Below are positions 1 through 64,000 of a stretch of DNA of 64,000 bases, piece by piece. Within the stretch, counting starts at the first letter, position 1. The number at the start of each line of letters is the position of its first letter. Position numbers and translations under genes: made by a program. This DNA is from Sinomicrobium weinanense (lineage in GTDB: Bacteria; Bacteroidota; Bacteroidia; Flavobacteriales; Flavobacteriaceae): NCBI RefSeq assembly GCF_018863395.1, contig NZ_JAHKRR010000002.1:248001-312000 (forward strand). The letters run 5' to 3'. The notes below the pieces were generated by a model that saw only the letters and a list, made by a program, of their open reading frames with translations, had not been told where the DNA came from and did not search any database.

Positions 1-259
1 ATCAGTAATTTAGGTCGATGAAGAATTAGCTATTCTTTGGGAATCTTGTATTAAATTTTATGTTATCGAACACATTTCTATGCCTGCATTTGGGGAATTT
101 AGGTTCAGGTCCCTTATTGACCTGCTTCAACATGACCTGTTTTTATCAAAAACTGAAGGCTAATATATGATAATTTAACATACTTCAAAAAGAGTACACA
201 TAGCTTTTCCGCCCCACTAAATGCTTTTATAACAAAAATGTATTGATTTGAAATAAAAA
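1..259. other. AT-rich non-coding stretch at window edge
   Basis: No open frame with a recognisable product and no RNA gene is visible on either strand. It may be the 3' flank of a gene outside the window. The next feature inward is the inverted-repeat element from about 260. Confidence 0.4.
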
Positions 260-408
260 GAAAGCTGTCTCAAAAGCAACATTCTGTCAACCTCAACCCC
301 TATGTATCGGGACAGACTTTGTTTCAGATTCCCATAACGATTGTAAATCTGCGTGATGGGATGCTGAAACAAATCAGCATGATGGAATATTGCCTTTGAG
401 ACAGCCTC
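260..408. repeat. Composite inverted-repeat element after the ferredoxin reductase gene
   Basis: Outer arms at 260-279 and 390-408 are inverted copies of a sequence centred on GCTGTCTCAAA. Inside lies a second palindromic motif, GATGGGATGCTGAAAC, also found in opposite orientation in the element at 27258-27454. It sits just downstream of the minus-strand operon ending at 442, so it could act as a terminator or an RNA 3'-end stabiliser. The family name is unknown to me. The repeat structure is seen directly; the function is inferred. Confidence 0.7.
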
Positions 409-441
409 GTAAATTCCTGTAAACGCAGGTTAATATAAATT

Positions 442-1494
442 TTATTCTATGGACTTGATCACTGCTTTCGGAGCTTCTTTCCGGCTTCCGTCAAAACCAT
501 CCACACCACTTACGGTTGTGTATTTCATCACGTATTTTTTGCCGGGGTTGACGATCTGGAAAGCGCTCTGGCACATCAGGGTGGCTTCGTGAAACCCGCA
601 CAGGATGAGTTTCAGTTTTCCCGGGTAGGTATTCACATCGCCTATGGCGAAAATTCCGGGAATATTGGTCTGGTAATCCAGGGCATTGTTCACTTTTATA
701 GCGTTCTTTTCGATCTCGAGCCCCCAGTTTGCCATGGGGCCGAGTTTCGGTGCGAGGCCGAAGAGCGGGATAAAATGGTCGGTTTCCAGCCTTTCTTCAA
801 TCCCGTTGCGGCTTACCGTAAGGGCTTCCAGCTTTTCATCACCATGCAGTTCGGTTACTTCGGCAGGTGTAATGAGGTTGATCTTTCCGAGTTTCCTGAG
901 TTCCTGGGCCTTTTCTACGGAATCCAATGCGCCCCGGAATTCGTTCCTTCGGTGTATCAGGGTCACTTCTGAAGCCACATCGGCCAGGTATATGGTCCAG
1001 TCCAGGGCAGAGTCTCCTCCCCCGGCAATGACCACTTTTTTATCGCGATATATTTCCGGGTTCTTGATAAAATAAGCAATTCCTTTGTCCTCGTACAGGT
1101 CTATGTTGTTTAACGGGGGTTTTCTCGGTTCAAAGCTCCCCAGTCCGCCTGCAATGGCTATGACGGGGGCGTGGTGTTTGGTCCCTTTATTGGTGGTGAC
1201 GATAAAACTGCCATCGTCCAGCTTTTCGATGGTTTCTGCCCGTTCGCCCAGGGTAAAACCGGGTTCAAAAGCCTTGATCTGGTTCATCAGGTTATCCACA
1301 AGGCCCCCGGCAAGAACTTCCGGGAATCCGGGAATATCGTATATGGGTTTCTTGGGATATATTTCCGACAACTGTCCGCCGGGTTGCGGCAGGGCATCGA
1401 TAATATGGCATTTGAGTTTTAGCAGGCCCGCTTCGAAGACCGCGAACAATCCCGTAGGGCCGGCACCGATGATAAGTATATCTGTTTTGATCAT
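442..1494 (-). CDS. Ferredoxin--NADP+ reductase (thioredoxin-reductase-like fold)
   Basis: A 350-residue FAD/NAD(P)H-dependent oxidoreductase expected to pass electrons between NADPH and ferredoxin in the cytoplasm. The N-terminal FAD-binding motif GAGPTGL is at residues 11-17. A second nucleotide motif, GGGDSALD, is near residue 158. The C-terminal FAD contact AIGDVN is near 282. It lacks the CxxC redox pair of true thioredoxin reductases, which together with length fits the Bacillus YumC/Chlorobium FNR family. It is last in a run with Mrp and the NifU-like gene, which suggests that it supplies electrons for Fe-S cluster work. The start is ATG with an A-rich leader. Confidence 0.9.
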   Translation of the reverse strand: MIKTDILIIGAGPTGLFAVFEAGLLKLKCHIIDALPQPGGQLSEIYPKKPIYDIPGFPEVLAGGLVDNLMNQIKAFEPGFTLGERAETIEKLDDGSFIVTTNKGTKHHAPVIAIAGGLGSFEPRKPPLNNIDLYEDKGIAYFIKNPEIYRDKKVVIAGGGDSALDWTIYLADVASEVTLIHRRNEFRGALDSVEKAQELRKLGKINLITPAEVTELHGDEKLEALTVSRNGIEERLETDHFIPLFGLAPKLGPMANWGLEIEKNAIKVNNALDYQTNIPGIFAIGDVNTYPGKLKLILCGFHEATLMCQSAFQIVNPGKKYVMKYTTVSGVDGFDGSRKEAPKAVIKSIE

Positions 1495-1690
1495 TTTTTT
1501 GAATTATACGCTTAGATTCTATGCTTTAAGGGCTGTTTACTTTTATGGACGCGACGAATACACTAATTATTTTCAGCCTTGTAACGCACTCCCCAATGGT
1601 GTGAAAAACAATCGGAATTTACAGGCAATACAAATCCTTTCCCCCGGTTCGCAATGAACAGGGAGAGCATCGAAAGAGCCCTATAAGACC

Positions 1691-1930
1691 TTAACTCACA
1701 CCAACAACCTGTTCTATCTGGGGAGCGTATTTCTTGATCGTGGTCTCCACCCCTGCCTTGAGTGTCATGTGATTTACATGGCAATCCGTGCAGGCACCTT
1801 CCAGACGTACCCTGACCAGCTTGCCGTCATCTATGGAAACTAAGGATATGTTACCGCCGTCACTTTCCAGGAACGGGCGGATCTCTTCCAAGGCTTTTTC
1901 TACGTTAATTTGCAATTCTTCTTTTGTCAT
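1691..1930 (-). CDS. NifU-like C-terminal domain Fe-S scaffold protein
   Basis: A small acidic protein of 79 residues consisting of only the NifU C-terminal domain, a scaffold that holds and passes on Fe-S clusters. The cysteine pair is in GACTDCHVNHMTLK; most family members have proline after the second Cys, here replaced by His. I start at the internal ATG (MTKEELQIN), which matches family N-termini; an in-frame ATG 21 bases upstream adds seven residues. It lies between mrp and the ferredoxin reductase gene, all on the minus strand, consistent with one Fe-S assembly operon. Confidence 0.88.
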   Translation of the reverse strand: MTKEELQINVEKALEEIRPFLESDGGNISLVSIDDGKLVRVRLEGACTDCHVNHMTLKAGVETTIKKYAPQIEQVVGVS

Positions 1931-2028
1931 TTTTTCTATTGGGTTATGCATCGGACATATGGGTTAAGCATTGGCAGTGACCGGATTTCAGCCCCTATAA
2001 CACTTAACACGGCTCCCGACTACTTTCT

Positions 2029-3162
2029 TCATTTCTTTTTAACGGCCGAACAACCGGCCATAGTGGTTATTTTTATAGCTTCGGTAGGTGGCAGGTTTTC
2101 ATTCCGGTCTACCACTTCCTGTACTATATTCCTGGTAAGTTCTTCAAAGGCCTCTTCCAGCGGAGTTGCGGTTTGCAATGCTGCGGGCCGGCCTACGTCA
2201 CCGGCTTCCCGGATGCTCTGTATCAGCGGTATTTCTCCCAGGAAGGGCACATCGAGGTCTTCCGAAAGGTTTTTCGCGCCTTCCTTGCCAAAAATATAAT
2301 ATTTGTTTTCCGGCAATTCTTCGGGGGTAAAGTAAGCCATGTTTTCTATGATACCCAGTACGGGCACCCGGATGCTTTCCTGCTGGAACATGGCCACACC
2401 TTTCCGGGCATCGGCCAGGGCCACATTTTGCGGAGTACTTACCACCACTGCCCCGGTTACGGGCAGGGATTGCATAATACTCAGGTGTATATCCCCGGTT
2501 CCCGGAGGAAGGTCTACCAGCAGAAAATCGAGCTCACCCCAGGCGGCATCGAAGATCATCTGGTTCAATGCCTTGGAAGCCATAGGCCCCCTCCATATCA
2601 CGGCCTGGTTGGGCTGCGTAAAGAAACCGATAGACAGTACCTTGACCCCATAGTTTTCCACGGGTTTCATTTTCGATTTGCCATCTACTTTCACGGCCAG
2701 TGGTCTTTCCCTTTCCACATCGAGCATTATCGGCGCCGACGGACCGTAAATATCGGCATCGAGCAGGCCTACATTAAATCCCATTTTGGCCAGTGTAACG
2801 GCCAGGTTTACCGTAATGGTAGACTTTCCTACACCCCCTTTTCCCGAAGCTACCGCGATGATATTCTTTATGCCGGGAATGGCCTTTCCCTTGATCTGAG
2901 GTTTTTTCTCCGGGGCATCTACATTGATATTCACCTTTATCTTTGCCTTTTCATACACTTCGTTGTGAATGGCTTTCAGGATCTCCACCTCGGTTTTCTT
3001 CCGGGCCTGCAGGCTGGGGTTCTTTATAGTGACGTCTACCACAACTTCGTCGCCAAAGGTCATTACATTGGTGACAGCCCCGCTCTCTACCATGTTTTTG
3101 CCTTCTCCGGGTACGGTTATGGTTTCCAGTGCCTTTAATATTTCCTTTTTATCTAACTTCAT
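2029..3162 (-). CDS. Mrp/NBP35 family Fe-S cluster carrier ATPase
   Basis: A 377-residue cytoplasmic P-loop ATPase that carries Fe-S clusters to target apoproteins. An N-terminal DUF59/MIP18-like domain spans about 1-90. The deviant Walker A motif GKGGVGKST is near residue 107. A switch region, DLPPGTGDIH, is near 218. It is the first gene of the mrp-nifU-fnr run and has a good TAnnTTTG promoter 40 bases upstream. The CxxC seen in many Mrp proteins is not obvious; two separated cysteines, one in MAGCSAV at the extreme C-terminus, may contribute to cluster binding. Confidence 0.93.
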   Translation of the reverse strand: MKLDKKEILKALETITVPGEGKNMVESGAVTNVMTFGDEVVVDVTIKNPSLQARKKTEVEILKAIHNEVYEKAKIKVNINVDAPEKKPQIKGKAIPGIKNIIAVASGKGGVGKSTITVNLAVTLAKMGFNVGLLDADIYGPSAPIMLDVERERPLAVKVDGKSKMKPVENYGVKVLSIGFFTQPNQAVIWRGPMASKALNQMIFDAAWGELDFLLVDLPPGTGDIHLSIMQSLPVTGAVVVSTPQNVALADARKGVAMFQQESIRVPVLGIIENMAYFTPEELPENKYYIFGKEGAKNLSEDLDVPFLGEIPLIQSIREAGDVGRPAALQTATPLEEAFEELTRNIVQEVVDRNENLPPTEAIKITTMAGCSAVKKK

Positions 3163-3202
3163 GTAGTATAGATTCGTTCTAAATTAAATTCATTCTAAAT
3201 TA

Positions 3203-3233
3203 CAAAGATAAGGTTTCGCTTCCATATTTTAAA
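3203..3233 (-). promoter_or_regulatory. Bacteroidota-type promoter of the mrp operon
   Basis: On the minus strand, TATCTTTG (3203-3210) matches the -7 consensus TAnnTTTG. Nineteen bases upstream is TTTA (3230-3233), one mismatch from the -33 TTTG box. It faces the Mrp ATG at 3162. Confidence 0.65.
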
Positions 3234-3305
3234 ACCCTTGGATAGAAATGCTCAATCACGGGATAGGGATTCCTTATTTTCTGAGATGATGTTTTTGGGA
3301 ACGGT

Positions 3306-3446
3306 CCCCCTCTGCCTTCGGCATCTCCCCCGAAGAGGGGGAGAAAGTTATCTTTTAAATATTGTTATCTACTTTATTTATTCTCCATTGTGGTATAAAA
3401 GAATAAAACCTCTCCCCTTAGGGGAGATGCCAAAGGCAGAGGGGAC
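3306..3446. repeat. About 140-bp GC-rich palindromic element, copy A
   Basis: Two inverted GC-rich ends (CTCTGCCTTCGGCATCTCCC on the left, its complement on the right at 3410-3444) flank an AT-rich middle. Each end also folds on itself through runs of C and G. The interior and size match copy B at 6496-6629, with partial copies at 7849, 43826, 47970 and 52243. It looks like a small non-autonomous mobile or REP-type element. This fills most of the 306-base gap between the mrp operon and the alkyltransferase-like gene. Confidence 0.8.
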
Positions 3447-3468
3447 TACAATTTTATCAATCCCAGAA

Positions 3469-3807
3469 CTACAACGCTTTGGAAGGGTCCCAGAACAGCT
3501 TGTCAAAATCGAGAATACGGTTGTCTTTTACTTTTACCCCTTCGCTTTCCAGGAGCTGCTGCATGAGGTTGGTTCCGCTGAAGTGGTGTTTTCCGGTAAG
3601 TAGTCCCTGGCGGTTGACCACGCGGTGTGCGGGTACATCTTCGCGCCCGCCGCAGGCATTCATGGCCCAACCTACCATCCGTGCGGACCGTGCTGCGCCG
3701 AGATAACGGGCTATGGCTCCGTAGGAAGTAACTCTCCCGTAGGGTATTTCCCGGGCTACGGCGTATACTTTTTCAAAAAAATTCTGATTTTCGGGTTTTG
3801 GGTTCAA
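3469..3807 (-). CDS. Alkyltransferase-like (ATL) DNA-damage protein
   Basis: A 112-residue protein of the MGMT DNA-binding fold. The DNA-binding helix PYGRVTSYGAIA is at residues 22-33. The active-site motif is PAHRVVN, where true O6-alkylguanine transferases have PCHRV, so alanine replaces the acceptor cysteine. ATL proteins are known to bind O6-alkylguanine and hand it to nucleotide excision repair. The only usable start is TTG at 3807, because a stop codon lies just upstream in frame; the first residues are encoded by a 7-base repeat array. Function could be impaired if that start is weak. Confidence 0.85.
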   Translation of the reverse strand: MNPKPENQNFFEKVYAVAREIPYGRVTSYGAIARYLGAARSARMVGWAMNACGGREDVPAHRVVNRQGLLTGKHHFSGTNLMQQLLESEGVKVKDNRILDFDKLFWDPSKAL

Positions 3808-3893
3808 AGTTTAAGATTCAAGGTTTAAAGTTTAATGTTCAAGGTTGCAGGGTTTTGGTCCCTGAGCAGAGCCGAAGGGCAGGTTTCAGTTTT
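3790..3893. repeat. Degenerate 7-mer array with a CCCTGAGC-type core
   Basis: About ten units of a 7-base repeat (TTCAAAG, TTTAAGA, TTCAAGG and similar) run from about 3792 to 3862, followed by the core CCTGAGCAGAGCCGAAGGGC at 3871-3890. Read on the minus strand this has the same order as 48178-48232 and 37067-37173. The array overlaps the 5' end of the alkyltransferase-like gene. Confidence 0.75.
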
Positions 3894-3912
3894 TTTTGGT
3901 TTATGAACTTTT

Positions 3913-3992
3913 CAGCTCCCCCTAAGAGGGAAATCCTTTTTTAATAACGTAACAGCTCCCCCCTTGAGGGGGGCAGGGGGGTGTCCCTTCAA
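3913..3992. repeat. Degenerate copy of the GC-rich palindromic element
   Basis: Two CAGCTCCCCC half-sites around an AT-rich middle, with a run of Gs on the right side. It appears to be a decayed relative of the 140-bp element. It lies just downstream of the LysE-family gene and may serve as its terminator. Confidence 0.5.
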
Positions 3993-4002
3993 CACAATTC
4001 CA

Positions 4003-4647
4003 TCAACCTCTCCCCAATTCGCTGTAAAAGATGCGAATCAGGGTGATGATCACCAGGACCAGCATTAATGCGCTGAGTATGTAATCGGAATACTTGGTAA
4101 ACCTTTCCGTTTTGTCCTGCATTTTGTTAAAATACACCACATAGATATACAGTGTGGTAAAGGTGCCGAGCCCGGCAGCGAGGATAAAGATAAGGATATC
4201 GGTCAATTCGAACTTTATCCAGCCAGAAACATTCCAGGCGGCATTGATCCCGCAAAAATACGGTATGGGCAACATATTAAGTGCGGAGAGCAGCATTCCC
4301 TTGAAAAAACTCTTTCGCTTGCTCACATAGACCGAACGCATTTTCTTTTCTTTCCTTTTTCTGCCTGCCACAAAAAAATAAATAGCAAAAAAGGCAAAGA
4401 CGATCACAGCGATCTTCAGTAAAATATCGATGATGTGGGTATTTCTGTACAGGTATTTGGATATCAGCACCCCTATATAGGCCTGTCCGATCACCACCAG
4501 GGAGGCCCCAATAGCAAACAATATACCGTTTGTTCTCCCTTTCTGGGCACTGGTCTTTGCGGCCGTCATATTCACCAATCCCGGGAGCAGAACGCCCATC
4601 GTGGCTGCCGAAAAGGTGGCAAAGAACAGTATCACTACATGTGTCAT
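4003..4647 (-). CDS. LysE-family small-molecule exporter
   Basis: A 214-residue inner-membrane protein with about six hydrophobic segments and the N-terminal LysE/RhtB-type segment (MTHVVILFFATFSAATMGV, then a PG motif at LLPGLVNM). The family exports amino acids or similar small solutes; the substrate cannot be read from the sequence. A basic cytoplasmic loop, GRKRKEKKMR, near residue 95 fits the family topology. It follows trmB by 20 bases on the same strand and is probably cotranscribed. Confidence 0.8.
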   Translation of the reverse strand: MTHVVILFFATFSAATMGVLLPGLVNMTAAKTSAQKGRTNGILFAIGASLVVIGQAYIGVLISKYLYRNTHIIDILLKIAVIVFAFFAIYFFVAGRKRKEKKMRSVYVSKRKSFFKGMLLSALNMLPIPYFCGINAAWNVSGWIKFELTDILIFILAAGLGTFTTLYIYVVYFNKMQDKTERFTKYSDYILSALMLVLVIITLIRIFYSELGRG

Positions 4648-4667
4648 TTCCGGTTGGTTATACAGGC

Positions 4668-5339
4668 TTACGGCCTGAATTTTATATAGGTTATCGGTTT
4701 TTGTTGCTCAAGATACTGTTTTTCGTAGAAAGTCTGGATACCTGTCACTTCTTCCGGAGAATATTCATTGCCGTATACATCGTGATGGGCATAGAGCACT
4801 TCACAACCAAGTCCGTGCAGCAATCCCAGGGTATAACCGTGCATAAACTCACTGTCGGTCTTGAGATGAACCACACCGTCTTCTTTCAGTATCTTTTTAT
4901 ATTTGGTGAGAAAACCGGCATTGGTAAGCCGATGTTTGGTTCTCTTGTATTTGATCTGCGGGTCGGGAAAGGTGATCCATATTTCATCAACCTCATCTTT
5001 TTCGAAAAAGAGATCGATAAGTTCTATCTGGGTACGTAAAAAGGCCACATTGTCCAGATTTTCTTCCAGGGCGGTCTTGGCCCCTCTCCAGAAACGGGCG
5101 CCCTTGATGTCTACCCCGATAAAATTTTTGTCCGGATGTTTCCGGGCCAGGTTTACGGCATATTCGCCCTTGCCACATCCGAGTTCGAGTACAACGGGGT
5201 TATTGTTCTTAAAAAAATCCGTTCTCCACCTGCCCCTGAGAATGAACCCTCCCGAAATGACTTCGTCCCGTTCCGGTTGAATAACATTGGAAAAAGTTTC
5301 GTTCTCCCGAAACCGCTTTAGCTTGTTTTTGCTACCCAC
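4668..5339 (-). CDS. trmB: tRNA (guanine-N7-)-methyltransferase
   Basis: Methylates N7 of G46 in the tRNA variable loop using S-adenosylmethionine. The SAM-binding motif LELGCGKGEYAVNLA is near residues 52-66. The acidic motif GVDIKGAR follows. TFPDPQIKYKRTKHRL, near 124, carries the substrate-binding PDPW/K-type site. The length of 223 is normal. The start codon is GTG, chosen because the product begins MGSKNKLKRF as in lineage homologues. TAATTTTG lies 22 bases upstream as a likely -7 box. Confidence 0.95.
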   Translation of the reverse strand: MGSKNKLKRFRENETFSNVIQPERDEVISGGFILRGRWRTDFFKNNNPVVLELGCGKGEYAVNLARKHPDKNFIGVDIKGARFWRGAKTALEENLDNVAFLRTQIELIDLFFEKDEVDEIWITFPDPQIKYKRTKHRLTNAGFLTKYKKILKEDGVVHLKTDSEFMHGYTLGLLHGLGCEVLYAHHDVYGNEYSPEEVTGIQTFYEKQYLEQQKPITYIKFRP

Positions 5340-5360
5340 AACAATTATTTAATTTTTTGG

Positions 5361-5368
5361 CAAAATTA
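5361..5368 (-). promoter_or_regulatory. -7 box of trmB
   Basis: Minus-strand TAATTTTG matches TAnnTTTG and lies 22 bases upstream of the GTG start. A related TTATTTTG on the plus strand at 5397-5404 may serve the divergent glycosyltransferase gene. No clear -33 box is visible for either. Confidence 0.5.
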
Positions 5369-5409
5369 AGGAAATATTTATCTGTTAAAGAAATTCTTAT
5401 TTTGCAAGC

Positions 5410-6489
5410 ATGAATTACCGGATACTCGTCGCCCCCCTGAACTGGGGCTTGGGTCATGCCACCAGGTGTATTCCTGTGATACGGGCCCTTCAGGAAAACG
5501 GCTTTAGCCCTGTTATTGCCTCCGATGGTATTGCCTTGGAACTGCTGAAAAAGGAGTTTCCCGGGGTGGAAAGCATCTACCTGCCTTCTTACCAGATCGA
5601 ATATGCCAGGGAAGGAAAGTATTTCAAACTGAAAATGATATGGGACTCCCCAAAAATGATCAAGGCCATCAGGCGCGAAAAAAGGCTGATCAAAAAGATC
5701 GTAAAGGAACGGCAGATCGACGGTATTATCTCTGATAACCGGCTGGGTGTATACCACAAGAAAATACCTTCGGTATTCATTACGCATCAACTCAATGTCC
5801 TTACCGGGAGTACTTCCTGGCTCAGTTCAAAGGTTCACCGGAAATTCATCCGGAAATTCGACCAGTGCTGGATCCCCGATGCCGAAGGAAAACCCAACCT
5901 GAGCGGAAAACTGGGACACCTGAAAAAGGAAAATATTCCGGTAAAATACATCGGGCCCCTGAGCCGTTTGCAAAAAAAGGAGTTGGAAATCGTCTACGAC
6001 CTGGCCATCATCCTGTCGGGGCCGGAACCGCAACGGACCCTGTTGGAAAACAAGATCTTAAAGGAAATACAAAACTACCATGGCACTATCCTTTTTGTAA
6101 GAGGAGAGATCGAAAACACCCAGAATATTCAGAAAAAAGGCAATACCACCATCTATAACTTTATGCGTTCGGAAGAACTGGAAACCGCACTGAACCAAAG
6201 TGCCCTGGTATTGTCCAGGTCGGGCTATACGACCATTATGGACCTGGTCAACCTCCGGAAAAAGGCCTTTTTTATCCCTACACCGGGACAATACGAACAG
6301 GAATACCTGGCCAAACGCCTGAAGAAAAACGGCATGTTGCCCTATGTCCCTCAGAAGGATTTTCGTATTCAGATGCTGTCGGAGGTAGAAAACTATGAGG
6401 GGCTACCGGAAATTCCGGTCAACCGGTTTAATTTTGAGGAATTGTTTGAAGTGTTCCGGGCACCACAGGAAAGTCCGGAAGTTTTATAG
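5410..6489 (+). CDS. MurG-like (GT28-type) glycosyltransferase
   Basis: A 359-residue GT-B fold protein. The N-terminal acceptor-domain motif NWGLGHATRC is at residues 12-21 and resembles the glycine-rich loop of MurG-type enzymes. The C-terminal nucleotide-sugar domain has SGPEPQR near 203 and a late LSRSGYTTIMDLVNL stretch where family members bind the UDP-sugar. No signal peptide is present, so it acts on the cytoplasmic side. It stands alone between divergent trmB and the convergent histidine kinase. The acceptor is unknown; it is not MurG itself, since no cell-wall genes surround it. Confidence 0.8.
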   Translation: MNYRILVAPLNWGLGHATRCIPVIRALQENGFSPVIASDGIALELLKKEFPGVESIYLPSYQIEYAREGKYFKLKMIWDSPKMIKAIRREKRLIKKIVKERQIDGIISDNRLGVYHKKIPSVFITHQLNVLTGSTSWLSSKVHRKFIRKFDQCWIPDAEGKPNLSGKLGHLKKENIPVKYIGPLSRLQKKELEIVYDLAIILSGPEPQRTLLENKILKEIQNYHGTILFVRGEIENTQNIQKKGNTTIYNFMRSEELETALNQSALVLSRSGYTTIMDLVNLRKKAFFIPTPGQYEQEYLAKRLKKNGMLPYVPQKDFRIQMLSEVENYEGLPEIPVNRFNFEELFEVFRAPQESPEVL

Positions 6490-6495
6490 AAACGA

Positions 6496-6629
6496 TCCCC
6501 CTCTGCCTTCGGCATCTCCCCCGAGGGGGGAGAAAGTTATCTTTTAAACATTATTACATTTACACTCTCCCGGTGTAAAAAGATTAAAATTCTCCCCTTT
6601 GGGGAGATGCCGCAGGCAGAGGGGACTAC
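6496..6629. repeat. About 135-bp GC-rich palindromic element, copy B
   Basis: Same architecture as copy A (3306-3446): inverted CTCTGCCTTCGGCATCTCCC-type ends and an AT-rich centre that shares GAGAAAGTTATCTTTTAAA. The right end supplies the stop codon (TAG read on the minus strand) of the histidine kinase gene at 6626. It occupies the whole gap between two convergent genes, so a bidirectional terminator role is plausible. Confidence 0.8.
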
Positions 6630-7702
6630 CTTATGGCCTCACTATCTTCCACCTTTTCCAGGGTAAAGGAAAATTCAGATCCTATGCCGTAAACGCTTTC
6701 CACATATATCTTTTCGTTATGCGCTTCTATGATGTGCTTTACGATGGAGAGTCCCAGCCCGGAGCCTCCTTCTTTTCTGCTACCGCTCTTGTCTACCCGG
6801 AAAAAGCGTTCGAACAGGCGGGAAATATGTTGTTTTTCGATGCCTTCCCCATTGTCTGTAACCCTGACAATGACCTTGTTCTTTATCAGGTTTTCGATAC
6901 TAACTTCCGTAGTACCGTCCAACTTGCCGTATTTTATCGAGTTGACCACAAGGTTGGTCACTACCTGCTGTATACGTTCTTTATCGGCCCGGACCATAAT
7001 GGGGGCTTCATAGGCCATATCGAAAGTTAAAGTAATGTTCTTTTTCGCGGCTTTCATTTCCAGCAGGTCAAAAGAATTTTCGACGACTTCCACGATGTTG
7101 AACTCTTCGTGGTCCAGGTGAAGGTCCCCTACTTCCAGTTTGGTGATCATATCGAGGTCGCGGACAATATAGATCAGCCTTTCCACCCCTTTAGCCGCCC
7201 GTTGCAGGTATTTTTTTCGTACGGCCTTGTCCTTGATGGCGCCGTCCAGCAGTGTAAGGATATAACCCTGCACGGTAAACAACGGGGTTTTCAGTTCGTG
7301 CGATACGTTGCCCAAAAACTCCTTCCGGTAGGTTTCCCGTACTTTCAGGGTCTCGATCTCCAGTTTTTTATCCTGGGCAAATTTCTCTATTTCACGGGTA
7401 AGTGTCGCCATATCGGTAGTGATAGGGTGCTGGTGAAAGGAAGTGGATTCCAGCAGGGAAACATCGTCATAGATCTTTTTCACCCTTTTATAGATAAACC
7501 GCTCCACACGGAACTGGATGATAAAAAAACAGAGGGCAAAATTCACCACGGCAAAGACCGGCAATACCTTCCAGTATATCTCTATCGGTGCCAGAGCGGA
7601 AAACAAATACAATAACAGTATGACAAAAGTCCCGGAAATTATGGTGATATACAGCGAAGAACGCAGTGCGAACTTATAGGATTTTTTCAGTTTTGCAGGC
7701 AT
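6626..7702 (-). CDS. phoR: PhoR-type sensor histidine kinase
   Basis: A 358-residue membrane kinase. Two transmembrane segments (about residues 18-38 and 44-62) frame a very short external loop. The phospho-acceptor box SHELKTP is near residue 136. N box VTNLVVNSIKYG, G1 VTDNGEGI and G2 GGSGLGLSIVKH follow, so the ATPase domain is complete. I start at ATG (MPAKLKKSYKF); a TTG 30 bases upstream is possible but less likely. It lies downstream of the response regulator on the same strand, with 232 bases between. The short sensor loop and the Pho-box-like array nearby support a phosphate-response role, which remains an inference. Confidence 0.85.
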   Translation of the reverse strand: MPAKLKKSYKFALRSSLYITIISGTFVILLLYLFSALAPIEIYWKVLPVFAVVNFALCFFIIQFRVERFIYKRVKKIYDDVSLLESTSFHQHPITTDMATLTREIEKFAQDKKLEIETLKVRETYRKEFLGNVSHELKTPLFTVQGYILTLLDGAIKDKAVRKKYLQRAAKGVERLIYIVRDLDMITKLEVGDLHLDHEEFNIVEVVENSFDLLEMKAAKKNITLTFDMAYEAPIMVRADKERIQQVVTNLVVNSIKYGKLDGTTEVSIENLIKNKVIVRVTDNGEGIEKQHISRLFERFFRVDKSGSRKEGGSGLGLSIVKHIIEAHNEKIYVESVYGIGSEFSFTLEKVEDSEAIR

Positions 7703-7848
7703 CTCAAAGAATTGTTCGTTTCTTCCCCGCAAAGAAACGGAAAAAATATGGTTTAAAGCCGGTTTCGAGGGGCCTGTTCTCGGTGGGGAAAGGGGATCTC
7801 TGTGTGATGTTCAAGTAATATAAAATGTTAGTGAGACTGCCCGGAAGG

Positions 7849-7888
7849 TCCCCTTCTGCCTTCGGCATCTCCCCCTAAGGGGGAGAAA
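7849..7888. repeat. Half copy of the GC-rich palindromic element
   Basis: CTTCTGCCTTCGGCATCTCC followed by a short C-run/G-run hairpin matches the left end of copies A and B. The right half is missing. It lies between the response regulator stop and the kinase start, and so is inside the probable phoB-phoR transcript. Confidence 0.7.
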
Positions 7889-7934
7889 TTATTCGTTTTT
7901 TGACTTCGATCTTTAATGCATTATGGCATTAAAA

Positions 7935-8621
7935 TTACAGGACAAACTTATACCCCACTCCTTTTACCGTATTGAAGTGGTCGTCACCGATCTTTTCGCG
8001 GAGTTTCCGGATGTGAACGTCTATGGTACGGCCGCCTACAATGACCTCGTTCCCCCAGACCTTGTCCAGTATCTCTTCGCGCTTAAAGACCTTTCCGGGC
8101 CTGGAAGCAAGCAGGGACAACAGTTCGAATTCCTTCCGGGGCAGTATGATCTCATTGCCTTTTTGCACGATCTTATACTCGTCCCGGTTTATGGTAATAT
8201 CCCCCACTTTTACCACGGTTTCTTCGGGTTCCTGCTGGTCTTTCAACCTGCGAAGAAGGGCTTTGACCTTGCTGAGAAGTACCTTGGGCTTTATGGGCTT
8301 GGTTATATAGTCGTCCGCCCCCGCATCAAAACCTGCTACCTGTGAATAGTCTTCGCCCCGGGCAGTCAAAAAGGTAATGACGGTGTTGGAGAGTTCCGGC
8401 ACCTTGCGAAGTTGCTCGCAGGCCTCTATGCCGTCCATTTCGGGCATCATTACGTCGAGGATCACCAGGTGCGGACGTTCCTTTTTGGCTTTGGCAATAG
8501 CCTCTATACCGTTGCCCGCTGTAGATACGTTATACCCTTCGGCAGAAAGGTTATAGCCAACGATTTCCAGAATATCCGGTTCATCGTCTACCAATAAAAT
8601 CCGGATGTCTCGTTTTTTCAT
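7935..8621 (-). CDS. phoB: PhoB-type response regulator (OmpR family)
   Basis: A 228-residue transcription factor. The receiver domain spans about 1-120, with acidic pair DDEPD near residue 12, phospho-acceptor Asp in LDVMMPEMDG near 55, and conserved Lys in TKPIKP near 107. A winged-helix domain fills the C-terminal 100 residues, ending with the VRGVGY-like KGVGYKF motif. The partner kinase is next on the same strand. Divergent from it across 240 bases are a lipoprotein and a TonB receptor, and that space holds an 11-bp phased repeat typical of PhoB binding. The name is therefore likely but not proven. Confidence 0.85.
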   Translation of the reverse strand: MKKRDIRILLVDDEPDILEIVGYNLSAEGYNVSTAGNGIEAIAKAKKERPHLVILDVMMPEMDGIEACEQLRKVPELSNTVITFLTARGEDYSQVAGFDAGADDYITKPIKPKVLLSKVKALLRRLKDQQEPEETVVKVGDITINRDEYKIVQKGNEIILPRKEFELLSLLASRPGKVFKREEILDKVWGNEVIVGGRTIDVHIRKLREKIGDDHFNTVKGVGYKFVL

Positions 8622-8653
8622 CTCAATGTTAATTTATGTGGTGTTATTCATGC

Positions 8654-8661
8654 CAAAAGTA
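8654..8661 (-). promoter_or_regulatory. -7 box of the response regulator gene
   Basis: Minus-strand TACTTTTG fits TAnnTTTG, 32 bases upstream of the ATG at 8621. It lies about 27 bases from the 11-bp repeat array, so the regulator may control itself. Confidence 0.5.
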
Positions 8662-8687
8662 AAGATAATATTAAAAAGTTAAAGCGG

Positions 8688-8770
8688 TTAACATTCTTTT
8701 AATGTGGTAACATAAAAGTAACATCAAGGTTACGTACATTTAATTTGTAAGTAACACCATCTTTACAATG
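8688..8770. promoter_or_regulatory. 11-bp phased TAACA array, probable Pho boxes
   Basis: TAACA-like half-sites start at 8708, 8719, 8730, 8741, 8752 and 8763, exactly 11 bases apart, with another TTAACA at 8688. Tandem sites at 11-bp spacing are the hallmark of PhoB/PhoP binding (TTAACA-type in Bacillus, CTGTCAT-type in E. coli). The array lies between the divergent response regulator and the lipoprotein/TonB receptor pair and could serve both. Confidence 0.7.
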
Positions 8771-8861
8771 CCCCCCTTTCTTTGCGGCAGAACAAATCAA
8801 AACACATACCGAAAACAATTGTTTCGAAAAGCGCAAAAAAATCAATTAAACTAAAATTAAG

Positions 8862-10139
8862 ATGAAGAAAATCAATTTTTTACCAATTATTGCTTTGTTA
8901 GCAGTGTTTATCACGGCATGTTCTGGTGATGACAACAATAATGGACCAATAGATGATGATAATGGAGACGATGGAAACAGCGTTGAAAAAAGTGGTATTC
9001 TTACAGAAGATGAGCACTGGACTGCCGATAAGGTATACCTGCTGGAAGGTAAAGTGGTGGTAGATGAGGGTGTAACCCTTACCATAGACCCCGGTACCAT
9101 TATAAAAGGTAAGCCCGGCCAGGAATCCCAGGCCTCTGCACTGGTCGTGGACCAGGGAGGAAAACTGATGGCCGAAGGTACTGCAAACGATCCTATTATC
9201 TTCACTGCCGAAGCCGACAACATCCAGCCCGGCGAATTGAGCGGCTCCAACCTGGATCAAAACGATATAGGGCTCTGGGGTGGTGTTATCGTCCTGGGGA
9301 AAGCGCCTATTTCTTTCTCCGGTGATTCCCAAACCGGTCAGATAGAAGGTATTCCGCCTTCCGAAACTTTCGGTAAGTACGGAGGTACTGATCCCGAAGA
9401 TAATTCTGGTTCACTTAAGTATATCTCCATTCGTCATGGTGGTATTACTATCGGGCAGGACAACGAAATAAACGGTCTTACCCTCGGTGGCGTAGGTAGT
9501 GGCACCACAATAGAAAACATAGAAGTAGTGGCCAACCAGGACGATGGTATCGAATGGTTCGGAGGAACTGTAAATGTAACCAATGCCCTGGTCTGGGCCC
9601 AGGGAGATGACGGTTTTGATACCGACGAAGGCTGGAGCGGAACCCTGGACAACGGAGTAGTGATCATGGGCTCCGAATCCGGAACCGGACTTGAAATGGA
9701 CGGACCTGCCGGAACAACCAAGCATCCGAACCCTGCCCAACAGCACACCCTCAAAAACATTACTCTGGTAGGTGCCGGCACATCCAGCAAGTATGCAGAT
9801 CTAAGAGATGGCCTGCTGGTTAATCTCGAAAATGTATTTGCTTACGGTTTTGGAGAGAGCGCTACTGTTAAGATCAACGGTGAAGACTCCCGTGACGAAT
9901 TGGCCAATGACAATATTATTTTCTCTAACTGGGAAATAGTATTGCCCGAAGGAGCGGCCATAGCAGATATTATTGTAGGTAAAAAACCAGATCCCAACGA
10001 TCCTGATAAGGAAATCGATATGGAAATAACCGCAGAGAAATTCACTGACAACGCCAAGGGTGTTGAAACAGGAACTGTGGGAGCCAACACTTCTGTATTT
10101 GACTGGACATATGCTTCTGGTATGGGAGTTGAGTTCTAA
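8862..10139 (+). CDS. Secreted lipoprotein with repeat-rich beta fold
   Basis: A 425-residue outer-surface lipoprotein. The signal peptide ends in the lipobox FITACSG (Cys at residue 20), followed by an acidic/Asn-rich linker. The mature part has many short Gly/Asp/Val-rich strands (for example VVDEGVTLTIDPGTIIKG near 64), which suggests a right-handed beta-helix. No catalytic motif is recognised. It precedes the TonB receptor by 116 bases, which contain a terminator-like hairpin, and follows the Pho-box-like array. It may help capture a phosphorus-containing ligand for the receptor; this is inference from position only. Confidence 0.75.
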   Translation: MKKINFLPIIALLAVFITACSGDDNNNGPIDDDNGDDGNSVEKSGILTEDEHWTADKVYLLEGKVVVDEGVTLTIDPGTIIKGKPGQESQASALVVDQGGKLMAEGTANDPIIFTAEADNIQPGELSGSNLDQNDIGLWGGVIVLGKAPISFSGDSQTGQIEGIPPSETFGKYGGTDPEDNSGSLKYISIRHGGITIGQDNEINGLTLGGVGSGTTIENIEVVANQDDGIEWFGGTVNVTNALVWAQGDDGFDTDEGWSGTLDNGVVIMGSESGTGLEMDGPAGTTKHPNPAQQHTLKNITLVGAGTSSKYADLRDGLLVNLENVFAYGFGESATVKINGEDSRDELANDNIIFSNWEIVLPEGAAIADIIVGKKPDPNDPDKEIDMEITAEKFTDNAKGVETGTVGANTSVFDWTYASGMGVEF

Positions 10140-10182
10140 AAAAACAAACCGAATACTGAAAATCTAAGTGTTCAGTACGGAA

Positions 10183-10220
10183 TGTCCAAGGGGTATATAT
10201 TCTCCCTTGGGCATTTTGTT
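10183..10220 (+). terminator. Hairpin with T-rich tail between lipoprotein and TonB receptor genes
   Basis: TGTCCAAGGGG pairs with TCCCTTGGGCA around a 9-base loop, followed by TTTTGTTT. It may terminate or partly attenuate transcription into the receptor gene. A TAccTTTTG stretch at 10243-10251 could be a separate but imperfect promoter. Confidence 0.75.
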
Positions 10221-10255
10221 TAATTAAAGAAAAACCATAATTACCTTTTGACACG

Positions 10256-13081
10256 ATGTTAAAGAAATTTTTTTTAGTAGTTATTATTTCTGTTACAGGG
10301 CAATTTTTATTTGCCCAATCAGATACGGGTACGGTTACCGGAAAAATAATGGATGGTGAATTTAATGATGTGCTGCCTTTTGCCAATGTTGTATTAAAGG
10401 GTACCACTAATGGAGCTACTTCCGATTTTGACGGACTTTATTCCCTGGAGATCGAAGCAGGGACCCAGACTTTGGTATTTTCATTTTTAGGCTATGAAAC
10501 CAAGGAAATTACCGGGATTGAGGTAACTCCAGGCCAAACTGTGGAACTGAACATTACCCTAAAACCATCTTCGACCAGCCTGGACGAGGTGGTAGTAACC
10601 ACAACAACCCGGAAAAACACCGAGGCTTCGGTGCTCAATCTTCAGAAGAACTCCGTGACCCTTTTGGACGGACTTTCCTCGGAAGGGATCAAAAAAACCG
10701 GGGCCAGCGATATTGCATCGGCCGTAAAACGGGTTCCCGGTGTATCGGTACAGGATGGTAAGTATGTATATGTACGTGGTTTGGGCGACCGTTATACGAA
10801 ATCCATCCTCAACGGAATGGATATCCCCGGGCTCGACCCGGACAAAAACACGGTACAAATGGACATTTTTCCTACCAATATCCTGGAAAACCTTATCGTG
10901 TTGAAATCGGCCTCTGCCGAACTTCCGGCCGACTTTACCGGAGGAGTGGTAAACATCGTTACCAAAGATTTTCCTTCGTCCAAACAAATGTCCTTTTCCG
11001 TATCGGGCGGTTTTAATCCCGATATGCATTTTAAGGACAATTACCTGAGCTACGAAGGTGGAGGAACAGATTTTTTGGGCTTTGACGATGGTACCCGGAA
11101 ATTACCCATTTCATCAACGGCCAATGTGCCGTTACCTCCTTCCGATAACGGTACTCTGGAAGGCATTACCCGCTCCTTCGATCCCAATATGGCCGCACAG
11201 CGGAAAAATTCAATGCCTAATTTTAGTCTCAGTTTCAGCTACGGGAATCAGTTTGACGTAGGAAGTAACGGCAATAAATTAGGTCTTATCGCCTCATTGG
11301 ATTATAAAAACACAACTTCTTTTTATGAAGGTTTTGACGAAGGCGTATATCAAAAATGGAGCGAGCCGGATAAGTATGAATTGCGATACGACCGCAGAAG
11401 AATAGGCGACCTGGGAATAAACAATGTATTGCTTTCCGGATTGGCCGGACTTTCCTATAAAACAGAAAAGTCTAAATACCGTTTTAACATCCTGCACCTT
11501 CAAAACGGTGAAAGCCAGGCCTCTTTCTATGATCAGAGCACACAGGTTTCTAACTCCATCAATGTGTTTAAGCATTATCTGGAATACAAGCAACGTTCAG
11601 TAACCAACTTGCTGTTTTCCGGTAAGCATTCAAATGAAGATGCATCGTTTATCACCGAATGGAGCGTGTCTCCCACCCGGGCCAACGTTCAGGACAAAGA
11701 CGCAAGGCTTACCACTTTTATTGTCAATAACGACGATACTTACAGTATAAGTTCTGATGCGGGTTATCCGGTACGGCTTTGGAGGGACCTGGTGGAAACA
11801 AATATTGTGGGAAAAGTGGATTTCACGAAGAACTTTTCCCTGTTCGACAGGAAGTCCGTCTTAAAGTTCGGAGGGCTTTACAGCTACAAACAGCGCGAGT
11901 ACAGTATTTACAGTTATGATATCGGATTCCGGGCCATCAACACAGTTGATTTTAACGGTGACCCCGATGCCATACTGGCTCCCGAAAACATCTGGACACC
12001 CGAAACCAATTCAGGTTCTTTTATCCGGGGGAACTTTCAGCCGGCCAACACTTTTGATGCCAATCAAAACACGGCAGCTTTTTATGTTTCGGGAGAGTTT
12101 AAGCCCTTTGAAAAGCTCAGGGCCGTTATTGGGCTAAGAGGGGAATATTTTACTCATTTTTTTACCGGGGAAAACAACAATGGCACAAGGAAACTGGATG
12201 ATGAAAAAGTACTGGACGCTTTTGACCTGTTCCCTTCAGCCAACCTGGTTTATGAGTTAAAGGATAATATGAACCTGCGCGGATCATATTCCAGGACTAT
12301 TGCTCGTCCAAGCTTTAAGGAAAAATCGCTCGTTGAGATCTCTGACCTCCTTACAGGGTTGGTGTTTATCGGAAATTTGGATTTAGCTCCTACTGAAATA
12401 GACAACATAGACCTGAGGTGGGAGTTGTTTGGCGACGACGCCCAGATGTTTGCTGTCAGCGGGTTTTACAAGTACTTTAAAAACCCCATAGAGATCGTGG
12501 CCTACGACAATACGGCACCGACCAATTTTACTCCCCGGAACTCACCTTCTGCCGAAGTATTCGGGGTGGAACTGGAAGCCCGTAAACACCTTGGATTTAT
12601 TACTGAAGGATTGAAAAACCTGTCCGTAAACCTGAATGTTACTTTGATAGATTCAAAGATCGATATGGCCCCGCAGGAATACGAAGCCCGTAATAACTTC
12701 CTGAAAGAAGGCGAGACCATCGATGAAAAAAGAGAGCTACAGGGACAGTCGCCCTATTTGATCAACGCTGGACTTAATTATAAAAGTGAAGAAACAGGCC
12801 TGGAAACCGGTCTCTTTTACAACGTTCAGGGCAAAACCCTGGAAGTGGTAGGCTCAGCCGGGCTAAATCCCGATGTTTACACAATGCCGTTCAACAGCCT
12901 TAATTTTAATTTCTCTAAGACCTTAGGCGAAGAACAACGCTCTAAAATAAGCCTTAAGGTAAACAACCTGCTGGATGACGACAGGCAAAGCCAGTACGAA
13001 TCTTTCCGGGCCCAAAACCAAAACTTCTCGTTCCGTGCACCGGGAAGGGAGTTTTCTATAGGATATAGCTATAGGTTTTAA
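10256..13081 (+). CDS. TonB-dependent receptor with N-terminal carboxypeptidase-regulatory-like domain
   Basis: A 941-residue outer-membrane active transporter. The signal peptide covers about 1-21. A CarboxypepD_reg-like domain (about 24-108) carries GTVTGKIMDGE and DGLYSLEIEAGTQTLVFSF. The plug domain follows, with GVSVQDGKYVYVRGLGDRYT near 163. The remaining roughly 700 residues form the beta barrel and end in an aromatic residue (SYRF) as expected for outer-membrane proteins. There is no SusD partner. The upstream lipoprotein and the divergent PhoB/PhoR-type pair suggest phosphate-starvation control; the ligand is unknown. Confidence 0.92.
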   Translation: MLKKFFLVVIISVTGQFLFAQSDTGTVTGKIMDGEFNDVLPFANVVLKGTTNGATSDFDGLYSLEIEAGTQTLVFSFLGYETKEITGIEVTPGQTVELNITLKPSSTSLDEVVVTTTTRKNTEASVLNLQKNSVTLLDGLSSEGIKKTGASDIASAVKRVPGVSVQDGKYVYVRGLGDRYTKSILNGMDIPGLDPDKNTVQMDIFPTNILENLIVLKSASAELPADFTGGVVNIVTKDFPSSKQMSFSVSGGFNPDMHFKDNYLSYEGGGTDFLGFDDGTRKLPISSTANVPLPPSDNGTLEGITRSFDPNMAAQRKNSMPNFSLSFSYGNQFDVGSNGNKLGLIASLDYKNTTSFYEGFDEGVYQKWSEPDKYELRYDRRRIGDLGINNVLLSGLAGLSYKTEKSKYRFNILHLQNGESQASFYDQSTQVSNSINVFKHYLEYKQRSVTNLLFSGKHSNEDASFITEWSVSPTRANVQDKDARLTTFIVNNDDTYSISSDAGYPVRLWRDLVETNIVGKVDFTKNFSLFDRKSVLKFGGLYSYKQREYSIYSYDIGFRAINTVDFNGDPDAILAPENIWTPETNSGSFIRGNFQPANTFDANQNTAAFYVSGEFKPFEKLRAVIGLRGEYFTHFFTGENNNGTRKLDDEKVLDAFDLFPSANLVYELKDNMNLRGSYSRTIARPSFKEKSLVEISDLLTGLVFIGNLDLAPTEIDNIDLRWELFGDDAQMFAVSGFYKYFKNPIEIVAYDNTAPTNFTPRNSPSAEVFGVELEARKHLGFITEGLKNLSVNLNVTLIDSKIDMAPQEYEARNNFLKEGETIDEKRELQGQSPYLINAGLNYKSEETGLETGLFYNVQGKTLEVVGSAGLNPDVYTMPFNSLNFNFSKTLGEEQRSKISLKVNNLLDDDRQSQYESFRAQNQNFSFRAPGREFSIGYSYRF

Positions 13082-13111
13082 CAAACAGTTTTTTACATAT
13101 GAATCCGGTTT

Positions 13112-13146
13112 GAGGCTGTCTTCAAAAAAGGCAGCCTCTTTCTATT
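13112..13146 (+). terminator. Rho-independent-type terminator after the TonB receptor
   Basis: GAGGCTGTCTT pairs with AAGGCAGCCTC around a 5-base loop and is followed by TTTCTATTT. It lies 30 bases after the receptor stop codon. Confidence 0.8.
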
Positions 13147-13470
13147 TACATCGTTTTGGGTATTGTTCTGAAAAAACCGCCCGGATCATACTTTTCATCG
13201 CACCGACCAACACTAAATTCTGAAAATCACATCTTCTTTACTTTACTCCTTGCCAGGATCTTCTTTTTACATTATATGTGGCTAAAAAACAGATTGAAAG
13301 TAAAATAACCCCTTACAGATAAAACGTATGAGATGTTTACTTACGTAATTGATATTTACTAAAATCACCTGGAAATTTCGTTCAATATTTCTTTAAGTAA
13401 GATTAACCTCACCTTAACTTTAATAATATTCATTAACCCTACCTTGGTAAGATCAATTTTAAAACTTACC
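13147..13470. other. Long leader region of the small lipoprotein gene
   Basis: No gene is visible in this 324-base stretch. Near its end are TTAACC/TTAACT motifs at 13403, 13414 and 13433. The first two are 11 bases apart and resemble the Pho-like units at 8688-8770, but the third is out of phase. It may be a weaker regulatory site. Confidence 0.35.
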
Positions 13471-13998
13471 ATGAAAACAAAATTCATTATATATCTTACC
13501 ATTCTTCAAATATCCCTTGGATTTGTCGGATGTTCCAATGATGATGAACCAAATGAAATTGAAGCACCTGCTTCCAACAATGAGGCTATCTTATATAAAT
13601 TTGACAATCAAACATTTACCCACAAACTGAATTTGCAATTATCTGTATCCGACAAGGCAGAGGATTCTCTTAATCTACTGGACAGGCTTACTTTAGTATA
13701 TTTTAACTCTACCCTGGAAGAATCGGAAATATGGTATTTTGCTTCCGGTGAAGGATCGGATAATAAGTACAGAATAAACTGGTCTCTGGGACAGAACGAA
13801 GCTGATGTCAACACATATGACTTTGAAATAGTGACTCTAAAGATTGGTAGTGACGAACCTTACGAAACTTCTGTAAGTTACAGGCAAATTAAAGTTATAT
13901 CTGTTGAATTCTCGGCCATCAGGAAGTTAACTCCACAGGATTTAAATATAAGGGATTATCACGAAGTCGTAAAATATTTTGGACTAAAGGACAACTAA
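13471..13998 (+). CDS. Small secreted lipoprotein of unknown function
   Basis: A 175-residue protein. A signal peptide with lipobox GFVGCSND (Cys near residue 21) is followed by an acidic linker (DDEPNEIEA). The rest is polar with alternating beta-strand-like segments; no family is recognised. I use the ATG at 13471, since it begins a normal signal peptide; a TTG 27 bases upstream is unlikely. It stands alone with a strong terminator downstream. Lower GC and more A-rich codons than its neighbours are noticeable. Confidence 0.7.
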   Translation: MKTKFIIYLTILQISLGFVGCSNDDEPNEIEAPASNNEAILYKFDNQTFTHKLNLQLSVSDKAEDSLNLLDRLTLVYFNSTLEESEIWYFASGEGSDNKYRINWSLGQNEADVNTYDFEIVTLKIGSDEPYETSVSYRQIKVISVEFSAIRKLTPQDLNIRDYHEVVKYFGLKDN

Positions 13999-14062
13999 CG
14001 GCCTGCTACCCCAAATCTTCCAAATAAAGTGTTTTTAGAATTTTCTTAATTATCTCCTACTA

Positions 14063-14099
14063 AACCGTCATTACCGGCCCGGTAATGACGGTTTTTTTT
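14063..14099 (+). terminator. Strong hairpin terminator after the small lipoprotein
   Basis: A perfect 13-base stem, AACCGTCATTACC with GGTAATGACGGTT, a 5-base loop, then eight Ts. This is the clearest simple terminator in the window. Confidence 0.93.
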
Positions 14100-14228
14100 C
14101 AAAGCCGTTTATTCTGGCACGAAAATCGATACTTAAATCTTGTAGAAATTCACAAATTGCATCATTTTTTTGTGAATAAAATCCTATGCCATTAACAAAA
14201 TATTAGTAACAGAAACATATTTTTTTAA

Positions 14229-14236
14229 TAACTTTG
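14229..14236 (+). promoter_or_regulatory. -7 box of the sorting-domain protein gene
   Basis: TAACTTTG is an exact TAnnTTTG match. Transcription would begin near 14240-14243, leaving a leader of only a few bases to about a dozen, which favours the ATG at 14253 over the one at 14244. Confidence 0.6.
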
Positions 14237-14252
14237 TACAAACATGCGGCCA

Positions 14253-14627
14253 ATGAAAAAATTTTACCTCCTTATTCTAGCACTTGGTTTTATATCCCTG
14301 GGATACGCCCAGGAAAAAGATTCTTCTGCCCCGAGAAATCCGAATTACAGAGCATTGGTATCCAGGCCTTCACAAAAAGTAAAACACAAAAAAGATATCG
14401 AAGACTTCCGCCTGTTCCCCAACCCGGTCACCGATGGTATCGTGGCCATACATACCCGTAAAAACCTCCCCAAGGCCATTTCCATTTATGACGTATTGGG
14501 AAAAGAAGTGCTTCGCACCAAAATAACAGGAAAAACACTCAATGTCTCCATATTGAATTCCGGCATATATATTATCAAGGTCACAGAGACCGATAATACA
14601 TCCACCAGAAAACTTGTGGTCAAGTAG
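14253..14627 (+). CDS. Small secreted protein with type IX secretion sorting domain
   Basis: A 124-residue protein that is little more than a signal peptide (MKKFYLLILALGFISLGYAQ), a short basic linker and a type A C-terminal sorting domain. The domain shows LFPNPVTDG near residue 55, SIYDVLGKEV near 78, GIYIIKVTE near 104 and the terminal RKLVVK. Such domains direct cargo through the Por/T9SS translocon to the cell surface. There is no obvious cargo domain, so it may be a minimal surface protein or the remnant of a larger one. Confidence 0.85.
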   Translation: MKKFYLLILALGFISLGYAQEKDSSAPRNPNYRALVSRPSQKVKHKKDIEDFRLFPNPVTDGIVAIHTRKNLPKAISIYDVLGKEVLRTKITGKTLNVSILNSGIYIIKVTETDNTSTRKLVVK

Positions 14628-14938
14628 CCCGGAGTTATTCCGTAGACTTTCCAACAGCCTGTGCCTCCTGTTCTCGTGTAAATTTTATACACCAGCGGCT
14701 TTTGCGTACATTTTACACACTTTTTTTCTCCTTTTCTCCGACCTGTATCTTACCGTGTCTTAAATCCCTCCCTTTGAAAATTGCCGCTTTCGCAAGGATC
14801 AATTCCTGATACCAGAAATATTTTCCCATCAAACCTTCCGCATGTTTCGTATTATTTTACTACCGGATATTTTTGTTATATTTACCCTATCCCCACACCA
14901 TTTTTCAAAAAAGTAACCACCGAAAACTTTAACCACAG
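14628..14938. other. 311-base intergenic region with one promoter box
   Basis: No coding potential is apparent. TATTTTTG at 14868-14875 is an exact TAnnTTTG box on the plus strand, 63 bases before the next ATG, and is the probable promoter of the DUF6265 gene. Nothing else is recognised. Confidence 0.5.
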
Positions 14939-15424
14939 ATGAAAACACTTTTACTTCTGCTCTTCGTTCCCATAACCTTTTTACATGCACAACAAACCCT
15001 GAAGTGGCAGGAAAACACCATTCCCTCTAAAGCCGCACTGGCCGATGTGAGCTGGATTTCCGGTCACTGGAAAGGAGAAGCCCTGGGAGGAATTGCAGAA
15101 GAAATATGGAGCTCCCCGCTCGGGGATTCCATGATGGGTTCCTTTAAACTCGTAGCGGACAACAAAGTAAAATTTTACGAACTGTGCACCATAAACCAGA
15201 CAGGACCTACCCTCCTCTTACGCATAAAACATTTTGACAACGACATGAAAGGCTGGGAAGAAAAAGACCAGTCCGAGGATTTCCGGTTGATAAAAATCGA
15301 AAAGAACAAAGCATTTTTTGATGGAATTACCTTTGAAAAAGTAAGTGACAACGAACTTAGCATACACGTGCTTTTTCAGGAATCGGGAGAAGAAGCGACA
15401 TTCAATTACAAACGTGTAAAGTAA
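14939..15424 (+). CDS. DUF6265-family exported protein
   Basis: A 161-residue protein with a cleavable signal peptide (MKTLLLLLFVPITFLHA). The mature part opens with the family pattern WISGHWKGEALGGIAEEIW and continues with MMGSFKL and FYELCTI, as in DUF6265 proteins. The predicted fold is a lipocalin-like beta barrel; no enzymatic activity is established. Its stop codon overlaps the next start by one base (TAATG), so the two genes are translationally coupled. Confidence 0.8.
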   Translation: MKTLLLLLFVPITFLHAQQTLKWQENTIPSKAALADVSWISGHWKGEALGGIAEEIWSSPLGDSMMGSFKLVADNKVKFYELCTINQTGPTLLLRIKHFDNDMKGWEEKDQSEDFRLIKIEKNKAFFDGITFEKVSDNELSIHVLFQESGEEATFNYKRVK

Positions 15425-15771
15425 TGGCCAGGGCTTGTTTGGAATGCAGGCAAAAAATCTCCGGCCGGGCCGATAAGAAATACTGCAGCGACCATTGCCG
15501 GAATGCCTACAACAACCGGCTGAACAAAGACAGCAAAAACCTTGTCCGCAATATCAATAACAAACTGCGGAAAAACTATCGCATACTGGCCGAACTCAAT
15601 CCCAAGGGAAAAACGAAGACCACAAAGATGCGGCTACTCGAAAAAGGTTTCGATTTTGAATATATCACCCACTTATACACCACCAGGAGCGGCACCATAT
15701 ATTATTTTCTCTATGACCTCGGTTACCTCCCACTCGAAAATGACTCTTATATGATCGTTAAAAGAGATTAG
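15424..15771 (+). CDS. Small zinc-ribbon-like protein of unknown function
   Basis: A 115-residue basic cytoplasmic protein. The N-terminus has two cysteine pairs, CLEC (residues 5-8) and CSDHC (residues 21-25), spaced like a treble-clef or zinc-ribbon module similar to DUF2116-type zinc ribbons. A Lys/Arg-rich helix follows (NNRLNKDSKNLVRNINNKL), then a C-terminal part with GTIYYFLYDLGYLPLE. Nucleic-acid binding is plausible. It is coupled to the DUF6265 gene by a one-base overlap although their products are in different compartments. Confidence 0.75.
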   Translation: MARACLECRQKISGRADKKYCSDHCRNAYNNRLNKDSKNLVRNINNKLRKNYRILAELNPKGKTKTTKMRLLEKGFDFEYITHLYTTRSGTIYYFLYDLGYLPLENDSYMIVKRD

Positions 15772-15854
15772 TGTGAGAGGGCGAGAAAGTGAGAAGGTGA
15801 GATAAAGTAGAAATATTGTATCCCCATCTCTCACCTTCTCACTTTCTCACCTTA
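15772..15854. repeat. Inverted 8-mer array filling a convergent gene gap
   Basis: Left arm: 8-base units of the GTGAGAAG type. A core reads AAAGTAGAAATATTGTATCC. Right arm: TTCTCACC-type units, complementary to the left arm. The element begins right after the stop codon of the zinc-ribbon gene and its last unit contains the stop codon (15852-15854) of the CBS gene. The same core, inverted, sits inside the array at 18838-18938. As RNA it would form a long imperfect hairpin, so it probably terminates both genes. Confidence 0.85.
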
Positions 15855-16316
15855 TCGCCAGTGATGCCCACTGATCTTCAGGGCAGCGAGCATTACATCC
15901 TTACGGCTTATTTGCCCTATTAAAAACCCGTTTTCCACTACCGGGAAACGGCGGTGCCTTGTTTTGTAAAATCGCGTTGCAGCATCGAAAATATTGGCAT
16001 CTCCATTGATGGTCAACACATCGGTTGACATATATTTTCCGACCGTCATATTGCCAATAGGCATATTGAAATAACGCCCTTCGGAGATCTGTTTCATACA
16101 ATCACTGTCTGATATGATCCCGATCAACCTGCCTTTCTCATCTACCACAGGCGCTCCGGTGATCTTGTTTTTCATAAAGGTCTCCATCACTTCCAGAAGG
16201 GTCTGTTCCGCAGTGAACGTAATCAGTTTCTTCGTCATGTGGTCTGCTACGGCTATGGGGTGGTCGTAGCTTCTTTTTATTTCTTCTCTCGCCCCTTGAA
16301 AACTTTTTATTCCCAT
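15852..16316 (-). CDS. CBS-domain protein
   Basis: A 154-residue cytoplasmic protein made of two CBS domains (about 25-80 and 92-150), which together bind adenine nucleotides and regulate partner proteins. Typical motifs are GAPVVDEKGRLIGIISDSD and RRFPVVENGFLIGQISRKD. I start at ATG 16316 (MGIKSFQGAR) because a TAAATTTA -7-like box lies at 16341-16348, downstream of the alternative ATG at 16370. No effector domain is fused, and the neighbours do not indicate the target. Confidence 0.85.
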   Translation of the reverse strand: MGIKSFQGAREEIKRSYDHPIAVADHMTKKLITFTAEQTLLEVMETFMKNKITGAPVVDEKGRLIGIISDSDCMKQISEGRYFNMPIGNMTVGKYMSTDVLTINGDANIFDAATRFYKTRHRRFPVVENGFLIGQISRKDVMLAALKISGHHWR

Positions 16317-16555
16317 GGTTGTCTCATTTTTGGTTCTTTCTAAATTTAGTGATTTATAATTAATTAACATAATTTTGAAGGTAATTTTATCAACAAAGCC
16401 TTAAAAATAACATTTCATCAACACAGCAATATTCTCGCCCGATCCGGGAATAAAGTGCTTATTTCTCCATATCCGCGGATATTCGTATTTTGTAGCTGGA
16501 AATTCTGTACAAACTAAACCGCCAAACCCGGACTTCGGGCCTAAAAAACAAATTG

Positions 16556-18865
16556 ATGAAACGCTATACCGTTACCCTGTCCCTCCTCTTTATTATAGGT
16601 ATCGTTTACTGGTCGTTCTACGACATTATGCCGCATACCTACACCAAGGAAAATGCCCCGGAAAACACCTTCTCGGCAGAAAGAGCACTGATCCTCGTCC
16701 GTGCCATGTCCCGACAACCGCATTATGTAGGCTCGCCGGCCCATAAGGAAGTGAGGGAATACCTCCTTTCGGAACTGAAAAAACTGGGACTGGAACCCGA
16801 AGTACAGGAAGGATATACCGCCGGTAACTGGGGTAACCTGAGCAAAGCCCGAAATATTCTCGCCCGGATAAAGGGAAGCGGGGACGGAAATGCCCTGATG
16901 TTGCTTTCTCATTACGACAGCAGCCCGCACTCTTCTTTCGGTGCCAGTGATGCCGCCAGTGGAGTGGCCACTATCCTGGAGGGAATACGCGCCTTTCTGC
17001 CTGAAAATAAAACCCCGGAAAACGACATCATCATCCTGTTTTCCGATGCGGAAGAACTGGGGCTCAACGGGGCAAGACTCTTTGTCAACCAGCATCCCTG
17101 GGCGAAGGATGTTAAACTCGTTCTGAACTTCGAGGCCAGGGGCAGTGGCGGGCCTGGTTTTATGCTGGTAGAGACCAATGGCGGAAATTCCGGGCTGATA
17201 CGGGAATTCACCAGGGCACAACCCCGATACCCGGTAAGCAATTCATTTATGTATAGCGTATATAAAATGCTGCCCAACGACACAGACCTCACTGTTTTTC
17301 GCGAAGACGGCAATATAGACGGTTTCAATTTTGCCTTTATCGATGATCATTACGACTATCACACAGCGCTGGACACAGAGCAGAGACTGGACCGTAATAC
17401 CCTGGAACACCAGGGCAGCTACCTTATGCCCCTGCTGCACTATTTCAGCAATGCTGATATTACCAACCTCAAAAGCGACGAGGATTACGTGTTTTTCGAC
17501 GGCCCGTTCACCTCGTTCATCTCCTATCCTTTTTCATGGATATGGCCCATGATGGGCATAGCGGCTGCGCTCTTCATTCTCCTCATCTTCTATGGCATCA
17601 GGAAAAAGAGCATTGTTCCGAAAGAAGTGTTCATCGGTATCATCCCTTTTGTTGTTTCTCTGCTTCTGTGCGGACTTATCGGGTATTACAGTTGGCCGGT
17701 TTTAAAAAAGGCCTATCCGGATTATGCCGATATCCTGCACGGATTTACCTATAACGGGTATTATTATATCGCAGCATTCACAGCCCTGAGCATTGCCATT
17801 TGTTTTTTTCTGTATCACAAATTCCACCATATCCGGCCGGTAAACCTGCTGATTTTTCCGGTTTTTCTATGGATCGTTATCTGTGGTTTACTGGGCGTTT
17901 ACCTGAAAGGGGCTTCCTTTTTCATCATCCCGGTATATGCGGCCCTGCTCTCGCTGCTGATACTTATCCGGCAGGAAAGGCCAAACCTGTTGCTCCAGGC
18001 CATACTGACCGTTCCCGCCATCTGGATATTCGCTCCTTTTATACAGATGTTTCCCATAGGACTCGGGCTAAAAATGATGATCGCCTCTACGCTCTTTACC
18101 GTGCTCCTGTTCGGGCTGTTACTCCCCGTGTTCGGGTTTTACAGACAACAACACAAACTGGCCCTGTTTGCCGGAGTACTCACCGTGGCATTACTGATAG
18201 CGGCCCATATCCAATCCGGATTTACCGAAAACAGCCCCAAACCAGACAGCCTGTTATACGTTCTCAACACGGACACAGGCAAAGCATCCTGGGCCACATA
18301 CGACCAGGTACCGGACGAATGGACCTCTGCCTATATCGGGCAGGACCCGCAAAAACCGGAAGACCTTTCCGCAACGACCATAGCCAGCAAATACAACACC
18401 GGTTTTTCCTATACGGCCGGGGCCACGGTAAAGCATATCCCACCTCCCCGGGTAGATATAGTGCACGACACTCTCAGGGGCACAGAACGGGAACTGGAAG
18501 TATGTATTACCCCGCAACGAAATGTCACCCGCCTGGAAGTGTTCTCCGATACGGAAAATATCATTTCCTGTAAAGTAAACGGCGTAGCACTTTCTCAAGA
18601 ATACCTCCGGAATCCCAAAAGAAAGGACCGGCTCTTTTCTCATTACATCACGGACAATGCCTATACCGAAATACTCCTTCGTATCCCGGCAGATGAAAAT
18701 CCGGAACTCACACTTTTCGAAGCCTCCAACGACCTGCTGGAAAACCCGCTGTTTACCGTTCCGCCCAGACCCAAAGACCGTATTCCCATGCCTTTTGTCC
18801 TCAACGATGCCATTGTCGTGAAAAAAACCGTTACTTTTGGAGAGGGTGAAAATGTGAGAAGGTGA
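16556..18865 (+). CDS. M28-family membrane metallopeptidase
   Basis: A 769-residue protein: an N-terminal anchor (about residues 5-24), an M28 aminopeptidase domain facing the periplasm (about 40-300), then about eight to nine transmembrane helices (about 320-560) and a soluble C-terminal domain. Zinc-site motifs are SHYDSSPHSSFGASDAASG near 120, FSDAEELGLNGA near 163 and YHTALDT near 265. This is similar in layout to Fxna/ERMP1-type peptidases. The last residues (GEGENVRR) and the stop codon are encoded by a GTGAGAAG repeat array, so the native C-terminus has probably been replaced. A TTG one codon upstream is a less likely start. Confidence 0.88.
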   Translation: MKRYTVTLSLLFIIGIVYWSFYDIMPHTYTKENAPENTFSAERALILVRAMSRQPHYVGSPAHKEVREYLLSELKKLGLEPEVQEGYTAGNWGNLSKARNILARIKGSGDGNALMLLSHYDSSPHSSFGASDAASGVATILEGIRAFLPENKTPENDIIILFSDAEELGLNGARLFVNQHPWAKDVKLVLNFEARGSGGPGFMLVETNGGNSGLIREFTRAQPRYPVSNSFMYSVYKMLPNDTDLTVFREDGNIDGFNFAFIDDHYDYHTALDTEQRLDRNTLEHQGSYLMPLLHYFSNADITNLKSDEDYVFFDGPFTSFISYPFSWIWPMMGIAAALFILLIFYGIRKKSIVPKEVFIGIIPFVVSLLLCGLIGYYSWPVLKKAYPDYADILHGFTYNGYYYIAAFTALSIAICFFLYHKFHHIRPVNLLIFPVFLWIVICGLLGVYLKGASFFIIPVYAALLSLLILIRQERPNLLLQAILTVPAIWIFAPFIQMFPIGLGLKMMIASTLFTVLLFGLLLPVFGFYRQQHKLALFAGVLTVALLIAAHIQSGFTENSPKPDSLLYVLNTDTGKASWATYDQVPDEWTSAYIGQDPQKPEDLSATTIASKYNTGFSYTAGATVKHIPPPRVDIVHDTLRGTERELEVCITPQRNVTRLEVFSDTENIISCKVNGVALSQEYLRNPKRKDRLFSHYITDNAYTEILLRIPADENPELTLFEASNDLLENPLFTVPPRPKDRIPMPFVLNDAIVVKKTVTFGEGENVRR

Positions 18866-18938
18866 GAAGGTGAGAGATTGGTATACAGTATTTCTACTTT
18901 CTCTCACTTTCTCACCTTCTCACATTCTCACTTTCTAA
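18838..18938. repeat. Inverted 8-mer array overlapping the peptidase 3' end
   Basis: GTGAGAAG-type units on the left, a core TGGTATACAGTATTTCTACT, and CTTTCTCA-type units on the right. The core is the reverse complement of that at 15801-15823, with a few differences. The left arm encodes the last eight residues and stop codon of the M28 peptidase. The right arm ends about 15 bases before the next start codon. Confidence 0.85.
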
Positions 18939-18953
18939 AAAAAGTCTATTCAA

Positions 18954-19751
18954 ATGAAAATAGCTATTCTGGGCTGTGGATGGCTGGGATTTCCCCTGGC
19001 CAAAGCGTTGATCAAACACGGATATCAGGTACACGGTTCCACCACTTCACCGGGTAAAACCGAAGAACTTGCCTCCGCAGGTATCCGGCCTTTCCTGGTC
19101 CGGCTCGGTGAGGGTGGCATTGAAGGTAATATGAAGTCCTTCCTCAAAAATATGGAAACCGTTATTGTAAATATTCCTCCGAAATTGAGGGGCACAACCC
19201 CGGAAAGTTTTGTAAAGAAAACAGAACACCTCATCCCTGTCCTGGAAAATTCCGGCATACGCCATGTGCTCTTTATCAGCAGCACCGCCATTTATCCGGA
19301 TGATAATTCCACGATCACAGAAGAAACCCTGCCCAGGCCCGAAACAGAAAGCGGAAAACAGTTGCTCGCCTCCGAAACCCTTTTACAGTCCTGCCCCGCA
19401 TTCAGGACCACTATACTCCGTTTTGGCGGACTTATAGGACCTGACAGACACCCCGTGCATCACCTGGCCGGAAAGAAAGGGTTGAAGAACCCGGATGCTC
19501 CTGTAAACCTCATCCACCTGGACGACTGCATACGCATTATCCCGGAGATCATACGGCAGCAGAAATGGGGAAAAGTATACAATGCCGTCTTCCCATCCCA
19601 CCCCAAAAGAAAAGTATATTACACCGAAAAAGCAGGCGAACTGGGACTGGTTCCGCCTCAATTCGTTGCACTTTCCGGTTCGAAGGGAAAAATCATTTCC
19701 CCGGAAAAACTCAGGAAAGAACTGGGATATACGTTCAAAGGCTTTATTTAA
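18954..19751 (+). CDS. NAD(P)-dependent epimerase/dehydratase-like SDR
   Basis: A 265-residue Rossmann-fold protein of the extended SDR class, similar to YeeZ-type oxidoreductases. The dinucleotide motif is GCGWLGFPLA at residues 7-16. FISSTAIYPD near 104 occupies the place of the catalytic Ser/Tyr region, but a classical YxxxK is not evident. HPVHHLAGKKG near 165 and the substrate-side LIHLDDCIRII motif follow. The substrate is unknown. It starts 16 bases after an 8-mer array and ends at another one. Confidence 0.8.
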   Translation: MKIAILGCGWLGFPLAKALIKHGYQVHGSTTSPGKTEELASAGIRPFLVRLGEGGIEGNMKSFLKNMETVIVNIPPKLRGTTPESFVKKTEHLIPVLENSGIRHVLFISSTAIYPDDNSTITEETLPRPETESGKQLLASETLLQSCPAFRTTILRFGGLIGPDRHPVHHLAGKKGLKNPDAPVNLIHLDDCIRIIPEIIRQQKWGKVYNAVFPSHPKRKVYYTEKAGELGLVPPQFVALSGSKGKIISPEKLRKELGYTFKGFI

Positions 19752-19756
19752 GTCTG

Positions 19757-19814
19757 TCCCCGTATCCCCAAACACCCGAAAACCCGAATACCGGGATACC
19801 CGGAAACCGGTTCC
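19757..19814. repeat. Degenerate CCCGAAAA-type 8-mer array
   Basis: Seven consecutive 8-base units: CCCGTATC, CCCAAACA, CCCGAAAA, CCCGAATA, CCGGGATA, CCCGGAAA, CCGGTTCC. It starts five bases after the SDR stop codon. No separate core is visible; the last two units are self-complementary. Confidence 0.75.
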
Positions 19815-19894
19815 ATTATTTAAAGTTAATTATACCATTTCTAATCCTAATTTTTTTTAGTTTTGAAAACCTTAAAAAAATACGTTCGAATAAA

Positions 19895-20596
19895 ATGAAG
19901 AAATTTTTAATTCTGGCCATCTTCTCATCGGTGTTAACGGTGAACGGGCAAAGCGACCTTAAAAAGCACTACGAAGCATTCTACAAGCAAATGAGAACCC
20001 AGGGCGATATAAACGGTGCCATCAATGCACTTACACACCTGTATGTTATAGAGCCTTCTGCAGCCCGGAAAGATACGCTGGCTTATTTATATGCCAATTC
20101 AGGGCAATATATCCAGGCTGTAAACCTGCTGGGAACGGAAAAAGATGCTTCCGCCTCGGATATGGCAGTAGACGTCAAGGCCATTTCACTCAAATCCCTC
20201 GATCAGCCGCAACTGGCCGTACAACAATATGAGATCCTGTTCGACAGAAAACCGGATGCCCACCTTGCCTATGAGCTGGCAAACCTCAACCTTCAGATAG
20301 GGAAACTGGATGAAGCCAAAAAAAACATAGCTTACGGGCTTGAAAACGCCACAGACGAAATGAAAGTGCCTTTTTACGAAAGTAAACCTCCCTATGAAGT
20401 ACCCCTGAAGGCTGCACTGACCTACGAAAAAGGCCTGCTTACCTATAACGAGGACAAAAGCAGGATAGACGAGGCCATACAACTCATCGACCAGGCCATA
20501 GTACTGGCTCCGAATTTTAACCTGGCCAAACAGATCAAACAGGCGCTTAACAATCAAAAGAAAAAAGGCGGGGAGAAAAAAGAAGAAGAAAAATAA
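19895..20596 (+). CDS. Exported tetratricopeptide-repeat protein
   Basis: A 233-residue protein with a signal peptide (MKKFLILAIFSSVLTVNGQ) and about four TPR-like helical hairpins (for example near residues 40-70 and 100-130), ending in a very basic/acidic Lys-Glu-rich tail (KKKGGEKKEEEK). TPRs mediate protein contacts; this one acts in the periplasm or at the outer membrane. I use the ATG at 19895, since the open frame upstream is the repeat array and the 3' end of the SDR gene in another frame. No partner is indicated by the neighbours. Confidence 0.8.
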   Translation: MKKFLILAIFSSVLTVNGQSDLKKHYEAFYKQMRTQGDINGAINALTHLYVIEPSAARKDTLAYLYANSGQYIQAVNLLGTEKDASASDMAVDVKAISLKSLDQPQLAVQQYEILFDRKPDAHLAYELANLNLQIGKLDEAKKNIAYGLENATDEMKVPFYESKPPYEVPLKAALTYEKGLLTYNEDKSRIDEAIQLIDQAIVLAPNFNLAKQIKQALNNQKKKGGEKKEEEK

Positions 20597-20752
20597 GGTC
20601 GTATTGCTCCCGTCTTTGCCTCTCCTGCTCCCGGGGCACAAAGGGAGAGGATCGTTTTAAGCTCTGAGAGTTTCTTCTCCCGGCAGGATCATCAACCGGA
20701 TTGCATAATAGTTTTTGCCGGTTGTACGTTATTAAAAAGAACCTGAGGTAAA

Positions 20753-23200
20753 ATGGAATGTATCCGAATGAGACCAAAAACCGTTTTTTTACTACTTTTC
20801 CTCGTATTGGTTAGTTGTACCACCCCGAAGAAAACAAATTCCGATCTCATTTCCCGTATCCCCGAAAACGCTTCGGTCATTGTTAAGATCCCCAACCCGC
20901 AGGCTTTTTTTAACGCATTAAAGAACAACACTTTCTTACAGGAGAACGCCCTGCTCCCTCCCGCACTGTCCCGGAAACTGGAAGCCCTGCGATTCCTGGA
21001 CAAAAAAAGCGAAGCCCTGCTTTGTGTGATCCGCACTTCCGACAGCCTTTACGATTTTACATATATCTCCCGGGATGTGGAGAACTACACCACACTCGAC
21101 TCTTTAAAAGATGGTGATACGAAAAACTCGTCGCTTAACAAAACTGCCATAAAACAGTTCTCTTCCGGAAAACACAAACTCTTTAACACAGTGGTAGACA
21201 GTATGTTCATATCCTCTTCCTCCGAACCGCTTATAGAAGAGAGCATCCTTGGAAAAAGCGAGGTAGGCAGGGAAAATTTCAGAAAAATATTTGCCCTGGC
21301 CGATAAAGACAAGCAGGCATCCGTATTTTTGCGCAACCATCCGTTCCATCCCGAAGACATTACCCGTACCGACAGTACTACGGCCCGAAAGCGGAATGCC
21401 GCTCAGCAGGACCACTGGACCATGTTCGACTTATCACTGTCTCCCGGCGAGTTGCTCCTTAGCGGTATAATACCAAACACGGATTCCCTGCCCGCAAACA
21501 CTTCGGCACAAATCGCCGAGAGAAAAACGATCGGGATCACCCCGGTTAATGCCCGGGGGGTACTTTCCTTTACTCCTGCTGATTTCAGCCGGGGAGACTC
21601 GCTGTCCGTATCCCCTGTGGGAGACCTTCTCGCATCTACCGACGAAGTAGGGATCATCTTCGGGGAAAAATACGATGCCGTGGTGTTTCACACTTTTGAT
21701 GCCGGTGTCGCGGAAAAGGCATTTTCTTCTTCTGCCGTGCTGAACACTACATTCAGGGACCACAACATTTACCAGATCGATCCCGTAGGCCCCTTTTCGC
21801 AAACCCTGCCTCCCTTTGGGGAAGGAAAAGAACTGATGTTCTACACCGCGATAGAAAACCATATTGTCCTGGCCCATACCGTCGATGCACTTACGGATCT
21901 TATCGTACAATACCAAAGCAAGTCTACCTTGAACAAGCGCACTTCATATACAAAGATCGCAGAGGAACTCCCGGATGTTTCTTCTTTACTGGCCGTAGGG
22001 ATGACTCCCGGGTTTAAGGAATTATTCCTGAAAAAACTATTCTCCGGCTACGGCAAAGACCTTTCCTTTTCGGTTTCAGACAATTTTCCGTATATGATCG
22101 TTCAGGGAGTCGCAGACCGTAATTACACTCATACCAACATCCTGCTCCGGAAACCCGGCTCCCGGAGATCGGCTTCGGGCATTTCCCAGAAATTCAATAT
22201 TGCCCTCGATGCCGATGTGGCGATCCCCCCGCAACTGGTTACCAATCACCAGAACAAACAAAAGGAAGTCGTTGTGCAGGATGTAGAGCACAACCTCTAC
22301 CTGATCTCCCGCGATGGAAAAGTCCTCTGGAAAAAGAAGTTGAACGGTAGGATCATAGGCCGGATAGCCCAGGTAGACATTTTCAGGAACGGAAGGCTAC
22401 AACTGGCCTTTACCCTTTCCGACGGCCTTTATATTGTGGACAGGAATGGAAAAGACGTATCTCCCTTTCCGGTGAAGGTAAAAAGCCCCATTACCAAAGG
22501 TCTGGCCGTGTTTGACTATGACAAGAACAAAAAGTACCGGTTTTTCATCACTCAAAACAACATTATAGTCCCGTTCAATGCCCAGGGAAAACGGGTTAAA
22601 GGATTTGACTTCAAGGGCACTCAAAGCCCCATTATCAACCCTCCCGAGCACATCAGGACAGGTTCCCGCGATTATATTGCCGTCCAGGAAGAGAACGGCA
22701 ACCTGCACCTTTTGCACCGTACAGGGAAAAAGAGGGTCAATGTCAAAGGGAAGATTGACTTTTCCGGAAACAAACTGTTCTTTTACAATGGCAAATTCAC
22801 CACCTCCAACAGCTCCGGCGACCTCGTTCAGGTAGACAAACAGGGCAGGCTCAACAAAAGACAACTCGGTCTCGCCAAAGACCATCACATCGACGCTACT
22901 TCCAGGACACTGGCCACACTCTCCGACAATATCCTCACCATAAAACAAAACAAATACGAACTCGATTACGGCATTTATACCCAGCCGGAGATCTTCTATA
23001 TTCACGATAAGATCTATGTGTCGGTAACAGATATACAGACCAAAAAGGTATATCTTTTTGACAGCAACGCCCTCCTGCTGGGCCATTTTCCGGTATACGG
23101 GACCTCCGCCATAGACCTGGCGGACCTGGACGGCAGAAGAAACCTCGGATTTGTAACCCAGGGGGAAAAGGATAAAGTCGTATTGTATGAAATTAAATAG
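20753..23200 (+). CDS. Large lipoprotein of unknown function
   Basis: An 815-residue protein with lipobox LVLVSCTT (Cys near residue 22). The first half (about 40-480) is a mixed alpha/beta region opening with RIPENASVIVKI. The second half (about 500-815) has repeated strands such as VEHNLYLISRDGKVLWKKKL and LYIVDRNGKDVSPFPVKV, typical of PQQ/WD-like beta-propeller blades. A GAGG motif six bases before the ATG supports this start; a second ATG lies five codons later. I recognise a lineage-typical gene but no biochemical function. It is followed by a 7-mer array and an esterase gene. Confidence 0.8.
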   Translation: MECIRMRPKTVFLLLFLVLVSCTTPKKTNSDLISRIPENASVIVKIPNPQAFFNALKNNTFLQENALLPPALSRKLEALRFLDKKSEALLCVIRTSDSLYDFTYISRDVENYTTLDSLKDGDTKNSSLNKTAIKQFSSGKHKLFNTVVDSMFISSSSEPLIEESILGKSEVGRENFRKIFALADKDKQASVFLRNHPFHPEDITRTDSTTARKRNAAQQDHWTMFDLSLSPGELLLSGIIPNTDSLPANTSAQIAERKTIGITPVNARGVLSFTPADFSRGDSLSVSPVGDLLASTDEVGIIFGEKYDAVVFHTFDAGVAEKAFSSSAVLNTTFRDHNIYQIDPVGPFSQTLPPFGEGKELMFYTAIENHIVLAHTVDALTDLIVQYQSKSTLNKRTSYTKIAEELPDVSSLLAVGMTPGFKELFLKKLFSGYGKDLSFSVSDNFPYMIVQGVADRNYTHTNILLRKPGSRRSASGISQKFNIALDADVAIPPQLVTNHQNKQKEVVVQDVEHNLYLISRDGKVLWKKKLNGRIIGRIAQVDIFRNGRLQLAFTLSDGLYIVDRNGKDVSPFPVKVKSPITKGLAVFDYDKNKKYRFFITQNNIIVPFNAQGKRVKGFDFKGTQSPIINPPEHIRTGSRDYIAVQEENGNLHLLHRTGKKRVNVKGKIDFSGNKLFFYNGKFTTSNSSGDLVQVDKQGRLNKRQLGLAKDHHIDATSRTLATLSDNILTIKQNKYELDYGIYTQPEIFYIHDKIYVSVTDIQTKKVYLFDSNALLLGHFPVYGTSAIDLADLDGRRNLGFVTQGEKDKVVLYEIK

Positions 23201-23275
23201 GGGTTGCCGGTTGCGAGTTCGCCAGTTCTTTTACTACTTAGCGACTTGTAACCTGCAACCTGTAACTTTAAAACC
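23201..23275. repeat. Inverted 7-mer array between lipoprotein and esterase genes
   Basis: Left units GGTTGCC, GGTTGCG, AGTTCGC; core around TCTTTTACTACTTAGCG; right units ACTTGTA, ACCTGCA, ACCTGTA, ACTTTAA. It starts right after the upstream stop codon and ends at the ATG of the next gene, so it fills the gap. The right arm resembles the end of the array at 62228-62342. Confidence 0.8.
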
Positions 23276-24046
23276 ATGGAACAACTATACTCCAAAATAC
23301 TCGGACAGGGAAAGCCCCTTATCATCCTTCACGGATTCCTCGGAATGTCAGACAACTGGAAAACCCTGGGGAACCAATACGCTCAAAACGGTTTTGAAGT
23401 ACACCTCATCGATCAGCGAAACCACGGAAGGAGCTTTCATTCCGATGCGTTCTCTTATGAACTCATGGTAGAAGACCTGCACCGGTATTGCCGGGAACAT
23501 CAATTAAACCAAATAGATCTTATCGGGCATTCCATGGGAGGAAAAACCGCCATGCTGTTTGCCACCACCTACCCGGAAATGGTAGAAAAACTTATTGTTG
23601 CCGATATTTCTCCGAAGTATTATCCCGTACACCACCAAACCATACTCAACGGCCTGCTTTCTATCGATTTTAATGTGACTAAAAGTCGTAAAGAAGCCGA
23701 TGAACAACTCTCCAGATATATCCCCGAGCTCGGGATACGCCAGTTCCTGCTCAAAAATATTTACTGGAAAGACAAAGAAGAACTGGCCTTCCGCTTTAAC
23801 CTTACGGCACTCAATGACAATATCGAAGAAGTAGGCAAAGCACTTCCCGAAGATGCTGTCTTTAATAAAGAAACACTTTTCGTAAAGGGCGGCAAATCCG
23901 AATACATCACTCCACAGGACGAACCGCTCATTAAAAAACACTTTCCCGAAGCCGCTGTATCTACCATAGACAATGCGGGCCATTGGGTACAGGCAGAAAG
24001 CCCAAAAATGTTCTTCGAAACCACACTTCAATTCCTGAAATGTTAA
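23276..24046 (+). CDS. Alpha/beta-fold hydrolase (YbfF-like esterase)
   Basis: A 256-residue cytoplasmic esterase. The oxyanion-region HGFLGMSDNW is at residues 19-28. The nucleophile elbow GHSMGG is near 84. The catalytic His is in DNAGHWVQAE near 238, with an acidic residue between. The length and the early DQRNHGRS motif match YbfF-type thioesterases/esterases. The natural substrate is not known. The start codon lies directly at the edge of a 7-mer array. Confidence 0.87.
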   Translation: MEQLYSKILGQGKPLIILHGFLGMSDNWKTLGNQYAQNGFEVHLIDQRNHGRSFHSDAFSYELMVEDLHRYCREHQLNQIDLIGHSMGGKTAMLFATTYPEMVEKLIVADISPKYYPVHHQTILNGLLSIDFNVTKSRKEADEQLSRYIPELGIRQFLLKNIYWKDKEELAFRFNLTALNDNIEEVGKALPEDAVFNKETLFVKGGKSEYITPQDEPLIKKHFPEAAVSTIDNAGHWVQAESPKMFFETTLQFLKC

Positions 24047-24380
24047 ATTTTAAGTCAAAAATACTATGCATGCATAATTTTTTGCTTTAAAAATTGCATA
24101 TTTCATATTTTATCATAATTTTTGCTTATATCCCGGAATGACTAAAGGCCTGTATATGCTTTTACCTCATTCCCTATGTAAAATACAGGTGATATTTACC
24201 AGGACCTTCGGATGCAGAACCGGTGGAAACACAACACAGGTATCTACGCGGCAACCGAAAGCGATCGGAAAACTCCCCTACCGATGGGTACCGGGCCTGT
24301 ACAATTTTAATGATTTAACAAGTAATATCGCATAAACTCTTAAATATCCGGACAACAAAAACAAAAAACAGAAATAGACA
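24047..24380. other. 334-base intergenic region, nothing recognised
   Basis: The first 70 bases are AT-rich, with a palindromic ATGCATGCAT; the rest has normal base composition. One 65-codon frame is present, but it has no start context, homology signature or plausible composition. The promoter of the FadL gene is presumably here, but I see no exact TAnnTTTG box. Confidence 0.3.
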
Positions 24381-25628
24381 ATGATGAAAAAAACTTACAT
24401 TTTAGCAGTTGCGGTACTCATAACCACCTTCTCCTATGCCGGTGGTTACCGTGTTGCCTTACAGGGGCAGAAACAGCTTGCCATGGGGCATGCGGGCGTA
24501 GCGGTCATCAACAGTGCGGAATCAGTGTTCTTCAATCCCGGCGGTATAGCATTCCTGGACAAAAAGATCACCATAAGTGTGGGGGTAAGCCCCGTTTTTG
24601 CCAATATCAGCTTTCAAAACAGCGAATTTGGATGGAGTACGGAAGCAGATAACCCGGTAGCTACACCGTTTAATGTATATGCCGCCTACAAGATCAACGA
24701 CTGGATGAGTGCTGGTATCGGCGTTTACACCCCTTACGGTAGCGGCGTGGAATATCCCGGGGATTGGGAAGGGTCTCATCTCGTTAATAAAATAGAACTG
24801 TCATCCATATACATCCAGCCTACCTTCTCCTTTAAAATAAATGATAAACTGAGTATTGGAGGCGGTCCCATAATCGCTATCGGAAGTGTCAACTTCAACA
24901 GGAACATTAACCGGTCCATGAGCAATGCTGCCGGCGAAAGGGCCAATGTTACCATAGACGACAGCGGTGTTACTGCCTGGGGCTATTCCCTGGGAATGGC
25001 ATTCCGCCCCACCGATAAACTCACTCTCGGGCTCACTTATAAATCCGAGATGAAAATGAAAGCCAAAAACGGGGAAGCCGAATTCCGGAACCTTCCGGGC
25101 ACAGCACCCGGTAACTTTGACAATGTAACCTTCAATGCCACCCTGCCCCTTCCGGCCGAGCTCGCCGTGGGAGCCTCCTATATGATCAATGACAAATGGC
25201 TTGTGGCATTCGACTACAACAGGGTATACTGGGATGCTTATGAGTCCCTGGATGTTTACTTCAGTAATGGTCAGGCTTCGCACAATCCCCGGAATTACAA
25301 GAATTCTTCCGTATACCGGTTCGGGCTGCAGTACATCGCCAGCGGGCGCTTTACACTCCGTGGAGGATATTATTACGACGAATCCCCCGTACAGGCCGGG
25401 TATTTTGCCCCGGAAACCCCGCGTAACGACTCCAATAACTTTACGGGAGGGCTTACCTTCAATATATCGGAAAGGTTTGCCATAGATGCGGCCTTCCTCT
25501 TTGTTCATTTTGACGAAGTGGATGCCTCCTATGACCACTACCAGGAGAACGGGCAGAATGTTTCCTTTGGCGGGACCTATAAGAACAATGCCTTTGTCCC
25601 CAGCCTGGGAGTATCGTATGCCTTTTAA
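24381..25628 (+). CDS. OmpP1/FadL-family outer-membrane transporter
   Basis: A 415-residue outer-membrane barrel that takes up hydrophobic compounds such as long-chain fatty acids. It has a signal peptide (about 1-21). The mature N-terminal part carries the FadL hatch-region features (QGQKQLAMGHAGVA, and FFNPGGIAFL near 50 corresponding to the NPA signature). About 14 strands follow, and the protein ends with an aromatic residue (SYAF). It is followed by a GDSL-type lipase lipoprotein, which suggests a lipid hydrolysis and uptake pair. Start is the first of two adjacent ATGs. Confidence 0.9.
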   Translation: MMKKTYILAVAVLITTFSYAGGYRVALQGQKQLAMGHAGVAVINSAESVFFNPGGIAFLDKKITISVGVSPVFANISFQNSEFGWSTEADNPVATPFNVYAAYKINDWMSAGIGVYTPYGSGVEYPGDWEGSHLVNKIELSSIYIQPTFSFKINDKLSIGGGPIIAIGSVNFNRNINRSMSNAAGERANVTIDDSGVTAWGYSLGMAFRPTDKLTLGLTYKSEMKMKAKNGEAEFRNLPGTAPGNFDNVTFNATLPLPAELAVGASYMINDKWLVAFDYNRVYWDAYESLDVYFSNGQASHNPRNYKNSSVYRFGLQYIASGRFTLRGGYYYDESPVQAGYFAPETPRNDSNNFTGGLTFNISERFAIDAAFLFVHFDEVDASYDHYQENGQNVSFGGTYKNNAFVPSLGVSYAF

Positions 25629-25648
25629 TCCGATTTGCGAACCGTATA

Positions 25649-25745
25649 CATGAAAAACAGATGCAAGACGATAAGATGAAAGACATAAGACACAGAAGCT
25701 ACATCGGCCATCCTATGTCTTATACCCTGAAATCCTGAGTCTAAC
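25649..25745. repeat. Degenerate 8-mer array with AAGACATA-type units
   Basis: Units on the left include AGATGCAA, GACGATAA, GATGAAAG and ACATAAGA. The right arm is around TATGTCTTAT and AATCCTGAGTCT, partly complementary. The short core is CTACATCGGCCATC. It lies between the FadL and lipase genes. Confidence 0.6.
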
Positions 25746-25766
25746 CATCACAAAATATAGCGTATC

Positions 25767-27236
25767 ATGAAAAAAAATATAAGACTTTTAGCACTTTTGG
25801 CCCTGGGCCTGGCGGCTTGCCAGCCGGAATTTGACAAACCCGTTGACGAATCCGGGTTCTATTCCGCAGGTGATGCCGATTTTTCCAATTATGTTGCCGT
25901 AGGAAACTCCCTGACCGCCGGTTTTGCCGATAATGCCCTTTACATACAGGGACAGGAGAATTCCTACCCCAATATCATGGCACAACAGTTTGCCCATGTC
26001 GGTGGGAGGGATTTCATCCAGCCTCTTATGAACGATAACATCGGTGGCCTGCTTGCAGGTGGTACTCAGATTGCCGACACCCGGATGGTCCTTAATGCCA
26101 CGGATACAACTTTCGTTAACCTGGACGAACAACCGACTACCGATATAGCCAACACGCTCCAAGGCCCGTTTAACAATATGGGCGTACCGGGAGCAAAGAT
26201 CTACCACCTTGTAGCTGAAGGATACGGCGATATTTCCGGAGTAGGAAGTACGGCCAATCCGTACTTTGTTCGTTTTGCTTCTTCAGCAGGCACTTCGGTC
26301 ATAGCCGATGCTGCTGCCCAAACGCCTACGTTCTTTACCCTCTGGATAGGGAACAATGACATTCTGAGCTATGCCACTTCAGGAGGGGTTGGTGTTGACC
26401 GGACCGGCGATACCAATCTTGCCAATTACAGGAGCAATGACATTACCGACCCCAATGTCTTTGCAGCCGTATACGATCAGTTGTTAACAGCCCTTGCCGG
26501 CAGTGGGGCCAAAGGAGCTGTGGCCAATATCCCGGATGTTACGTCCATTCCTTACTTTACTACAGTACCCTATGCCCCGGTACCTATGGATGCCGGAACT
26601 GCGGCTTACGTAAATTCCCAATACCAGGATTACAACAATGCCATGCTTCAGTATGCAGCTTTGGGATTGATCACCCAGGAAGAAGCCCAAAGACGGCAGA
26701 TAAACTTCCAGGAAGGGCAAAATCCGGTAGTTATTACTGATGAATACTTAACGGCGCTACCCAATCCTCAGGGTGGAGAAATGCCAAAAATAAGGCAAAC
26801 CACACCCGAAGACCTGATTGTATTAACAGCACAGACACATATAGGGCAAGACCCGGATGATCCCTCCATCATTCATGGGGTTTCCGTACCCCTGGAAGAT
26901 CAATGGGTCCTTACCCCCGAAGAACAACTACTGGTAAGCAATGCCCAGACTCAGTACAATGCAACAATAAAAGCCCTTGCAGGGCAATATGAACTGGCCT
27001 TTGTAGATGCACGGGCCATGATGGCGCAAGCTGCCGAAACCGGCATTCCCTATGACGGAGGTGTCCTCACCTCTGCCTATGCCACCGGGGGTGCATTCTC
27101 CCTCGATGGGGTCCATCCCACAGCCAAAGGATATGCCCTGGTAGCCAATGCCTTTATAGAAGCTATAAACGAAACCTATAATTCCACCATCCCCGGAGTG
27201 AATCCGGGAGCTTATCCCGATGTGTTTGTAAAATAG
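25767..27236 (+). CDS. SGNH/GDSL-type lipase lipoprotein
   Basis: A 489-residue surface lipoprotein (lipobox GLAACQPE, Cys at residue 18). Block I is GNSLTAGF near residue 45, with Asn in place of the usual Asp of GDSL. Block III is GNNDIL near 191. The catalytic DxxH is in LDGVHPTAKGYAL near 449. So Ser, Asn, Asp and His of the SGNH site are present. The length exceeds a plain SGNH domain because of inserted segments around 200-380. The pairing with FadL upstream suggests release of fatty acids at the cell surface for uptake. Confidence 0.88.
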   Translation: MKKNIRLLALLALGLAACQPEFDKPVDESGFYSAGDADFSNYVAVGNSLTAGFADNALYIQGQENSYPNIMAQQFAHVGGRDFIQPLMNDNIGGLLAGGTQIADTRMVLNATDTTFVNLDEQPTTDIANTLQGPFNNMGVPGAKIYHLVAEGYGDISGVGSTANPYFVRFASSAGTSVIADAAAQTPTFFTLWIGNNDILSYATSGGVGVDRTGDTNLANYRSNDITDPNVFAAVYDQLLTALAGSGAKGAVANIPDVTSIPYFTTVPYAPVPMDAGTAAYVNSQYQDYNNAMLQYAALGLITQEEAQRRQINFQEGQNPVVITDEYLTALPNPQGGEMPKIRQTTPEDLIVLTAQTHIGQDPDDPSIIHGVSVPLEDQWVLTPEEQLLVSNAQTQYNATIKALAGQYELAFVDARAMMAQAAETGIPYDGGVLTSAYATGGAFSLDGVHPTAKGYALVANAFIEAINETYNSTIPGVNPGAYPDVFVK

Positions 27237-27257
27237 GTATTGTAAAAAATAAAGGAA

Positions 27258-27454
27258 TATAAAAGGAAATATCTAAAAAGTCTTATACTCCGTCATGCTG
27301 AACTTGTTTCAGCATCCCATCGCATTGATCGGACGATCGGTATGGGACCCTGAAACAACCCTTCGACTTTAGTTTATCCTGAGCTTGCTGAAGGGCTCAG
27401 GGTGACAGTTCAGGGTGACGCTAAGACTACTTTTTAGATATTCCCTTTTTTATA
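27258..27454. repeat. Nested inverted-repeat element between convergent genes
   Basis: Outer arms at 27258-27285 and 27422-27454 are inverted copies containing ATATCTAAAAAGT. Inside are a hairpin motif ATGCTGAACTTGTTTCAGCA, the GATGGGA-type motif shared with 260-408, and CTTCGACTTTAG...CTGAAGGGCTCAGGGTGACAG sequences related to 28340-28458, 29745-29795 and 51649-51711. It is the entire gap between the lipase and dipeptidase genes and would form a long double hairpin, so it may terminate transcription from both sides. Confidence 0.8.
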
Positions 27455-27464
27455 CAGCTAAAGA

Positions 27465-28181
27465 TCACTCACAATCCCACCGGAAATTAGCCACCTTTCC
27501 ATTGGAAGCACTGGTAAGGTTGTAATGCCACCACTCGGTGCGAATGGACCAGAAACCGTGTTTTTCCATGGTTTCCTTTAACAGTTTCCTGTTTTTTAAC
27601 ACCTCATCCGGATGCCCGGTATAATCGTGATGGGCTTCCTTTCCGAAAAAGTCAAACCCGGTGCCCATCTCCAGCTCATTGCCATCCGTATCCACAAGGG
27701 TAATATCTACTGCACCTCCCTTGTTGTGAATGGACCCCTTTGCCGGGTCAGCCACATATTGCGGGTTGGGAACTATTTTCCACATTTTCTTTTGTACATC
27801 GTGCGGCCGGTAACAATCAAAGAACTTGATCCGGTAGCCCTGCCCCATCAGTTCCTCATTTGCTGCGATCAGAGCCTTTGCAGTTTTGGCTCGTACATAA
27901 CATTCCGCACAGTCATAAACCTTGGTCTTTAAAAAATTGTCATCCGTGGCATATTTCATATCGTATACAAAATCCCTGTTGTAATCGCGGAGCCTTACAA
28001 AAGTAGTGTCCGCTACATCATCCAGGGAGAGCAGGGCGGGTTCTTCCTCCAGGGCTTTTGTGAGCGTATCCTTTGGGGTCTCTACGGTTTTCTCCTCGGG
28101 GAAGGAGACTTCCCTTTTTTCGTTTTTCTCTTTACAGGCTGTAAAAAGAACAACCATTAATGGTAAAATGATCTTTTTCAT
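27465..28181 (-). CDS. VanX/DdpX-like D-Ala-D-Ala dipeptidase, lipoprotein
   Basis: A 238-residue zinc peptidase of family M15D. It begins with a lipoprotein signal (LMVVLFTACKEK, Cys at 16) and a Glu/Lys-rich linker. Zinc ligands are in SIHNKGGAVDITLVD near residue 150 (SxHxxGxAxD) and in EWWHYNL near 217 (ExxH), with the catalytic Glu just before the second His. The family splits D-alanyl-D-alanine; being exported, it more likely recycles wall dipeptide for nutrition than gives vancomycin resistance. No vanHA genes are nearby. Confidence 0.9.
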   Translation of the reverse strand: MKKIILPLMVVLFTACKEKNEKREVSFPEEKTVETPKDTLTKALEEEPALLSLDDVADTTFVRLRDYNRDFVYDMKYATDDNFLKTKVYDCAECYVRAKTAKALIAANEELMGQGYRIKFFDCYRPHDVQKKMWKIVPNPQYVADPAKGSIHNKGGAVDITLVDTDGNELEMGTGFDFFGKEAHHDYTGHPDEVLKNRKLLKETMEKHGFWSIRTEWWHYNLTSASNGKVANFRWDCE

Positions 28182-28339
28182 ATCACAAAATAAAAGAAAA
28201 ATCCCCTAAGTTCCGGCCTGTTTTTCATATCTTGATGTCCCTGTTGCATATTGAGGTGATTTATTCTTTACATATATTTAGAGCATAAGATCAAAAAAAC
28301 AGCAACCAGGTGTTCCCTGTAAAGAACATTTGCAGCCGG

Positions 28340-28458
28340 TCCCTGACCCCTTCGGTAAATACTATACTGAGTTTCCCCGTACTGAGCTTGCCTGCACTGA
28401 GCTTGTCAAAGTGTCAAAGTGTCGAAGTACTCAGGATAAACTAAAGCCGAAAGAAGGG
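28340..28458. repeat. CTGAGCTTG-type repeat cluster
   Basis: Several copies of ACTGAGCTTG/CACTGAGCTTGTC, two AAAGTGTC units and ACTCAGGATAAACTAAAG. The last motif also occurs in the hairpin at 51649-51711, and as TTTAGTTTATCCTGAGC at 27258-27454. It occupies much of the 344-base gap between the divergent dipeptidase and uridine kinase genes. The rest of the gap (28182-28339) shows nothing I recognise. Confidence 0.65.
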
Positions 28459-28498
28459 AATTTTTGTGAGGTCGTTAACGTTTTTGACTTGGTTTCGT

Positions 28499-28506
28499 TA
28501 AATTTG
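28499..28506 (+). promoter_or_regulatory. -7 box of the uridine kinase gene
   Basis: TAAATTTG is an exact TAnnTTTG match, 20 bases before the ATG. A -33 box at the right distance is not clear. Confidence 0.5.
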
Positions 28507-28525
28507 CCAAAAATCCACACTGTTA

Positions 28526-29134
28526 ATGCTTATAATAGGAATCGCCGGGGGAACGGGTTGCGGCAAAACCACCGTTGTAAACCAGATCATTGACCAATTG
28601 CCGGAAAATGAAGTAGGGGTTATTTCCCAGGACTCTTACTACAAGGACACCTCTCACCTTTCTTATGACGATCGTACCAAAATAAATTTCGATCACCCCA
28701 GGGCCATCGATTTCGACCTCCTGGTCAGTCACCTCAAAACACTCCGGGAAGGAAAGCCCGTACACCAGCCGGTATATTCGTTTGTAAAGCACAACCGTAC
28801 CAGCGATACCATCCTCACCAACCCCAGGAAAGTGATGATCGTGGAAGGCATTCTTATCTTAACCCATGCGGAGATCAGGGATATGTTCGACATCAAGATA
28901 TTTGTACATGCCGATTCCGATGAACGCCTTATCCGAAGGCTTAAGAGAGACATCAATGAAAGGGGCCGGGACCTGGACGAGGTGCTGACACGATACCAGA
29001 CAACCCTGAAACCCATGCATCAGCAATTTATAGAACCCACAAAAGAATATGCGGATATTATTATACCGAACAATAAATATAACACCGTGGCAGTTGATAT
29101 AGTGAGAACAATTATCAACGAAAAACTGGCCTGA
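28526..29134 (+). CDS. udk: Uridine kinase
   Basis: A 202-residue cytoplasmic kinase that phosphorylates uridine and cytidine in pyrimidine salvage. The P-loop GGTGCGKTT is at residues 8-16. The nucleoside-binding region YYKDTSHL near 39, NFDHPRAIDFDLL near 54 and the basic lid RLKRDINERGRD near 138 are conserved. The length is typical. The next gene, divIC, lies 137 bases downstream on the same strand, an arrangement common in flavobacteria. Confidence 0.95.
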   Translation: MLIIGIAGGTGCGKTTVVNQIIDQLPENEVGVISQDSYYKDTSHLSYDDRTKINFDHPRAIDFDLLVSHLKTLREGKPVHQPVYSFVKHNRTSDTILTNPRKVMIVEGILILTHAEIRDMFDIKIFVHADSDERLIRRLKRDINERGRDLDEVLTRYQTTLKPMHQQFIEPTKEYADIIIPNNKYNTVAVDIVRTIINEKLA

Positions 29135-29271
29135 AAAAAGCCGGAGAGCACCTTACTACCCCATAATACAACAGCAATGTCCCACCCAGGATCACGGGAT
29201 ATTATAAGTATGCCTTGAAAACGGGCAAAAATTTGGTAAGCAGGAAAAAAATTATTTATTCATACGGCAAA

Positions 29272-29619
29272 ATGGGCTTCATAAAAAAAATAAGGCAGAA
29301 CAAATGGTTTTCCTTCTTTAGCAATATATACGTTATAGTGCTTACGGTATTTGCGGTATGGATGATCTTTTTCGATACCAATTCGCTGATGACTCATGTG
29401 GAACTCGAAAAGGAGATCGACAAACTGCAAAAACAGAAAGAGTATTTGCGGAAAGAAATTGAAAAAGACAAGGAAATGATCCGGAACCTGGAAAATGACA
29501 ATAACGTAGAAAAATTTGCCCGGGAAGAATATTACTTCAAGAAAGACAATGAAGAAATATACATCATAGAACACCAGGACAGTATAGATCAAAGTAAAAA
29601 GAAGGAGGAAAAGGAATAG
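29272..29619 (+). CDS. FtsB/DivIC-family septum formation initiator
   Basis: A 115-residue division protein with a short cytoplasmic N-terminus, one transmembrane helix (about 16-33, IYVIVLTVFAVWMIFFD), then a leucine/lysine-rich coiled coil (about 44-75) and the conserved NNVEKFAREEYYFKKDNEEIY signature. It works with FtsL/FtsQ at the septum. I choose the ATG at 29272, since the upstream TTG-start extension lacks similarity to the family. Confidence 0.88.
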   Translation: MGFIKKIRQNKWFSFFSNIYVIVLTVFAVWMIFFDTNSLMTHVELEKEIDKLQKQKEYLRKEIEKDKEMIRNLENDNNVEKFAREEYYFKKDNEEIYIIEHQDSIDQSKKKEEKE

Positions 29620-29627
29620 CGGAAAAT

Positions 29628-29662
29628 GATGGGGAGACCGGGGTGACGGGGTGTCCGGGAGA
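29628..29662. repeat. Short GACCGGGG-type 8-mer array
   Basis: Four 8-base units, GATGGGGA, GACCGGGG, TGACGGGG and TGTCCGGG, directly after the DivIC stop codon. A short complementary-looking array (TGTCTCCC, CATCACCC) is at 44875-44898. Confidence 0.55.
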
Positions 29663-29726
29663 TAATAAGAATTCCAGAACTGTAGATTGATGAAAATTGA
29701 TTGAACTATCTTAAAGGGAACCAAAA

Positions 29727-29819
29727 AACTTTGAACTTTGAACCTGTCACCCTGAGCTTGCCTGCACTGAGCATGGCCGAAGTGTCGAAGGGTTGAACAT
29801 TAAACCTGAAACCCAAAAG
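29727..29819. repeat. CTGAGCTTG core flanked by 7-mer units
   Basis: 7-base units (ACTTTGA, ACTTTGA, ACCTGTC) flank the core CCTGAGCTTGCCTGCACTGA followed by GTGTCGAAGG, then GAACATT, AAACCTG, AAACCCA. This combines the 7-mer arms of 37067-37173 with the core seen at 28340-28458. It lies right before the ATG of the mutase small subunit. Confidence 0.7.
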
Positions 29820-29821
29820 GT

Positions 29822-31210
29822 ATGAGCAAACGACTATTTGACGAATTCCCTGAAGTTTCTGCGAAAATGTGGAAACAAAAGATCCAGTTCGACCTTAAGG
29901 GCGGTGATTATAACGCCCTGATATGGAACACCCCCGAAGGTATCGACGTAAAACCCTTTTATCATACAGATGAAATTGTTGCTTCTCCATCCCTCAGCCC
30001 CGGGCCGGCGCATTGGAAAATAACCCAGGCCATCTTTGCCGCCCGTGAAGAAAAGACCAATCAAAAGGTCAAAGACGTTCTGAACTGCGGAGCAGAAAGC
30101 ATATGGCTGACCATCCCTTCAGAAGAAACCGGCCTCTCCCCCCTACTCGAAGGAATTGACCTCTCTTCCACGCCTTTCTATTTCGACACACATTTTCTGT
30201 CGCCCGGTTTCGTTAAAAAACTCAACCATTCCATTCCTTCCCTGAAAAACAGGCAGGTTCATATCCATACAGATATTATCGGCCATCTCGCCCGCAGTGG
30301 CAACTGGTTTTACAACCTGGAAAAAGACCACAACCTATTGCGCGAAATATGCACCCTTTCCGGGGAATTCAGCACTGTAATTTCTGTGGACCTTTCCCTC
30401 TACCAGAATGCCGGGGCCACTATGGTACAGCAACTGGCCTATGCCCTGGCCCATGCCAACGAGTACCTGAATTTTACGGAACAGGAAAAGCTGTCAACGT
30501 TGAAGCAGCAAAAGATCGTGTTCAAAACCGCAGTCGGATCCAATTACTTCTTTGAAATCGCCAAACTCCGGGCCCTGCGCCTGCTGTGGAGCACCCTGGC
30601 CAGCGAATACGATGCACTCCCCGAATGCCATATCCTGGTTCAACCCTCGCGCCGTAACAAAACCCTTTATGACTATAATGTAAATATGCTGCGCACCACC
30701 ACCGAAAGCATGAGCGCCATACTGGGCGGCGCCGATGCCGTTTGCAACCTTCCGTATGATGCCATATACCACAAAGACAACGAATTTGCAGAACGCATAG
30801 CCCGTAACCAGTTGCTCATCCTGAAGCACGAAAGTTATTTTGACAAAGCCGCCAACCCGGCAGACGGAGCATACTACATAGAGGACATCACCACCCGCCT
30901 GGCCGAAAAGGCCCTCGACATCTTCAGGCAAATAGAAGCCGGCGGAGGTTTCCTGAAACAATTGAAAGACCACACCATCCAGAAAAAAATAAAAGAAAGC
31001 GCCCGTGCCGAACAACAGGAATTCGACAAAGGACAGGAAGTTCTGATAGGCACCAACAAATACCCCAACCCCGAAGACCGGATGAAAGAGAACCTTGAAC
31101 TGTATCCTTTTGTCAAGACCCACACCAGGAAAACCCTTATAGAGCCTATCATCGAAAGAAGGTTGTCCGAACAGATAGAACAAGACCGACTAAAACAGGA
31201 ATCCCATTAG
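29822..31210 (+). CDS. mutA: Methylmalonyl-CoA mutase small (beta) subunit
   Basis: A 462-residue catalytically inactive partner of the B12-dependent mutase. It has the TIM-barrel homology of the family, but no cobalamin-binding DxHxxG motif and no C-terminal B12 domain, as is normal for this subunit. Segments such as [34 protein letters not shown] and [15 protein letters not shown] align with the large subunit. It lies four bases upstream of the large subunit. The pair interconverts succinyl-CoA and methylmalonyl-CoA in propionate metabolism. Confidence 0.93.
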
Positions 31211-31214
31211 ATAT

Positions 31215-33347
31215 ATGGCCAGAAAAAATATTCAGCATATAGCCCTTCAAAATATAAAAACCGGGATTGCAGATAAAAACCCGGGGAAATTCCGGACTGC
31301 CGAAGGTATAGAGATCAAACCCGTTTTTTCCAGGAAAGACACGGAAAAAGCCGAACACCTGAATTTTGCCGCGGGCATCCCCCCCTATCTTCGGGGACCG
31401 TACAGCACCATGTACGCAACCCGCCCCTGGACCATCCGCCAGTACGCAGGCTTTTCCACGGCAGAGGAAAGCAACGCTTTCTACCGCCGTAATCTGGCTG
31501 CAGGCCAAAAGGGACTTTCCGTAGCCTTTGACCTTGCCACACACCGGGGCTATGACAGCGACCACGAACGCGTTGTCGGCGACGTAGGCAAGGCCGGAGT
31601 GGCCATCGACTCTGTGGAAGACATGAAAATACTCTTCGACCAGATACCCCTCGATAAAATGTCGGTCTCCATGACCATGAACGGGGCTGTACTTCCCGTT
31701 ATGGCTTTTTATATCGTAGCTGCCAAAGAACAGGGCGTTTCTCCCGAACAACTGTCGGGTACCATACAAAACGATATCCTCAAGGAATTTATGGTAAGGA
31801 ACACTTATATCTACCCGCCTACCCCTTCCATGAAGATCATTGCCGATATTTTTGCATACACCAGCAAAAACATGCCCAAGTTCAACAGCATCAGTATTTC
31901 GGGCTATCATATGCAGGAAGCCGGGGCCACAGCCGATATTGAGCTGGCCTATACCCTGGCTGACGGACTGGAATACATCAAAACAGGACTCAAGGCGGGA
32001 ATGGACCTTGATAAATTTGCCCCCCGCCTCTCCTTTTTCTGGGCCATCGGAATGAACCACTTTATGGAGATCGCCAAAATGCGGGCCGGGCGTATGCTCT
32101 GGGCAAAACTGGTCAAACAATTTGGCCCTAAGAACGAAAAATCCCTGTCATTGCGTACCCATTGCCAGACCAGCGGATGGAGCCTTACGGAACAAGACCC
32201 GTTCAACAACGTGGCCCGTACCTGTATAGAAGCCGCAGCAGCAGCCTTCGGAGGTACACAGTCTTTACACACCAATGCCCTGGACGAAGCCATTGCCCTT
32301 CCCACCGATTTCTCTGCAAGGATAGCGCGTAACACCCAACTGTTCTTACAGGAAGAAACCAAAATAACCAAAACCGTCGATCCCTGGGCTGGAAGCTATT
32401 ACGTAGAATACCTCACCCATGAGATCGTACAAAAAGCCTGGAAGCTCATACAGGAAGTGGAGGAGCTCGGCGGTATGACCAAAGCCATAGAAGCCGGTAT
32501 CCCAAAAATGCGTATCGAAGAAGCGGCAGCCCGGAAACAGGCCCGTATCGATAGCGGACAGGACATCATCGTTGGTGTCAACAAGTATAAACTCGAAAAA
32601 GAAGATCCCCTGCAGATCCTGGAAGTCGATAACCAAAGCGTAAGAAAACAACAGATCAGGCGCCTGGAGGAGATCAAATCCCGAAGGGATGCCCAAAAAG
32701 TGGAAGAGGCGCTCCAAAAACTGTCCGAATGTGCCCGTACGGGTGAAGGAAATTTATTAGCTTTATCCGTCGAAGCTGCACGGCACAGGGCCACACTGGG
32801 TGAAATAAGCGATGCCCTCGGTGCGGTTTTCGGAAGGCATAAAGCAAAAATCCAATCATTTACCGGCGTGTATTCCAAAGAGATCAAAAACGACAAAAGT
32901 TTTGAAAAAGCCAGGCAACTGGCCGACAAATTCGCCGAGCTGGAAGGCCGCAGGCCCAGGATCATGATTGCTAAAATGGGACAGGACGGCCATGACCGCG
33001 GGGCCAAAGTAGTAGCCACAGGTTATGCCGACGTAGGCTTTGATGTAGATATAGGCCCCTTGTTCCAAACCCCGGAAGAAGCCGCCAAACAGGCTGTGGA
33101 AAACGATGTGCACATCCTTGGCGTTTCATCCCTGGCCGCCGGGCACAAAACCCTCGTTCCCCGGGTTATCGAGGCCCTGAAGGAATACGGCAGGGAAGAT
33201 ATCCTCGTCATTGTAGGAGGTGTTATCCCTTCACAGGATTACGAATTTCTTTTTGACGCCGGAGCTGTTGCCGTTTTTGGCCCGGGTACCAAAATCAGTG
33301 ATGCAGCGATACAGATACTCGAGGTTTTGCTGGAAATTAGCGAATAA
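31215..33347 (+). CDS. mutB: Methylmalonyl-CoA mutase large (alpha) subunit
   Basis: A 710-residue adenosylcobalamin-dependent enzyme. Substrate-binding TIM barrel at about 45-430 ([20 protein letters not shown] near 59, [16 protein letters not shown] near 312). B12-binding domain at about 575-710 with the lower-ligand motif [13 protein letters not shown]. It converts (R)-methylmalonyl-CoA to succinyl-CoA or the reverse. No cobalamin riboswitch is visible upstream of the operon. No meaB/ArgK-type chaperone or epimerase gene is adjacent. Confidence 0.97.
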
Positions 33348-33468
33348 AACACAGAACGGTATCTTCAAATAACAGGTTCAATACATCCGGAACAATAAGG
33401 ATAATCTTTTAACAGGACACTTATTATGCCTGCATAATATTTTATATCTTTACCAAAACAAGCATCCT

Positions 33469-34347
33469 ATGTATACCGACAAAATGCTCCGTGACGACGC
33501 TCTTAAAGACAAAAACATTGTAGTGACCGGAGGCGGTAGCGGCCTGGGCAAGGCCATGACCCGCTACTTCCTCGAACTCGGCGCCAAAGTGGCCATTACT
33601 TCCCGTAATCTCGAAAAACTGGAAGACACGGCCAAAGAACTCGAGGATGAAACTGGAGGAACCTGTTTCCCCGTACAATGCGATGTCCGTCATTACGACC
33701 AGGTAGAAGCCATGCTCGGACAAGTGATTGATGCCTTTGGCCAAGTAGATGTACTCCTTAACAATGCCGCCGGGAACTTCATATCCCCTACCGAAAGGCT
33801 ATCGGCCAACGCTTTTGATACCATCATTGATATTGTTCTCAAAGGAAGTAAAAACTGTACCCTGGCCTTTGGAAAACACTGGATTGAGAAAAAACAGCAA
33901 AATACTACCGTTTTAAATATCGTCACCACCTATGCCTGGACAGGATCTGCCTATGTGGTACCCAGTGCCACGGCAAAAGCCGGCGTATTGGCCATGACCC
34001 GAAGCCTTGCAGTAGAATGGGCCAAATACGGCATCCGCTTTAATGCCATTGCCCCCGGCCCCTTCCCTACCAAGGGCGCATGGGACAGGCTGTTGCCGGG
34101 CGACCTGAAAGAAAAGTTCGACCTGGCCAAAAAAGTACCGCTGAAACGCGTAGGCGAGCACCAGGAACTGGCCAATCTCGCCGCTTATCTCGTTTCTGAT
34201 TTTTCTGCTTATCTCAATGGTGAGGTCATTACCATAGACGGCGGTGAGTGGTTGAAAGGTGCCGGGCAGTTTAACCTCCTGGAACAAATACCGGAGCAGA
34301 TGTGGGATATGCTGGAAGAAATGATACGCAGTAAAAAAGGAAAGTGA
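33469..34347 (+). CDS. SDR-family 2,4-dienoyl-CoA-reductase-like enzyme
   Basis: A 292-residue Rossmann protein. NADP(H)-binding TGGGSGLGKA is near residue 20 and NNAAGNF near 97. At the place of the usual YxxxK the sequence is SATAK (in VPSATAKAGV), a feature of mitochondrial/peroxisomal 2,4-dienoyl-CoA reductases, where Lys is kept and Tyr is supplied elsewhere. NAIAPGPFPTKGAW near 193 also fits that group. It probably acts in oxidation of unsaturated fatty acids, consistent with FadL and the lipase nearby. TATCTTTA, 19 bases before the ATG, is a near-consensus -7 box. Confidence 0.85.
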   Translation: MYTDKMLRDDALKDKNIVVTGGGSGLGKAMTRYFLELGAKVAITSRNLEKLEDTAKELEDETGGTCFPVQCDVRHYDQVEAMLGQVIDAFGQVDVLLNNAAGNFISPTERLSANAFDTIIDIVLKGSKNCTLAFGKHWIEKKQQNTTVLNIVTTYAWTGSAYVVPSATAKAGVLAMTRSLAVEWAKYGIRFNAIAPGPFPTKGAWDRLLPGDLKEKFDLAKKVPLKRVGEHQELANLAAYLVSDFSAYLNGEVITIDGGEWLKGAGQFNLLEQIPEQMWDMLEEMIRSKKGK

Positions 34348-34548
34348 CGCTGATAAGGTCACGAGTCCTGAGACTCGCCATAGCGAAGTGAACTGACAAA
34401 ATCGCGGGTCCCGGGCTTGCGACAACACAGGGATTCGCGATAGCGATTTGATATATATAATCCTTTTAATTCCAGGATTCCAGGACTCCAAAACCAAGAA
34501 ACCCGAATACTCGCAACCCGCGCACCCGCAGGCTCGTGGCACTGTTAA
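34348..34548. repeat. Mixed repeat cluster upstream of parA
   Basis: Two related blocks, GACTCGCCATAGCGAAGTGA (34373-34392) and GATTCGCGATAGCGATTTGA (34432-34451), then a TTCCAGGA/CTCCAAAA/ACCCGAAT-type array with a 7-8 base period to about 34535. A TCACGAGTCCTGAGACTCG hairpin is at the left. No parS-like palindrome (GTTNCACGTGNAAC) is visible here. Confidence 0.6.
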
Positions 34549-34612
34549 CAAATTTCATTTTCAAAACCCGGAAATAGTTGTATTTTTACCTGTCTAAATC
34601 CAATTAAAATTC

Positions 34613-35386
34613 ATGGGTAAAATTATAGCAATTGCGAATCAAAAAGGCGGTGTAGGTAAGACGACTACCTCCGTAAACCTGGCTGCCTCTCTCGGTGTTC
34701 TGGAGAAGAAAGTTCTCCTCATCGATGCCGACCCGCAAGCCAATGCCACTTCCGGACTGGGACTGGATGTAGAGGAAATAGAAGTAGGCGCCTACCAGAT
34801 CCTGGAGCATACCATGAAGGCCAGGGATGCCATTATCGGCACTGATTCTCCCAATGTGGATCTTATCCCTGCACATATAGACCTGGTTGCCATAGAGATC
34901 GAACTCGTGGACAAAGACAAAAGAGAATATATGCTTAAGGAGGCCCTTAGCGATCTCCGGGACGAATACGATTATATATTGATAGACTGCGCACCTTCGC
35001 TCGGACTCCTCACCCTCAACGCATTGACTGCAGCAGACTCTGTGATCATTCCGATCCAGTGCGAATATTTTGCCCTGGAAGGCCTTGGGAAACTGCTGAA
35101 TACCATTAAAAGTGTACAAAAAATCCACAACCATAACCTGGATATAGAGGGATTGTTACTCACCATGTACGATTCCAGGCTGCGCCTTTCCAACCAGGTA
35201 GTGGAAGAAGTACAGAAACACTTCAACGACATGGTATTCGAAACCATTATCCAGCGGAATGTACGCCTCAGCGAGGCCCCAAGTTACGGGGAAAGTATCA
35301 TTAATTACGATGCAAGCAGCAAAGGAGCTACAAATTACTTAAATTTGGCGCACGAAATCATCAAAAAGAACAAGCAAACGGTTTAA
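34613..35386 (+). CDS. parA: Chromosome-partitioning ATPase ParA
   Basis: A 257-residue ParA/Soj-type ATPase of 'short' form without an N-terminal DNA-binding domain. The deviant Walker A motif KGGVGKTTT is at residues 10-18, with Walker A' [11 protein letters not shown] near 36 and Walker [13 protein letters not shown] near 121. It binds DNA non-specifically when ATP-loaded and positions ParB-parS complexes. Stop and next start overlap by one base (TAATG), coupling it to parB. TATTTTTA, about 30 bases upstream, may be the -7 box. Confidence 0.95.
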
Positions 35387-36282
35387 TGGCAAAAGCAACA
35401 AAAAAACAAGCATTAGGACGAGGATTATCGGCATTGTTGAAAGACCCGGAGAACGACATCAAAACGGCTTCGGACAAAAATGCCGATAAAGTAGTAGGGA
35501 ATATTGTTGAACTGGATATAGAATCCATCGAGGTCAATCCGTTTCAGCCACGTACCAATTTCAACGAGGATACGTTGCAGGAACTGGCCACTTCCATTAA
35601 GGAACTGGGGGTCATCCAGCCCATCACCGTACGAAAAATAGAATTTAACAAATATCAGCTCGTTTCCGGAGAGCGCCGGTTCCGGGCTTCCAGGCTCGTA
35701 GGATTAAAAACTGTCCCCGCCTATATCCGTATAGCCAATGACCAGGAATCCCTGGAAATGGCACTGGTTGAAAATATTCAGCGGCAGGACCTCGACCCCA
35801 TAGAGATCGCACTTTCCTACCAGCGGCTTATCGATGAAATACAGCTCACCCAGGAGCAGCTTAGTGACCGGGTAGGTAAAAAGCGTTCTACCATAGCCAA
35901 CTACCTCCGGCTCCTGAAACTGGACCCCATCATCCAGACCGGAATGCGCGACGGCTTCGTGAGTATGGGGCACGGAAGGGCCCTGATCAACCTGGACGAC
36001 AAGGAAATACAACTCGCCATTTACGAAAAGATCATTTCCAGTGGCCTCTCCGTGAGGGAAACGGAAAAACTCGTGAAAAATCTCCAGGAAAAAGACAAAA
36101 AGACCACTTCAGACACTTCCAAAAACAAATTACCTTCCTATATCGATGATAAAATGGAGAACATCACCGAATACTTTTCCACTAAAGTAGACGTTAAGGT
36201 ATCCAGGAACGGTAAAGGGAAGCTCATTATCCCCTTTCATTCCAGGGAAGATTTTATTCGCCTGACCAAACTCTTTAAGTAA
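35386..36282 (+). CDS. parB: Chromosome-partitioning protein ParB
   Basis: A 298-residue ParB/Spo0J protein. The N-terminal CTPase/nuclease-like domain has NPFQPRTNF near 52 and the C-motif/box GERRFRASRL near 96. ALVENIQRQDLDPIE follows near 123, then a helix-turn-helix (LSDRVGKKRSTIANYLRLL near 160-178) and a C-terminal dimerisation region. The stop overlaps the next start by one base. Chromosomal parA-parB at this position with DUF5683 and dapB is normal for flavobacteria. Confidence 0.95.
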   Translation: MAKATKKQALGRGLSALLKDPENDIKTASDKNADKVVGNIVELDIESIEVNPFQPRTNFNEDTLQELATSIKELGVIQPITVRKIEFNKYQLVSGERRFRASRLVGLKTVPAYIRIANDQESLEMALVENIQRQDLDPIEIALSYQRLIDEIQLTQEQLSDRVGKKRSTIANYLRLLKLDPIIQTGMRDGFVSMGHGRALINLDDKEIQLAIYEKIISSGLSVRETEKLVKNLQEKDKKTTSDTSKNKLPSYIDDKMENITEYFSTKVDVKVSRNGKGKLIIPFHSREDFIRLTKLFK

Positions 36283-36920
36283 TGGTAGTCCGACTACTCC
36301 CGGTTCTTTTCGCCTGTCTCTTTTCGCTGGGATGCGGTAGCGTTTTTGCTCAGGAAAAAGAAGAACAGGATGCCGCCAGCGATTCCGCAAATGTGGAAAA
36401 CCGCGTGGTCATAGATTCCATCATTCCCGAAAAACATACCATAGACCCCCTGTCTCCCAGTAAGGCTGCTTTTTATTCGGCCATACTGCCCGGACTGGGA
36501 CAGATATACAACAAGAGATACTGGAAAGTCCCACTGGTTTATGGGGCCATAGGAACAGGACTTTATTTCTATGTCACCAACAAAGATCAATACCACAGGT
36601 ACAGAAATGCCTATAAGCGAAGACTTGCCGGTTTTAATGATGATGAGTTTTATAATATTGACGGAACCCCCAATGAAGATGGAAGTCCCGATGTGAGTAT
36701 GGATGCTCTCCGCAGGGCCCAGGAATATTACCAGCGTTACAAAGACCTCTCCCTGCTCATCACCATAGGCCTTTATGCCCTGAACATCATAGACGCCAAT
36801 GTAGACGCACACCTCAAACAACATAATATAGGCGAAGACCTCACCCTCCGTCCCATGATCATCCCGAACGACTTCAATGCAAAGACTACGGTAGGCCTGT
36901 CGCTGAGTTTTGATTTTTGA
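36282..36920 (+). CDS. DUF5683-domain membrane protein
   Basis: A 212-residue exported protein. A signal peptide (about 1-24, ending SVFAQ) is followed by an acidic region and the DUF5683 pattern SPSKAAFYSAILPGLGQIYNKRYWKVPLVYGA near residues 60-90, containing a hydrophobic hairpin. A second hydrophobic segment is near 155. The C-terminus ends in a strand-like LSLSFDF, as in outer-membrane proteins. The function is not established. It is translationally coupled to parB (TAATG), so it is probably made together with the partition proteins. Confidence 0.85.
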   Translation: MVVRLLPVLFACLFSLGCGSVFAQEKEEQDAASDSANVENRVVIDSIIPEKHTIDPLSPSKAAFYSAILPGLGQIYNKRYWKVPLVYGAIGTGLYFYVTNKDQYHRYRNAYKRRLAGFNDDEFYNIDGTPNEDGSPDVSMDALRRAQEYYQRYKDLSLLITIGLYALNIIDANVDAHLKQHNIGEDLTLRPMIIPNDFNAKTTVGLSLSFDF

Positions 36921-36928
36921 CCTATCTT

Positions 36929-37062
36929 TAGAGATGTGAGATGTGAGATGTGAGATAAAAGTAAAAAAATTCGGAAGAAAAAATTAAAAGATAAATTAAA
37001 TTTCTCCCCGGAGGGATAACTTGTCCCGATGACAATGGGAATGCCAAAGGCATAGGGGCCTG
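36929..37062. repeat. GAGATGT 7-mer array followed by a decayed GC-rich palindrome
   Basis: Three GAGATGT units plus GAGATAAAAGTAAAAAA (36931-36967), echoing the core side of the array at 15772, then TTTCTCCCCGGAGGG and GGGAATGCCAAAGGCATAGGGG, a divergent right half of the GC-rich palindromic element. A small palindrome TTGTCCCGATGACAATGGGA has been added between the halves. Confidence 0.6.
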
Positions 37063-37066
37063 AAAC

Positions 37067-37173
37067 CTGCCCTTCGGCTTGGCTCAGGGACCAAAACCTG
37101 AAACCTGAAACCTGAAACCTGAAACCTGAAACCTGAAACCTGAAACCTGAAACCTGAAACCTGAAACCTGAAA
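37067..37173. repeat. Perfect 11-copy CCTGAAA tandem array with core
   Basis: The core CTGCCCTTCGGCTTGGCTCA (37067-37086), followed by GGGACCAAAA, leads into eleven uninterrupted copies of CCTGAAA at 37097-37173. The array ends 16 bases before the dapB start codon. Related core and arms occur at 3790-3893, 48178-48232 and 62228-62342. Perfect identity of the units suggests recent expansion by slippage. Confidence 0.95.
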
Positions 37174-37189
37174 CAAAAATAAACAACAA

Positions 37190-37891
37190 ATGAACATAGC
37201 TTTACTGGGATACGGCAAAATGGGAAAAATGATAGAACAGATAGCCCTTTCCCGGAATCATACGATCACCGCGCGGATCGATAGTGAATTTAGTGTAGAA
37301 GACCTCAAAGATACTGACGTGGCCATAGATTTCAGCATTCCTTCTGCCGCTTTTAAGAATATAACCACCTGCCTGGAAAACGACATCCCCGTAATTTCCG
37401 GTACCACCGGATGGCTGGACCGTTACGACGAAGCCGTGGAGCTTTGCAACAGGCGCAAGGGCGCCCTTATTTATGCCTCTAATTTTAGCCTGGGTGTAAA
37501 TATATTTTTCCAGTTGAACGAATACCTGGCTAAAATGATGGCCAACCTCGGGGAATATGACATAAGCCTCGAAGAGATCCATCATACCCAAAAACTGGAT
37601 GCTCCCAGCGGAACGGCTATTACCCTGGCCGAAGGCATTATAAAAAATAGCTCCAGGACAGGATGGAAACTGGACAATGCCGGGGAAAACGAGATCCCCA
37701 TAACGGCAAAACGTATAGAGAACGTGCCCGGTACCCACAGCATACGCTATTCCGGAAATGTAGACGATATCGAGATCACCCATACCGCACACAGCCGGGA
37801 AGGATTTGCCCTCGGAGCGGTTATCGCGGCAGAATGGATCGTTGGGAAGACCGGGGTTTTCAGTATGAAAGACGTGTTAAACCTTGGTTAG
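37190..37891 (+). CDS. dapB: 4-hydroxy-tetrahydrodipicolinate reductase
   Basis: A 233-residue enzyme of the diaminopimelate/lysine pathway; reduces hydroxy-tetrahydrodipicolinate with NAD(P)H. The nucleotide motif GYGKMGKMIE is at residues 7-16. The substrate motif ISGTTGW is near 71. The catalytic region EIHHTQKLDAPSGTA is near 128-142. The length is a little shorter than the E. coli enzyme, as is usual in this lineage. Its leader contains the CCTGAAA array, so slippage there could change expression. Confidence 0.96.
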   Translation: MNIALLGYGKMGKMIEQIALSRNHTITARIDSEFSVEDLKDTDVAIDFSIPSAAFKNITTCLENDIPVISGTTGWLDRYDEAVELCNRRKGALIYASNFSLGVNIFFQLNEYLAKMMANLGEYDISLEEIHHTQKLDAPSGTAITLAEGIIKNSSRTGWKLDNAGENEIPITAKRIENVPGTHSIRYSGNVDDIEITHTAHSREGFALGAVIAAEWIVGKTGVFSMKDVLNLG

Positions 37892-37921
37892 CATATGGCG
37901 TTATACCCATAAAAACAACCA

Positions 37922-37965
37922 ACATATAACCACAAAGGTTGCACAGAGGTTCACAGAGCGTAGCA
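37922..37965. repeat. ACCACAAAGG/GCACAGAGG direct repeats
   Basis: ACCACAAAGGTTGCACAGAGGTTCACAGAG contains three imperfect units of the CACAAAGG type, about 9-10 bases apart, upstream of the first lepB. Similar CACAGAGG repeats are common between genes in many environmental bacteria. Confidence 0.5.
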
Positions 37966-38008
37966 AAGGCATTAAAGCAAACGATACAGAACATACAATA
38001 CAATTACT

Positions 38009-39544
38009 ATGACACTAACAGAATGGTTTATATTTTTCCTCGTCCTGCAACTGGTTCATTTTGCCGGGACCTGGAAACTGTACCAAAAAGCCGGAAGAAA
38101 AGCATGGGAAGCCTTGGTCCCCGTTTATAACGCTGTGATACTGATGAAGATCATCAACAGGCCCTGGTGGTGGATCATCCTGTTGTTTATCCCCATAGTA
38201 AACCTCATTATGTTCCCGGTGGTCTGGGTAGAAACGGCCCGGAGTTTCGGTAAAAATTCAGCAACAGACACCTGGCTTACCGTACTCACTCTCGGCCTGT
38301 ACATCTATTACATCAATTATGCCCTCGATGTTACATATATAGCGGACAGGAGCCTTAAGCCCAAAACAGTCACAGGAGAATGGGTGAGCTCCATCCTTTT
38401 TGCCATCGTGGCCGCAACACTGGTACATACATACATTATGCAGCCTTATGTCATTCCCACTTCATCACTGGAAAAATCACTGCTGGTGGGCGACTTCCTC
38501 TTTGTAAGCAAGTTCCACTACGGTGCCAGGCCCCCAATGACGGCAATAGCTGCCCCCATGGTACACGACACCATCCCCGGGCTTAAGGTCAAATCCTATC
38601 TGAACAAGCCCCAGCTACCCTATTTCCGGTTCCCTGCCCTCCAAAAGATAAAACGGAATGACATTGTGGTCTTTAACTGGCCTACGGATACCGTGCGCTA
38701 TTTTGGCGACTACAAAAGCCGGGGCATAAGAAAACCCATAGACAAAAAATCCAACTACGTTAAAAGATGTGTCGGCACCCCCGGGGATTCCCTGGAGATC
38801 AGGGATGGTTATGTTTATATCAACGGCAAAAGGACACAGTTACCCGACCGGGCAAAAACACAGTATTCCTATATTGTAAAAACCAACGGCGGTGAACTCA
38901 CCCCTGCATATATGTACCAAAGATTTGGTGTCACCGACCCCTTCGGCAGAGCACAGGACGGTTCTTACCGTTTTACTTCACTCACCGAAGAAAGTGCTTC
39001 CCGCCTGGCCAAAACCCCTAATGTAACAAGCGTAACACGGATCATAAACCCCGGAGGGCGGCCCCATCCCGACATTTTTCCGAATATCAGGGACAACACC
39101 TGGAGCAGGGACAATTTCGGGCCGATATACATCCCGGAAGAAGGAAAAACAGTAAGTCTGACTCCCGAAACCCTCCCCTTTTACAAGCAGATCATAAAAG
39201 AATACGAAAACAATACACTTGAAGTAAAAGGAAACCAGATCCTTATCAACGGTAAACAGGCCAACTCTTACACCTTTAAGCAAAATTACTACTGGATGAT
39301 GGGCGACAACCGCCACAATTCGGAAGACAGTAGGTACTGGGGCTACGTTCCGCACGACCATATCGTCGGCAAACCCGTGTTTATATGGATGAGCTGGGAC
39401 AGCAACAGCGGAAAACCCCGGTGGGACCGTATCTTCACCACGGTCGGAGGTCCGGGAAAGCCCGTTTCCTATCTGAAATACTTCCTTATTGTTATCGCTG
39501 CATGGATCATTTTTAGTTTTATACGGAAGAAAAAGAAAAAATAA
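38009..39544 (+). CDS. lepB: Signal peptidase I (first copy)
   Basis: A 511-residue inner-membrane peptidase that removes signal peptides. A DUF5684-like membrane domain (about 1-110, with KAWEALVPVYNA) precedes the peptidase. The catalytic Ser is in PTSSLEKSLLVGD near 155. The catalytic Lys is in YVKRCVGTPGDSLEI near 252. Box E MGDNRHNSEDSRYWG is near 431. A long insertion of about 160 residues between the last two boxes is common in Bacteroidota. The C-terminus has one more membrane helix and a poly-Lys tail. A second copy is 890 bases downstream. Confidence 0.93.
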   Translation: MTLTEWFIFFLVLQLVHFAGTWKLYQKAGRKAWEALVPVYNAVILMKIINRPWWWIILLFIPIVNLIMFPVVWVETARSFGKNSATDTWLTVLTLGLYIYYINYALDVTYIADRSLKPKTVTGEWVSSILFAIVAATLVHTYIMQPYVIPTSSLEKSLLVGDFLFVSKFHYGARPPMTAIAAPMVHDTIPGLKVKSYLNKPQLPYFRFPALQKIKRNDIVVFNWPTDTVRYFGDYKSRGIRKPIDKKSNYVKRCVGTPGDSLEIRDGYVYINGKRTQLPDRAKTQYSYIVKTNGGELTPAYMYQRFGVTDPFGRAQDGSYRFTSLTEESASRLAKTPNVTSVTRIINPGGRPHPDIFPNIRDNTWSRDNFGPIYIPEEGKTVSLTPETLPFYKQIIKEYENNTLEVKGNQILINGKQANSYTFKQNYYWMMGDNRHNSEDSRYWGYVPHDHIVGKPVFIWMSWDSNSGKPRWDRIFTTVGGPGKPVSYLKYFLIVIAAWIIFSFIRKKKKK

Positions 39545-39643
39545 CTAAAATTAACTACCGAAATATCCATCAGGGGTACTAACCCTCTATATTTTAAAAA
39601 GACCGGGAGCAGTATGATGAAAATCCTGGCATCGCTTAGTTTC

Positions 39644-40270
39644 ATGGAACAAAAAATACTCATACATCCCACCTATTTCCCATCCGTAATGCATTTTGTG
39701 GCTATGGTCAGCCACCCGGTCATTATGGAAGCGGAAGACAATTTCCAGAAACAGACCTATCGCAACCGCATGTATGTCTACGGGCCGGGAGGCAAACAAT
39801 TGCTTACAATCCCTGTAAAACATACAAAAACAGAGGGGCATCAGAAATATAAGGACATCAGGATAGAACACAACTTTCACTGGCGTAAACAACACTGGAA
39901 AACCCTGCAAACAGCTTACAGGACTTCCCCTTTCTTTGAATTTTACGAAGACGACCTGGGCCCGCTCTACGAGAAAAAACACAATTTTTTGATGGATCTC
40001 AACCTGGATACCATACAATTTATATTCGATATTTTACAAATAAACCCGGAGTTCGGAAAAACCCGGGCTTACGAAAAAGAAGTATCGGAATTTGCAGACT
40101 GCAGGTTTATGGTCAACGCCAAAGAAGAACCGTATTTCGCCCTTGAACCCTACACCCAGGTCTTTGGCGACAAACACGGTTTTATCGCAAACCTGAGCAT
40201 CCTGGACCTGCTCTTTAACGAAGGACCCAACACCCTAGGCTATCTCGAAAGACAGGAGTTTCCCCTATGA
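39644..40270 (+). CDS. WbqC-family protein
   Basis: A 208-residue cytoplasmic protein. It begins MEQKILIHPTYFPSVMHFV, the typical WbqC opening. HNFHWRKQHWKTLQTAYR near residue 75 and SPFFEFYEDDLGPLY follow. The family is linked to surface polysaccharide loci in other bacteria, but its reaction is unknown. I use the ATG at 39644 because family N-termini start there; an ATG at 39614 would add ten residues. It sits between the two signal peptidase genes. Confidence 0.85.
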   Translation: MEQKILIHPTYFPSVMHFVAMVSHPVIMEAEDNFQKQTYRNRMYVYGPGGKQLLTIPVKHTKTEGHQKYKDIRIEHNFHWRKQHWKTLQTAYRTSPFFEFYEDDLGPLYEKKHNFLMDLNLDTIQFIFDILQINPEFGKTRAYEKEVSEFADCRFMVNAKEEPYFALEPYTQVFGDKHGFIANLSILDLLFNEGPNTLGYLERQEFPL

Positions 40271-40435
40271 CATCCTGAAAAACAAAAGGGGCTGCCCGCA
40301 TCGGGGAGAGCTTTTTGTCATAAACAAACAGAAACTCGCATTTTGTTAAACATCCGTTAACTTGCCGGAAAGCGTAACACTTTTATGTATTTTAACACGG
40401 TTAAAACATAAAACGAACCTAGCATTCCGAAAAGT

Positions 40436-42016
40436 ATGACTCTAACAGGCTGGTTTCTCTTTTTTCTCATATTACAACTGATCCATTTTGCCGGGACCTG
40501 GAAACTGTACCAAAAAGCCGGAAGAAAAGCATGGGAGGCCCTCGTCCCCGTCTATAATGCCCTGGTCCTGATGAAGATTATCAACAGGCCCTGGTGGTGG
40601 GCGGTCCTGTTGTTCATCCCTATCGTAAACCTTATGATGCTCCTGGTGATCTGGGTAGAGACTGCCCGGAGTTTCGGTAAAAATTCCACATCAGATACCT
40701 GGTTAACGGTGTTGACCCTGGGGTTCTATATCTATTATATCAATTATGCCCTGGACGTCAAATACATCGAAAACAGAAGTCTTCATCCCAAGACCGCTTC
40801 CGGAGGATGGGTCAACTCCCTTCTTTTTGCTATCATAGCCGCAACGCTGGTGCACACCTATTTTATGCAACCTTATATCATTCCCTCCTCTTCTCTGGAA
40901 AAATCACTGCTGGTAGGCGATTTTCTCTTTGTGAGCAAGTTCCATTACGGAGCCAGGGCACCCATGACCACAATTGCCGCTCCCATGGTACACGACAGCC
41001 TTCCCGGACTGGGAATCAAATCGTATGTATTCAATGATAATATATCGAAAAAACATACTTCGTGGTTAAACAAATTCCAGCTACCCTATTTTCGCTTACC
41101 GGGACTTCAGAAGATAAAACGCAACGAGATCGTTGTTTTCGGACAGCCTGCGGACACCTTGCGGGACATGAATGATTTTCACCCCGACAGGAATTACTAT
41201 AAACCCGTAGACAAAAAGACCAACCTGGTAAAACGATGTGTAGGTATTCCCGGAGATTCCCTGGAGATCAGGGATGGTTATGTTTATATCAATGGTAAAA
41301 GGCCCCAGCTGCCGGACCGGGCGGAAATACAGTATTCCTATATCGTAAAGACCAACGGCAGTGAACTCAACCGTCCGTATATGTACCAGAGGTTTGATGT
41401 TACCGATCCTTTTGGCAGAATGCAGGACGGTTCTTACCATTTTACCGCACTTACCGAAGAAAATGCCGCCCGCCTGGCAAAAACTCCCAATGTAGTAAGC
41501 GTAGAGCGGATCATAGAACCGGCAGGCAGTCCCAACCCTCGCATTTTTCCAAACACCCGGAACAACACCTGGAGCGGGGATAATTTCGGTCCCATTTACA
41601 TCCCGGAAAAAGGAAAAACGGTGCCCCTTACCCCGCAAACCCTGCCGCTCTACAAAAGGATCATAAGGGAATATGAAAACAATACCCTGGAAACAAAGGA
41701 AGGGCAGATACTGATCAACGGAAAACAGGCCGATTCCTACACTTTTAAACAGGATTATTACTGGATGATGGGCGATAACCGCGACAATTCGATAGACAGC
41801 AGGTATTGGGGCTACGTTCCGTACAACCATGTTGTGGGCAAACCCGTCCTTATCTGGATGAGTTGGGACAAAGAAAGCAAAAGAATACGCTGGGACCGGG
41901 TCTTAAGCACCGTTCACGGCACAGGAAAACGGGTTTCCTACTTTCCGCATTTTGCCATTGTGCTGGCCGGATGGTTTGTTTACAGCTATATACGTAAAAG
42001 AAAAAAGAAGAAATAA
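40436..42016 (+). CDS. lepB: Signal peptidase I (second, tandem copy)
   Basis: A 526-residue paralogue of the gene at 38009-39544. Catalytic Ser in IPSSSLEKSLLVGD near 154, Lys in LVKRCVGIPGDSLEI near 268, box E MGDNRDNSIDSRYWG near 447: all intact, so it should be active. It carries an extra segment of about 15 residues (FNDNISKKHTSWLN) in the substrate-side region. Some DNA stretches are almost identical to the first copy (for example GACCTGGAAACTGTACCAAA), which suggests duplication or gene conversion. It ends directly at the next start codon. Confidence 0.92.
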   Translation: MTLTGWFLFFLILQLIHFAGTWKLYQKAGRKAWEALVPVYNALVLMKIINRPWWWAVLLFIPIVNLMMLLVIWVETARSFGKNSTSDTWLTVLTLGFYIYYINYALDVKYIENRSLHPKTASGGWVNSLLFAIIAATLVHTYFMQPYIIPSSSLEKSLLVGDFLFVSKFHYGARAPMTTIAAPMVHDSLPGLGIKSYVFNDNISKKHTSWLNKFQLPYFRLPGLQKIKRNEIVVFGQPADTLRDMNDFHPDRNYYKPVDKKTNLVKRCVGIPGDSLEIRDGYVYINGKRPQLPDRAEIQYSYIVKTNGSELNRPYMYQRFDVTDPFGRMQDGSYHFTALTEENAARLAKTPNVVSVERIIEPAGSPNPRIFPNTRNNTWSGDNFGPIYIPEKGKTVPLTPQTLPLYKRIIREYENNTLETKEGQILINGKQADSYTFKQDYYWMMGDNRDNSIDSRYWGYVPYNHVVGKPVLIWMSWDKESKRIRWDRVLSTVHGTGKRVSYFPHFAIVLAGWFVYSYIRKRKKKK

Positions 42017-42337
42017 ATGTTACGGTTTATCGTCCATTACGGGCTGCACTTTATATTTCCGGTACTTATAGCCTATTGGTTTTATCGCCCCCAATTTATA
42101 AAGGTAAGTCTTATACTGTTATCGGGAATACTCATAGACATCGACCACCTTCTGGCCGACACGATCTTCGATGTCAATCGCTGCAGCATAGGCTTTCACC
42201 TGCTGCACGGATATATCCCCATAGTGCTGTATGTTCTCCTGTTTACCTATAAGCCCACCAGGATCATAGGCCTGGCCTTGTTACTGCACATTCTGGCAGA
42301 CACGGCGGACTGCCTGCTGATGTCATTTAACTGGTGA
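42017..42337 (+). CDS. DUF6122-family small membrane protein
   Basis: A 106-residue inner-membrane protein with about four hydrophobic helices. The His/Asp-rich motif GILIDIDHLLADTIFD near residue 35 and a later LLHILADTADC recall metal-binding membrane hydrolases of the DUF457/YdjM group. It starts immediately after the lepB stop with no gap, so it is cotranscribed. The function is unknown. Confidence 0.85.
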   Translation: MLRFIVHYGLHFIFPVLIAYWFYRPQFIKVSLILLSGILIDIDHLLADTIFDVNRCSIGFHLLHGYIPIVLYVLLFTYKPTRIIGLALLLHILADTADCLLMSFNW

Positions 42338-42409
42338 TGAAAAAGGAGAAATATCCCATAGGACGGCAATACAATACCCCGTGGGGGGGCAATGCATTAC
42401 GCCCCAACA

Positions 42410-42691
42410 TTATGTATTATCAATATGCCCTAATCCCCGGTCGGGGTTTATTTGGTCGCGAAGCCATTGTTTCAGTTGCTTGATCTCCGGAAAGCCGCCG
42501 TATTTTTTCCTGTCAAACAAAAGCTGGCCATCGACATAAATACGGTAAACCCCTGCGATTTCCCCCGGTTTAAGGCTTACACTTTCCAATTCGTCCTCGA
42601 AGGTGGACAGGAATTCCTGGGCCATATAGGCCGCCCGCAATAACCAGCGGCATTTCGGACAATATTCTATGGTAACAGACGGTTTCATCAT
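42410..42691 (-). CDS. SelW/Rdx-family thioredoxin-like protein
   Basis: A 93-residue cytoplasmic protein with the redox motif CPKC at residues 11-14 (TIEYCPKCRWLLRAAY), where selenoprotein W homologues have CxxU. GEIAGVYRIYVDGQLLFDRK and the GGFPEIKQLKQWLRD end match the family. A role in redox control is known for animal homologues; the bacterial role is unclear. It lies 17 bases downstream of the EEP phosphatase gene on the same strand. Confidence 0.88.
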   Translation of the reverse strand: MMKPSVTIEYCPKCRWLLRAAYMAQEFLSTFEDELESVSLKPGEIAGVYRIYVDGQLLFDRKKYGGFPEIKQLKQWLRDQINPDRGLGHIDNT

Positions 42692-42708
42692 ACAGTTTAA
42701 TTACATTG

Positions 42709-43752
42709 TTACTCCTCCTCTCCCGATCCAGGCAGTTTTAATGTGGCCATAACGGGATAGTGGTCGGACAACCTGTCTTCATAGTTCTTATGTGCCAGTA
42801 TTTCTATATCCGGGTCCGTCAGGATAAAATCGATACGGAGCGGAAAATAGTCAAAATCGTAGGACCTGCCAAAACCGCTTCCCTCTTCGATAAATGTATC
42901 TTTCATTTCCCCCCTTATCCGTTTATACACATAAGAATAGGCTGTATTATTAAAATCCCCGGTCACGATAATTTTGTATTTGCACGCTTTGCGGTGGGCG
43001 TCAAATATTTCCACCTGGTCGTGCTGTAAAGCGAAAGCCTTGCCCATTCGCTTATACAGCACCTCCGGATCTTCTACTATAATGTGTTCTTTAGAAGGGA
43101 CAATGTGCAGGGATTCCAGGTGAAGATTGTATATCCGCACCGTATCTTTTCCTTTGACAATATCTGCATAAAGGGCGTTGTTCCCCGTCTTCGGGAACTC
43201 CAGCGAACCCCTTGCCACTATAGGGTACCTGGAAAAAATGGCTTGTCCGGTCCTGTTGTTTTTCGTGGTATATTTTATAAACTGGTAGGGATAGTTTTTA
43301 TTAAAGGCATCTTCCTGTTCGTGATAAAATTCCTGAACACAGAGCACATCCGGCGATTCTTTCTCTACAAGCGAAATGATCTTTCCGGGCACATCTTCAT
43401 CCTTTAACCAGTCATAGGCATTGAATATCCGTACATTATAGGTCATGAGTTTCAATATCCCTTCTTCATCGCTTTCCGATCTGCCGGACAACCTGTACAT
43501 GGCTCCGACATACTTATACCCCACCAAAAGGATAAGGAAAGACAACAGGAACTGCCGTTTAAGCTGCAGCAACCAATAGAGTATAAATACGGCATTTACA
43601 ATGATAAATACGGGCACGGTAAGGCTCAGCACCGAGATCAGGGGGAATTTTCTGGGAAAAACATAGGGCAGTATATAAGACAGCAGCAGCAATACCGCAA
43701 AAAAGGTATTGATAACAAAAACAATCTTATTTATAAAACTCAGTTTTTTCAC
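42709..43752 (-). CDS. Endonuclease/exonuclease/phosphatase-family membrane protein
   Basis: A 347-residue protein with three N-terminal hydrophobic helices (about 8-30, 38-60, 68-85) and a C-terminal EEP domain outside the membrane. Metal and catalytic motifs are LMTYNVRIFN near 103, CVQEFYHE near 137, VTGDFNN near 263 and the terminal SDHYPVMATL near 330. Substrates of this family include nucleic acids and phosphoinositides; here the substrate is unknown. Start is GTG (MKKLSFINK), there being no suitable ATG. Confidence 0.88.
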   Translation of the reverse strand: MKKLSFINKIVFVINTFFAVLLLLSYILPYVFPRKFPLISVLSLTVPVFIIVNAVFILYWLLQLKRQFLLSFLILLVGYKYVGAMYRLSGRSESDEEGILKLMTYNVRIFNAYDWLKDEDVPGKIISLVEKESPDVLCVQEFYHEQEDAFNKNYPYQFIKYTTKNNRTGQAIFSRYPIVARGSLEFPKTGNNALYADIVKGKDTVRIYNLHLESLHIVPSKEHIIVEDPEVLYKRMGKAFALQHDQVEIFDAHRKACKYKIIVTGDFNNTAYSYVYKRIRGEMKDTFIEEGSGFGRSYDFDYFPLRIDFILTDPDIEILAHKNYEDRLSDHYPVMATLKLPGSGEEE

Positions 43753-43779
43753 CGTTCTGAATTACCTGTGGTTAGATAT

Positions 43780-43911
43780 TTTTTAGTTTTGGAGTTGATG
43801 AGTTTTTAAACTTAAAAAGATCTCTTTTTCTCCCCTTGAGAGGAGATGCCGCAGGCAGAGGGGTGTAACTCCCTAACTCCAGGACTCCCATACTCCTAAA
43901 CTCCCCGACTA
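43780..43911. repeat. 8-mer arrays flanking a GC-rich half-element
   Basis: Left units TTTTAGTT, TTGGAGTT, GATGAGTT; then AAAAAGATC and TCTCCCCTTGAGAGGAGATG...GGCAGAGGGGTGT (43826-43866, right half of the GC-rich element); then right units AACTCCCT, AACTCCAG, GACTCCCA, TACTCCTA, AACTCCCC, GACTACTCC. The right arm complements the left arm. The last unit contains the stop codon of the rhomboid gene (43909-43911). A near twin is at 52190-52321. Confidence 0.85.
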
Positions 43912-44784
43912 CTCCTTCCCCGCCTGGAACAGGAAATCCTTTTCTTCCTTGGTAAGGCTTTCGTAGCCGCTTTTACTGATCTTGTCCAGTATATCATCGA
44001 TCTTCTGCTGGTGGTCGCTTTTATCCGTATTAGGTCTCTTTACAGAAGTTGTTGCTTTTCTGTTTCTGTGCACTGTTTTCAGGGGAGCCTGGGGTTTTCT
44101 TTTAAACAGGTTTACCACAGCCGATACCATCTTTTCAAAACCGGAGCCTATGTCCTTGCCTTCATACAGTTTTCTGGCATATACATATCCCAGCAGCGCA
44201 CCGCCCAGGTGAGCCAGGTGGCCTCCTGCATTGTTTATGGGGATCTGCACCAGGTCTATAAGCACCACAAATACGCCGATATACCACAGTTTTATATTGA
44301 AGAGAAAGAACAACCGCACTTCCTGGTTGGGCATATACGTGCAGATAAAGATCAGGATGGCCATAACTGCTGCGGAAGCCCCTATAAGAGAGGTGTTGAT
44401 CCCGAGGAATGCCGGGAAAAGATTATAGCTCAGCATAAAAATAAACCCTCCCGCAATAGCGCCCAGGAAATAAACATTAAGGAACCGTCTTCCGCCAAAC
44501 AGGTTCAGGAATATCCTGCCCGAAAAATAGAGCAGTATCATATTCCAGAAAATATGCGAAAAGCTACCGTGAAAAAAAGCATAAGTAACAATAGACCACG
44601 GCTGTACAATAAAATGATCCAGGCTTTTCGGCAATTCGAACCATCGCATAAAAAAATCGGGCGATAACTGAAACAGGAATATCAGCAATATATTGAGAAT
44701 ATACACCAATACATTGATCACGATCAGCTTTTCGCCTACGTTGAGCGTGGTGTATTTGTATTTTATATCGTTGCTTATACCCAT
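43909..44784 (-). CDS. Rhomboid-family intramembrane serine protease (with C-terminal extension)
   Basis: A 291-residue polytopic protease with about six transmembrane helices in the first 210 residues. The catalytic Ser is in LIGASAAVMAI near 133 (usual form GxSG; here GASA). The catalytic His is in GGHLAHLGGALLGY near 190. The cytoplasmic tail is basic and ends in a DUF6576-like segment (KIDDILDKISKSGYESLTKE). It is the second of two adjacent rhomboid genes, 113 bases after the first. Its stop codon is inside a repeat array. Confidence 0.88.
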   Translation of the reverse strand: MGISNDIKYKYTTLNVGEKLIVINVLVYILNILLIFLFQLSPDFFMRWFELPKSLDHFIVQPWSIVTYAFFHGSFSHIFWNMILLYFSGRIFLNLFGGRRFLNVYFLGAIAGGFIFMLSYNLFPAFLGINTSLIGASAAVMAILIFICTYMPNQEVRLFFLFNIKLWYIGVFVVLIDLVQIPINNAGGHLAHLGGALLGYVYARKLYEGKDIGSGFEKMVSAVVNLFKRKPQAPLKTVHRNRKATTSVKRPNTDKSDHQQKIDDILDKISKSGYESLTKEEKDFLFQAGKE

Positions 44785-44806
44785 TGCCTGTTTCTGGTTT
44801 ACAGTT

Positions 44807-44898
44807 TCTGATTTGGTTGCTGGTTGCCGGTTGTAAGTTTATTTGGTGTGCTGGTTGATGAGTAAGGAATCACCATGTCTCCCCATCACCCCGCCATC
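44807..44898. repeat. GGTTGCT 7-mer and CATCACCC 8-mer arrays
   Basis: GGTTGCT, GGTTGCC, GGTTGTA (44816-44836) are 7-base units like those at 23201-23275. After a short AT-rich spacer, TGTCTCCC, CATCACCC and CGCCATC follow with an 8-base period. The pair occupies the gap between the two rhomboid genes. Confidence 0.55.
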
Positions 44899-45641
44899 TA
44901 ATTCCACCGGTCATTCCTAAACTGGTTTTTCTTCCAGTACCACATCATGATAAATCCGAACAACGCCCCTCCCACATGGGCAAAATGCGCTATTCCTCCA
45001 CCGAAAAGAGAATATCCCGTAAGCCCGGAAAAAAGGTCCAGTCCAATCAACACCGGGATAAAATACTTCGCCTTGATGGGGATAGGAACAAAAATAAGAA
45101 ACAATTCCGCATTAGGGAACATCATAGCAAACGCTACCAGTATACCGTATATTGCCCCGGAGGCCCCCACAGCAGGCTGAATATACGAACTTAAAAAATT
45201 ATCAATAGTGCTTTTGGGAGCAATCTCATACCAATAATTATTGTATTTCCCTTCCCTGAGCAGGGCAAATATATCTTCTTCCTTTATACCTGCATGCATC
45301 AACGCCTTAAGCCCTTCATTGAACTGATAATACCCTACCCCGGTATGGATCAGTGCCGCTCCGAGACCTGCGGAAAAATAGAAAAATAAAAATTTATTCC
45401 TTCCCCACATCTGTTCCAGGGGCGATCCGAAAGCCCACAGGGCATACATATTAAAGAAAATATGCATAAACCCGCCATGCATGAACATGTGCGAGACGAT
45501 CTGCCACAGCCTGAAATGCTCATTCTTGGGGAACCACAACGAAAACAATTCCAGCATTTGATCGTGAAACAACTGTGTTGCCACAAAAAACAACACATTA
45601 ACAATAAGCAGGTGCTTAACAGCCTCGGTTATTCTATACAT
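44898..45641 (-). CDS. Rhomboid-family intramembrane serine protease
   Basis: A 247-residue polytopic membrane protease. It has the HMFMHGGFMHIFFNMYALW signature near residue 50, the catalytic Ser in VGASGAIYGIL near 158 and the catalytic His in HFAHVGGALFGF near 222. All catalytic features are canonical. It starts right at the mutL stop codon, with which it is coupled, and precedes a second rhomboid. Substrates are unknown. Confidence 0.92.
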   Translation of the reverse strand: MYRITEAVKHLLIVNVLFFVATQLFHDQMLELFSLWFPKNEHFRLWQIVSHMFMHGGFMHIFFNMYALWAFGSPLEQMWGRNKFLFFYFSAGLGAALIHTGVGYYQFNEGLKALMHAGIKEEDIFALLREGKYNNYWYEIAPKSTIDNFLSSYIQPAVGASGAIYGILVAFAMMFPNAELFLIFVPIPIKAKYFIPVLIGLDLFSGLTGYSLFGGGIAHFAHVGGALFGFIMMWYWKKNQFRNDRWN

Positions 45642-47558
45642 CTATAAAAATTTTTTTTCAAGGTCTTCTACGGTTATGGTAATATAAGTGGGCCGGTTAA
45701 AGGGTGATCTCGTGGGTTCCTTACAGGCAAACAGGTTATTTACCAGGACTTCCTGCGAAGCTACATTGAGCGGCTCCCCGGTACGCACCGCGAGTGTTTT
45801 GCTGAGCGATTTGGCGAGCCTGTCGCTTTGTGAAAAACTGCTGTCCGGGATCTCGTCTTTAAAATCGGCTATAAGCTGCTCCAGGATCATGCTTACCTCG
45901 CTTTCCGAAATACTTGCCGGGATACCGGTGATCTCTATTTCCTCGCCTTGCAGCTTTGCAATGGCAAAACCGATAAACTCCAGCGTTTCCCGCAACTCCT
46001 TCAGCAGGGCCGTATCAGAAGGGGAATAGTGCAGCACAATAGGAAACAGCAATTGCTGGCTTATGCTTTCCTTTACGGTCATCTGCCGCAGGAACTGTTC
46101 GTACAGTACCCTCTGGTGCGCCCTGTGCTGGTCTATGATCACCATGCCAGACTTTATCGTGGTCACGATATATTTCTTGTGCAGTTGGTATGTGTTAAAA
46201 GAAGGCTCCCCGCTTTCCCTGTCGTCGAACAATCTTTCCGTCGGTTTTCCTTCTGTTCCGGCCACTTCGTCAGACTCTATTTCCACGGAACTGAAGTTAT
46301 CGGGGCTATCCGGTTTATCTCCCAGCCCTACGTACAGACTCTCCCAATCGGCCCGTTTTTCCTGCCTGCTACTTCCCTGCCAGGAGGTTTTTCCTCCACG
46401 GTATGCTGTTTCTTTCTTTTCGGAACCGGAAATTTTCGTCTCTTCTTCGTCCCTGAAGGGATTGAAATCAGAATCCACCTCAATGGTCGGGACATGGATG
46501 GGCTTGTCTTTGTAGTCGTAAGGGGTTTCCAGTCCGGCATCCTTGTCGAAATCGAGGACCGGTGCTATATTGAACTGTCCCAGGCTGTGCTTTATGGCCG
46601 ATCTCAATATGGCATAGAGCGTGTGCTCATCGTCGAACTTGATCTCGGTTTTAGTGGGATGGATATTGATATCTACCGTAGTAGGATCTACATCCAGATA
46701 TAAAAAATACCCGGGATGGGTCTGTTCTTTGATCAGCCCTTCAAAAGCAGACAGCACGGCATGATGCAGGTAAGGGCTTTTGATAAAGCGGTTGTTCACG
46801 AAAAAGAATTGCTCTCCCCTGCTCTTCCTGGCATGCTGGGGCTTATAGACAAAACCGGACAGCTTCAGTACCTCCGTATTTTCCTCTACCGGAACCAGTT
46901 TTTCGTTGGTCTTGCTTCCGAATATGTTCACCACCCGTTGCCTGTAATTGGATGCCGGAAGCGAAAAGAGGTCATTGCCGTTGTGGTACATCTCGAACTG
47001 GATATCGGGGTGTGCCAGTGCCACGCGTTGGAACTCGTCGATCACATGACGGAGTTCCACCTGGTTAGACTTTAAAAAATTTCTTCTTGCGGGAATATTA
47101 AAAAACAGATTCTTAACAGCAATAGAGGTCCCTTCGGGGGTTACCGTCACTTCCTGGTCCACGATCTTTCCGCCTTCCATCCGTATACGGGTCCCCACTT
47201 CCTCTCCCTGTTGCCTTGTATTCATCTCCACATGGGCGATGGCGGCAATAGAAGCCAGGGCTTCCCCGCGGAATCCTTTGGTCCCCAGTCGAAAAAGGTC
47301 TTCGGCTGCGCGTATTTTGGAAGTGGCGTGGCGTTCAAAACTGAGACGGGCGTCCGTAGGGCTCATTCCTCCACCATTGTCTACTACCTGTATCAATGTT
47401 TTACCGGAATCCTTGGCGATGAGCTTTATTTCGGTCGCCCCCGCATCGACGGCGTTCTCGATCAATTCTTTCACCACAGAAGCCGGCCTTTGTACCACCT
47501 CTCCTGCCGCAATCTGGTTAGCAACATGATCCGGTAAAAGCTGTATGATATCTGCCAT
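45642..47558 (-). CDS. mutL: DNA mismatch-repair protein MutL
   Basis: A 638-residue GHKL ATPase that links MutS to downstream repair. N-terminal motifs are intact: ELIENAVDAGAT near 31, VVDNGGGM near 59, RHATSKI near 76 and GFRGEALASI near 94. In the C-terminal domain the endonuclease motif DQHA(X)2E(X)4E reads DQHRAHQRVLYE, and the later CPHGRP motif reads SPFNRP, so most metal ligands of the latent nuclease are changed. The 96-residue gene upstream overlaps its start by one base. Confidence 0.96.
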   Translation of the reverse strand: MADIIQLLPDHVANQIAAGEVVQRPASVVKELIENAVDAGATEIKLIAKDSGKTLIQVVDNGGGMSPTDARLSFERHATSKIRAAEDLFRLGTKGFRGEALASIAAIAHVEMNTRQQGEEVGTRIRMEGGKIVDQEVTVTPEGTSIAVKNLFFNIPARRNFLKSNQVELRHVIDEFQRVALAHPDIQFEMYHNGNDLFSLPASNYRQRVVNIFGSKTNEKLVPVEENTEVLKLSGFVYKPQHARKSRGEQFFFVNNRFIKSPYLHHAVLSAFEGLIKEQTHPGYFLYLDVDPTTVDINIHPTKTEIKFDDEHTLYAILRSAIKHSLGQFNIAPVLDFDKDAGLETPYDYKDKPIHVPTIEVDSDFNPFRDEEETKISGSEKKETAYRGGKTSWQGSSRQEKRADWESLYVGLGDKPDSPDNFSSVEIESDEVAGTEGKPTERLFDDRESGEPSFNTYQLHKKYIVTTIKSGMVIIDQHRAHQRVLYEQFLRQMTVKESISQQLLFPIVLHYSPSDTALLKELRETLEFIGFAIAKLQGEEIEITGIPASISESEVSMILEQLIADFKDEIPDSSFSQSDRLAKSLSKTLAVRTGEPLNVASQEVLVNNLFACKEPTRSPFNRPTYITITVEDLEKKFL

Positions 47559-47848
47559 TATCTTTTAAAGGTGAATATACTTAGGTCAAAATCGATGATA
47601 AAAAGGAACAGGAGAAGTAAAATAATCACAATGACCAGTATAGTCCTGTTGGCGCGGCGGTCGGGGTTGGCTCTTAAATCGTCCATGGCGTTGGAAAATT
47701 TTTGCTTGATCCCCTTAGTATCCCCGCTGGCCTTACGGAATTTATCAAACCGCCTTTCCATTTGATAAGGACTACCTTCCTTGTCATTTTTGTAATAACG
47801 AGGGGTGTAATTATATCTCTTATTTTTACGTGTCTTAAATACTCCCAT
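47558..47848 (-). CDS. Small membrane-anchored protein of unknown function
   Basis: A 96-residue protein with a very basic, Tyr-rich N-terminus (TRKNKRYNYTPRYYKNDKEG), a polar middle and one C-terminal transmembrane helix (about 70-90), so probably tail-anchored in the inner membrane. Homologues in this family are, as I recall, often mislabelled as a riboflavin synthase subunit; nothing in the sequence supports that. Its stop codon overlaps the mutL start by one base, which implies translational coupling. Confidence 0.8.
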   Translation of the reverse strand: MGVFKTRKNKRYNYTPRYYKNDKEGSPYQMERRFDKFRKASGDTKGIKQKFSNAMDDLRANPDRRANRTILVIVIILLLLFLFIIDFDLSIFTFKR

Positions 47849-47969
47849 GATCCTTCACTCATCAAAATTACTGAAAATACTGCAAACATAGATGGAGACG
47901 GGGGGAAATTTTAATCTGGCGGGCGTTATCGGGTTATTGACAGATTGAAAGGATTGATTGAGATTGAGA

Positions 47970-48140
47970 TCCCCTCTGCCTTTACTTCGGCTACGTTCAG
48001 CAACCGCGATATCTCCCCAAAGGGGAATTTTATCTTTTCTTTTTCTTTACCAGAATGAACTGTAAATAAGCCAAATAATAATGTTTAAAGGATAATTTTC
48101 TCCCCCTAAGGGGGAGATGCCAAAGGCAGAGGGGGACTGT
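47970..48140. repeat. GC-rich palindromic element, copy with an internal insertion
   Basis: The left end CCCCTCTGCCTT is split from ATCTCCCCAAAGGGG by about 27 extra bases (TACTTCGGCTACGTTCAGCA and a few more). The right end CTCCCCCTAAGGGGGAGATG...GGCAGAGGGGG at 48100-48137 is intact. It fills the middle of the 381-base gap between the 96-residue protein gene and ribH; 47849-47969 shows nothing recognisable. Confidence 0.75.
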
Positions 48141-48159
48141 CCATCAAAGTTCTATCCGA

Positions 48160-48232
48160 CAACCAGCAGCTTGAACCTTCCCTTCAGCTCTGCTCAGGGA
48201 CCAAAACCTTGAACTTTGAACATTAAACCTTA
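48160..48232. repeat. CTGCTCAGGGACC core with 7-mer arm reaching the ribH stop
   Basis: CTTCCCTTCAGCTCTGCTCA followed by GGGACCAAAAC, then 7-base units CTTGAAC, TTTGAAC, ATTAAAC, CTTA. The last bases include the stop codon of ribH (48230-48232, minus strand). It has the same order of parts as 37067-37173 and, inverted, 3790-3893. Confidence 0.75.
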
Positions 48233-48712
48233 CCTCCCCAGGGCTGTCATTTTTATCGCAGCTATGGCCGCTTCGGTCCCTTTATTACCGTGCTTGCCTC
48301 CACTTCGTTCTATGGCCTGCTGCATGTTGTTATCGGTAAGCACACAGAAGATCACCGGGCGGTCATATTTTACATTGAGGTCCTTAATCCCCTGTGCCGT
48401 GGCGCTGCATACAAAATCGAAGTGTTTGGTCTCTCCCTGGATAACGCTTCCTATGGCGATCACGGCATCCACCTTTTGCGTTTCCAGCATTTTTTTGCAG
48501 CCGAAAGTAAGTTCAAAACTGCCGGGTACATCCCAGCGAAGTATGTTTTCAGGGAGTGCTCCGCAATCGATCAAAGCCTCGCGGGCCCCGTTAAAAAGCC
48601 CTTCGGTGATCTCTTCGTTCCATTCAGAAACAACGATCCCAAACCGAAAGGATTTCGCATTTGGGATCGTTGTTTTATCGTAATGGGATAAATTCCTGTT
48701 TTCAGTAGCCAT
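48230..48712 (-). CDS. ribH: 6,7-dimethyl-8-ribityllumazine synthase
   Basis: A 160-residue enzyme of riboflavin synthesis; condenses ribityl-aminouracil with dihydroxybutanone phosphate. Substrate-binding SWNEEIT region near 32, VPGSFELTFG near 61, IGSVIQGETKHFDFV near 87 and the C-terminal GKHGNKGTEAA, whose Lys/Arg-rich site contacts phosphate. The length is normal, and the family forms a 60-mer or pentamers. It is two bases downstream of the TPR gene, probably in the same transcript. Confidence 0.96.
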   Translation of the reverse strand: MATENRNLSHYDKTTIPNAKSFRFGIVVSEWNEEITEGLFNGAREALIDCGALPENILRWDVPGSFELTFGCKKMLETQKVDAVIAIGSVIQGETKHFDFVCSATAQGIKDLNVKYDRPVIFCVLTDNNMQQAIERSGGKHGNKGTEAAIAAIKMTALGR

Positions 48713-48714
48713 GC

Positions 48715-49479
48715 TTATTTAGAGCTTTCTATTTTCCCTATATAAATATCTATTGTCCTTCCTTCCTCAGAAGACGGGTATTCGTCCTTGATACGGTTAA
48801 AGTACTTCAGCGCCTTGTCTTTCTGGCTGAGTTCCTGGGCTGCGATCCCTGCTTTAAAGAGGAATTTGGGTGTTGTAAATTCGTTCTTGCCGAAAGCAAA
48901 GGCTTCTTCGTAATACCCCAGGGCCTCATCGGGCTGGTCGAGCTGCATAAAGGCATCGGCTATTCCCCCCTTGGCCAGGGCTCCCAGAATCGTATTTCCT
49001 GTGGAGAAATCCTGCAGGTATTTAACCGCCTCTTCGTATTTGTTCATATTCAGATAGGCCATCCCCGCACTGTAATTTGCCAGGTTGGCCGCGTCTGTCC
49101 CTTTATATTTTTCGATGATGTCCAGAAAACCGTATTTTCCTTCGGCTCCGTTGAGGGCCAGGGTATACAGTGAGTCCTTATTGGTACTGTTTACCGCTTC
49201 GTTAAAAAACTGTTGTGCAAAGAACGCCTCGTTTGAAGCCTCTATATTCTTTGGTTTTTTAACAAATTCCTGATACCCCAAAAAACCGAGCACTGCCACA
49301 ACCACAACCCCGATACCCCCGAAGATGTATTTCTGGTTCTTCGCCACCCAGGCTTCTGTACGGGATGCACTCTCATCGAGCGTACCGAACACTTCGGCCG
49401 TGGTACTCTCCATTTCGTCCGCCTGCTTTTCTTCTTTCTTGTTTTTTGGTTTGTATCCTCGTTTCTTGTACGTTGCCAT
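48715..49479 (-). CDS. TPR-containing membrane protein (YfgM-like)
   Basis: A 254-residue protein with a basic, lysine-rich cytoplasmic N-terminus (MATYKKRGYKPKNKKEEK), one transmembrane helix (about 48-68) and a periplasmic TPR domain with about four repeats. The layout matches YfgM/TPR_21 proteins, ancillary factors of the Sec translocon. A TATTTTTG -7 box at 49501-49508 lies between this ATG and an earlier candidate at 49503, so the later start is right. It is probably transcribed with ribH. Confidence 0.85.
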   Translation of the reverse strand: MATYKKRGYKPKNKKEEKQADEMESTTAEVFGTLDESASRTEAWVAKNQKYIFGGIGVVVVAVLGFLGYQEFVKKPKNIEASNEAFFAQQFFNEAVNSTNKDSLYTLALNGAEGKYGFLDIIEKYKGTDAANLANYSAGMAYLNMNKYEEAVKYLQDFSTGNTILGALAKGGIADAFMQLDQPDEALGYYEEAFAFGKNEFTTPKFLFKAGIAAQELSQKDKALKYFNRIKDEYPSSEEGRTIDIYIGKIESSK

Positions 49480-49500
49480 CTTAAGACTATGTTTGTGCCG

Positions 49501-49508
49501 CAAAAATA
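49501..49508 (-). promoter_or_regulatory. -7 box of the TPR-ribH operon
   Basis: Minus-strand TATTTTTG matches TAnnTTTG, with a predicted RNA start near 49495 and a leader of about 15 bases to the ATG at 49479. Confidence 0.6.
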
Positions 49509-49539
49509 AAATTTTTATTGATATATGAAAGACTATTTA

Positions 49540-49723
49540 TTCGATAAATTTCATTAGTTTAGGCATCTTTCAGGGTCAATCAGATCATTAAACAATGTGA
49601 TTATTTGATAATTTAGCAATATTGTCATCGAATAATTTTTTATCCGTTGACCAATTTGACACATGGGCAAATTAACTCATTGGCACACTGGCGTATTGAT
49701 CAATTGGCTAATTAACCAAAAAA
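49540..49723. repeat. Long ATTGGCAA-type 8-mer array upstream of recF
   Basis: About eighteen degenerate 8-base units in phase, for example GTCAATCA, GATCATTA, AACAATGT, GATTATTT, GATAATTT on the left and TTTGACAC, ATGGGCAA, ATTAACTC, ATTGGCAC, ATTGATCA, ATTGGCTA, ATTAACCA on the right, around CGAATAATTTTTTATCCG. Left and right arms are approximately complementary. It fills the divergent gap between the TPR and recF genes, ending five bases before the recF ATG. Confidence 0.75.
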
Positions 49724-49727
49724 AAGC

Positions 49728-50804
49728 ATGTTTTTAAAAAAATTATCCTTAATAAACTATAAGAATTTCGGTTCGGGCGATTTTGAATTTGACGAGAAGA
49801 TCAACTGTTTTGTAGGCCATAACGGTATTGGAAAGACCAACGTGCTGGATGCCATTTATCACCTTTCCTTCGGGAAGAGTTATTTTAACCCCATAGCGGT
49901 GCAAAACATAAAGCACGGCGAAGACTTTTTTGTGATTGACGGGGAATTTGAAAAGACAGGACATACGGAACACGTGATCTGCAGCCTGAAGAAAGGACAG
50001 AAAAAGGGGATAAAACGCAACGGCAAGACCTACGACAAGCTATCGGACCACATCGGGCTCCTGCCGCTGGTGATCATTTCACCGGCAGACCGTGACCTCA
50101 TCATAGAAGGAAGTGAGACCCGGAGAAAATTTATAGACAGTGTCATTTCCCAGTCAGACAAGGAGTACCTTAACCACCTTATCCTCTACAACAGGGCACT
50201 GGTACAGCGCAATTCGCTGCTGAAATATTTTGCACTGAACTATACCTACGACCACGATACGCTTTCCATATACAACGACCAGTTGCACACACATGGCACG
50301 GAAGTGTTCAACGCGAGAAAGCAGTTCCTGGAAGAATTTATCCCCATCTTCCGCGAACGTTACCAGTCTATTGCCGCTAACGGGGAAAAGGTAGATATTA
50401 CCTATAACAGCCAGCTCCTGGAGCAGCCGCTGGACGAACTGCTCAAGATAAGCGTCAACAAAGACAAGGCTGTGCAGCATACCAGTGCAGGGATACATAA
50501 GGACGACCTCAGTTTTGAGATCGAAGGGTTCCCGATCAAAAAATTCGGAAGCCAGGGACAGCAAAAATCCTTCCTCATCGCCCTGAAACTGGCACAGTTT
50601 GATTTTATCCGCCAGCAGGCCAAGGTACCGCCCATCCTTCTGCTGGATGATATTTTTGATAAGCTGGACGAAAACCGGGTGGCCCAGATCGTAAAGCTCA
50701 TGGACGAAAATTTCGGGCAACTGTTCATCAGCGACACTCATCCAGACCGGACGGAAGCAGTAGTCCGGGATACACATCAATCGTATAAGATGTTTAAACT
50801 TTAG
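49728..50804 (+). CDS. recF: DNA replication and repair protein RecF
   Basis: A 358-residue SMC-like ATPase that loads RecA at gaps with RecO and RecR. Walker [14 protein letters not shown] is at residues 29-41. The signature motif [18 protein letters not shown] is near 275. Walker [18 protein letters not shown] is near 301. Length is normal. It is followed by a lipocalin-like lipoprotein and a DciA-like gene, the latter a common neighbour of recF. The leader consists of an 8-mer array. Confidence 0.95.
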
Positions 50805-50828
50805 GATTTCAATGCTCAAAAATTTAGT

Positions 50829-51275
50829 ATGAATTTATTCAGAATACGGCCTGTTTTCGCAATTTTATACCTTATCGTTTTTGCCACCTGGAGCTGTTCT
50901 ACAAATCCTCCGGAGGAACAACTGCAGAATATCGCCGGCTATTGGGAGATCGAAAAAGTGGAACTACCGGACGGGCAGGTCAAAGAATATACCGTAAACA
51001 CTACCGTAGACTATATAGAGGTCGGCCAGGACAGTACCGGCTTCCGGAAAAAACTGCACCCCAAACCGGACGGTAGTTTCTACGCCTCTGAAGACCAGGA
51101 AGACTTTAAGCTCTCGATACAGGGCAAACAACTTTCCCTTCAGTATCGCACTTCACTAAGCGAATGGGAGGAAAACGTAATCAAAGCGACAAAAGATCGT
51201 CTTATCCTCCGCAATACAGATAATTTAAAGTACTTTTACAAAAGATTTGAACCGGTGGATTTTGGTGATCGGTGA
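50829..51275 (+). CDS. Lipocalin-like small lipoprotein
   Basis: A 148-residue protein with lipobox FATWSCSTN (Cys near residue 23). The mature part starts with IAGYWEIEKVELPDG and has alternating strands such as KLSIQGKQLSLQYR, consistent with a small lipocalin-like barrel. Its ligand is unknown. It lies 24 bases after recF and 68 bases before the DciA-like gene on the same strand. Confidence 0.78.
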   Translation: MNLFRIRPVFAILYLIVFATWSCSTNPPEEQLQNIAGYWEIEKVELPDGQVKEYTVNTTVDYIEVGQDSTGFRKKLHPKPDGSFYASEDQEDFKLSIQGKQLSLQYRTSLSEWEENVIKATKDRLILRNTDNLKYFYKRFEPVDFGDR

Positions 51276-51343
51276 ATGAAAACAAATCTGTTATCCTGTA
51301 ATCGGGGGTTAACTAAGGTCGAAGGGTAGAAACAAAAATCACA

Positions 51344-51640
51344 ATGGCAAAACGATACGGCGAACAGATGTCATTATCGGACGGATTAAAAGCCTTTATT
51401 GAGCAAAACAGACTACAATCCGGGATGGACAAGATCGATGTCCGGGAAGCCTGGAAACAGCTCATGGGCAACGGTATCAACACCTATACTTCAGATGTAC
51501 AGTTAAAGGGCGATACTTTATATGTGAGCCTTACTTCATCTGTTCTCCGGGAAGAATTGAGTTACGGAAAACAGAAGATCATAAAAATGATCAATGACGA
51601 ACTGGGGAAAGAACTGGTAAAAAACCTGATATTAAGATAA
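51344..51640 (+). CDS. DUF721/DciA-like protein
   Basis: A 98-residue protein with the DUF721 pattern: an amphipathic N-terminal helix (LSDGLKAFIEQNRLQSG), VREAWKQLMGNGINTYT near 28-44, and the KGDTLYVSLTSSVLREELSY strand-helix unit. DciA proteins help load the replicative helicase in bacteria without DnaC. Association with recF supports a replication role. The start is a clear ATG after an A-rich leader. Confidence 0.85.
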   Translation: MAKRYGEQMSLSDGLKAFIEQNRLQSGMDKIDVREAWKQLMGNGINTYTSDVQLKGDTLYVSLTSSVLREELSYGKQKIIKMINDELGKELVKNLILR

Positions 51641-51648
51641 CTACAATC

Positions 51649-51711
51649 CTGTCACATCGAGCCCTTCGATAAACTCAGGATAAACTAAAGTCGAAGGGCT
51701 CTGGGTGACAG
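51649..51711. terminator. Long hairpin between convergent genes
   Basis: Arms of 21 bases at 51649-51669 and 51691-51711 pair through GAGCCCTTCGA / TCGAAGGGCTC and CTGTCAC / GTGACAG, with two mismatches. The 21-base loop contains ACTCAGGATAAACTAAAG, shared with 28424-28446. It lies between the DciA-like and ndk stop codons and could terminate both. Confidence 0.8.
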
Positions 51712-51716
51712 TATAA

Positions 51717-52136
51717 TTAGAATATCTCCCTTCCGGAAAAATGGAATGCGCTCTCTATTGCAGCATTTTCGTCGCTGTCCGAACCGTGTACGGCATTTTC
51801 TCCAATAGAAGTAGCATACAATTTACGGATAGTTCCTTCAGCTGCTTCCGCCGGATTCGTAGCTCCTATAAGTGCCCTGAAGTCGTCCACCGCATTTTCC
51901 TTTTCAAGAACGGCAGCCACGATCGGCCCCCTGGTCATAAATTCTACCAGCTCACCAAAGAAAGGGCGCTCCTTGTGAATGGCGTAAAACTCTTCAGCAT
52001 CCCGCCTGCTCAGTTGCGTGTATTTCATAGCTACGATCTTAAAACCTGCGGCTGTGATCTTTTCTAAAATAGCCCCGATATGTCCGTTTTCCACTGCATC
52101 GGGTTTAATCATGGTAAATGTTCTGTTTGTTGCCAT
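51717..52136 (-). CDS. ndk: Nucleoside diphosphate kinase
   Basis: A 139-residue enzyme that equalises NTP and dNTP pools through a phospho-His intermediate. [13 protein letters not shown] is near the N-terminus, and the active His is in [15 protein letters not shown] near 115. Length and motifs are normal. I use ATG 52136 because the promoter at 52158-52188 lies inside the possible longer frame starting at 52187, so that start cannot be used. Confidence 0.97.
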
Positions 52137-52157
52137 TTGCTTGTTTAAAATTTTGTG

Positions 52158-52188
52158 CAAATGTAGTTCTTTAGCCAGAAAGTACAAA
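52158..52188 (-). promoter_or_regulatory. Consensus promoter of ndk
   Basis: Minus strand: TTTG (52185-52188), exactly 19 bases, then TACATTTG (52158-52165). This is a full match to the Bacteroidota consensus TTTG-N19-TAnnTTTG. It fixes the ndk start downstream at 52136. Confidence 0.85.
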
Positions 52189-52189
52189 G

Positions 52190-52321
52190 TTGGGGAGTTT
52201 TGGAGTTGGAGAGTCCCGGAGTCTTGGAGTTAAAAAGATTACTTCTCTCCCCTTGAGGGGAGATGCCGCAGGCAGAGGGGTGTAACTCCCCAACTCCAAA
52301 ACTCCAGGGCTCCAAGACTTA
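52190..52321. repeat. 8-mer arrays flanking a GC-rich half-element (twin of 43780-43911)
   Basis: Left units GGGGAGTT, TTGGAGTT, GGAGAGTC, CCGGAGTC, TTGGAGTT; then AAAAAGATT and CTCCCCTTGAGGGGAGATG...GGCAGAGGGGTGT (52243-52282); then right units AACTCCCC, AACTCCAA, AACTCCAG, GGCTCCAA, GACT. The arms are complementary. The right arm runs into the stop codon of the DUF4838 gene (52319-52321). Confidence 0.88.
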
Positions 52322-54592
52322 TTCAACCCATACTTCATCGCAGGCGATCATTGGTTTTTTCCGGTTATGATGGCGCCAGGCAGGCAGGCTTGCAGGAGGA
52401 ACGGCCTTTATTTTGATAAACCGCACCGGCATTTCTTTTGGTAATGAAAAAGTGTGAGGCAGCATCCGGATGGAATAATTTTCTTCCGGACTCTCATTTT
52501 TCAATATTTTTATGTCCCGGTATGTCTTTCCGTCTTGGGAAACAGAAATTGTTACGGTCTCCGGCCGGAATATCCAGTGCCTGGGGTCTTCCAGGAAATT
52601 CATTTCCACGGAACGCACTTTTTTTGTCTTTTTTAAGTCTACAACAACCTCCATCGGCACACCGTAAAAGCACAGCCAGTTATAGCTGAAATCGTCATAG
52701 CCCGGCACTCCATCGGTCAATGTTCTCCTTTCTTTGGCGGGATATTCTTCCGCAGGCGGATATTTTATCTCCGTGATCTCTCCTCCCCTGGCCAGGTTGG
52801 GCCGTACTCCTTCTTTAAAAATAGCCGCCCACTCCTTTTTATATTCTCCAGGGCTCCGGCCTCCTTCCGAAAGCACTTCAACCCCTGCTTCTTCACAATC
52901 TTTCACAAAACGGCCTACCCGTTCCGGAAAACCGTCCCTCACTTTCCACCGGCCATTTTTATGTTCAAAAATCCCGTGCTTTTCCAGTCCGTACAAGCGG
53001 GCTTGTTGTAATACGGTATATTCATGGGTAAGGCGAAGCCTACGCACTCTTGCCTGGCGGGCGGAATCTCCTTCCACAGCCGCTTCCGCCCGGTTCATCA
53101 GGGTGCTGTAACGGTCTATTTTTTCGGGAGACAGATACGTATTATGGTCATTTACCGGGTTACCGTAAATACTCAGGTTTACCTTGTCTTTTACGATATC
53201 AGCCCGTATTTCCGCGAGGTATTTTTCTACAAGGGGGGCTGCCTGTCCGTAATAGCCTTTTAAAAAATCACGGGTCAGTTTGTCCACATCCGCCCCTGGG
53301 TTCCAGAGCAGTTTGGCCAGCAGGTAGCCCTTCAGTTCAGCCATATCGCTGTAAGTGCTTCCACTGCCTTGTGCAAAAACACCTTTTACTTCCTGATCTG
53401 AAAGGTATTGCACATTCGGCTCCAGTGTGGGAATATCAGGAAAAGGAGCCAGGTAATTGGTAAACTGGGTATAATAATCCCACACCATAATATGGCCCGT
53501 TTTCTGCTTCCAGCCCCTTAAATTATTCCGGAAACCTGCCGCTGATCTTTCAACGGAAAGGGCTTCTGTCCTGTATGCATCAATACTGCTCAACATGATA
53601 TACACATTGTCTGCAGGAGCCGTATGCAGGGGTGGCCGGGCACTATAAGTATAGGCCAGCGTGGTGAATATTTTGTCGGGAAAACGCCTGGCCACCCTGT
53701 TCACAAACCGGATCAGAGAGCCCTGCGGCCCGCCCTCATGCTCATCCACGGCACGGCAACGGTCGCATTCGCAATAGCCTATGTCGTCATTCGGGCTTAC
53801 GGACCAGTAAATGGCATACGGCTTTTGCTCCATGGTTTTCTTAAGCCTGTTCACGGTGATCTCCAGTACATCTTCATTGCTCAGGCAGAGTTGCACGGGT
53901 TTTCGTTCCCCGTTGACCAGGGCATAATATTCCGGGTGGTCCTTAAAATAGGCTGATGAAGGCACCAGCTTTTCGAAGGAATGCCCCCAGATCCCCCACA
54001 GGTCTGTAAAACGGTGCAGTTTATGCCATGCCAGGTATTCATCGTCCCATGAGCCCGGAAAGTACACTTCCCTGAACACAAAGGCCGGGGCTTCTTCTAC
54101 CTCCGTATCTGCGGGGATTGTGAGTCTTTTTCTTTCAGGAACATACGGAGGTTCGCCTGCGTACCACTTCCGGCATCCCAGGAATTTTTCTACTAAGGTA
54201 TAGACCCCGTACAGCAAGCCTTGCCCCGATCCGCCTTTTATGACAAGATCCCCGGCCTTTGCGGTAATACGAAAACTTTCCTGCCGGGGCTTTTTCAGTT
54301 CTGTTTCTCCTGCAAATCCGGTATTCCCGATGCTTATAACCCGGGACCTGCCCGTTTCTCTTTCCTTTTGTACGACAAGGCTGACCCCGGTGACCCTGTA
54401 AAAATAATCCTGAAGTACTTCGGCCGATCTCTTTTCCAGCTTTGAAGGATTTTCCGGGATAAGGATGGTATAAGCGGACCTTCCATTCTCTGCAAGGACC
54501 AAGTCTTGAGAGTATGTTTGCTGCACGGTCATAACACATAAAAGAAACAGGGGTATTCTGACTGGCGACGGATATATGAGAAGGAATTTCAT
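52319..54592 (-). CDS. DUF4838 glycosidase-like secreted protein
   Basis: A 757-residue exported protein. Signal peptide about 1-28. An alpha-glucuronidase-like N-terminal domain (about 30-135, AYTILIPENPSKLEKRSAEVLQD... and GNTGFAGETEL) precedes a DUF4838 region (about 150-530) with SVSPNDDIGYCECDRC near 256 and AYTYSARPP near 314, resembling hexosaminidase-type TIM barrels. A discoidin-like beta domain ends the protein (about 610-757). It lies 30 bases downstream of the YaiO-barrel gene in the polysaccharide-like locus, so it may trim or process the exported polymer. The activity is unproven. Confidence 0.82.
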   Translation of the reverse strand: MKFLLIYPSPVRIPLFLLCVMTVQQTYSQDLVLAENGRSAYTILIPENPSKLEKRSAEVLQDYFYRVTGVSLVVQKERETGRSRVISIGNTGFAGETELKKPRQESFRITAKAGDLVIKGGSGQGLLYGVYTLVEKFLGCRKWYAGEPPYVPERKRLTIPADTEVEEAPAFVFREVYFPGSWDDEYLAWHKLHRFTDLWGIWGHSFEKLVPSSAYFKDHPEYYALVNGERKPVQLCLSNEDVLEITVNRLKKTMEQKPYAIYWSVSPNDDIGYCECDRCRAVDEHEGGPQGSLIRFVNRVARRFPDKIFTTLAYTYSARPPLHTAPADNVYIMLSSIDAYRTEALSVERSAAGFRNNLRGWKQKTGHIMVWDYYTQFTNYLAPFPDIPTLEPNVQYLSDQEVKGVFAQGSGSTYSDMAELKGYLLAKLLWNPGADVDKLTRDFLKGYYGQAAPLVEKYLAEIRADIVKDKVNLSIYGNPVNDHNTYLSPEKIDRYSTLMNRAEAAVEGDSARQARVRRLRLTHEYTVLQQARLYGLEKHGIFEHKNGRWKVRDGFPERVGRFVKDCEEAGVEVLSEGGRSPGEYKKEWAAIFKEGVRPNLARGGEITEIKYPPAEEYPAKERRTLTDGVPGYDDFSYNWLCFYGVPMEVVVDLKKTKKVRSVEMNFLEDPRHWIFRPETVTISVSQDGKTYRDIKILKNESPEENYSIRMLPHTFSLPKEMPVRFIKIKAVPPASLPAWRHHNRKKPMIACDEVWVE

Positions 54593-54622
54593 AAGACAAA
54601 TCCTTTGTTGCAGGCAGAGCTA

Positions 54623-56512
54623 TTAAAAATTTCGGAACAGGGATATATACACATCATACTGGTTCAGGTAGCGGCTGTCCCCTATTTTCTGGTGATTCCA
54701 GACGGCATAGAGCGACAGGGTGGTCAGGTGCCCCAGGGTTTTCTGGTACCCCGCCCCTACGGATTGGGAAATAAAACTTCCCAGGGTATTGTACTGGAAG
54801 TTCCGGTTACGGTCGTCCGGTGAGGTCCCGGTCCCGAGGATCAGGGCTATATGGTCCTTTTTTTCATTGAGGTAATGCCGCCCTGTGAGGATATAGGCCT
54901 GATGCCAGTCATCGTCATCCTTTATGAGATACCCCCTTAAATTAAGCCAGTTATTCCCGAAATATTTTCCAACAGACCAGGTCCCGGAATAGGTGTTTAT
55001 GCCTTCGGAACGCAGGTACCTCATTCCGAGTTCCCCTTCCCAGCCTTTGTTAAAGTTGCGATACAGGGAATATCCCAGCCTCCATTGCGGAAATACCTCA
55101 CTGTCTGACCACCCGGCAAGGATGTAAGAATAATATTTTTTGCTGTGCATATAATAGGACTCCAGTTCGGCCTGGAACCCGTCACCGGACTGCCTGTTGG
55201 CATAGTTCAGGCGGCCCGTTAGGGTTGTTCCTCCCTGAAAATAACGCATGTATTGCAGCGAGGTGATGTTTGAGGTCCGTGTACCATTGTCGAAAAAAGA
55301 CTGCAAATGGATCACTCCCAGCTGATTTTTCGATGCTTTTCTGCGAAGTGCTCCTGTATATTCCGCATACCTCTTTTCTTCCGGGTACAGGGCATCGTAT
55401 TGTTTTGCACTGGCTATGGCTTCTTTGTAATGTTCCATTTTTTCCAGCGTTCCGGTCTTTTGCCTCAGGAACCAGGCATTTTCCGGGTATACATTCAGGG
55501 CTTTATCGGAGTATTTCAATACGGAGTCGTATTGTTCTTTTCTGTTATATCCGCCTACCAGCCCTTTAAGGGCCACGGTATCTCCGGGGGAGACTTCATA
55601 GACTTTCCCGTAGGTTGCCAGGGCCTCCGCCCACTGTTCTTCCTTTTCCTGTTCTTTAGCCTGGAGCAATCGCTGGTAGACATATACCTCCCTGTATTTT
55701 GCACTGTCCTTATAGGTGTCCATGAGTTGTTGGCTCAACGCCGCTGCTGCTGCATAATTACCTCCGGCTTCAAGCAGGCCTGATTTTTTAAAGAGATAGA
55801 CCTGATTGTCCGGGTCCTGGTCCAGCAGTTTATCGTAAAAAGTTACAGCTTTTGAATATTCCTTTCGTTTCGTATAAATAGCAGCCAATCCTTTCAGGGC
55901 GTCCGTGTTTACCGGGGAAACGCTATTAACCTCCTTGTAGGTTTCCAGGGCCTCCGTCCATTGCCCTTCCTTTTCCTGTTCTTTAGCCTGAAGCAATCGC
56001 TGGTAGATATATACCTTCCTGTATTTTGCACTGTCCTTATAGGTGTCCATAAGCTGTTTGCTCAACGCTGCTGCTGCCGCATAATCACCTCCGGCTTCGA
56101 GCAGTCCCGATTTTTTAAAGCGGTATACCTGGTTGTCCGGGTCCTGATCCAACAGTTTATCGTAGAGGGCTATGGCCTTCGTATATTTTTCCTGGCCCGT
56201 ATAGAGGGCAGCCAATCCTTTCAGAGCGGGAATATGACGGGGATCTTCAGCAAGTACGTAAGCAAACCGGTTTTCTGCTTCACCGGGCTTTCCGGTAAGC
56301 GTGTACAGCCTTCCGAGGAGCAAGTGAATGTCTATGTAGTCCGGGCTCAGCTCCAGGCCTTTCCGACAGAGTTCTATGGCTTTTTCGTAGTCCCGGTTTT
56401 CACGGGTTTCCTCCAGGGCCATCTGCAACAGTTGGTCCGAAGACAATCCACTTTTTTGCTGTGCTACGGCAACATGGAAACAAAGCAGGGTTATTACAAC
56501 TATATATTTCAC
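54623..56512 (-). CDS. TPR protein with YaiO-type outer-membrane barrel (PgaA-like)
   Basis: A 629-residue exported protein. Signal peptide VKYIVVITLLCFHVAVAQ begins at a GTG at 56512, which I take as the start; another GTG at 56554 would add 14 residues. About 30-380: TPR repeats, including a nearly exact 109-residue duplication (DKLLDQDPDNQVY appears twice). About 390-629: YaiO-type barrel (GVIHLQSFFDNGTRTSN, LRSEGINTYSGTWSVGKYF) ending in Phe. TPR plus barrel is the layout of PgaA, the exporter of poly-N-acetylglucosamine. The GT2 gene upstream supports a polysaccharide export role. Confidence 0.85.
   Translation of the reverse strand: MKYIVVITLLCFHVAVAQQKSGLSSDQLLQMALEETRENRDYEKAIELCRKGLELSPDYIDIHLLLGRLYTLTGKPGEAENRFAYVLAEDPRHIPALKGLAALYTGQEKYTKAIALYDKLLDQDPDNQVYRFKKSGLLEAGGDYAAAAALSKQLMDTYKDSAKYRKVYIYQRLLQAKEQEKEGQWTEALETYKEVNSVSPVNTDALKGLAAIYTKRKEYSKAVTFYDKLLDQDPDNQVYLFKKSGLLEAGGNYAAAAALSQQLMDTYKDSAKYREVYVYQRLLQAKEQEKEEQWAEALATYGKVYEVSPGDTVALKGLVGGYNRKEQYDSVLKYSDKALNVYPENAWFLRQKTGTLEKMEHYKEAIASAKQYDALYPEEKRYAEYTGALRRKASKNQLGVIHLQSFFDNGTRTSNITSLQYMRYFQGGTTLTGRLNYANRQSGDGFQAELESYYMHSKKYYSYILAGWSDSEVFPQWRLGYSLYRNFNKGWEGELGMRYLRSEGINTYSGTWSVGKYFGNNWLNLRGYLIKDDDDWHQAYILTGRHYLNEKKDHIALILGTGTSPDDRNRNFQYNTLGSFISQSVGAGYQKTLGHLTTLSLYAVWNHQKIGDSRYLNQYDVYISLFRNF
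55628..56187 (-). repeat. Tandem 327-bp duplication inside the TPR gene
   Basis: Two blocks of about 230 bases, 55628-55860 and 55955-56187, are highly similar at a spacing of exactly 327 bases (109 codons). They encode repeated TPR units with DKLLDQDPDNQVY, GLLEAGG and YQRLLQAKEQEKE. This suggests recent duplication and possible copy-number change of TPRs between strains. Confidence 0.85.
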
Positions 56513-56663
56513 GTGTATATTTTTTATTTGCTTTTCAACGGTCACATGGAACACCCATATTTATGCTTATTTGTGTTAAAGGAAACTTCATCATAGGTGT
56601 TTCATCCGTTATCTACTATTTTTTCTTCTTCATTCGTTTTTCCGGGCTGGTATCGGGCCTTAT

Positions 56664-58097
56664 CTATGCGGCCTGCCTTTTGAAGCCCCGGCGCTGCATA
56701 TTGCCCCATTTATGTTTTCTTCCCAGCAAATGATTAAGGTATCCTTTTATGGAACTGAACAATATGAGGGGGTGGTACAAAAAGGGCTCGAAAAACGCCA
56801 TACTGCACATCCCCAGTACTTCCTTCCAGCTCTTGTAGTGACGGAAAGTATACTGGTCCCACAAAACAGCTATGGAGGATATGAGTATGGAGTAGGTATA
56901 CACAAAGATCAGGAGGATAATGGCAAAAGGCCAGTTTACCATCCCCATGACAATAAAGTAGATGTAGAGTAATATTCCCACAATTTCTACGACCGGGGCC
57001 AGCAGTTCAAAGAAAAAATTATAGGGGAATATCACCAGTCCCAGTTTTTTATATTTGGGATTGAACAATACATTGCGGTGTACGGCAAATAACTGCACAA
57101 GACCCCGCCCCCATCGAACCCGCTGGCGGGTAAACACTTTTAAGGTATGCGGGGCTTCGGTCCAGCACAGCGTCTGCGGGATATACCGAATGGCATAATC
57201 CTCTTTGGTTTCGCACATATATTTTCCCATTCGCACCAGGATGTCCATATCTTCGGCAAAGGACCTGGAATCGTATCCCCCGGCCTGAACGGCGATCTCT
57301 TTATCAAAAAGCCCTAAGCCGCCCGACACATTCGGAACCGCATTAATGGCCGACCACCCCATTTTTCCCATAATAAAGGAGCGCACATATTCCATTTCCT
57401 GGAACCGGGGCAATAATGCCCGGGGCGGCCTTACACGGGTAAGCATCCCTGCATCCACTTCGCAGGAATTGGCAATCCGCAAAGGGGCCCCCGCAGCGAT
57501 AACCCGTTTTTCTTCATCCAAGAATGGCTGGATCAAAAACAACAGGGCATCATTGTCCAGGATACAATCCACATCTGTATTGAGAAAGTACGGAAAGGCT
57601 GCGGCATTGATCCCTGCATTCACGGCATCGGCCTTGGATTTTCCGTTTTCCTTATCTATAACCAGCAATTTCTTGTAGGCCTTATCGGTAGATTTGAAAA
57701 AGCGTTTCACGGGTTTTGACGGCAGGCGGGAATCATAAGCAAAATCGATCTCGGTGAGCCGGAACTCGGAAATGAGTTTTTTCAAAGTATCGTCCGTACT
57801 TCCGTCGTTTACTATGATCACCTCAAACCGGGGATAGTTCAGCGTCAACAGGGAACGGACATTGTCTATAATGGTAGCGGCCTCATTATAGGCCGGGGCT
57901 ATTACCGATATTCCAGGAGTTAAAGGAGACTCTACCAGTATCTCCCTTTTCCTGAAGCTGTTTAAACGAATATTTTTACGGATGTTCCGGGCAGACAGTA
58001 TCGTGAGCACGGCATACAGGGAAAATATGGTTATACAGTATATGAAAATAGCCCCTTCATAAAACCTTATCGTATAATACCAGATCGATTCTTCCAT
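56664..58097 (-). CDS. Processive family 2 glycosyltransferase (PgaC/BcsA-like)
   Basis: A 477-residue membrane enzyme. One N-terminal helix (about 12-35), a cytoplasmic GT-A domain (about 60-300) and three to four C-terminal helices (about 340-460). Motifs: VIAPAYNEAATI near 64, NDGSTDD near 95, NTDVDCILD near 172, FAEDMDI near 279, and the processive QRVRWGRG (QxxRW) near 324. It should polymerise a sugar at the inner face of the membrane and pass it outward. It is between the HEAT-repeat gene (191-base gap) and the YaiO-barrel gene. Confidence 0.92.
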   Translation of the reverse strand: MEESIWYYTIRFYEGAIFIYCITIFSLYAVLTILSARNIRKNIRLNSFRKREILVESPLTPGISVIAPAYNEAATIIDNVRSLLTLNYPRFEVIIVNDGSTDDTLKKLISEFRLTEIDFAYDSRLPSKPVKRFFKSTDKAYKKLLVIDKENGKSKADAVNAGINAAAFPYFLNTDVDCILDNDALLFLIQPFLDEEKRVIAAGAPLRIANSCEVDAGMLTRVRPPRALLPRFQEMEYVRSFIMGKMGWSAINAVPNVSGGLGLFDKEIAVQAGGYDSRSFAEDMDILVRMGKYMCETKEDYAIRYIPQTLCWTEAPHTLKVFTRQRVRWGRGLVQLFAVHRNVLFNPKYKKLGLVIFPYNFFFELLAPVVEIVGILLYIYFIVMGMVNWPFAIILLIFVYTYSILISSIAVLWDQYTFRHYKSWKEVLGMCSMAFFEPFLYHPLILFSSIKGYLNHLLGRKHKWGNMQRRGFKRQAA

Positions 58098-58288
58098 AAT
58101 ATCTTATTAATTTACAAGGCATTAAAGCCCTGTTCCTTTATTTTCCGGAGCCCCGGGATCATTCTCTTTCACTATCCTCATAGAGGAGTTTACCGGGAAA
58201 CATACAGGGACATATATACCTTGCAGGTCTCCATCAGGTATTATGCTCCATGAGCACATCTTTGGTTGCGCTTCTTACGGAACCGGAA

Positions 58289-59407
58289 CTAATATTTGAT
58301 CAGGGGATTGGCCGCGTGTTGCAAAACGGTATGTTTGAGTCCGACGGCGCCTGCCTGCATTTCCCTTAACAGGTTTTCGGAAAGTGCACGGTGGTTTACA
58401 ATAGATTTAGCAGCGTGTTTTACAAGAGGGATCTCCTGTTCTGTTTCGAACTTATCACGGAGAAAAACCAGCGAATTTCCGCTTCCTATTCTCCCCAATG
58501 CCTTCAGTATCTCCTGCTTACAGCTCCAGGGCTGATCGCAGTACATGGCAACGAGGCGGCTTTCGGCTTTTTCGACCATCAATTTTCCCAGGGCATTGAT
58601 AAGCCTTGCCCGGAGTTTTTCGTTTTCTGTATCCAGCAGCTTCATCATGGCAGGTCCCGTTTCGAACTGCTGGTAATACACTGCCAGCTTTAGGCAGAAA
58701 GAAATAACAGAAGGATGGTATTCCGAAGAAATCCAGCGGGAAAAATCAGGTATTTCCACATCTTTTCTCTGGGTAATAATGCGGAACATTTCAATTTGTT
58801 CCCAATACAGCAATGGGGTGGATATTTTTTCAAGGAAAAAGAACGGCCGGTCTTCAGAAAGTTTTACGAAATAACACCTTGCTCCTTCTCTTACGTAGCG
58901 GTTTTCGTGGTCGAGCAGTGGCAACACTTTATCTTCGTTTACCGGTACTCCCATGGAGATCAACTCATTCAGGGCCGAAATGATCCCCTGAGTTCTTTTA
59001 CAGGTAAGATTTTTTTCTGTAATGTGATGCAGGCCAAGGTCTGTGTACAAACGGGTTAGTAACTGTCTCGGTCTACCCGAAAAATTCCTCCTGTATTCCA
59101 TGAGTTCTTCGACAAAAAACCGTCGGACATCTGCTTTACGGATACCCAGTTTCCGGAAGTCATCAAGAGGAAAGGTTACCGCTTCCAGGGGGACATCGCC
59201 TTTTGCCAGGATCACATGTTTTACAATAAGTTCGCGCATTTCGGGCAGCAACCTTGCTTTTTTCCTGTCGTTGATATATCCTTTCCTCCTCCATAACAAT
59301 ATAAAAAGGTATACCAATCCTCCTCCAATAACGGCTATTACCGAAACCGCAGCGGCTAATTTTATAAATACGGGCCATTGAAAATAGTCGTTGAAAATTT
59401 TGTCCAT
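58289..59407 (-). CDS. HEAT-repeat membrane protein
   Basis: A 372-residue protein with one N-terminal transmembrane helix (about 13-38) and a soluble remainder made of helical HEAT-like repeats (for example RYVREGARCYFVKLSEDRPF, and ENEKLRARLINALGKLMVEK near 263, and SCKQEILKALGRIGSGNSLV near 300). Orientation places the repeats in the cytoplasm. HEAT repeats are scaffolds; next to a receiver protein and a GT2 it may connect the signal to the synthase. I know no named family member. Confidence 0.8.
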   Translation of the reverse strand: MDKIFNDYFQWPVFIKLAAAVSVIAVIGGGLVYLFILLWRRKGYINDRKKARLLPEMRELIVKHVILAKGDVPLEAVTFPLDDFRKLGIRKADVRRFFVEELMEYRRNFSGRPRQLLTRLYTDLGLHHITEKNLTCKRTQGIISALNELISMGVPVNEDKVLPLLDHENRYVREGARCYFVKLSEDRPFFFLEKISTPLLYWEQIEMFRIITQRKDVEIPDFSRWISSEYHPSVISFCLKLAVYYQQFETGPAMMKLLDTENEKLRARLINALGKLMVEKAESRLVAMYCDQPWSCKQEILKALGRIGSGNSLVFLRDKFETEQEIPLVKHAAKSIVNHRALSENLLREMQAGAVGLKHTVLQHAANPLIKY

Positions 59408-59462
59408 AAGCCCTCCCTATCCTAAATTTATCTTCATAATATCTGCTTTCCGGAACACTTAC

Positions 59463-59888
59463 TTATTTATCGATAAGCCGGCTTACCCGCGACAGGAGCT
59501 CTCCCGGGGTAAAAGGCTTTTTGACATAATCATCCGCTCCGATTCCAAAACCATCCAGCACGGCTTCTTCATCATGTACGGCAGACAGAATGATCACCGG
59601 GATCTGACGTTGTTCGATATTTTCCTTGAGTTTGCCTATAATTTCGTAACCATTGGCATAAGGGAGCATCAGGTCCGTGAGTACCAGGTCGTAATGCTGT
59701 TCTTTCAGGGCCATAAGGGCCTCCTTCCCATTACGCGCCTCTACCACCTTGTAGCCTTGCTTATTAAGGATCAGGGTAAGGGTTCGCAACATCATAAGAT
59801 TGTCTTCGATGACCAGTATTGTAGGTCGGGAGCCGTCAGGGCCTCCTTTTACACCTGAAAGAAGTGTGTTTTCATTGATCTCTGTCAT
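59463..59888 (-). CDS. Stand-alone receiver-domain response regulator
   Basis: A 141-residue protein of a single receiver domain. The acidic pocket is in LVIEDNLMM near residue 27, the phospho-acceptor Asp is in LTDLMLPYANGYEI near 71, Ser/Thr is in IILSAVHDEE near 99 and the Lys is in VKKPFTPGELL near 122. There is no output domain and no cognate kinase nearby. First gene of the polysaccharide-like locus, 55 bases ahead of the HEAT-repeat gene, so it likely regulates by protein contact. Confidence 0.9.
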   Translation of the reverse strand: MTEINENTLLSGVKGGPDGSRPTILVIEDNLMMLRTLTLILNKQGYKVVEARNGKEALMALKEQHYDLVLTDLMLPYANGYEIIGKLKENIEQRQIPVIILSAVHDEEAVLDGFGIGADDYVKKPFTPGELLSRVSRLIDK

Positions 59889-60146
59889 TGCTTAAATGGT
59901 TTAGGTTATTGGATGTAGACGAGCACCGGCTCAGATCAAAATTATAACCTTATTTCCCTGTTAGTAGTATTGGGATTAAAACCTTACAAATTTTAGATCA
60001 ATCGCAGATATTAACGGTAAAATGCATTTTTGTTAAAAGTACACTATATTCCGGAAGTTATTTTAATATATATTCAAATTAAAAAGATAATTTAAAAATA
60101 TGATTTTTTATGTCGAACAAACGAAATAACAGGCTGGCATAATAGC

Positions 60147-62048
60147 TTATTCCTTGTTAACAATGATAAAAGCCGACCTCCTGTTGAGCTGGTGTTCTTC
60201 TTCGGTACAATCCACACCGTTAGCACAGTGGTTGAGCAGTTTTTTTTCACCGTAGCCGATAGCGCTTTCTATACGGTCTTTTGCAATACCCCTGGAATAG
60301 AGATAATCGCGGGTAGCTTTGGCCCTGTGATCCGAAAGTTTTTCGTTATAGGCATCATTTCCCCGTGAATCGGTATGCGATTCTATTTTGATAATCATTT
60401 CGGGATGAGCGTTCATGACGCTTACAATATGTTCCAGTTCGTATTCGGCATCGGAGCGGATATCCCACTTGTCGTAATCGAAATATATGGGTTTTATTAC
60501 AATTTCATCTTCAATGATGAGTGGTGTAAGGGGCAGGTTTACTTTTGCTTCTTCTTTTCCTTTTACATCTACCTCTTTCTGATTTGAGCGGTAATCTTCC
60601 ATTTCAGCCACCACGGTGTAGGAGGCATCCAGGCAATCTCCAGTAAGTTTGTACATGCCGTCTACATCCGTCAGCACATGGGCCACTACTCCGCCGCCCG
60701 GTTCTATAAGACGGACCGAAGCCTCTACCAGAGGCTCTTCCGTCCTGATGTCCGTAACTTTTCCGCTTATGATCACATTACAATCCCTGGCCGTAAAATG
60801 ATAAATATCATCATCACCCTGGCCTCCCAGCCTGTTAGAGGACAGATAACCTTCGGTATTATCTTCATTTATCATAAAGGCAAAATCATCCAGGGCACTG
60901 TTGATCGGTACGCCGGGATTGGTCACATTGCCAAACTGCCCGTTTCGCAGTTCACTTTTTACAATATCCAGTCCGCCCAGGCCGGGATGGCCGTTGGACG
61001 AAAAGTAGAGTACCCCGTTCTTATCCATGAACGGAAACATCTCCCTTCCTCTTGTATTTATGGTATTTCCCAGGTTTTGCGGTGTTCCATAACTGCCATC
61101 GTCATAAATATCCACAACATAAATATCGGTCACACCATAACCTCCGGGCATATCGGACACAAAATACAGTTTTTTCTCATCCGGGCTCAGTGCCGGATGT
61201 CCAACGGAATAACTGACATCGTTAAAGGGAAGTGCCGTAATATTATCCCATTTCCCGGCATCATCAAGAGTGGCTTTATACAATTGCAAGTGGACCGTGC
61301 CCTCTTCATCTTCTTCGGATTTTTTCCCGTTGTCTGCATTATCCCGGGTAAAATACATGGTTTTACCATCTGAAGTAATGGCCAATGTGGCTTCGTGATA
61401 TTTTGTGTTTACTTTTCCATCGAGTTTCTTTACCTCGTCTACCTCATTCCCTATCCTGTGCCCGGTATAAATATTCAAAAAAGGCTGTTTGTTCCAGTCA
61501 TATATTTTATTCCTGCCGGCGGAAGGCCGGGTCGATGCAAAATAGAACCTGTCATCTAAAATAAATCCACCGAAATCAGAGTATTCCGTGTTTATGGCCA
61601 GGTTGTGCACATGGCCAAAAAGTTTAGCCCTGGGGTTGGTAAGCCGGGTATAATAGTCTCCTTCTTCCAGGAGTTTGAGTATTTCCGGGTCGCTTCCTCC
61701 CCTTTCGGCCGATACTTTCATCCATTTTACGGCCTCGTCATATTTCTGGTTTCCCTTTAATGCCTGCGCATAGCGAAAAAGATAATCGGGTTCTACTTCC
61801 TGTTCGTATTTGGATATCAATATACCATACCAGTTCTCAGCTTCCTTCATATCGGTATTGTAATAATAGGAATCGCCCAGACGGCTCAGTACATGCATAG
61901 AGGAATCGCCCTTCTTTACCATGTTCCTGTACAATGCTGCAGATTTCACATAGGCCAGTTTTTCAAAATACCTATCGGCAGTACTTCTTTGCTGACCATA
62001 AGCAATAGTTATTCCCAAAAAAGATAACAGTAGTAATAGTTTCCTCAT
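60147..62048 (-). CDS. OmpA-family protein with PorE-like domain order
   Basis: A 633-residue exported protein. Signal peptide about 1-18 (GITIAYGQQ). TPR-like helices about 25-130. PD40/WD-type propeller about 140-400 (repeats such as LSPDEKKLYFVSDMPGGYGVTD and MDKNGVLYFSSNGHPGLGGLDI). A carboxypeptidase-regulatory-like domain about 415-495 (ISGKVTDIRTEEPLVEASV). OmpA peptidoglycan-binding domain about 510-633 (IKIESHTDSRGNDAYNEKLS). The same domain order is known for PorE of the type IX secretion system, but the lineage has many paralogues, and no porP/sprF gene is adjacent. Confidence 0.88.
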   Translation of the reverse strand: MRKLLLLLSFLGITIAYGQQRSTADRYFEKLAYVKSAALYRNMVKKGDSSMHVLSRLGDSYYYNTDMKEAENWYGILISKYEQEVEPDYLFRYAQALKGNQKYDEAVKWMKVSAERGGSDPEILKLLEEGDYYTRLTNPRAKLFGHVHNLAINTEYSDFGGFILDDRFYFASTRPSAGRNKIYDWNKQPFLNIYTGHRIGNEVDEVKKLDGKVNTKYHEATLAITSDGKTMYFTRDNADNGKKSEEDEEGTVHLQLYKATLDDAGKWDNITALPFNDVSYSVGHPALSPDEKKLYFVSDMPGGYGVTDIYVVDIYDDGSYGTPQNLGNTINTRGREMFPFMDKNGVLYFSSNGHPGLGGLDIVKSELRNGQFGNVTNPGVPINSALDDFAFMINEDNTEGYLSSNRLGGQGDDDIYHFTARDCNVIISGKVTDIRTEEPLVEASVRLIEPGGGVVAHVLTDVDGMYKLTGDCLDASYTVVAEMEDYRSNQKEVDVKGKEEAKVNLPLTPLIIEDEIVIKPIYFDYDKWDIRSDAEYELEHIVSVMNAHPEMIIKIESHTDSRGNDAYNEKLSDHRAKATRDYLYSRGIAKDRIESAIGYGEKKLLNHCANGVDCTEEEHQLNRRSAFIIVNKE

Positions 62049-62227
62049 AACTTCTCATTTTATCTTTCGGAATAAGACGGATAGCGGCAAATATTCTCCA
62101 AAAGACATATTTTACCCACTAATATACTACGAAAGTTTCAATTCGCGATTGATGTAAGAGGTTTTTTATAGTCGAAAAAGTCAAAACGAAAAGGGACGAC
62201 AGAATAAACTACGGGGAATTAGAGTTT

Positions 62228-62342
62228 TAGAGGGTGGGAGGTTTAGTTGCAGGTTACAGGTTGCAGGTTGCGGGTTCCTAAGCCAAGCCGAAGGACAGGT
62301 TGCGGGTTGCCAGCTACAAATTAACTTGTAACTTTAAACCAA
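62228..62342. repeat. GGTTGCA 7-mer arrays around a TAAGCCAAGCCGAAGG core
   Basis: Left units AGTTGCA, GGTTACA, GGTTGCA, GGTTGCG, GGTTCCT; core AAGCCAAGCCGAAGGACAGG; right units TTGCGGG, TTGCCAG, then AACTTGTAACTTTAAACC. The core matches (inverted) the CCTGCCCTTCGGCTTGGCTC core at 37067, and the right end matches that of 23201-23275. It lies in the 362-base gap between ompA and prfC; the first 180 bases of that gap hold nothing recognised. Confidence 0.75.
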
Positions 62343-62382
62343 ACAACTCCTCTTCAAAAAACAAAAGTTCAAACCAGTTTAC

Positions 62383-62390
62383 TATTTTTG
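62383..62390 (+). promoter_or_regulatory. -7 box of prfC
   Basis: TATTTTTG is an exact TAnnTTTG match. Transcription would start around 62394-62397, only about 15 bases before the ATG at 62411, which supports that start over in-frame sequence further upstream. Confidence 0.6.
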
Positions 62391-62410
62391 CAACCGCAAT
62401 ACAGAAATTT

Positions 62411-63997
62411 ATGGATTTAGTTCAGGAGATCAGTAAAAGGAGGACTTTTGGTATCATATCGCACCCCGATGCGGGAAAAACCACGCTTACGGAAAAACTG
62501 CTGCTCTTCGGGGGGGCCATACAGGAAGCCGGCGCCGTAAAGAGCAACAAGATCAAGAAAGGGGCTACGAGCGACTTTATGGAGATCGAACGCCAGCGGG
62601 GGATATCGGTAGCCACTTCCGTACTGGCCTTTAACTATAAGGACAAAAAAATAAACATACTCGACACTCCGGGGCACAAGGACTTTGCGGAAGATACTTT
62701 CCGGACACTCACCGCGGTAGACAGCGTTATTGTGGTCATCGACGTAGCAAAAGGTGTGGAGGAACAGACGGAAAAACTGGTGGAAGTATGCCGTATGCGC
62801 AACATTCCCATGATCGTTTTTATCAACAAGCTCGACCGGGAAGGAAAAGATGCTTTTGACCTGCTGGACGAAGTGGAACAAAAACTCGGGCTGACCGTTA
62901 CTCCGCTCAGCTTCCCTATCGGCATGGGATATGACTTTAAAGGCATTTACAACCTCTGGGAGAAAAACATCAATCTCTTTAGCGGGGACAGCAAAAAGAA
63001 TATCGAGGAAACCATTGCTTTCGACAATATTGAGGACCCTGAACTGGATAATATCATCGGGAAGAAAGCTGCGGAAGACCTGCGGGAAAACCTGGAACTG
63101 GTACACGGTGTTTACCCGGGTTTTGACCGGGAGGCTTACCTCAGCGGAACACAGCAACCGGTCTTTTTCGGATCGGCCCTGAACAATTTCGGCGTACGCG
63201 AACTGCTGGACTGTTTTGTGGAGATAGCGCCCTTTCCCAGGCCGAAACAAAGTGAAGAACGCCTGGTCAAACCCGATGAAAGGACCTTTTCCGGTTTTGT
63301 TTTTAAGATCCACGCCAATATGGACCCAAAACACCGGGACCGCCTGGCTTTTATAAAAATAGTTTCCGGTACTTTTGAAAGAAATACGCCCTATCTGCAC
63401 GTACGGAACAACAAAAAAATGAAATTCTCCAGTCCCAATGCGTTCTTTGCGGAGAAAAAGGAGATCGTGGACATTTCTTATGCCGGAGACATCGTTGGGC
63501 TTCACGATACGGGAAATTTTAAGATCGGGGACACACTTACCGAAGGAGAAATCCTCAACTTTAAAGGTATCCCCAGCTTTTCACCGGAGCATTTCCGCTA
63601 TATCAACAACGCCGACCCCATGAAAGCCAAACAACTGCTCAAGGGGATCGACCAGTTGATGGACGAAGGTGTTGCCCAGTTGTTTACGCTGGAACTGAAC
63701 GGCCGGAAGGTCATCGGTACGGTAGGCGCCCTGCAGTATGAAGTGATCCAGTATCGCCTGGAACACGAATACGGGGCCAAGTGCACCTATGAGAACTTCC
63801 CGGTACACAAGGCCTGCTGGGTTGAACCTGAAGACGAAAAAAGCGAGGAGTTTGCCGAATTTAAAAGGGTAAAGCAAAAGTTCTTCGCTACCGACAAACA
63901 CGGCCAACTGGTATTTCTGGCAGATTCGGCCTTTTCCATACAAATGGCACAGCAGAAATACCCGTCGGTAAAACTGCATTTTTCTTCGGAATATTAG
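62411..63997 (+). CDS. prfC: Peptide chain release factor 3
   Basis: A 528-residue GTPase that recycles release factors RF1/RF2 from the ribosome. G1 SHPDAGKTTLTEKLL near residue 16, switch/G2 region GATSDFMEIERQRGISV near 53, G3 DTPGHKDFAED near 84, G4 INKLDREGKD near 138, then domains II and III. Length equals that of the E. coli protein, so the gene is complete although it ends three bases from the window edge. Start at ATG 62411 follows the family N-terminus and the promoter position. Confidence 0.97.
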   Translation: MDLVQEISKRRTFGIISHPDAGKTTLTEKLLLFGGAIQEAGAVKSNKIKKGATSDFMEIERQRGISVATSVLAFNYKDKKINILDTPGHKDFAEDTFRTLTAVDSVIVVIDVAKGVEEQTEKLVEVCRMRNIPMIVFINKLDREGKDAFDLLDEVEQKLGLTVTPLSFPIGMGYDFKGIYNLWEKNINLFSGDSKKNIEETIAFDNIEDPELDNIIGKKAAEDLRENLELVHGVYPGFDREAYLSGTQQPVFFGSALNNFGVRELLDCFVEIAPFPRPKQSEERLVKPDERTFSGFVFKIHANMDPKHRDRLAFIKIVSGTFERNTPYLHVRNNKKMKFSSPNAFFAEKKEIVDISYAGDIVGLHDTGNFKIGDTLTEGEILNFKGIPSFSPEHFRYINNADPMKAKQLLKGIDQLMDEGVAQLFTLELNGRKVIGTVGALQYEVIQYRLEHEYGAKCTYENFPVHKACWVEPEDEKSEEFAEFKRVKQKFFATDKHGQLVFLADSAFSIQMAQQKYPSVKLHFSSEY

Positions 63998-64000
63998 TAG

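Follow-up and report, generated by a model that had tools for sequence, protein, structure and literature searches.

What is the DNA that fills several gaps between genes in Sinomicrobium weinanense, where short units keep a strict register although their letters drift, and does it do anything for the genes beside it? In the stretch analysed here (the window, 64,000 nucleotides), the original prediction described such gaps as 8-base tandem arrays in complementary arms and expected a signal at lag 8. Counting arrays of 5 units at a threshold of 0.6 in 464 kb of genome sequence that includes the window, we found 19 arrays of period 8 versus 0.7 in shuffled sequences (first-order Markov resampling), and the lag-8 excess is thus real. 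The same 464 kb contained 41 arrays of period 7 (1.3 in shuffles), 18 of period 6 (3.3), 42 of period 5 (18.3) and 6 of periods 9-12 pooled (0). Periods 7 and 8 account for the main excess. Shuffling, which had been set as the test, failed to reproduce the arrays as a whole set. Because the 7-base class outnumbers the 8-base class (41 vs 19), the lag-8 claim is true but gives half of the picture. That prediction assigned no function to the arrays; it did not include the 7-base class, and it mentioned neither REP-like centres nor the polarity described below. Most arrays were intergenic (35 out of 41 for period 7 and 15 out of 19 for period 8), and 13% of bases are intergenic. The arrays are simple repeats in the sense that units of 1-11 bp stand head-to-tail beyond chance. 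As had been stated, units differ between loci, but they could be grouped into a few recurring families.

It is extremely improbable that a chance or low-complexity artefact lies behind the arrays; the shuffle controls argue against it, as does a reversed-pattern control with 0 matches in the S. weinanense genome. The reversed pattern is also a 7-bp array, and it was at least as frequent as the pattern in several genomes, among them G007, G015 and G026; therefore only genomes with a large excess were used. What speaks for an artefact is that the arrays at 25649 and 29628 are weak, and that no polarity was seen (4/9) in 9 weak arrays taken from named contigs and from stretches chosen at random in other genera. 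In the same polarity count, the 27 rows carried over from the pattern search include duplicate loci.

The array loci within the window are listed in Table 1, and 7-base arrays in the window include those at 3801, 23241, 36927, 37094 and 62246. The overall layout is a GT arm, a centre and an AC arm. Of the five two-armed loci originally predicted, arrays were found at 15772-15856, 18835-18942, 43782-43912 and 52188-52315; at 49540-49723 only about 49570-49722 is an array, whereas the first part is a conserved block, presumably a promoter, which is kept in 5 out of 6 genus genomes searched. Among the shorter one-sided arrays, 19757 is of period 8 as claimed; TRF gave period 15 for 25649 and periods 8 and 17 for 29628, with a weak period-8 row (score 31).

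Table 1. Coordinates of array arms and centres in the window.
Feature	Position	Strand	Remarks
GT arm, 8-bp units GTGAGAAG	15772..15802		adjoins stop of ORF 15424-15771 (+)
Centre, 15772 locus	15803..15828		reverse strand resembles 18838-locus centre (GRTATACARTATTTCTACTTT, 1 mismatch)
AC arm, units CTTCTCAC	15829..15856		89% complementary to 15772..15802 GT arm over 28 nt
GT arm, units GGTGAGAA	18835..18877		overruns 3' end of M28 peptidase ORF 16553-18865
Centre GGTATACAGTATTTCTACTTT, 18838 locus	18878..18899		
AC arm	18900..18942		86% complementary to 18835..18877 GT arm; variant unit mirrored
One-sided AC array, 8-bp units AACACCCG	19771..19810		absent from orthologous G001 gap
7-bp hairpin array in ++ gap	23201..23268		GGTTGCC arm (by eye), then AACCTGN arm
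Weak GT-type array	29627..29659		3' of stop of ORF 29215-29619; TRF periods 8, 17
7-bp GT arm GAGATGT	36927..36956		3' of stop of ORF 36282-36920
Perfect AC array AAACCTG x11.6	37094..37174		5' of start of ORF 37190-37891
Degenerate GT arm, units AGTTTTGG	43782..43815		
REP-like palindrome, centre of 43780 locus	43832..43865	+	
AC arm, units NACTCCNN	43866..43905		
Strongly drifted 8-bp arms (AATTGGCN family)	49570..49722		5' of RecF-like ORF 49728-50804
GT arm, units AGTTNNGG	52188..52227		adjoins start of NDK ORF (51717-52187, -)
REP-like palindrome, centre of 52190 locus	52249..52282	+	
AC arm, units AACTCCNN	52284..52315		

The complementarity of the arms, claimed for all five loci, varied among them. 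On the plus strand, 15772, 18838 and 52190 folded well (RNA fold z of -8.5, -12.2 and -4.1, respectively) and 43780 weakly (-1.9), whereas the claim did not hold for 49540 (-0.4 and +0.6 for its two halves on the plus strand, and -0.65 for the array as a whole). No complementarity was observed between the AC array at 37094 and the GT arm at 36927. Among intergenic pairs of a GT array followed by an AC array, the arms were related in 12 out of 20. Mirrored variants between arms exceeded column-shuffled arms in 5 out of 15 pairs (p<0.05), and under unit permutation, a stricter test, 3 out of 15 pairs were at 0.05 or below; these counts rule out mirroring in every pair. With regard to the centres, the REP-like core has AACTCC/GGAGTT arms at 4 out of 5 places. 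The 18838 centre was found at two places only in 5.36 Mb at up to 1 mismatch, a third place at 3 mismatches being at control level, and a search of Rfam gave 0 window matches at gathering scores.

Drift had been taken as the mark that sets the arrays apart from microsatellites, and this could not be maintained, as perfect arrays of the same units are present in the same genome. Pairwise unit identity was about 0.56-0.8 in most listed arrays, and the perfect AAACCTG array at 37094 stands beside drifted ones. Other perfect arrays, of AACTCCAA, AACTCCAC, AACTCCCC and GGTTGAC, were found at L218, L219, L234 and L238; at L218 and L234 a perfect arm lies opposite a drifted one (by eye), so that drift looks like age. 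The arrays form a continuum from perfect to drifted, and we infer that this is also their order in time. The least-changed part of the units was the AC/GT dinucleotides (0.232 vs 0.306 under rotation; p 0.0005, 86 arrays), and 10 out of 80 arrays had uneven columns at p<0.05, with 4 expected. Purely even decay finds no support in either result, although the effect is modest.

The arrays also showed a polarity at gene edges. Whatever the direction of the gene, the strand read towards it carries an AC-rich array (AACTCC, AACCTG) and the strand read out of it a GT-rich one. Within 40 nt of a gene, this was the case for 48 out of 54 arrays in the genus, 11 out of 13 in other genera and 12 out of 13 in convergent gaps (9 out of 10 with ORFs of at least 130 aa), counting one locus per place except for the overlapping L159 and L162. 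Arrays within 40 nt of starts were AC-sense in 17/17 to 23/25 cases, depending on the gene model, and those at stop codons GT-sense in 25 out of 32; in a dedicated set of loci (L200-L259), polarity was observed at 3 out of 3 starts and 19 out of 23 stops. Polarity was weaker when scored by gap halves (55 to 63 of 75 to 84 over five gene models), going down to 9/19 in divergent and 5/10 in convergent gaps. It was not significant under a late-ATG model with a 150-nt limit (starts 13/18, stops 28/50), a deliberately poor model that can displace a start by as much as a quarter of its ORF; in five other gene models at 40 and 80 nt, the p value for stops was at most 0.0012 in all. These models are mechanical ORF calls and not annotation, and such calls could swallow GT-rich arrays before starts; the resulting bias is small, since no more than 3 GT-sense and 7 AC-sense arrays fell within called coding sequence. 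The polarity rule looks new, and the repeats look akin to described heptamer repeats; our search of the open-licence PMC literature turned up no paper on degenerate 7/8-bp arrays with a polarity.

The constancy of the design across loci was borne out, and it recurs in relatives. At the same time, the arrays turn over fast. In 39 syntenic gaps between S. weinanense and its sister species G001 (threshold 0.6), arrays were present in both species in 4, here only in 7, in G001 only in 2 and in neither in 26. Other ORF calls gave 38 gaps (2, 6, 0 and 30, respectively), and owing to the ORF call the 23200 gap was scored as here-only among them. Shared gaps were somewhat above chance (Fisher p 0.042, 0.013 and 0.060 at three settings). 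The period itself differs between the two species at one gap: the 23200 gap holds a 7-bp array here and a different, AATTGAC-like 8-bp array (by eye) in G001. Upstream of the RecF-like gene, G001 has the array as well, and G002, G003 and G004 lack it. The array here is identical to its G001 counterpart at 80 out of 151 positions (53%), versus 58 out of 64 (91%) in the conserved block and 520 out of 600 at the coding start, and its pairing has not been conserved (fold z -0.65 here, -1.33 in G001).

Our preferred reading, to which we give an even chance, is that the arrays are spacer DNA that is born by slippage, patched by template switching, turned over fast and for the most part neutral or selfish. 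Replication slippage would start and lengthen arrays of 7 or 8 bp, some of them around REP-type palindromes, as the perfect arrays and shared centres suggest. Between facing arms of one family, template switching may transfer variants, to which the mirrored variants point; hairpins can be created and mended by this process, according to sections of PMC8794818. Point mutation would then degrade the units while the register survives. As to why polarity is kept, we infer that the palindromic element is itself polar and that a leader upstream of a start codon tolerates AC-rich, G-poor sequence but not GT-rich sequence; sections of PMC6847099 describe Bacteroidetes as lacking SD sequences, with initiation tuned by leader structure. 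However, no start codon is present at convergent gaps, yet polarity holds there, which counts against a neutral account with leader tolerance. It is also present at L174 and L198, where the arms belong to different families, so that a copied palindrome alone is insufficient. The stricter mirroring test and the shared-gap arrays above chance also speak against our preferred reading, and the uneven drift of units (AC/GT anchor, uneven columns) is not predicted by pure decay.

A functional alternative, which we regard as tentative and unlikely, is that some Bacteroidota mark gene edges with polar 7/8-bp arrays around an AAC/GTT anchor, as bidirectional boundary signals. What matters for function would then be register and polarity rather than sequence, and a single gap could exchange its unit family or even its period. 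In its mechanistic form, a transcript would leave via a GT array and meet an AC array before the next gene, Rho halting read-through both ways, and this seems doubtful. The AC array, C-containing and G-poor with a unit every 7-8 nt, is in our assumption comparable to a rut site. Such a role fits the gene-edge polarity, which is independent of gene direction and extends to convergent gaps, and a Rho gene is present in the genome. Intrinsic terminators were found at 3 out of 35 array stops versus 53 out of 278 stops without arrays, in the predicted direction, but the difference was not significant (p 0.16). Moreover, arrays were rarest in convergent gaps (3/54 vs 12/118, 17/87 and 8/78), AC arms adjoin start codons, where a rut site is expected to be harmful, and arrays are lost and gained fast. 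That the arrays are intrinsic terminators (a GC-rich hairpin with a T run at gene 3' ends) is not supported, since they also occur in divergent gaps, have their lowest share in convergent ones, and only those 3 of the 35 array stops have a T-run terminator. We consider it rather improbable that AAC every 7-8 nt before starts is read in RNA by the ribosome or an RNA-binding protein and tunes translation, a role that MacGregor proposed for TAACTGA in sections of PMC4679880. The AC-sense of arrays near starts agrees with it, as do the F. litoralis TAACTGA sets in those sections, 12 out of 14 being forward and 1-43 nt before the start codon. Among 316 leaders in which no array had been detected, AAC in the sense orientation recurred at lag 8 (43 vs 18.9) and lag 7 (33 vs 20.3), and GTT did not. 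In the same leaders, however, the dinucleotide AC was not in excess at lag 7 or lag 8, AAC was raised also at lag 11 (32 vs 17.8), and the residual AAC signal may reflect decayed arrays below threshold. The arrays at stop codons are left unexplained, and the RecF-like gene array is not kept across the genus. After stops in gaps without arrays, GTT gave no signal at lags 7 or 8 and one at lag 16; elsewhere in the family, the AAC signal of leaders was weak (z of 2.5 at lag 7 and 1.1 at lag 8 in other genera).

A non-autonomous mobile element, with inverted arms of direct repeats (IR/DR-like) whose AAC/GTT anchor is recognised by a trans-acting protein, is a quite improbable source. The fixed polarity, the conserved anchor, related centres at several loci, short G001 gaps where an array stands here and flank repeats resembling target-site duplications at 19757 and 25649 (by eye) are in line with it, but those flank repeats are imperfect, the 18838 centre occurs at so few places, and the three loci of Y1 transposases, the one class considered, are flanked by other palindromes. 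This last observation also speaks against RAYT-driven REP arms, and REP/REPIN elements proper (a conserved 20-40 bp palindrome in high copy) were rejected, as the arms are tandem arrays and a REP-like centre is present at some loci only. Should the polarity be functional, there would be a boundary signal that is invisible to sequence-based annotation, because register and strand composition are conserved and not the letters. If the arrays are neutral, the genus is well suited for watching the birth of short repeats, their mirroring into hairpins and their decay, and a strong intergenic hairpin in Bacteroidota is not necessarily a terminator or a structured RNA.

Several known systems resemble these arrays in part. 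The STRR heptamers of cyanobacteria, which the original prediction took as the nearest analogue, are 7-bp intergenic arrays of fixed sequence, whereas the arrays here drift. REP/REPIN elements with RAYT are likewise intergenic and palindromic, and REP-like cores are central at 43780 and 52190, but the arms here are tandem arrays and the Y1 transposase genes lie beside other palindromes. The BrickBuilt MITE of Porphyromonas gingivalis, as described in sections of PMC4596501, also places intergenic tandem repeats within an inverted-repeat element of a Bacteroidetes genome, but it has a 23-bp minisatellite unit and one family, with 19 copies in one strain. Among long prokaryotic simple repeats (Mrazek 2007, as related in parts of PMC4679880), heptanucleotide arrays are the most frequent in many genomes and slippage has been proposed; those are runs longer than expected, whereas ours are mostly degenerate, polar and often inverted. 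Of the described cases that we came across, the intergenic TAACTGA heptamers of MacGregor 2015 (PMC4679880), direct repeats in Beggiatoaceae, Cyanobacteria and five Bacteroidetes, come closest. TAACTGA was absent among the units seen here (AACTCCNN, AGGTTNN, GGTNNTC, GTGAGAAN, AATTGGCN and others). In the sections of PMC4679880 drawn on here, the likeness lies in 7-bp units with AAC, mostly intergenic, some in very long arrays, in close relatives without an array at the same gap and in the forward orientation before start codons, which corresponds to our AC-sense near starts; one reversed set in F. litoralis lies just 3' of a stop. Those sections report one fixed unit, with related heptamers rare in BOGUAY and one indirect repeat, whereas the arrays described here comprise several unit families of both 8 and 7 bp, with drifted units, paired arms and polarity at both gene ends.

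The window is part of a 5.36-Mb genome. Five loci in it (15772, 18838, 43780, 49540 and 52190) were inspected and then scanned for tandem repeats and inverted repeats, and all-against-all unit identity was analyzed for periods 4-13 over 464 kb of this genome, including the window. With five units and a threshold of 0.6, we identified 41 arrays of period 7 and 19 of period 8, compared with 1.3 and 0.7 in shuffled sequences. The corresponding values were 18 versus 3.3 for period 6, 42 versus 18.3 for period 5 and 6 versus 0 for periods 9-12 combined. Intergenic sequence, which makes up 13% of the bases, contained 35 of the 41 period-7 and 15 of the 19 period-8 arrays. Thus, the 8-base arrays of the original prediction were well above chance, but they represent only half of a class with units of 7 and 8 bases. 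Perfect arrays of the same units as the drifted ones were also present, indicating that drift is graded rather than all-or-none. Coordinates are shown in the table.

Array loci and other features of the window
Position	Feature	Details
3307-3444	REPIN-like inverted pair of REP CCCCTCTGCCTTCGGCATCTCCCC	related sequence between arms; no such pair seen in corresponding G001 stretch
6498-6624	REPIN-like inverted pair of REP CCCCTCTGCCTTCGGCATCTCCCC	related sequence between arms; no such pair seen in corresponding G001 stretch
15772	array locus	centre related to that of 18838
18838	array locus	centre related to that of 15772
23200	gap	7-bp GGTTGCC/AACCTGN hairpin here; 8-bp AATTGAC-like array in G001 (by eye)
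36927/37094	array arms	plainly of different families
38009-39544	ORF	neighbours 40436-42016, tandem-duplicate appearance; ~74-75% DNA match to the other's G001 counterpart
40436-42016	ORF	neighbours 38009-39544; ~74-75% DNA match to the other's G001 counterpart
43780	array locus	REP-like palindrome in centre
49540	array locus	followed by RecF-like gene
49728-50804	RecF-like ORF	Pfam SMC_N
52190	array locus	REP-like palindrome in centre
55610-56228	327-bp tandem duplication	1.9 copies, 85% matches, within ORF 54623-56554

Under a common filter (four units, 0.64, low-complexity and coding sequence excluded), 56 arrays were found in 464 kb of this genome, 14 in 300 kb of a second genome of the genus (G001), 7 in 460 kb of other genera of the family (23 stretches), 3 in 340 kb outside the family (17 stretches) and 2 in three named contigs. 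A heptamer array, TTTCGTA, was seen at L105 17060 in G049, a distantly related genome in the set sampled from the phylum. The 8-bp unit families were AACTCCNN, GTGAGAAN and AATTGGCN, and the 7-bp families AGGTTNN, GGTNNTC and AAGTNCG. Pattern scans covered 60 relatives, with the reversed pattern as control; their totals are inflated by long arrays, each counted many times. Three ACTCCNNN units matched in 6 genomes (62 matches in this genome, 85 in G001, 7 in G002, 2 in G003, 1 in G004 and 3 in G011), in each of which the control gave 0; it gave 14 in G025. Four GGTTNNN units matched in 19 genomes, including this one (78 matches, control 0), G003 (40, 0), G001 (5, 0), G109 (149, 2) and G029 (42, 7), and the control equalled or exceeded the pattern in several others. 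Amplification of the repeats is lineage-specific and differs from family to family.

Among 39 gaps syntenic with G001, arrays occurred in both genomes in 4, here only in 7, in G001 only in 2 and in neither in 26 (co-occurrence, Fisher p 0.042; 0.013 and 0.060 under the other two settings). A block before the RecF-like gene, presumably its promoter, was conserved in 5 of 6 genomes of the genus; the array there was present in this genome and G001 and absent from G002, G003 and G004. Identity to G001 was 80/151 in the array, 58/64 in the block and 520/600 in coding sequence, and neither copy of the array folded clearly better than its own shuffles (z -0.65 here, -1.33 in G001). Deviations from unit consensus in 86 arrays comprised 303 transitions and 361 transversions and were uneven within units, being lowest for AC/GT dinucleotides (0.232 versus 0.306 expected, p 0.0005) and, among trinucleotides with at least 40 cells, for AAC/GTT (0.176). 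In one AACTCC array of G001 (L210), two unit variants alternated regularly with a 16-bp super-period, which suggests slippage two units at a time.

Many gaps shared a layout of GT-rich left arm, centre and AC-rich right arm. In 384 gaps (864 kb, four genomes), array pairs were GT-AC in 20 cases, AC-GT in 2 and other in 7. In 12 of the 20 GT-AC pairs, the arms resembled each other more than did 75% of arms drawn from different gaps, and in 5 more than did 95%. Arms plainly of different families also occurred at L174 and L198, the latter combining a 7-bp and an 8-bp arm. The REP-like palindrome had five occurrences at up to 3 mismatches, 4 of them flanked by AACTCC/GGAGTT arms, and L235, as well as L259 of G001, were similar in appearance. 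A third place for the 15772/18838 centre had 3 mismatches, the same level as the control. Three Y1 (RAYT-like) transposase genes (L063, L064 and L065) each had their own small flanking palindromes, among which no 7/8-bp arrays were found.

The array strand was AC-rich when read towards a gene and GT-rich when read out of it. When arrays were required to have an AC-GT difference of 2 or more, AC sense was found within 40 nt of starts in 17/17 to 23/25 and GT sense within 40 nt of stops in 24/28 to 25/30, depending on which of five gene models was used; a second count gave 20/23 and 25/32. In the genus, 48 of 54 arrays within 40 nt followed this rule (tandem forward 15/18, tandem reverse 22/23, convergent 4/4 and divergent 7/9), as did all 7 at further loci of the genus and 11 of 13 in other genera (15 loci, 9 with such arrays). 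Restricting the ORFs to 130 aa or longer gave 43/51, 6/6 and 11/11, respectively. The rule was weaker by gap halves than near gene edges, and not significant at 150 nt when a late-ATG gene model was used. A composition control (60 nt beside genes, gaps of at least 80 nt) revealed AC excess before starts (61% versus 27%) and none after stops (40% versus 45%).

Intrinsic terminators were present at 3 of 35 stops beside arrays and 53 of 278 others (p 0.16), and arrays occurred in 12/118 ++, 17/87 --, 3/54 +- and 8/78 -+ gaps; these counts do not support arrays as terminators. Across the 316 leaders in which no array was detected, recurrence of sense AAC was seen at lags 7 (33 versus 20.3), 8 (43 versus 18.9) and also 11 (32 versus 17.8); GTT showed no such recurrence there, and the dinucleotide AC was not in excess at lag 7 or lag 8. 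The AAC signal can be either sub-threshold decayed arrays or a leader signal.

The most economical account of the arrays is a process of birth and decay, in which 7/8-bp arrays would be created by slippage, variants copied between facing arms through template switching and arrays degraded by mutation, with polarity maintained by selection on start-codon leaders and palindromic form. This account fits least well the polarity seen at convergent gaps and where the arms are unrelated, and for this reason the polar arrays may instead be boundary signals. As interpreted here, the same polarity rule is followed in 13 of 14 TAACTGA sets of F. litoralis (MacGregor, 2015; PMC4679880).
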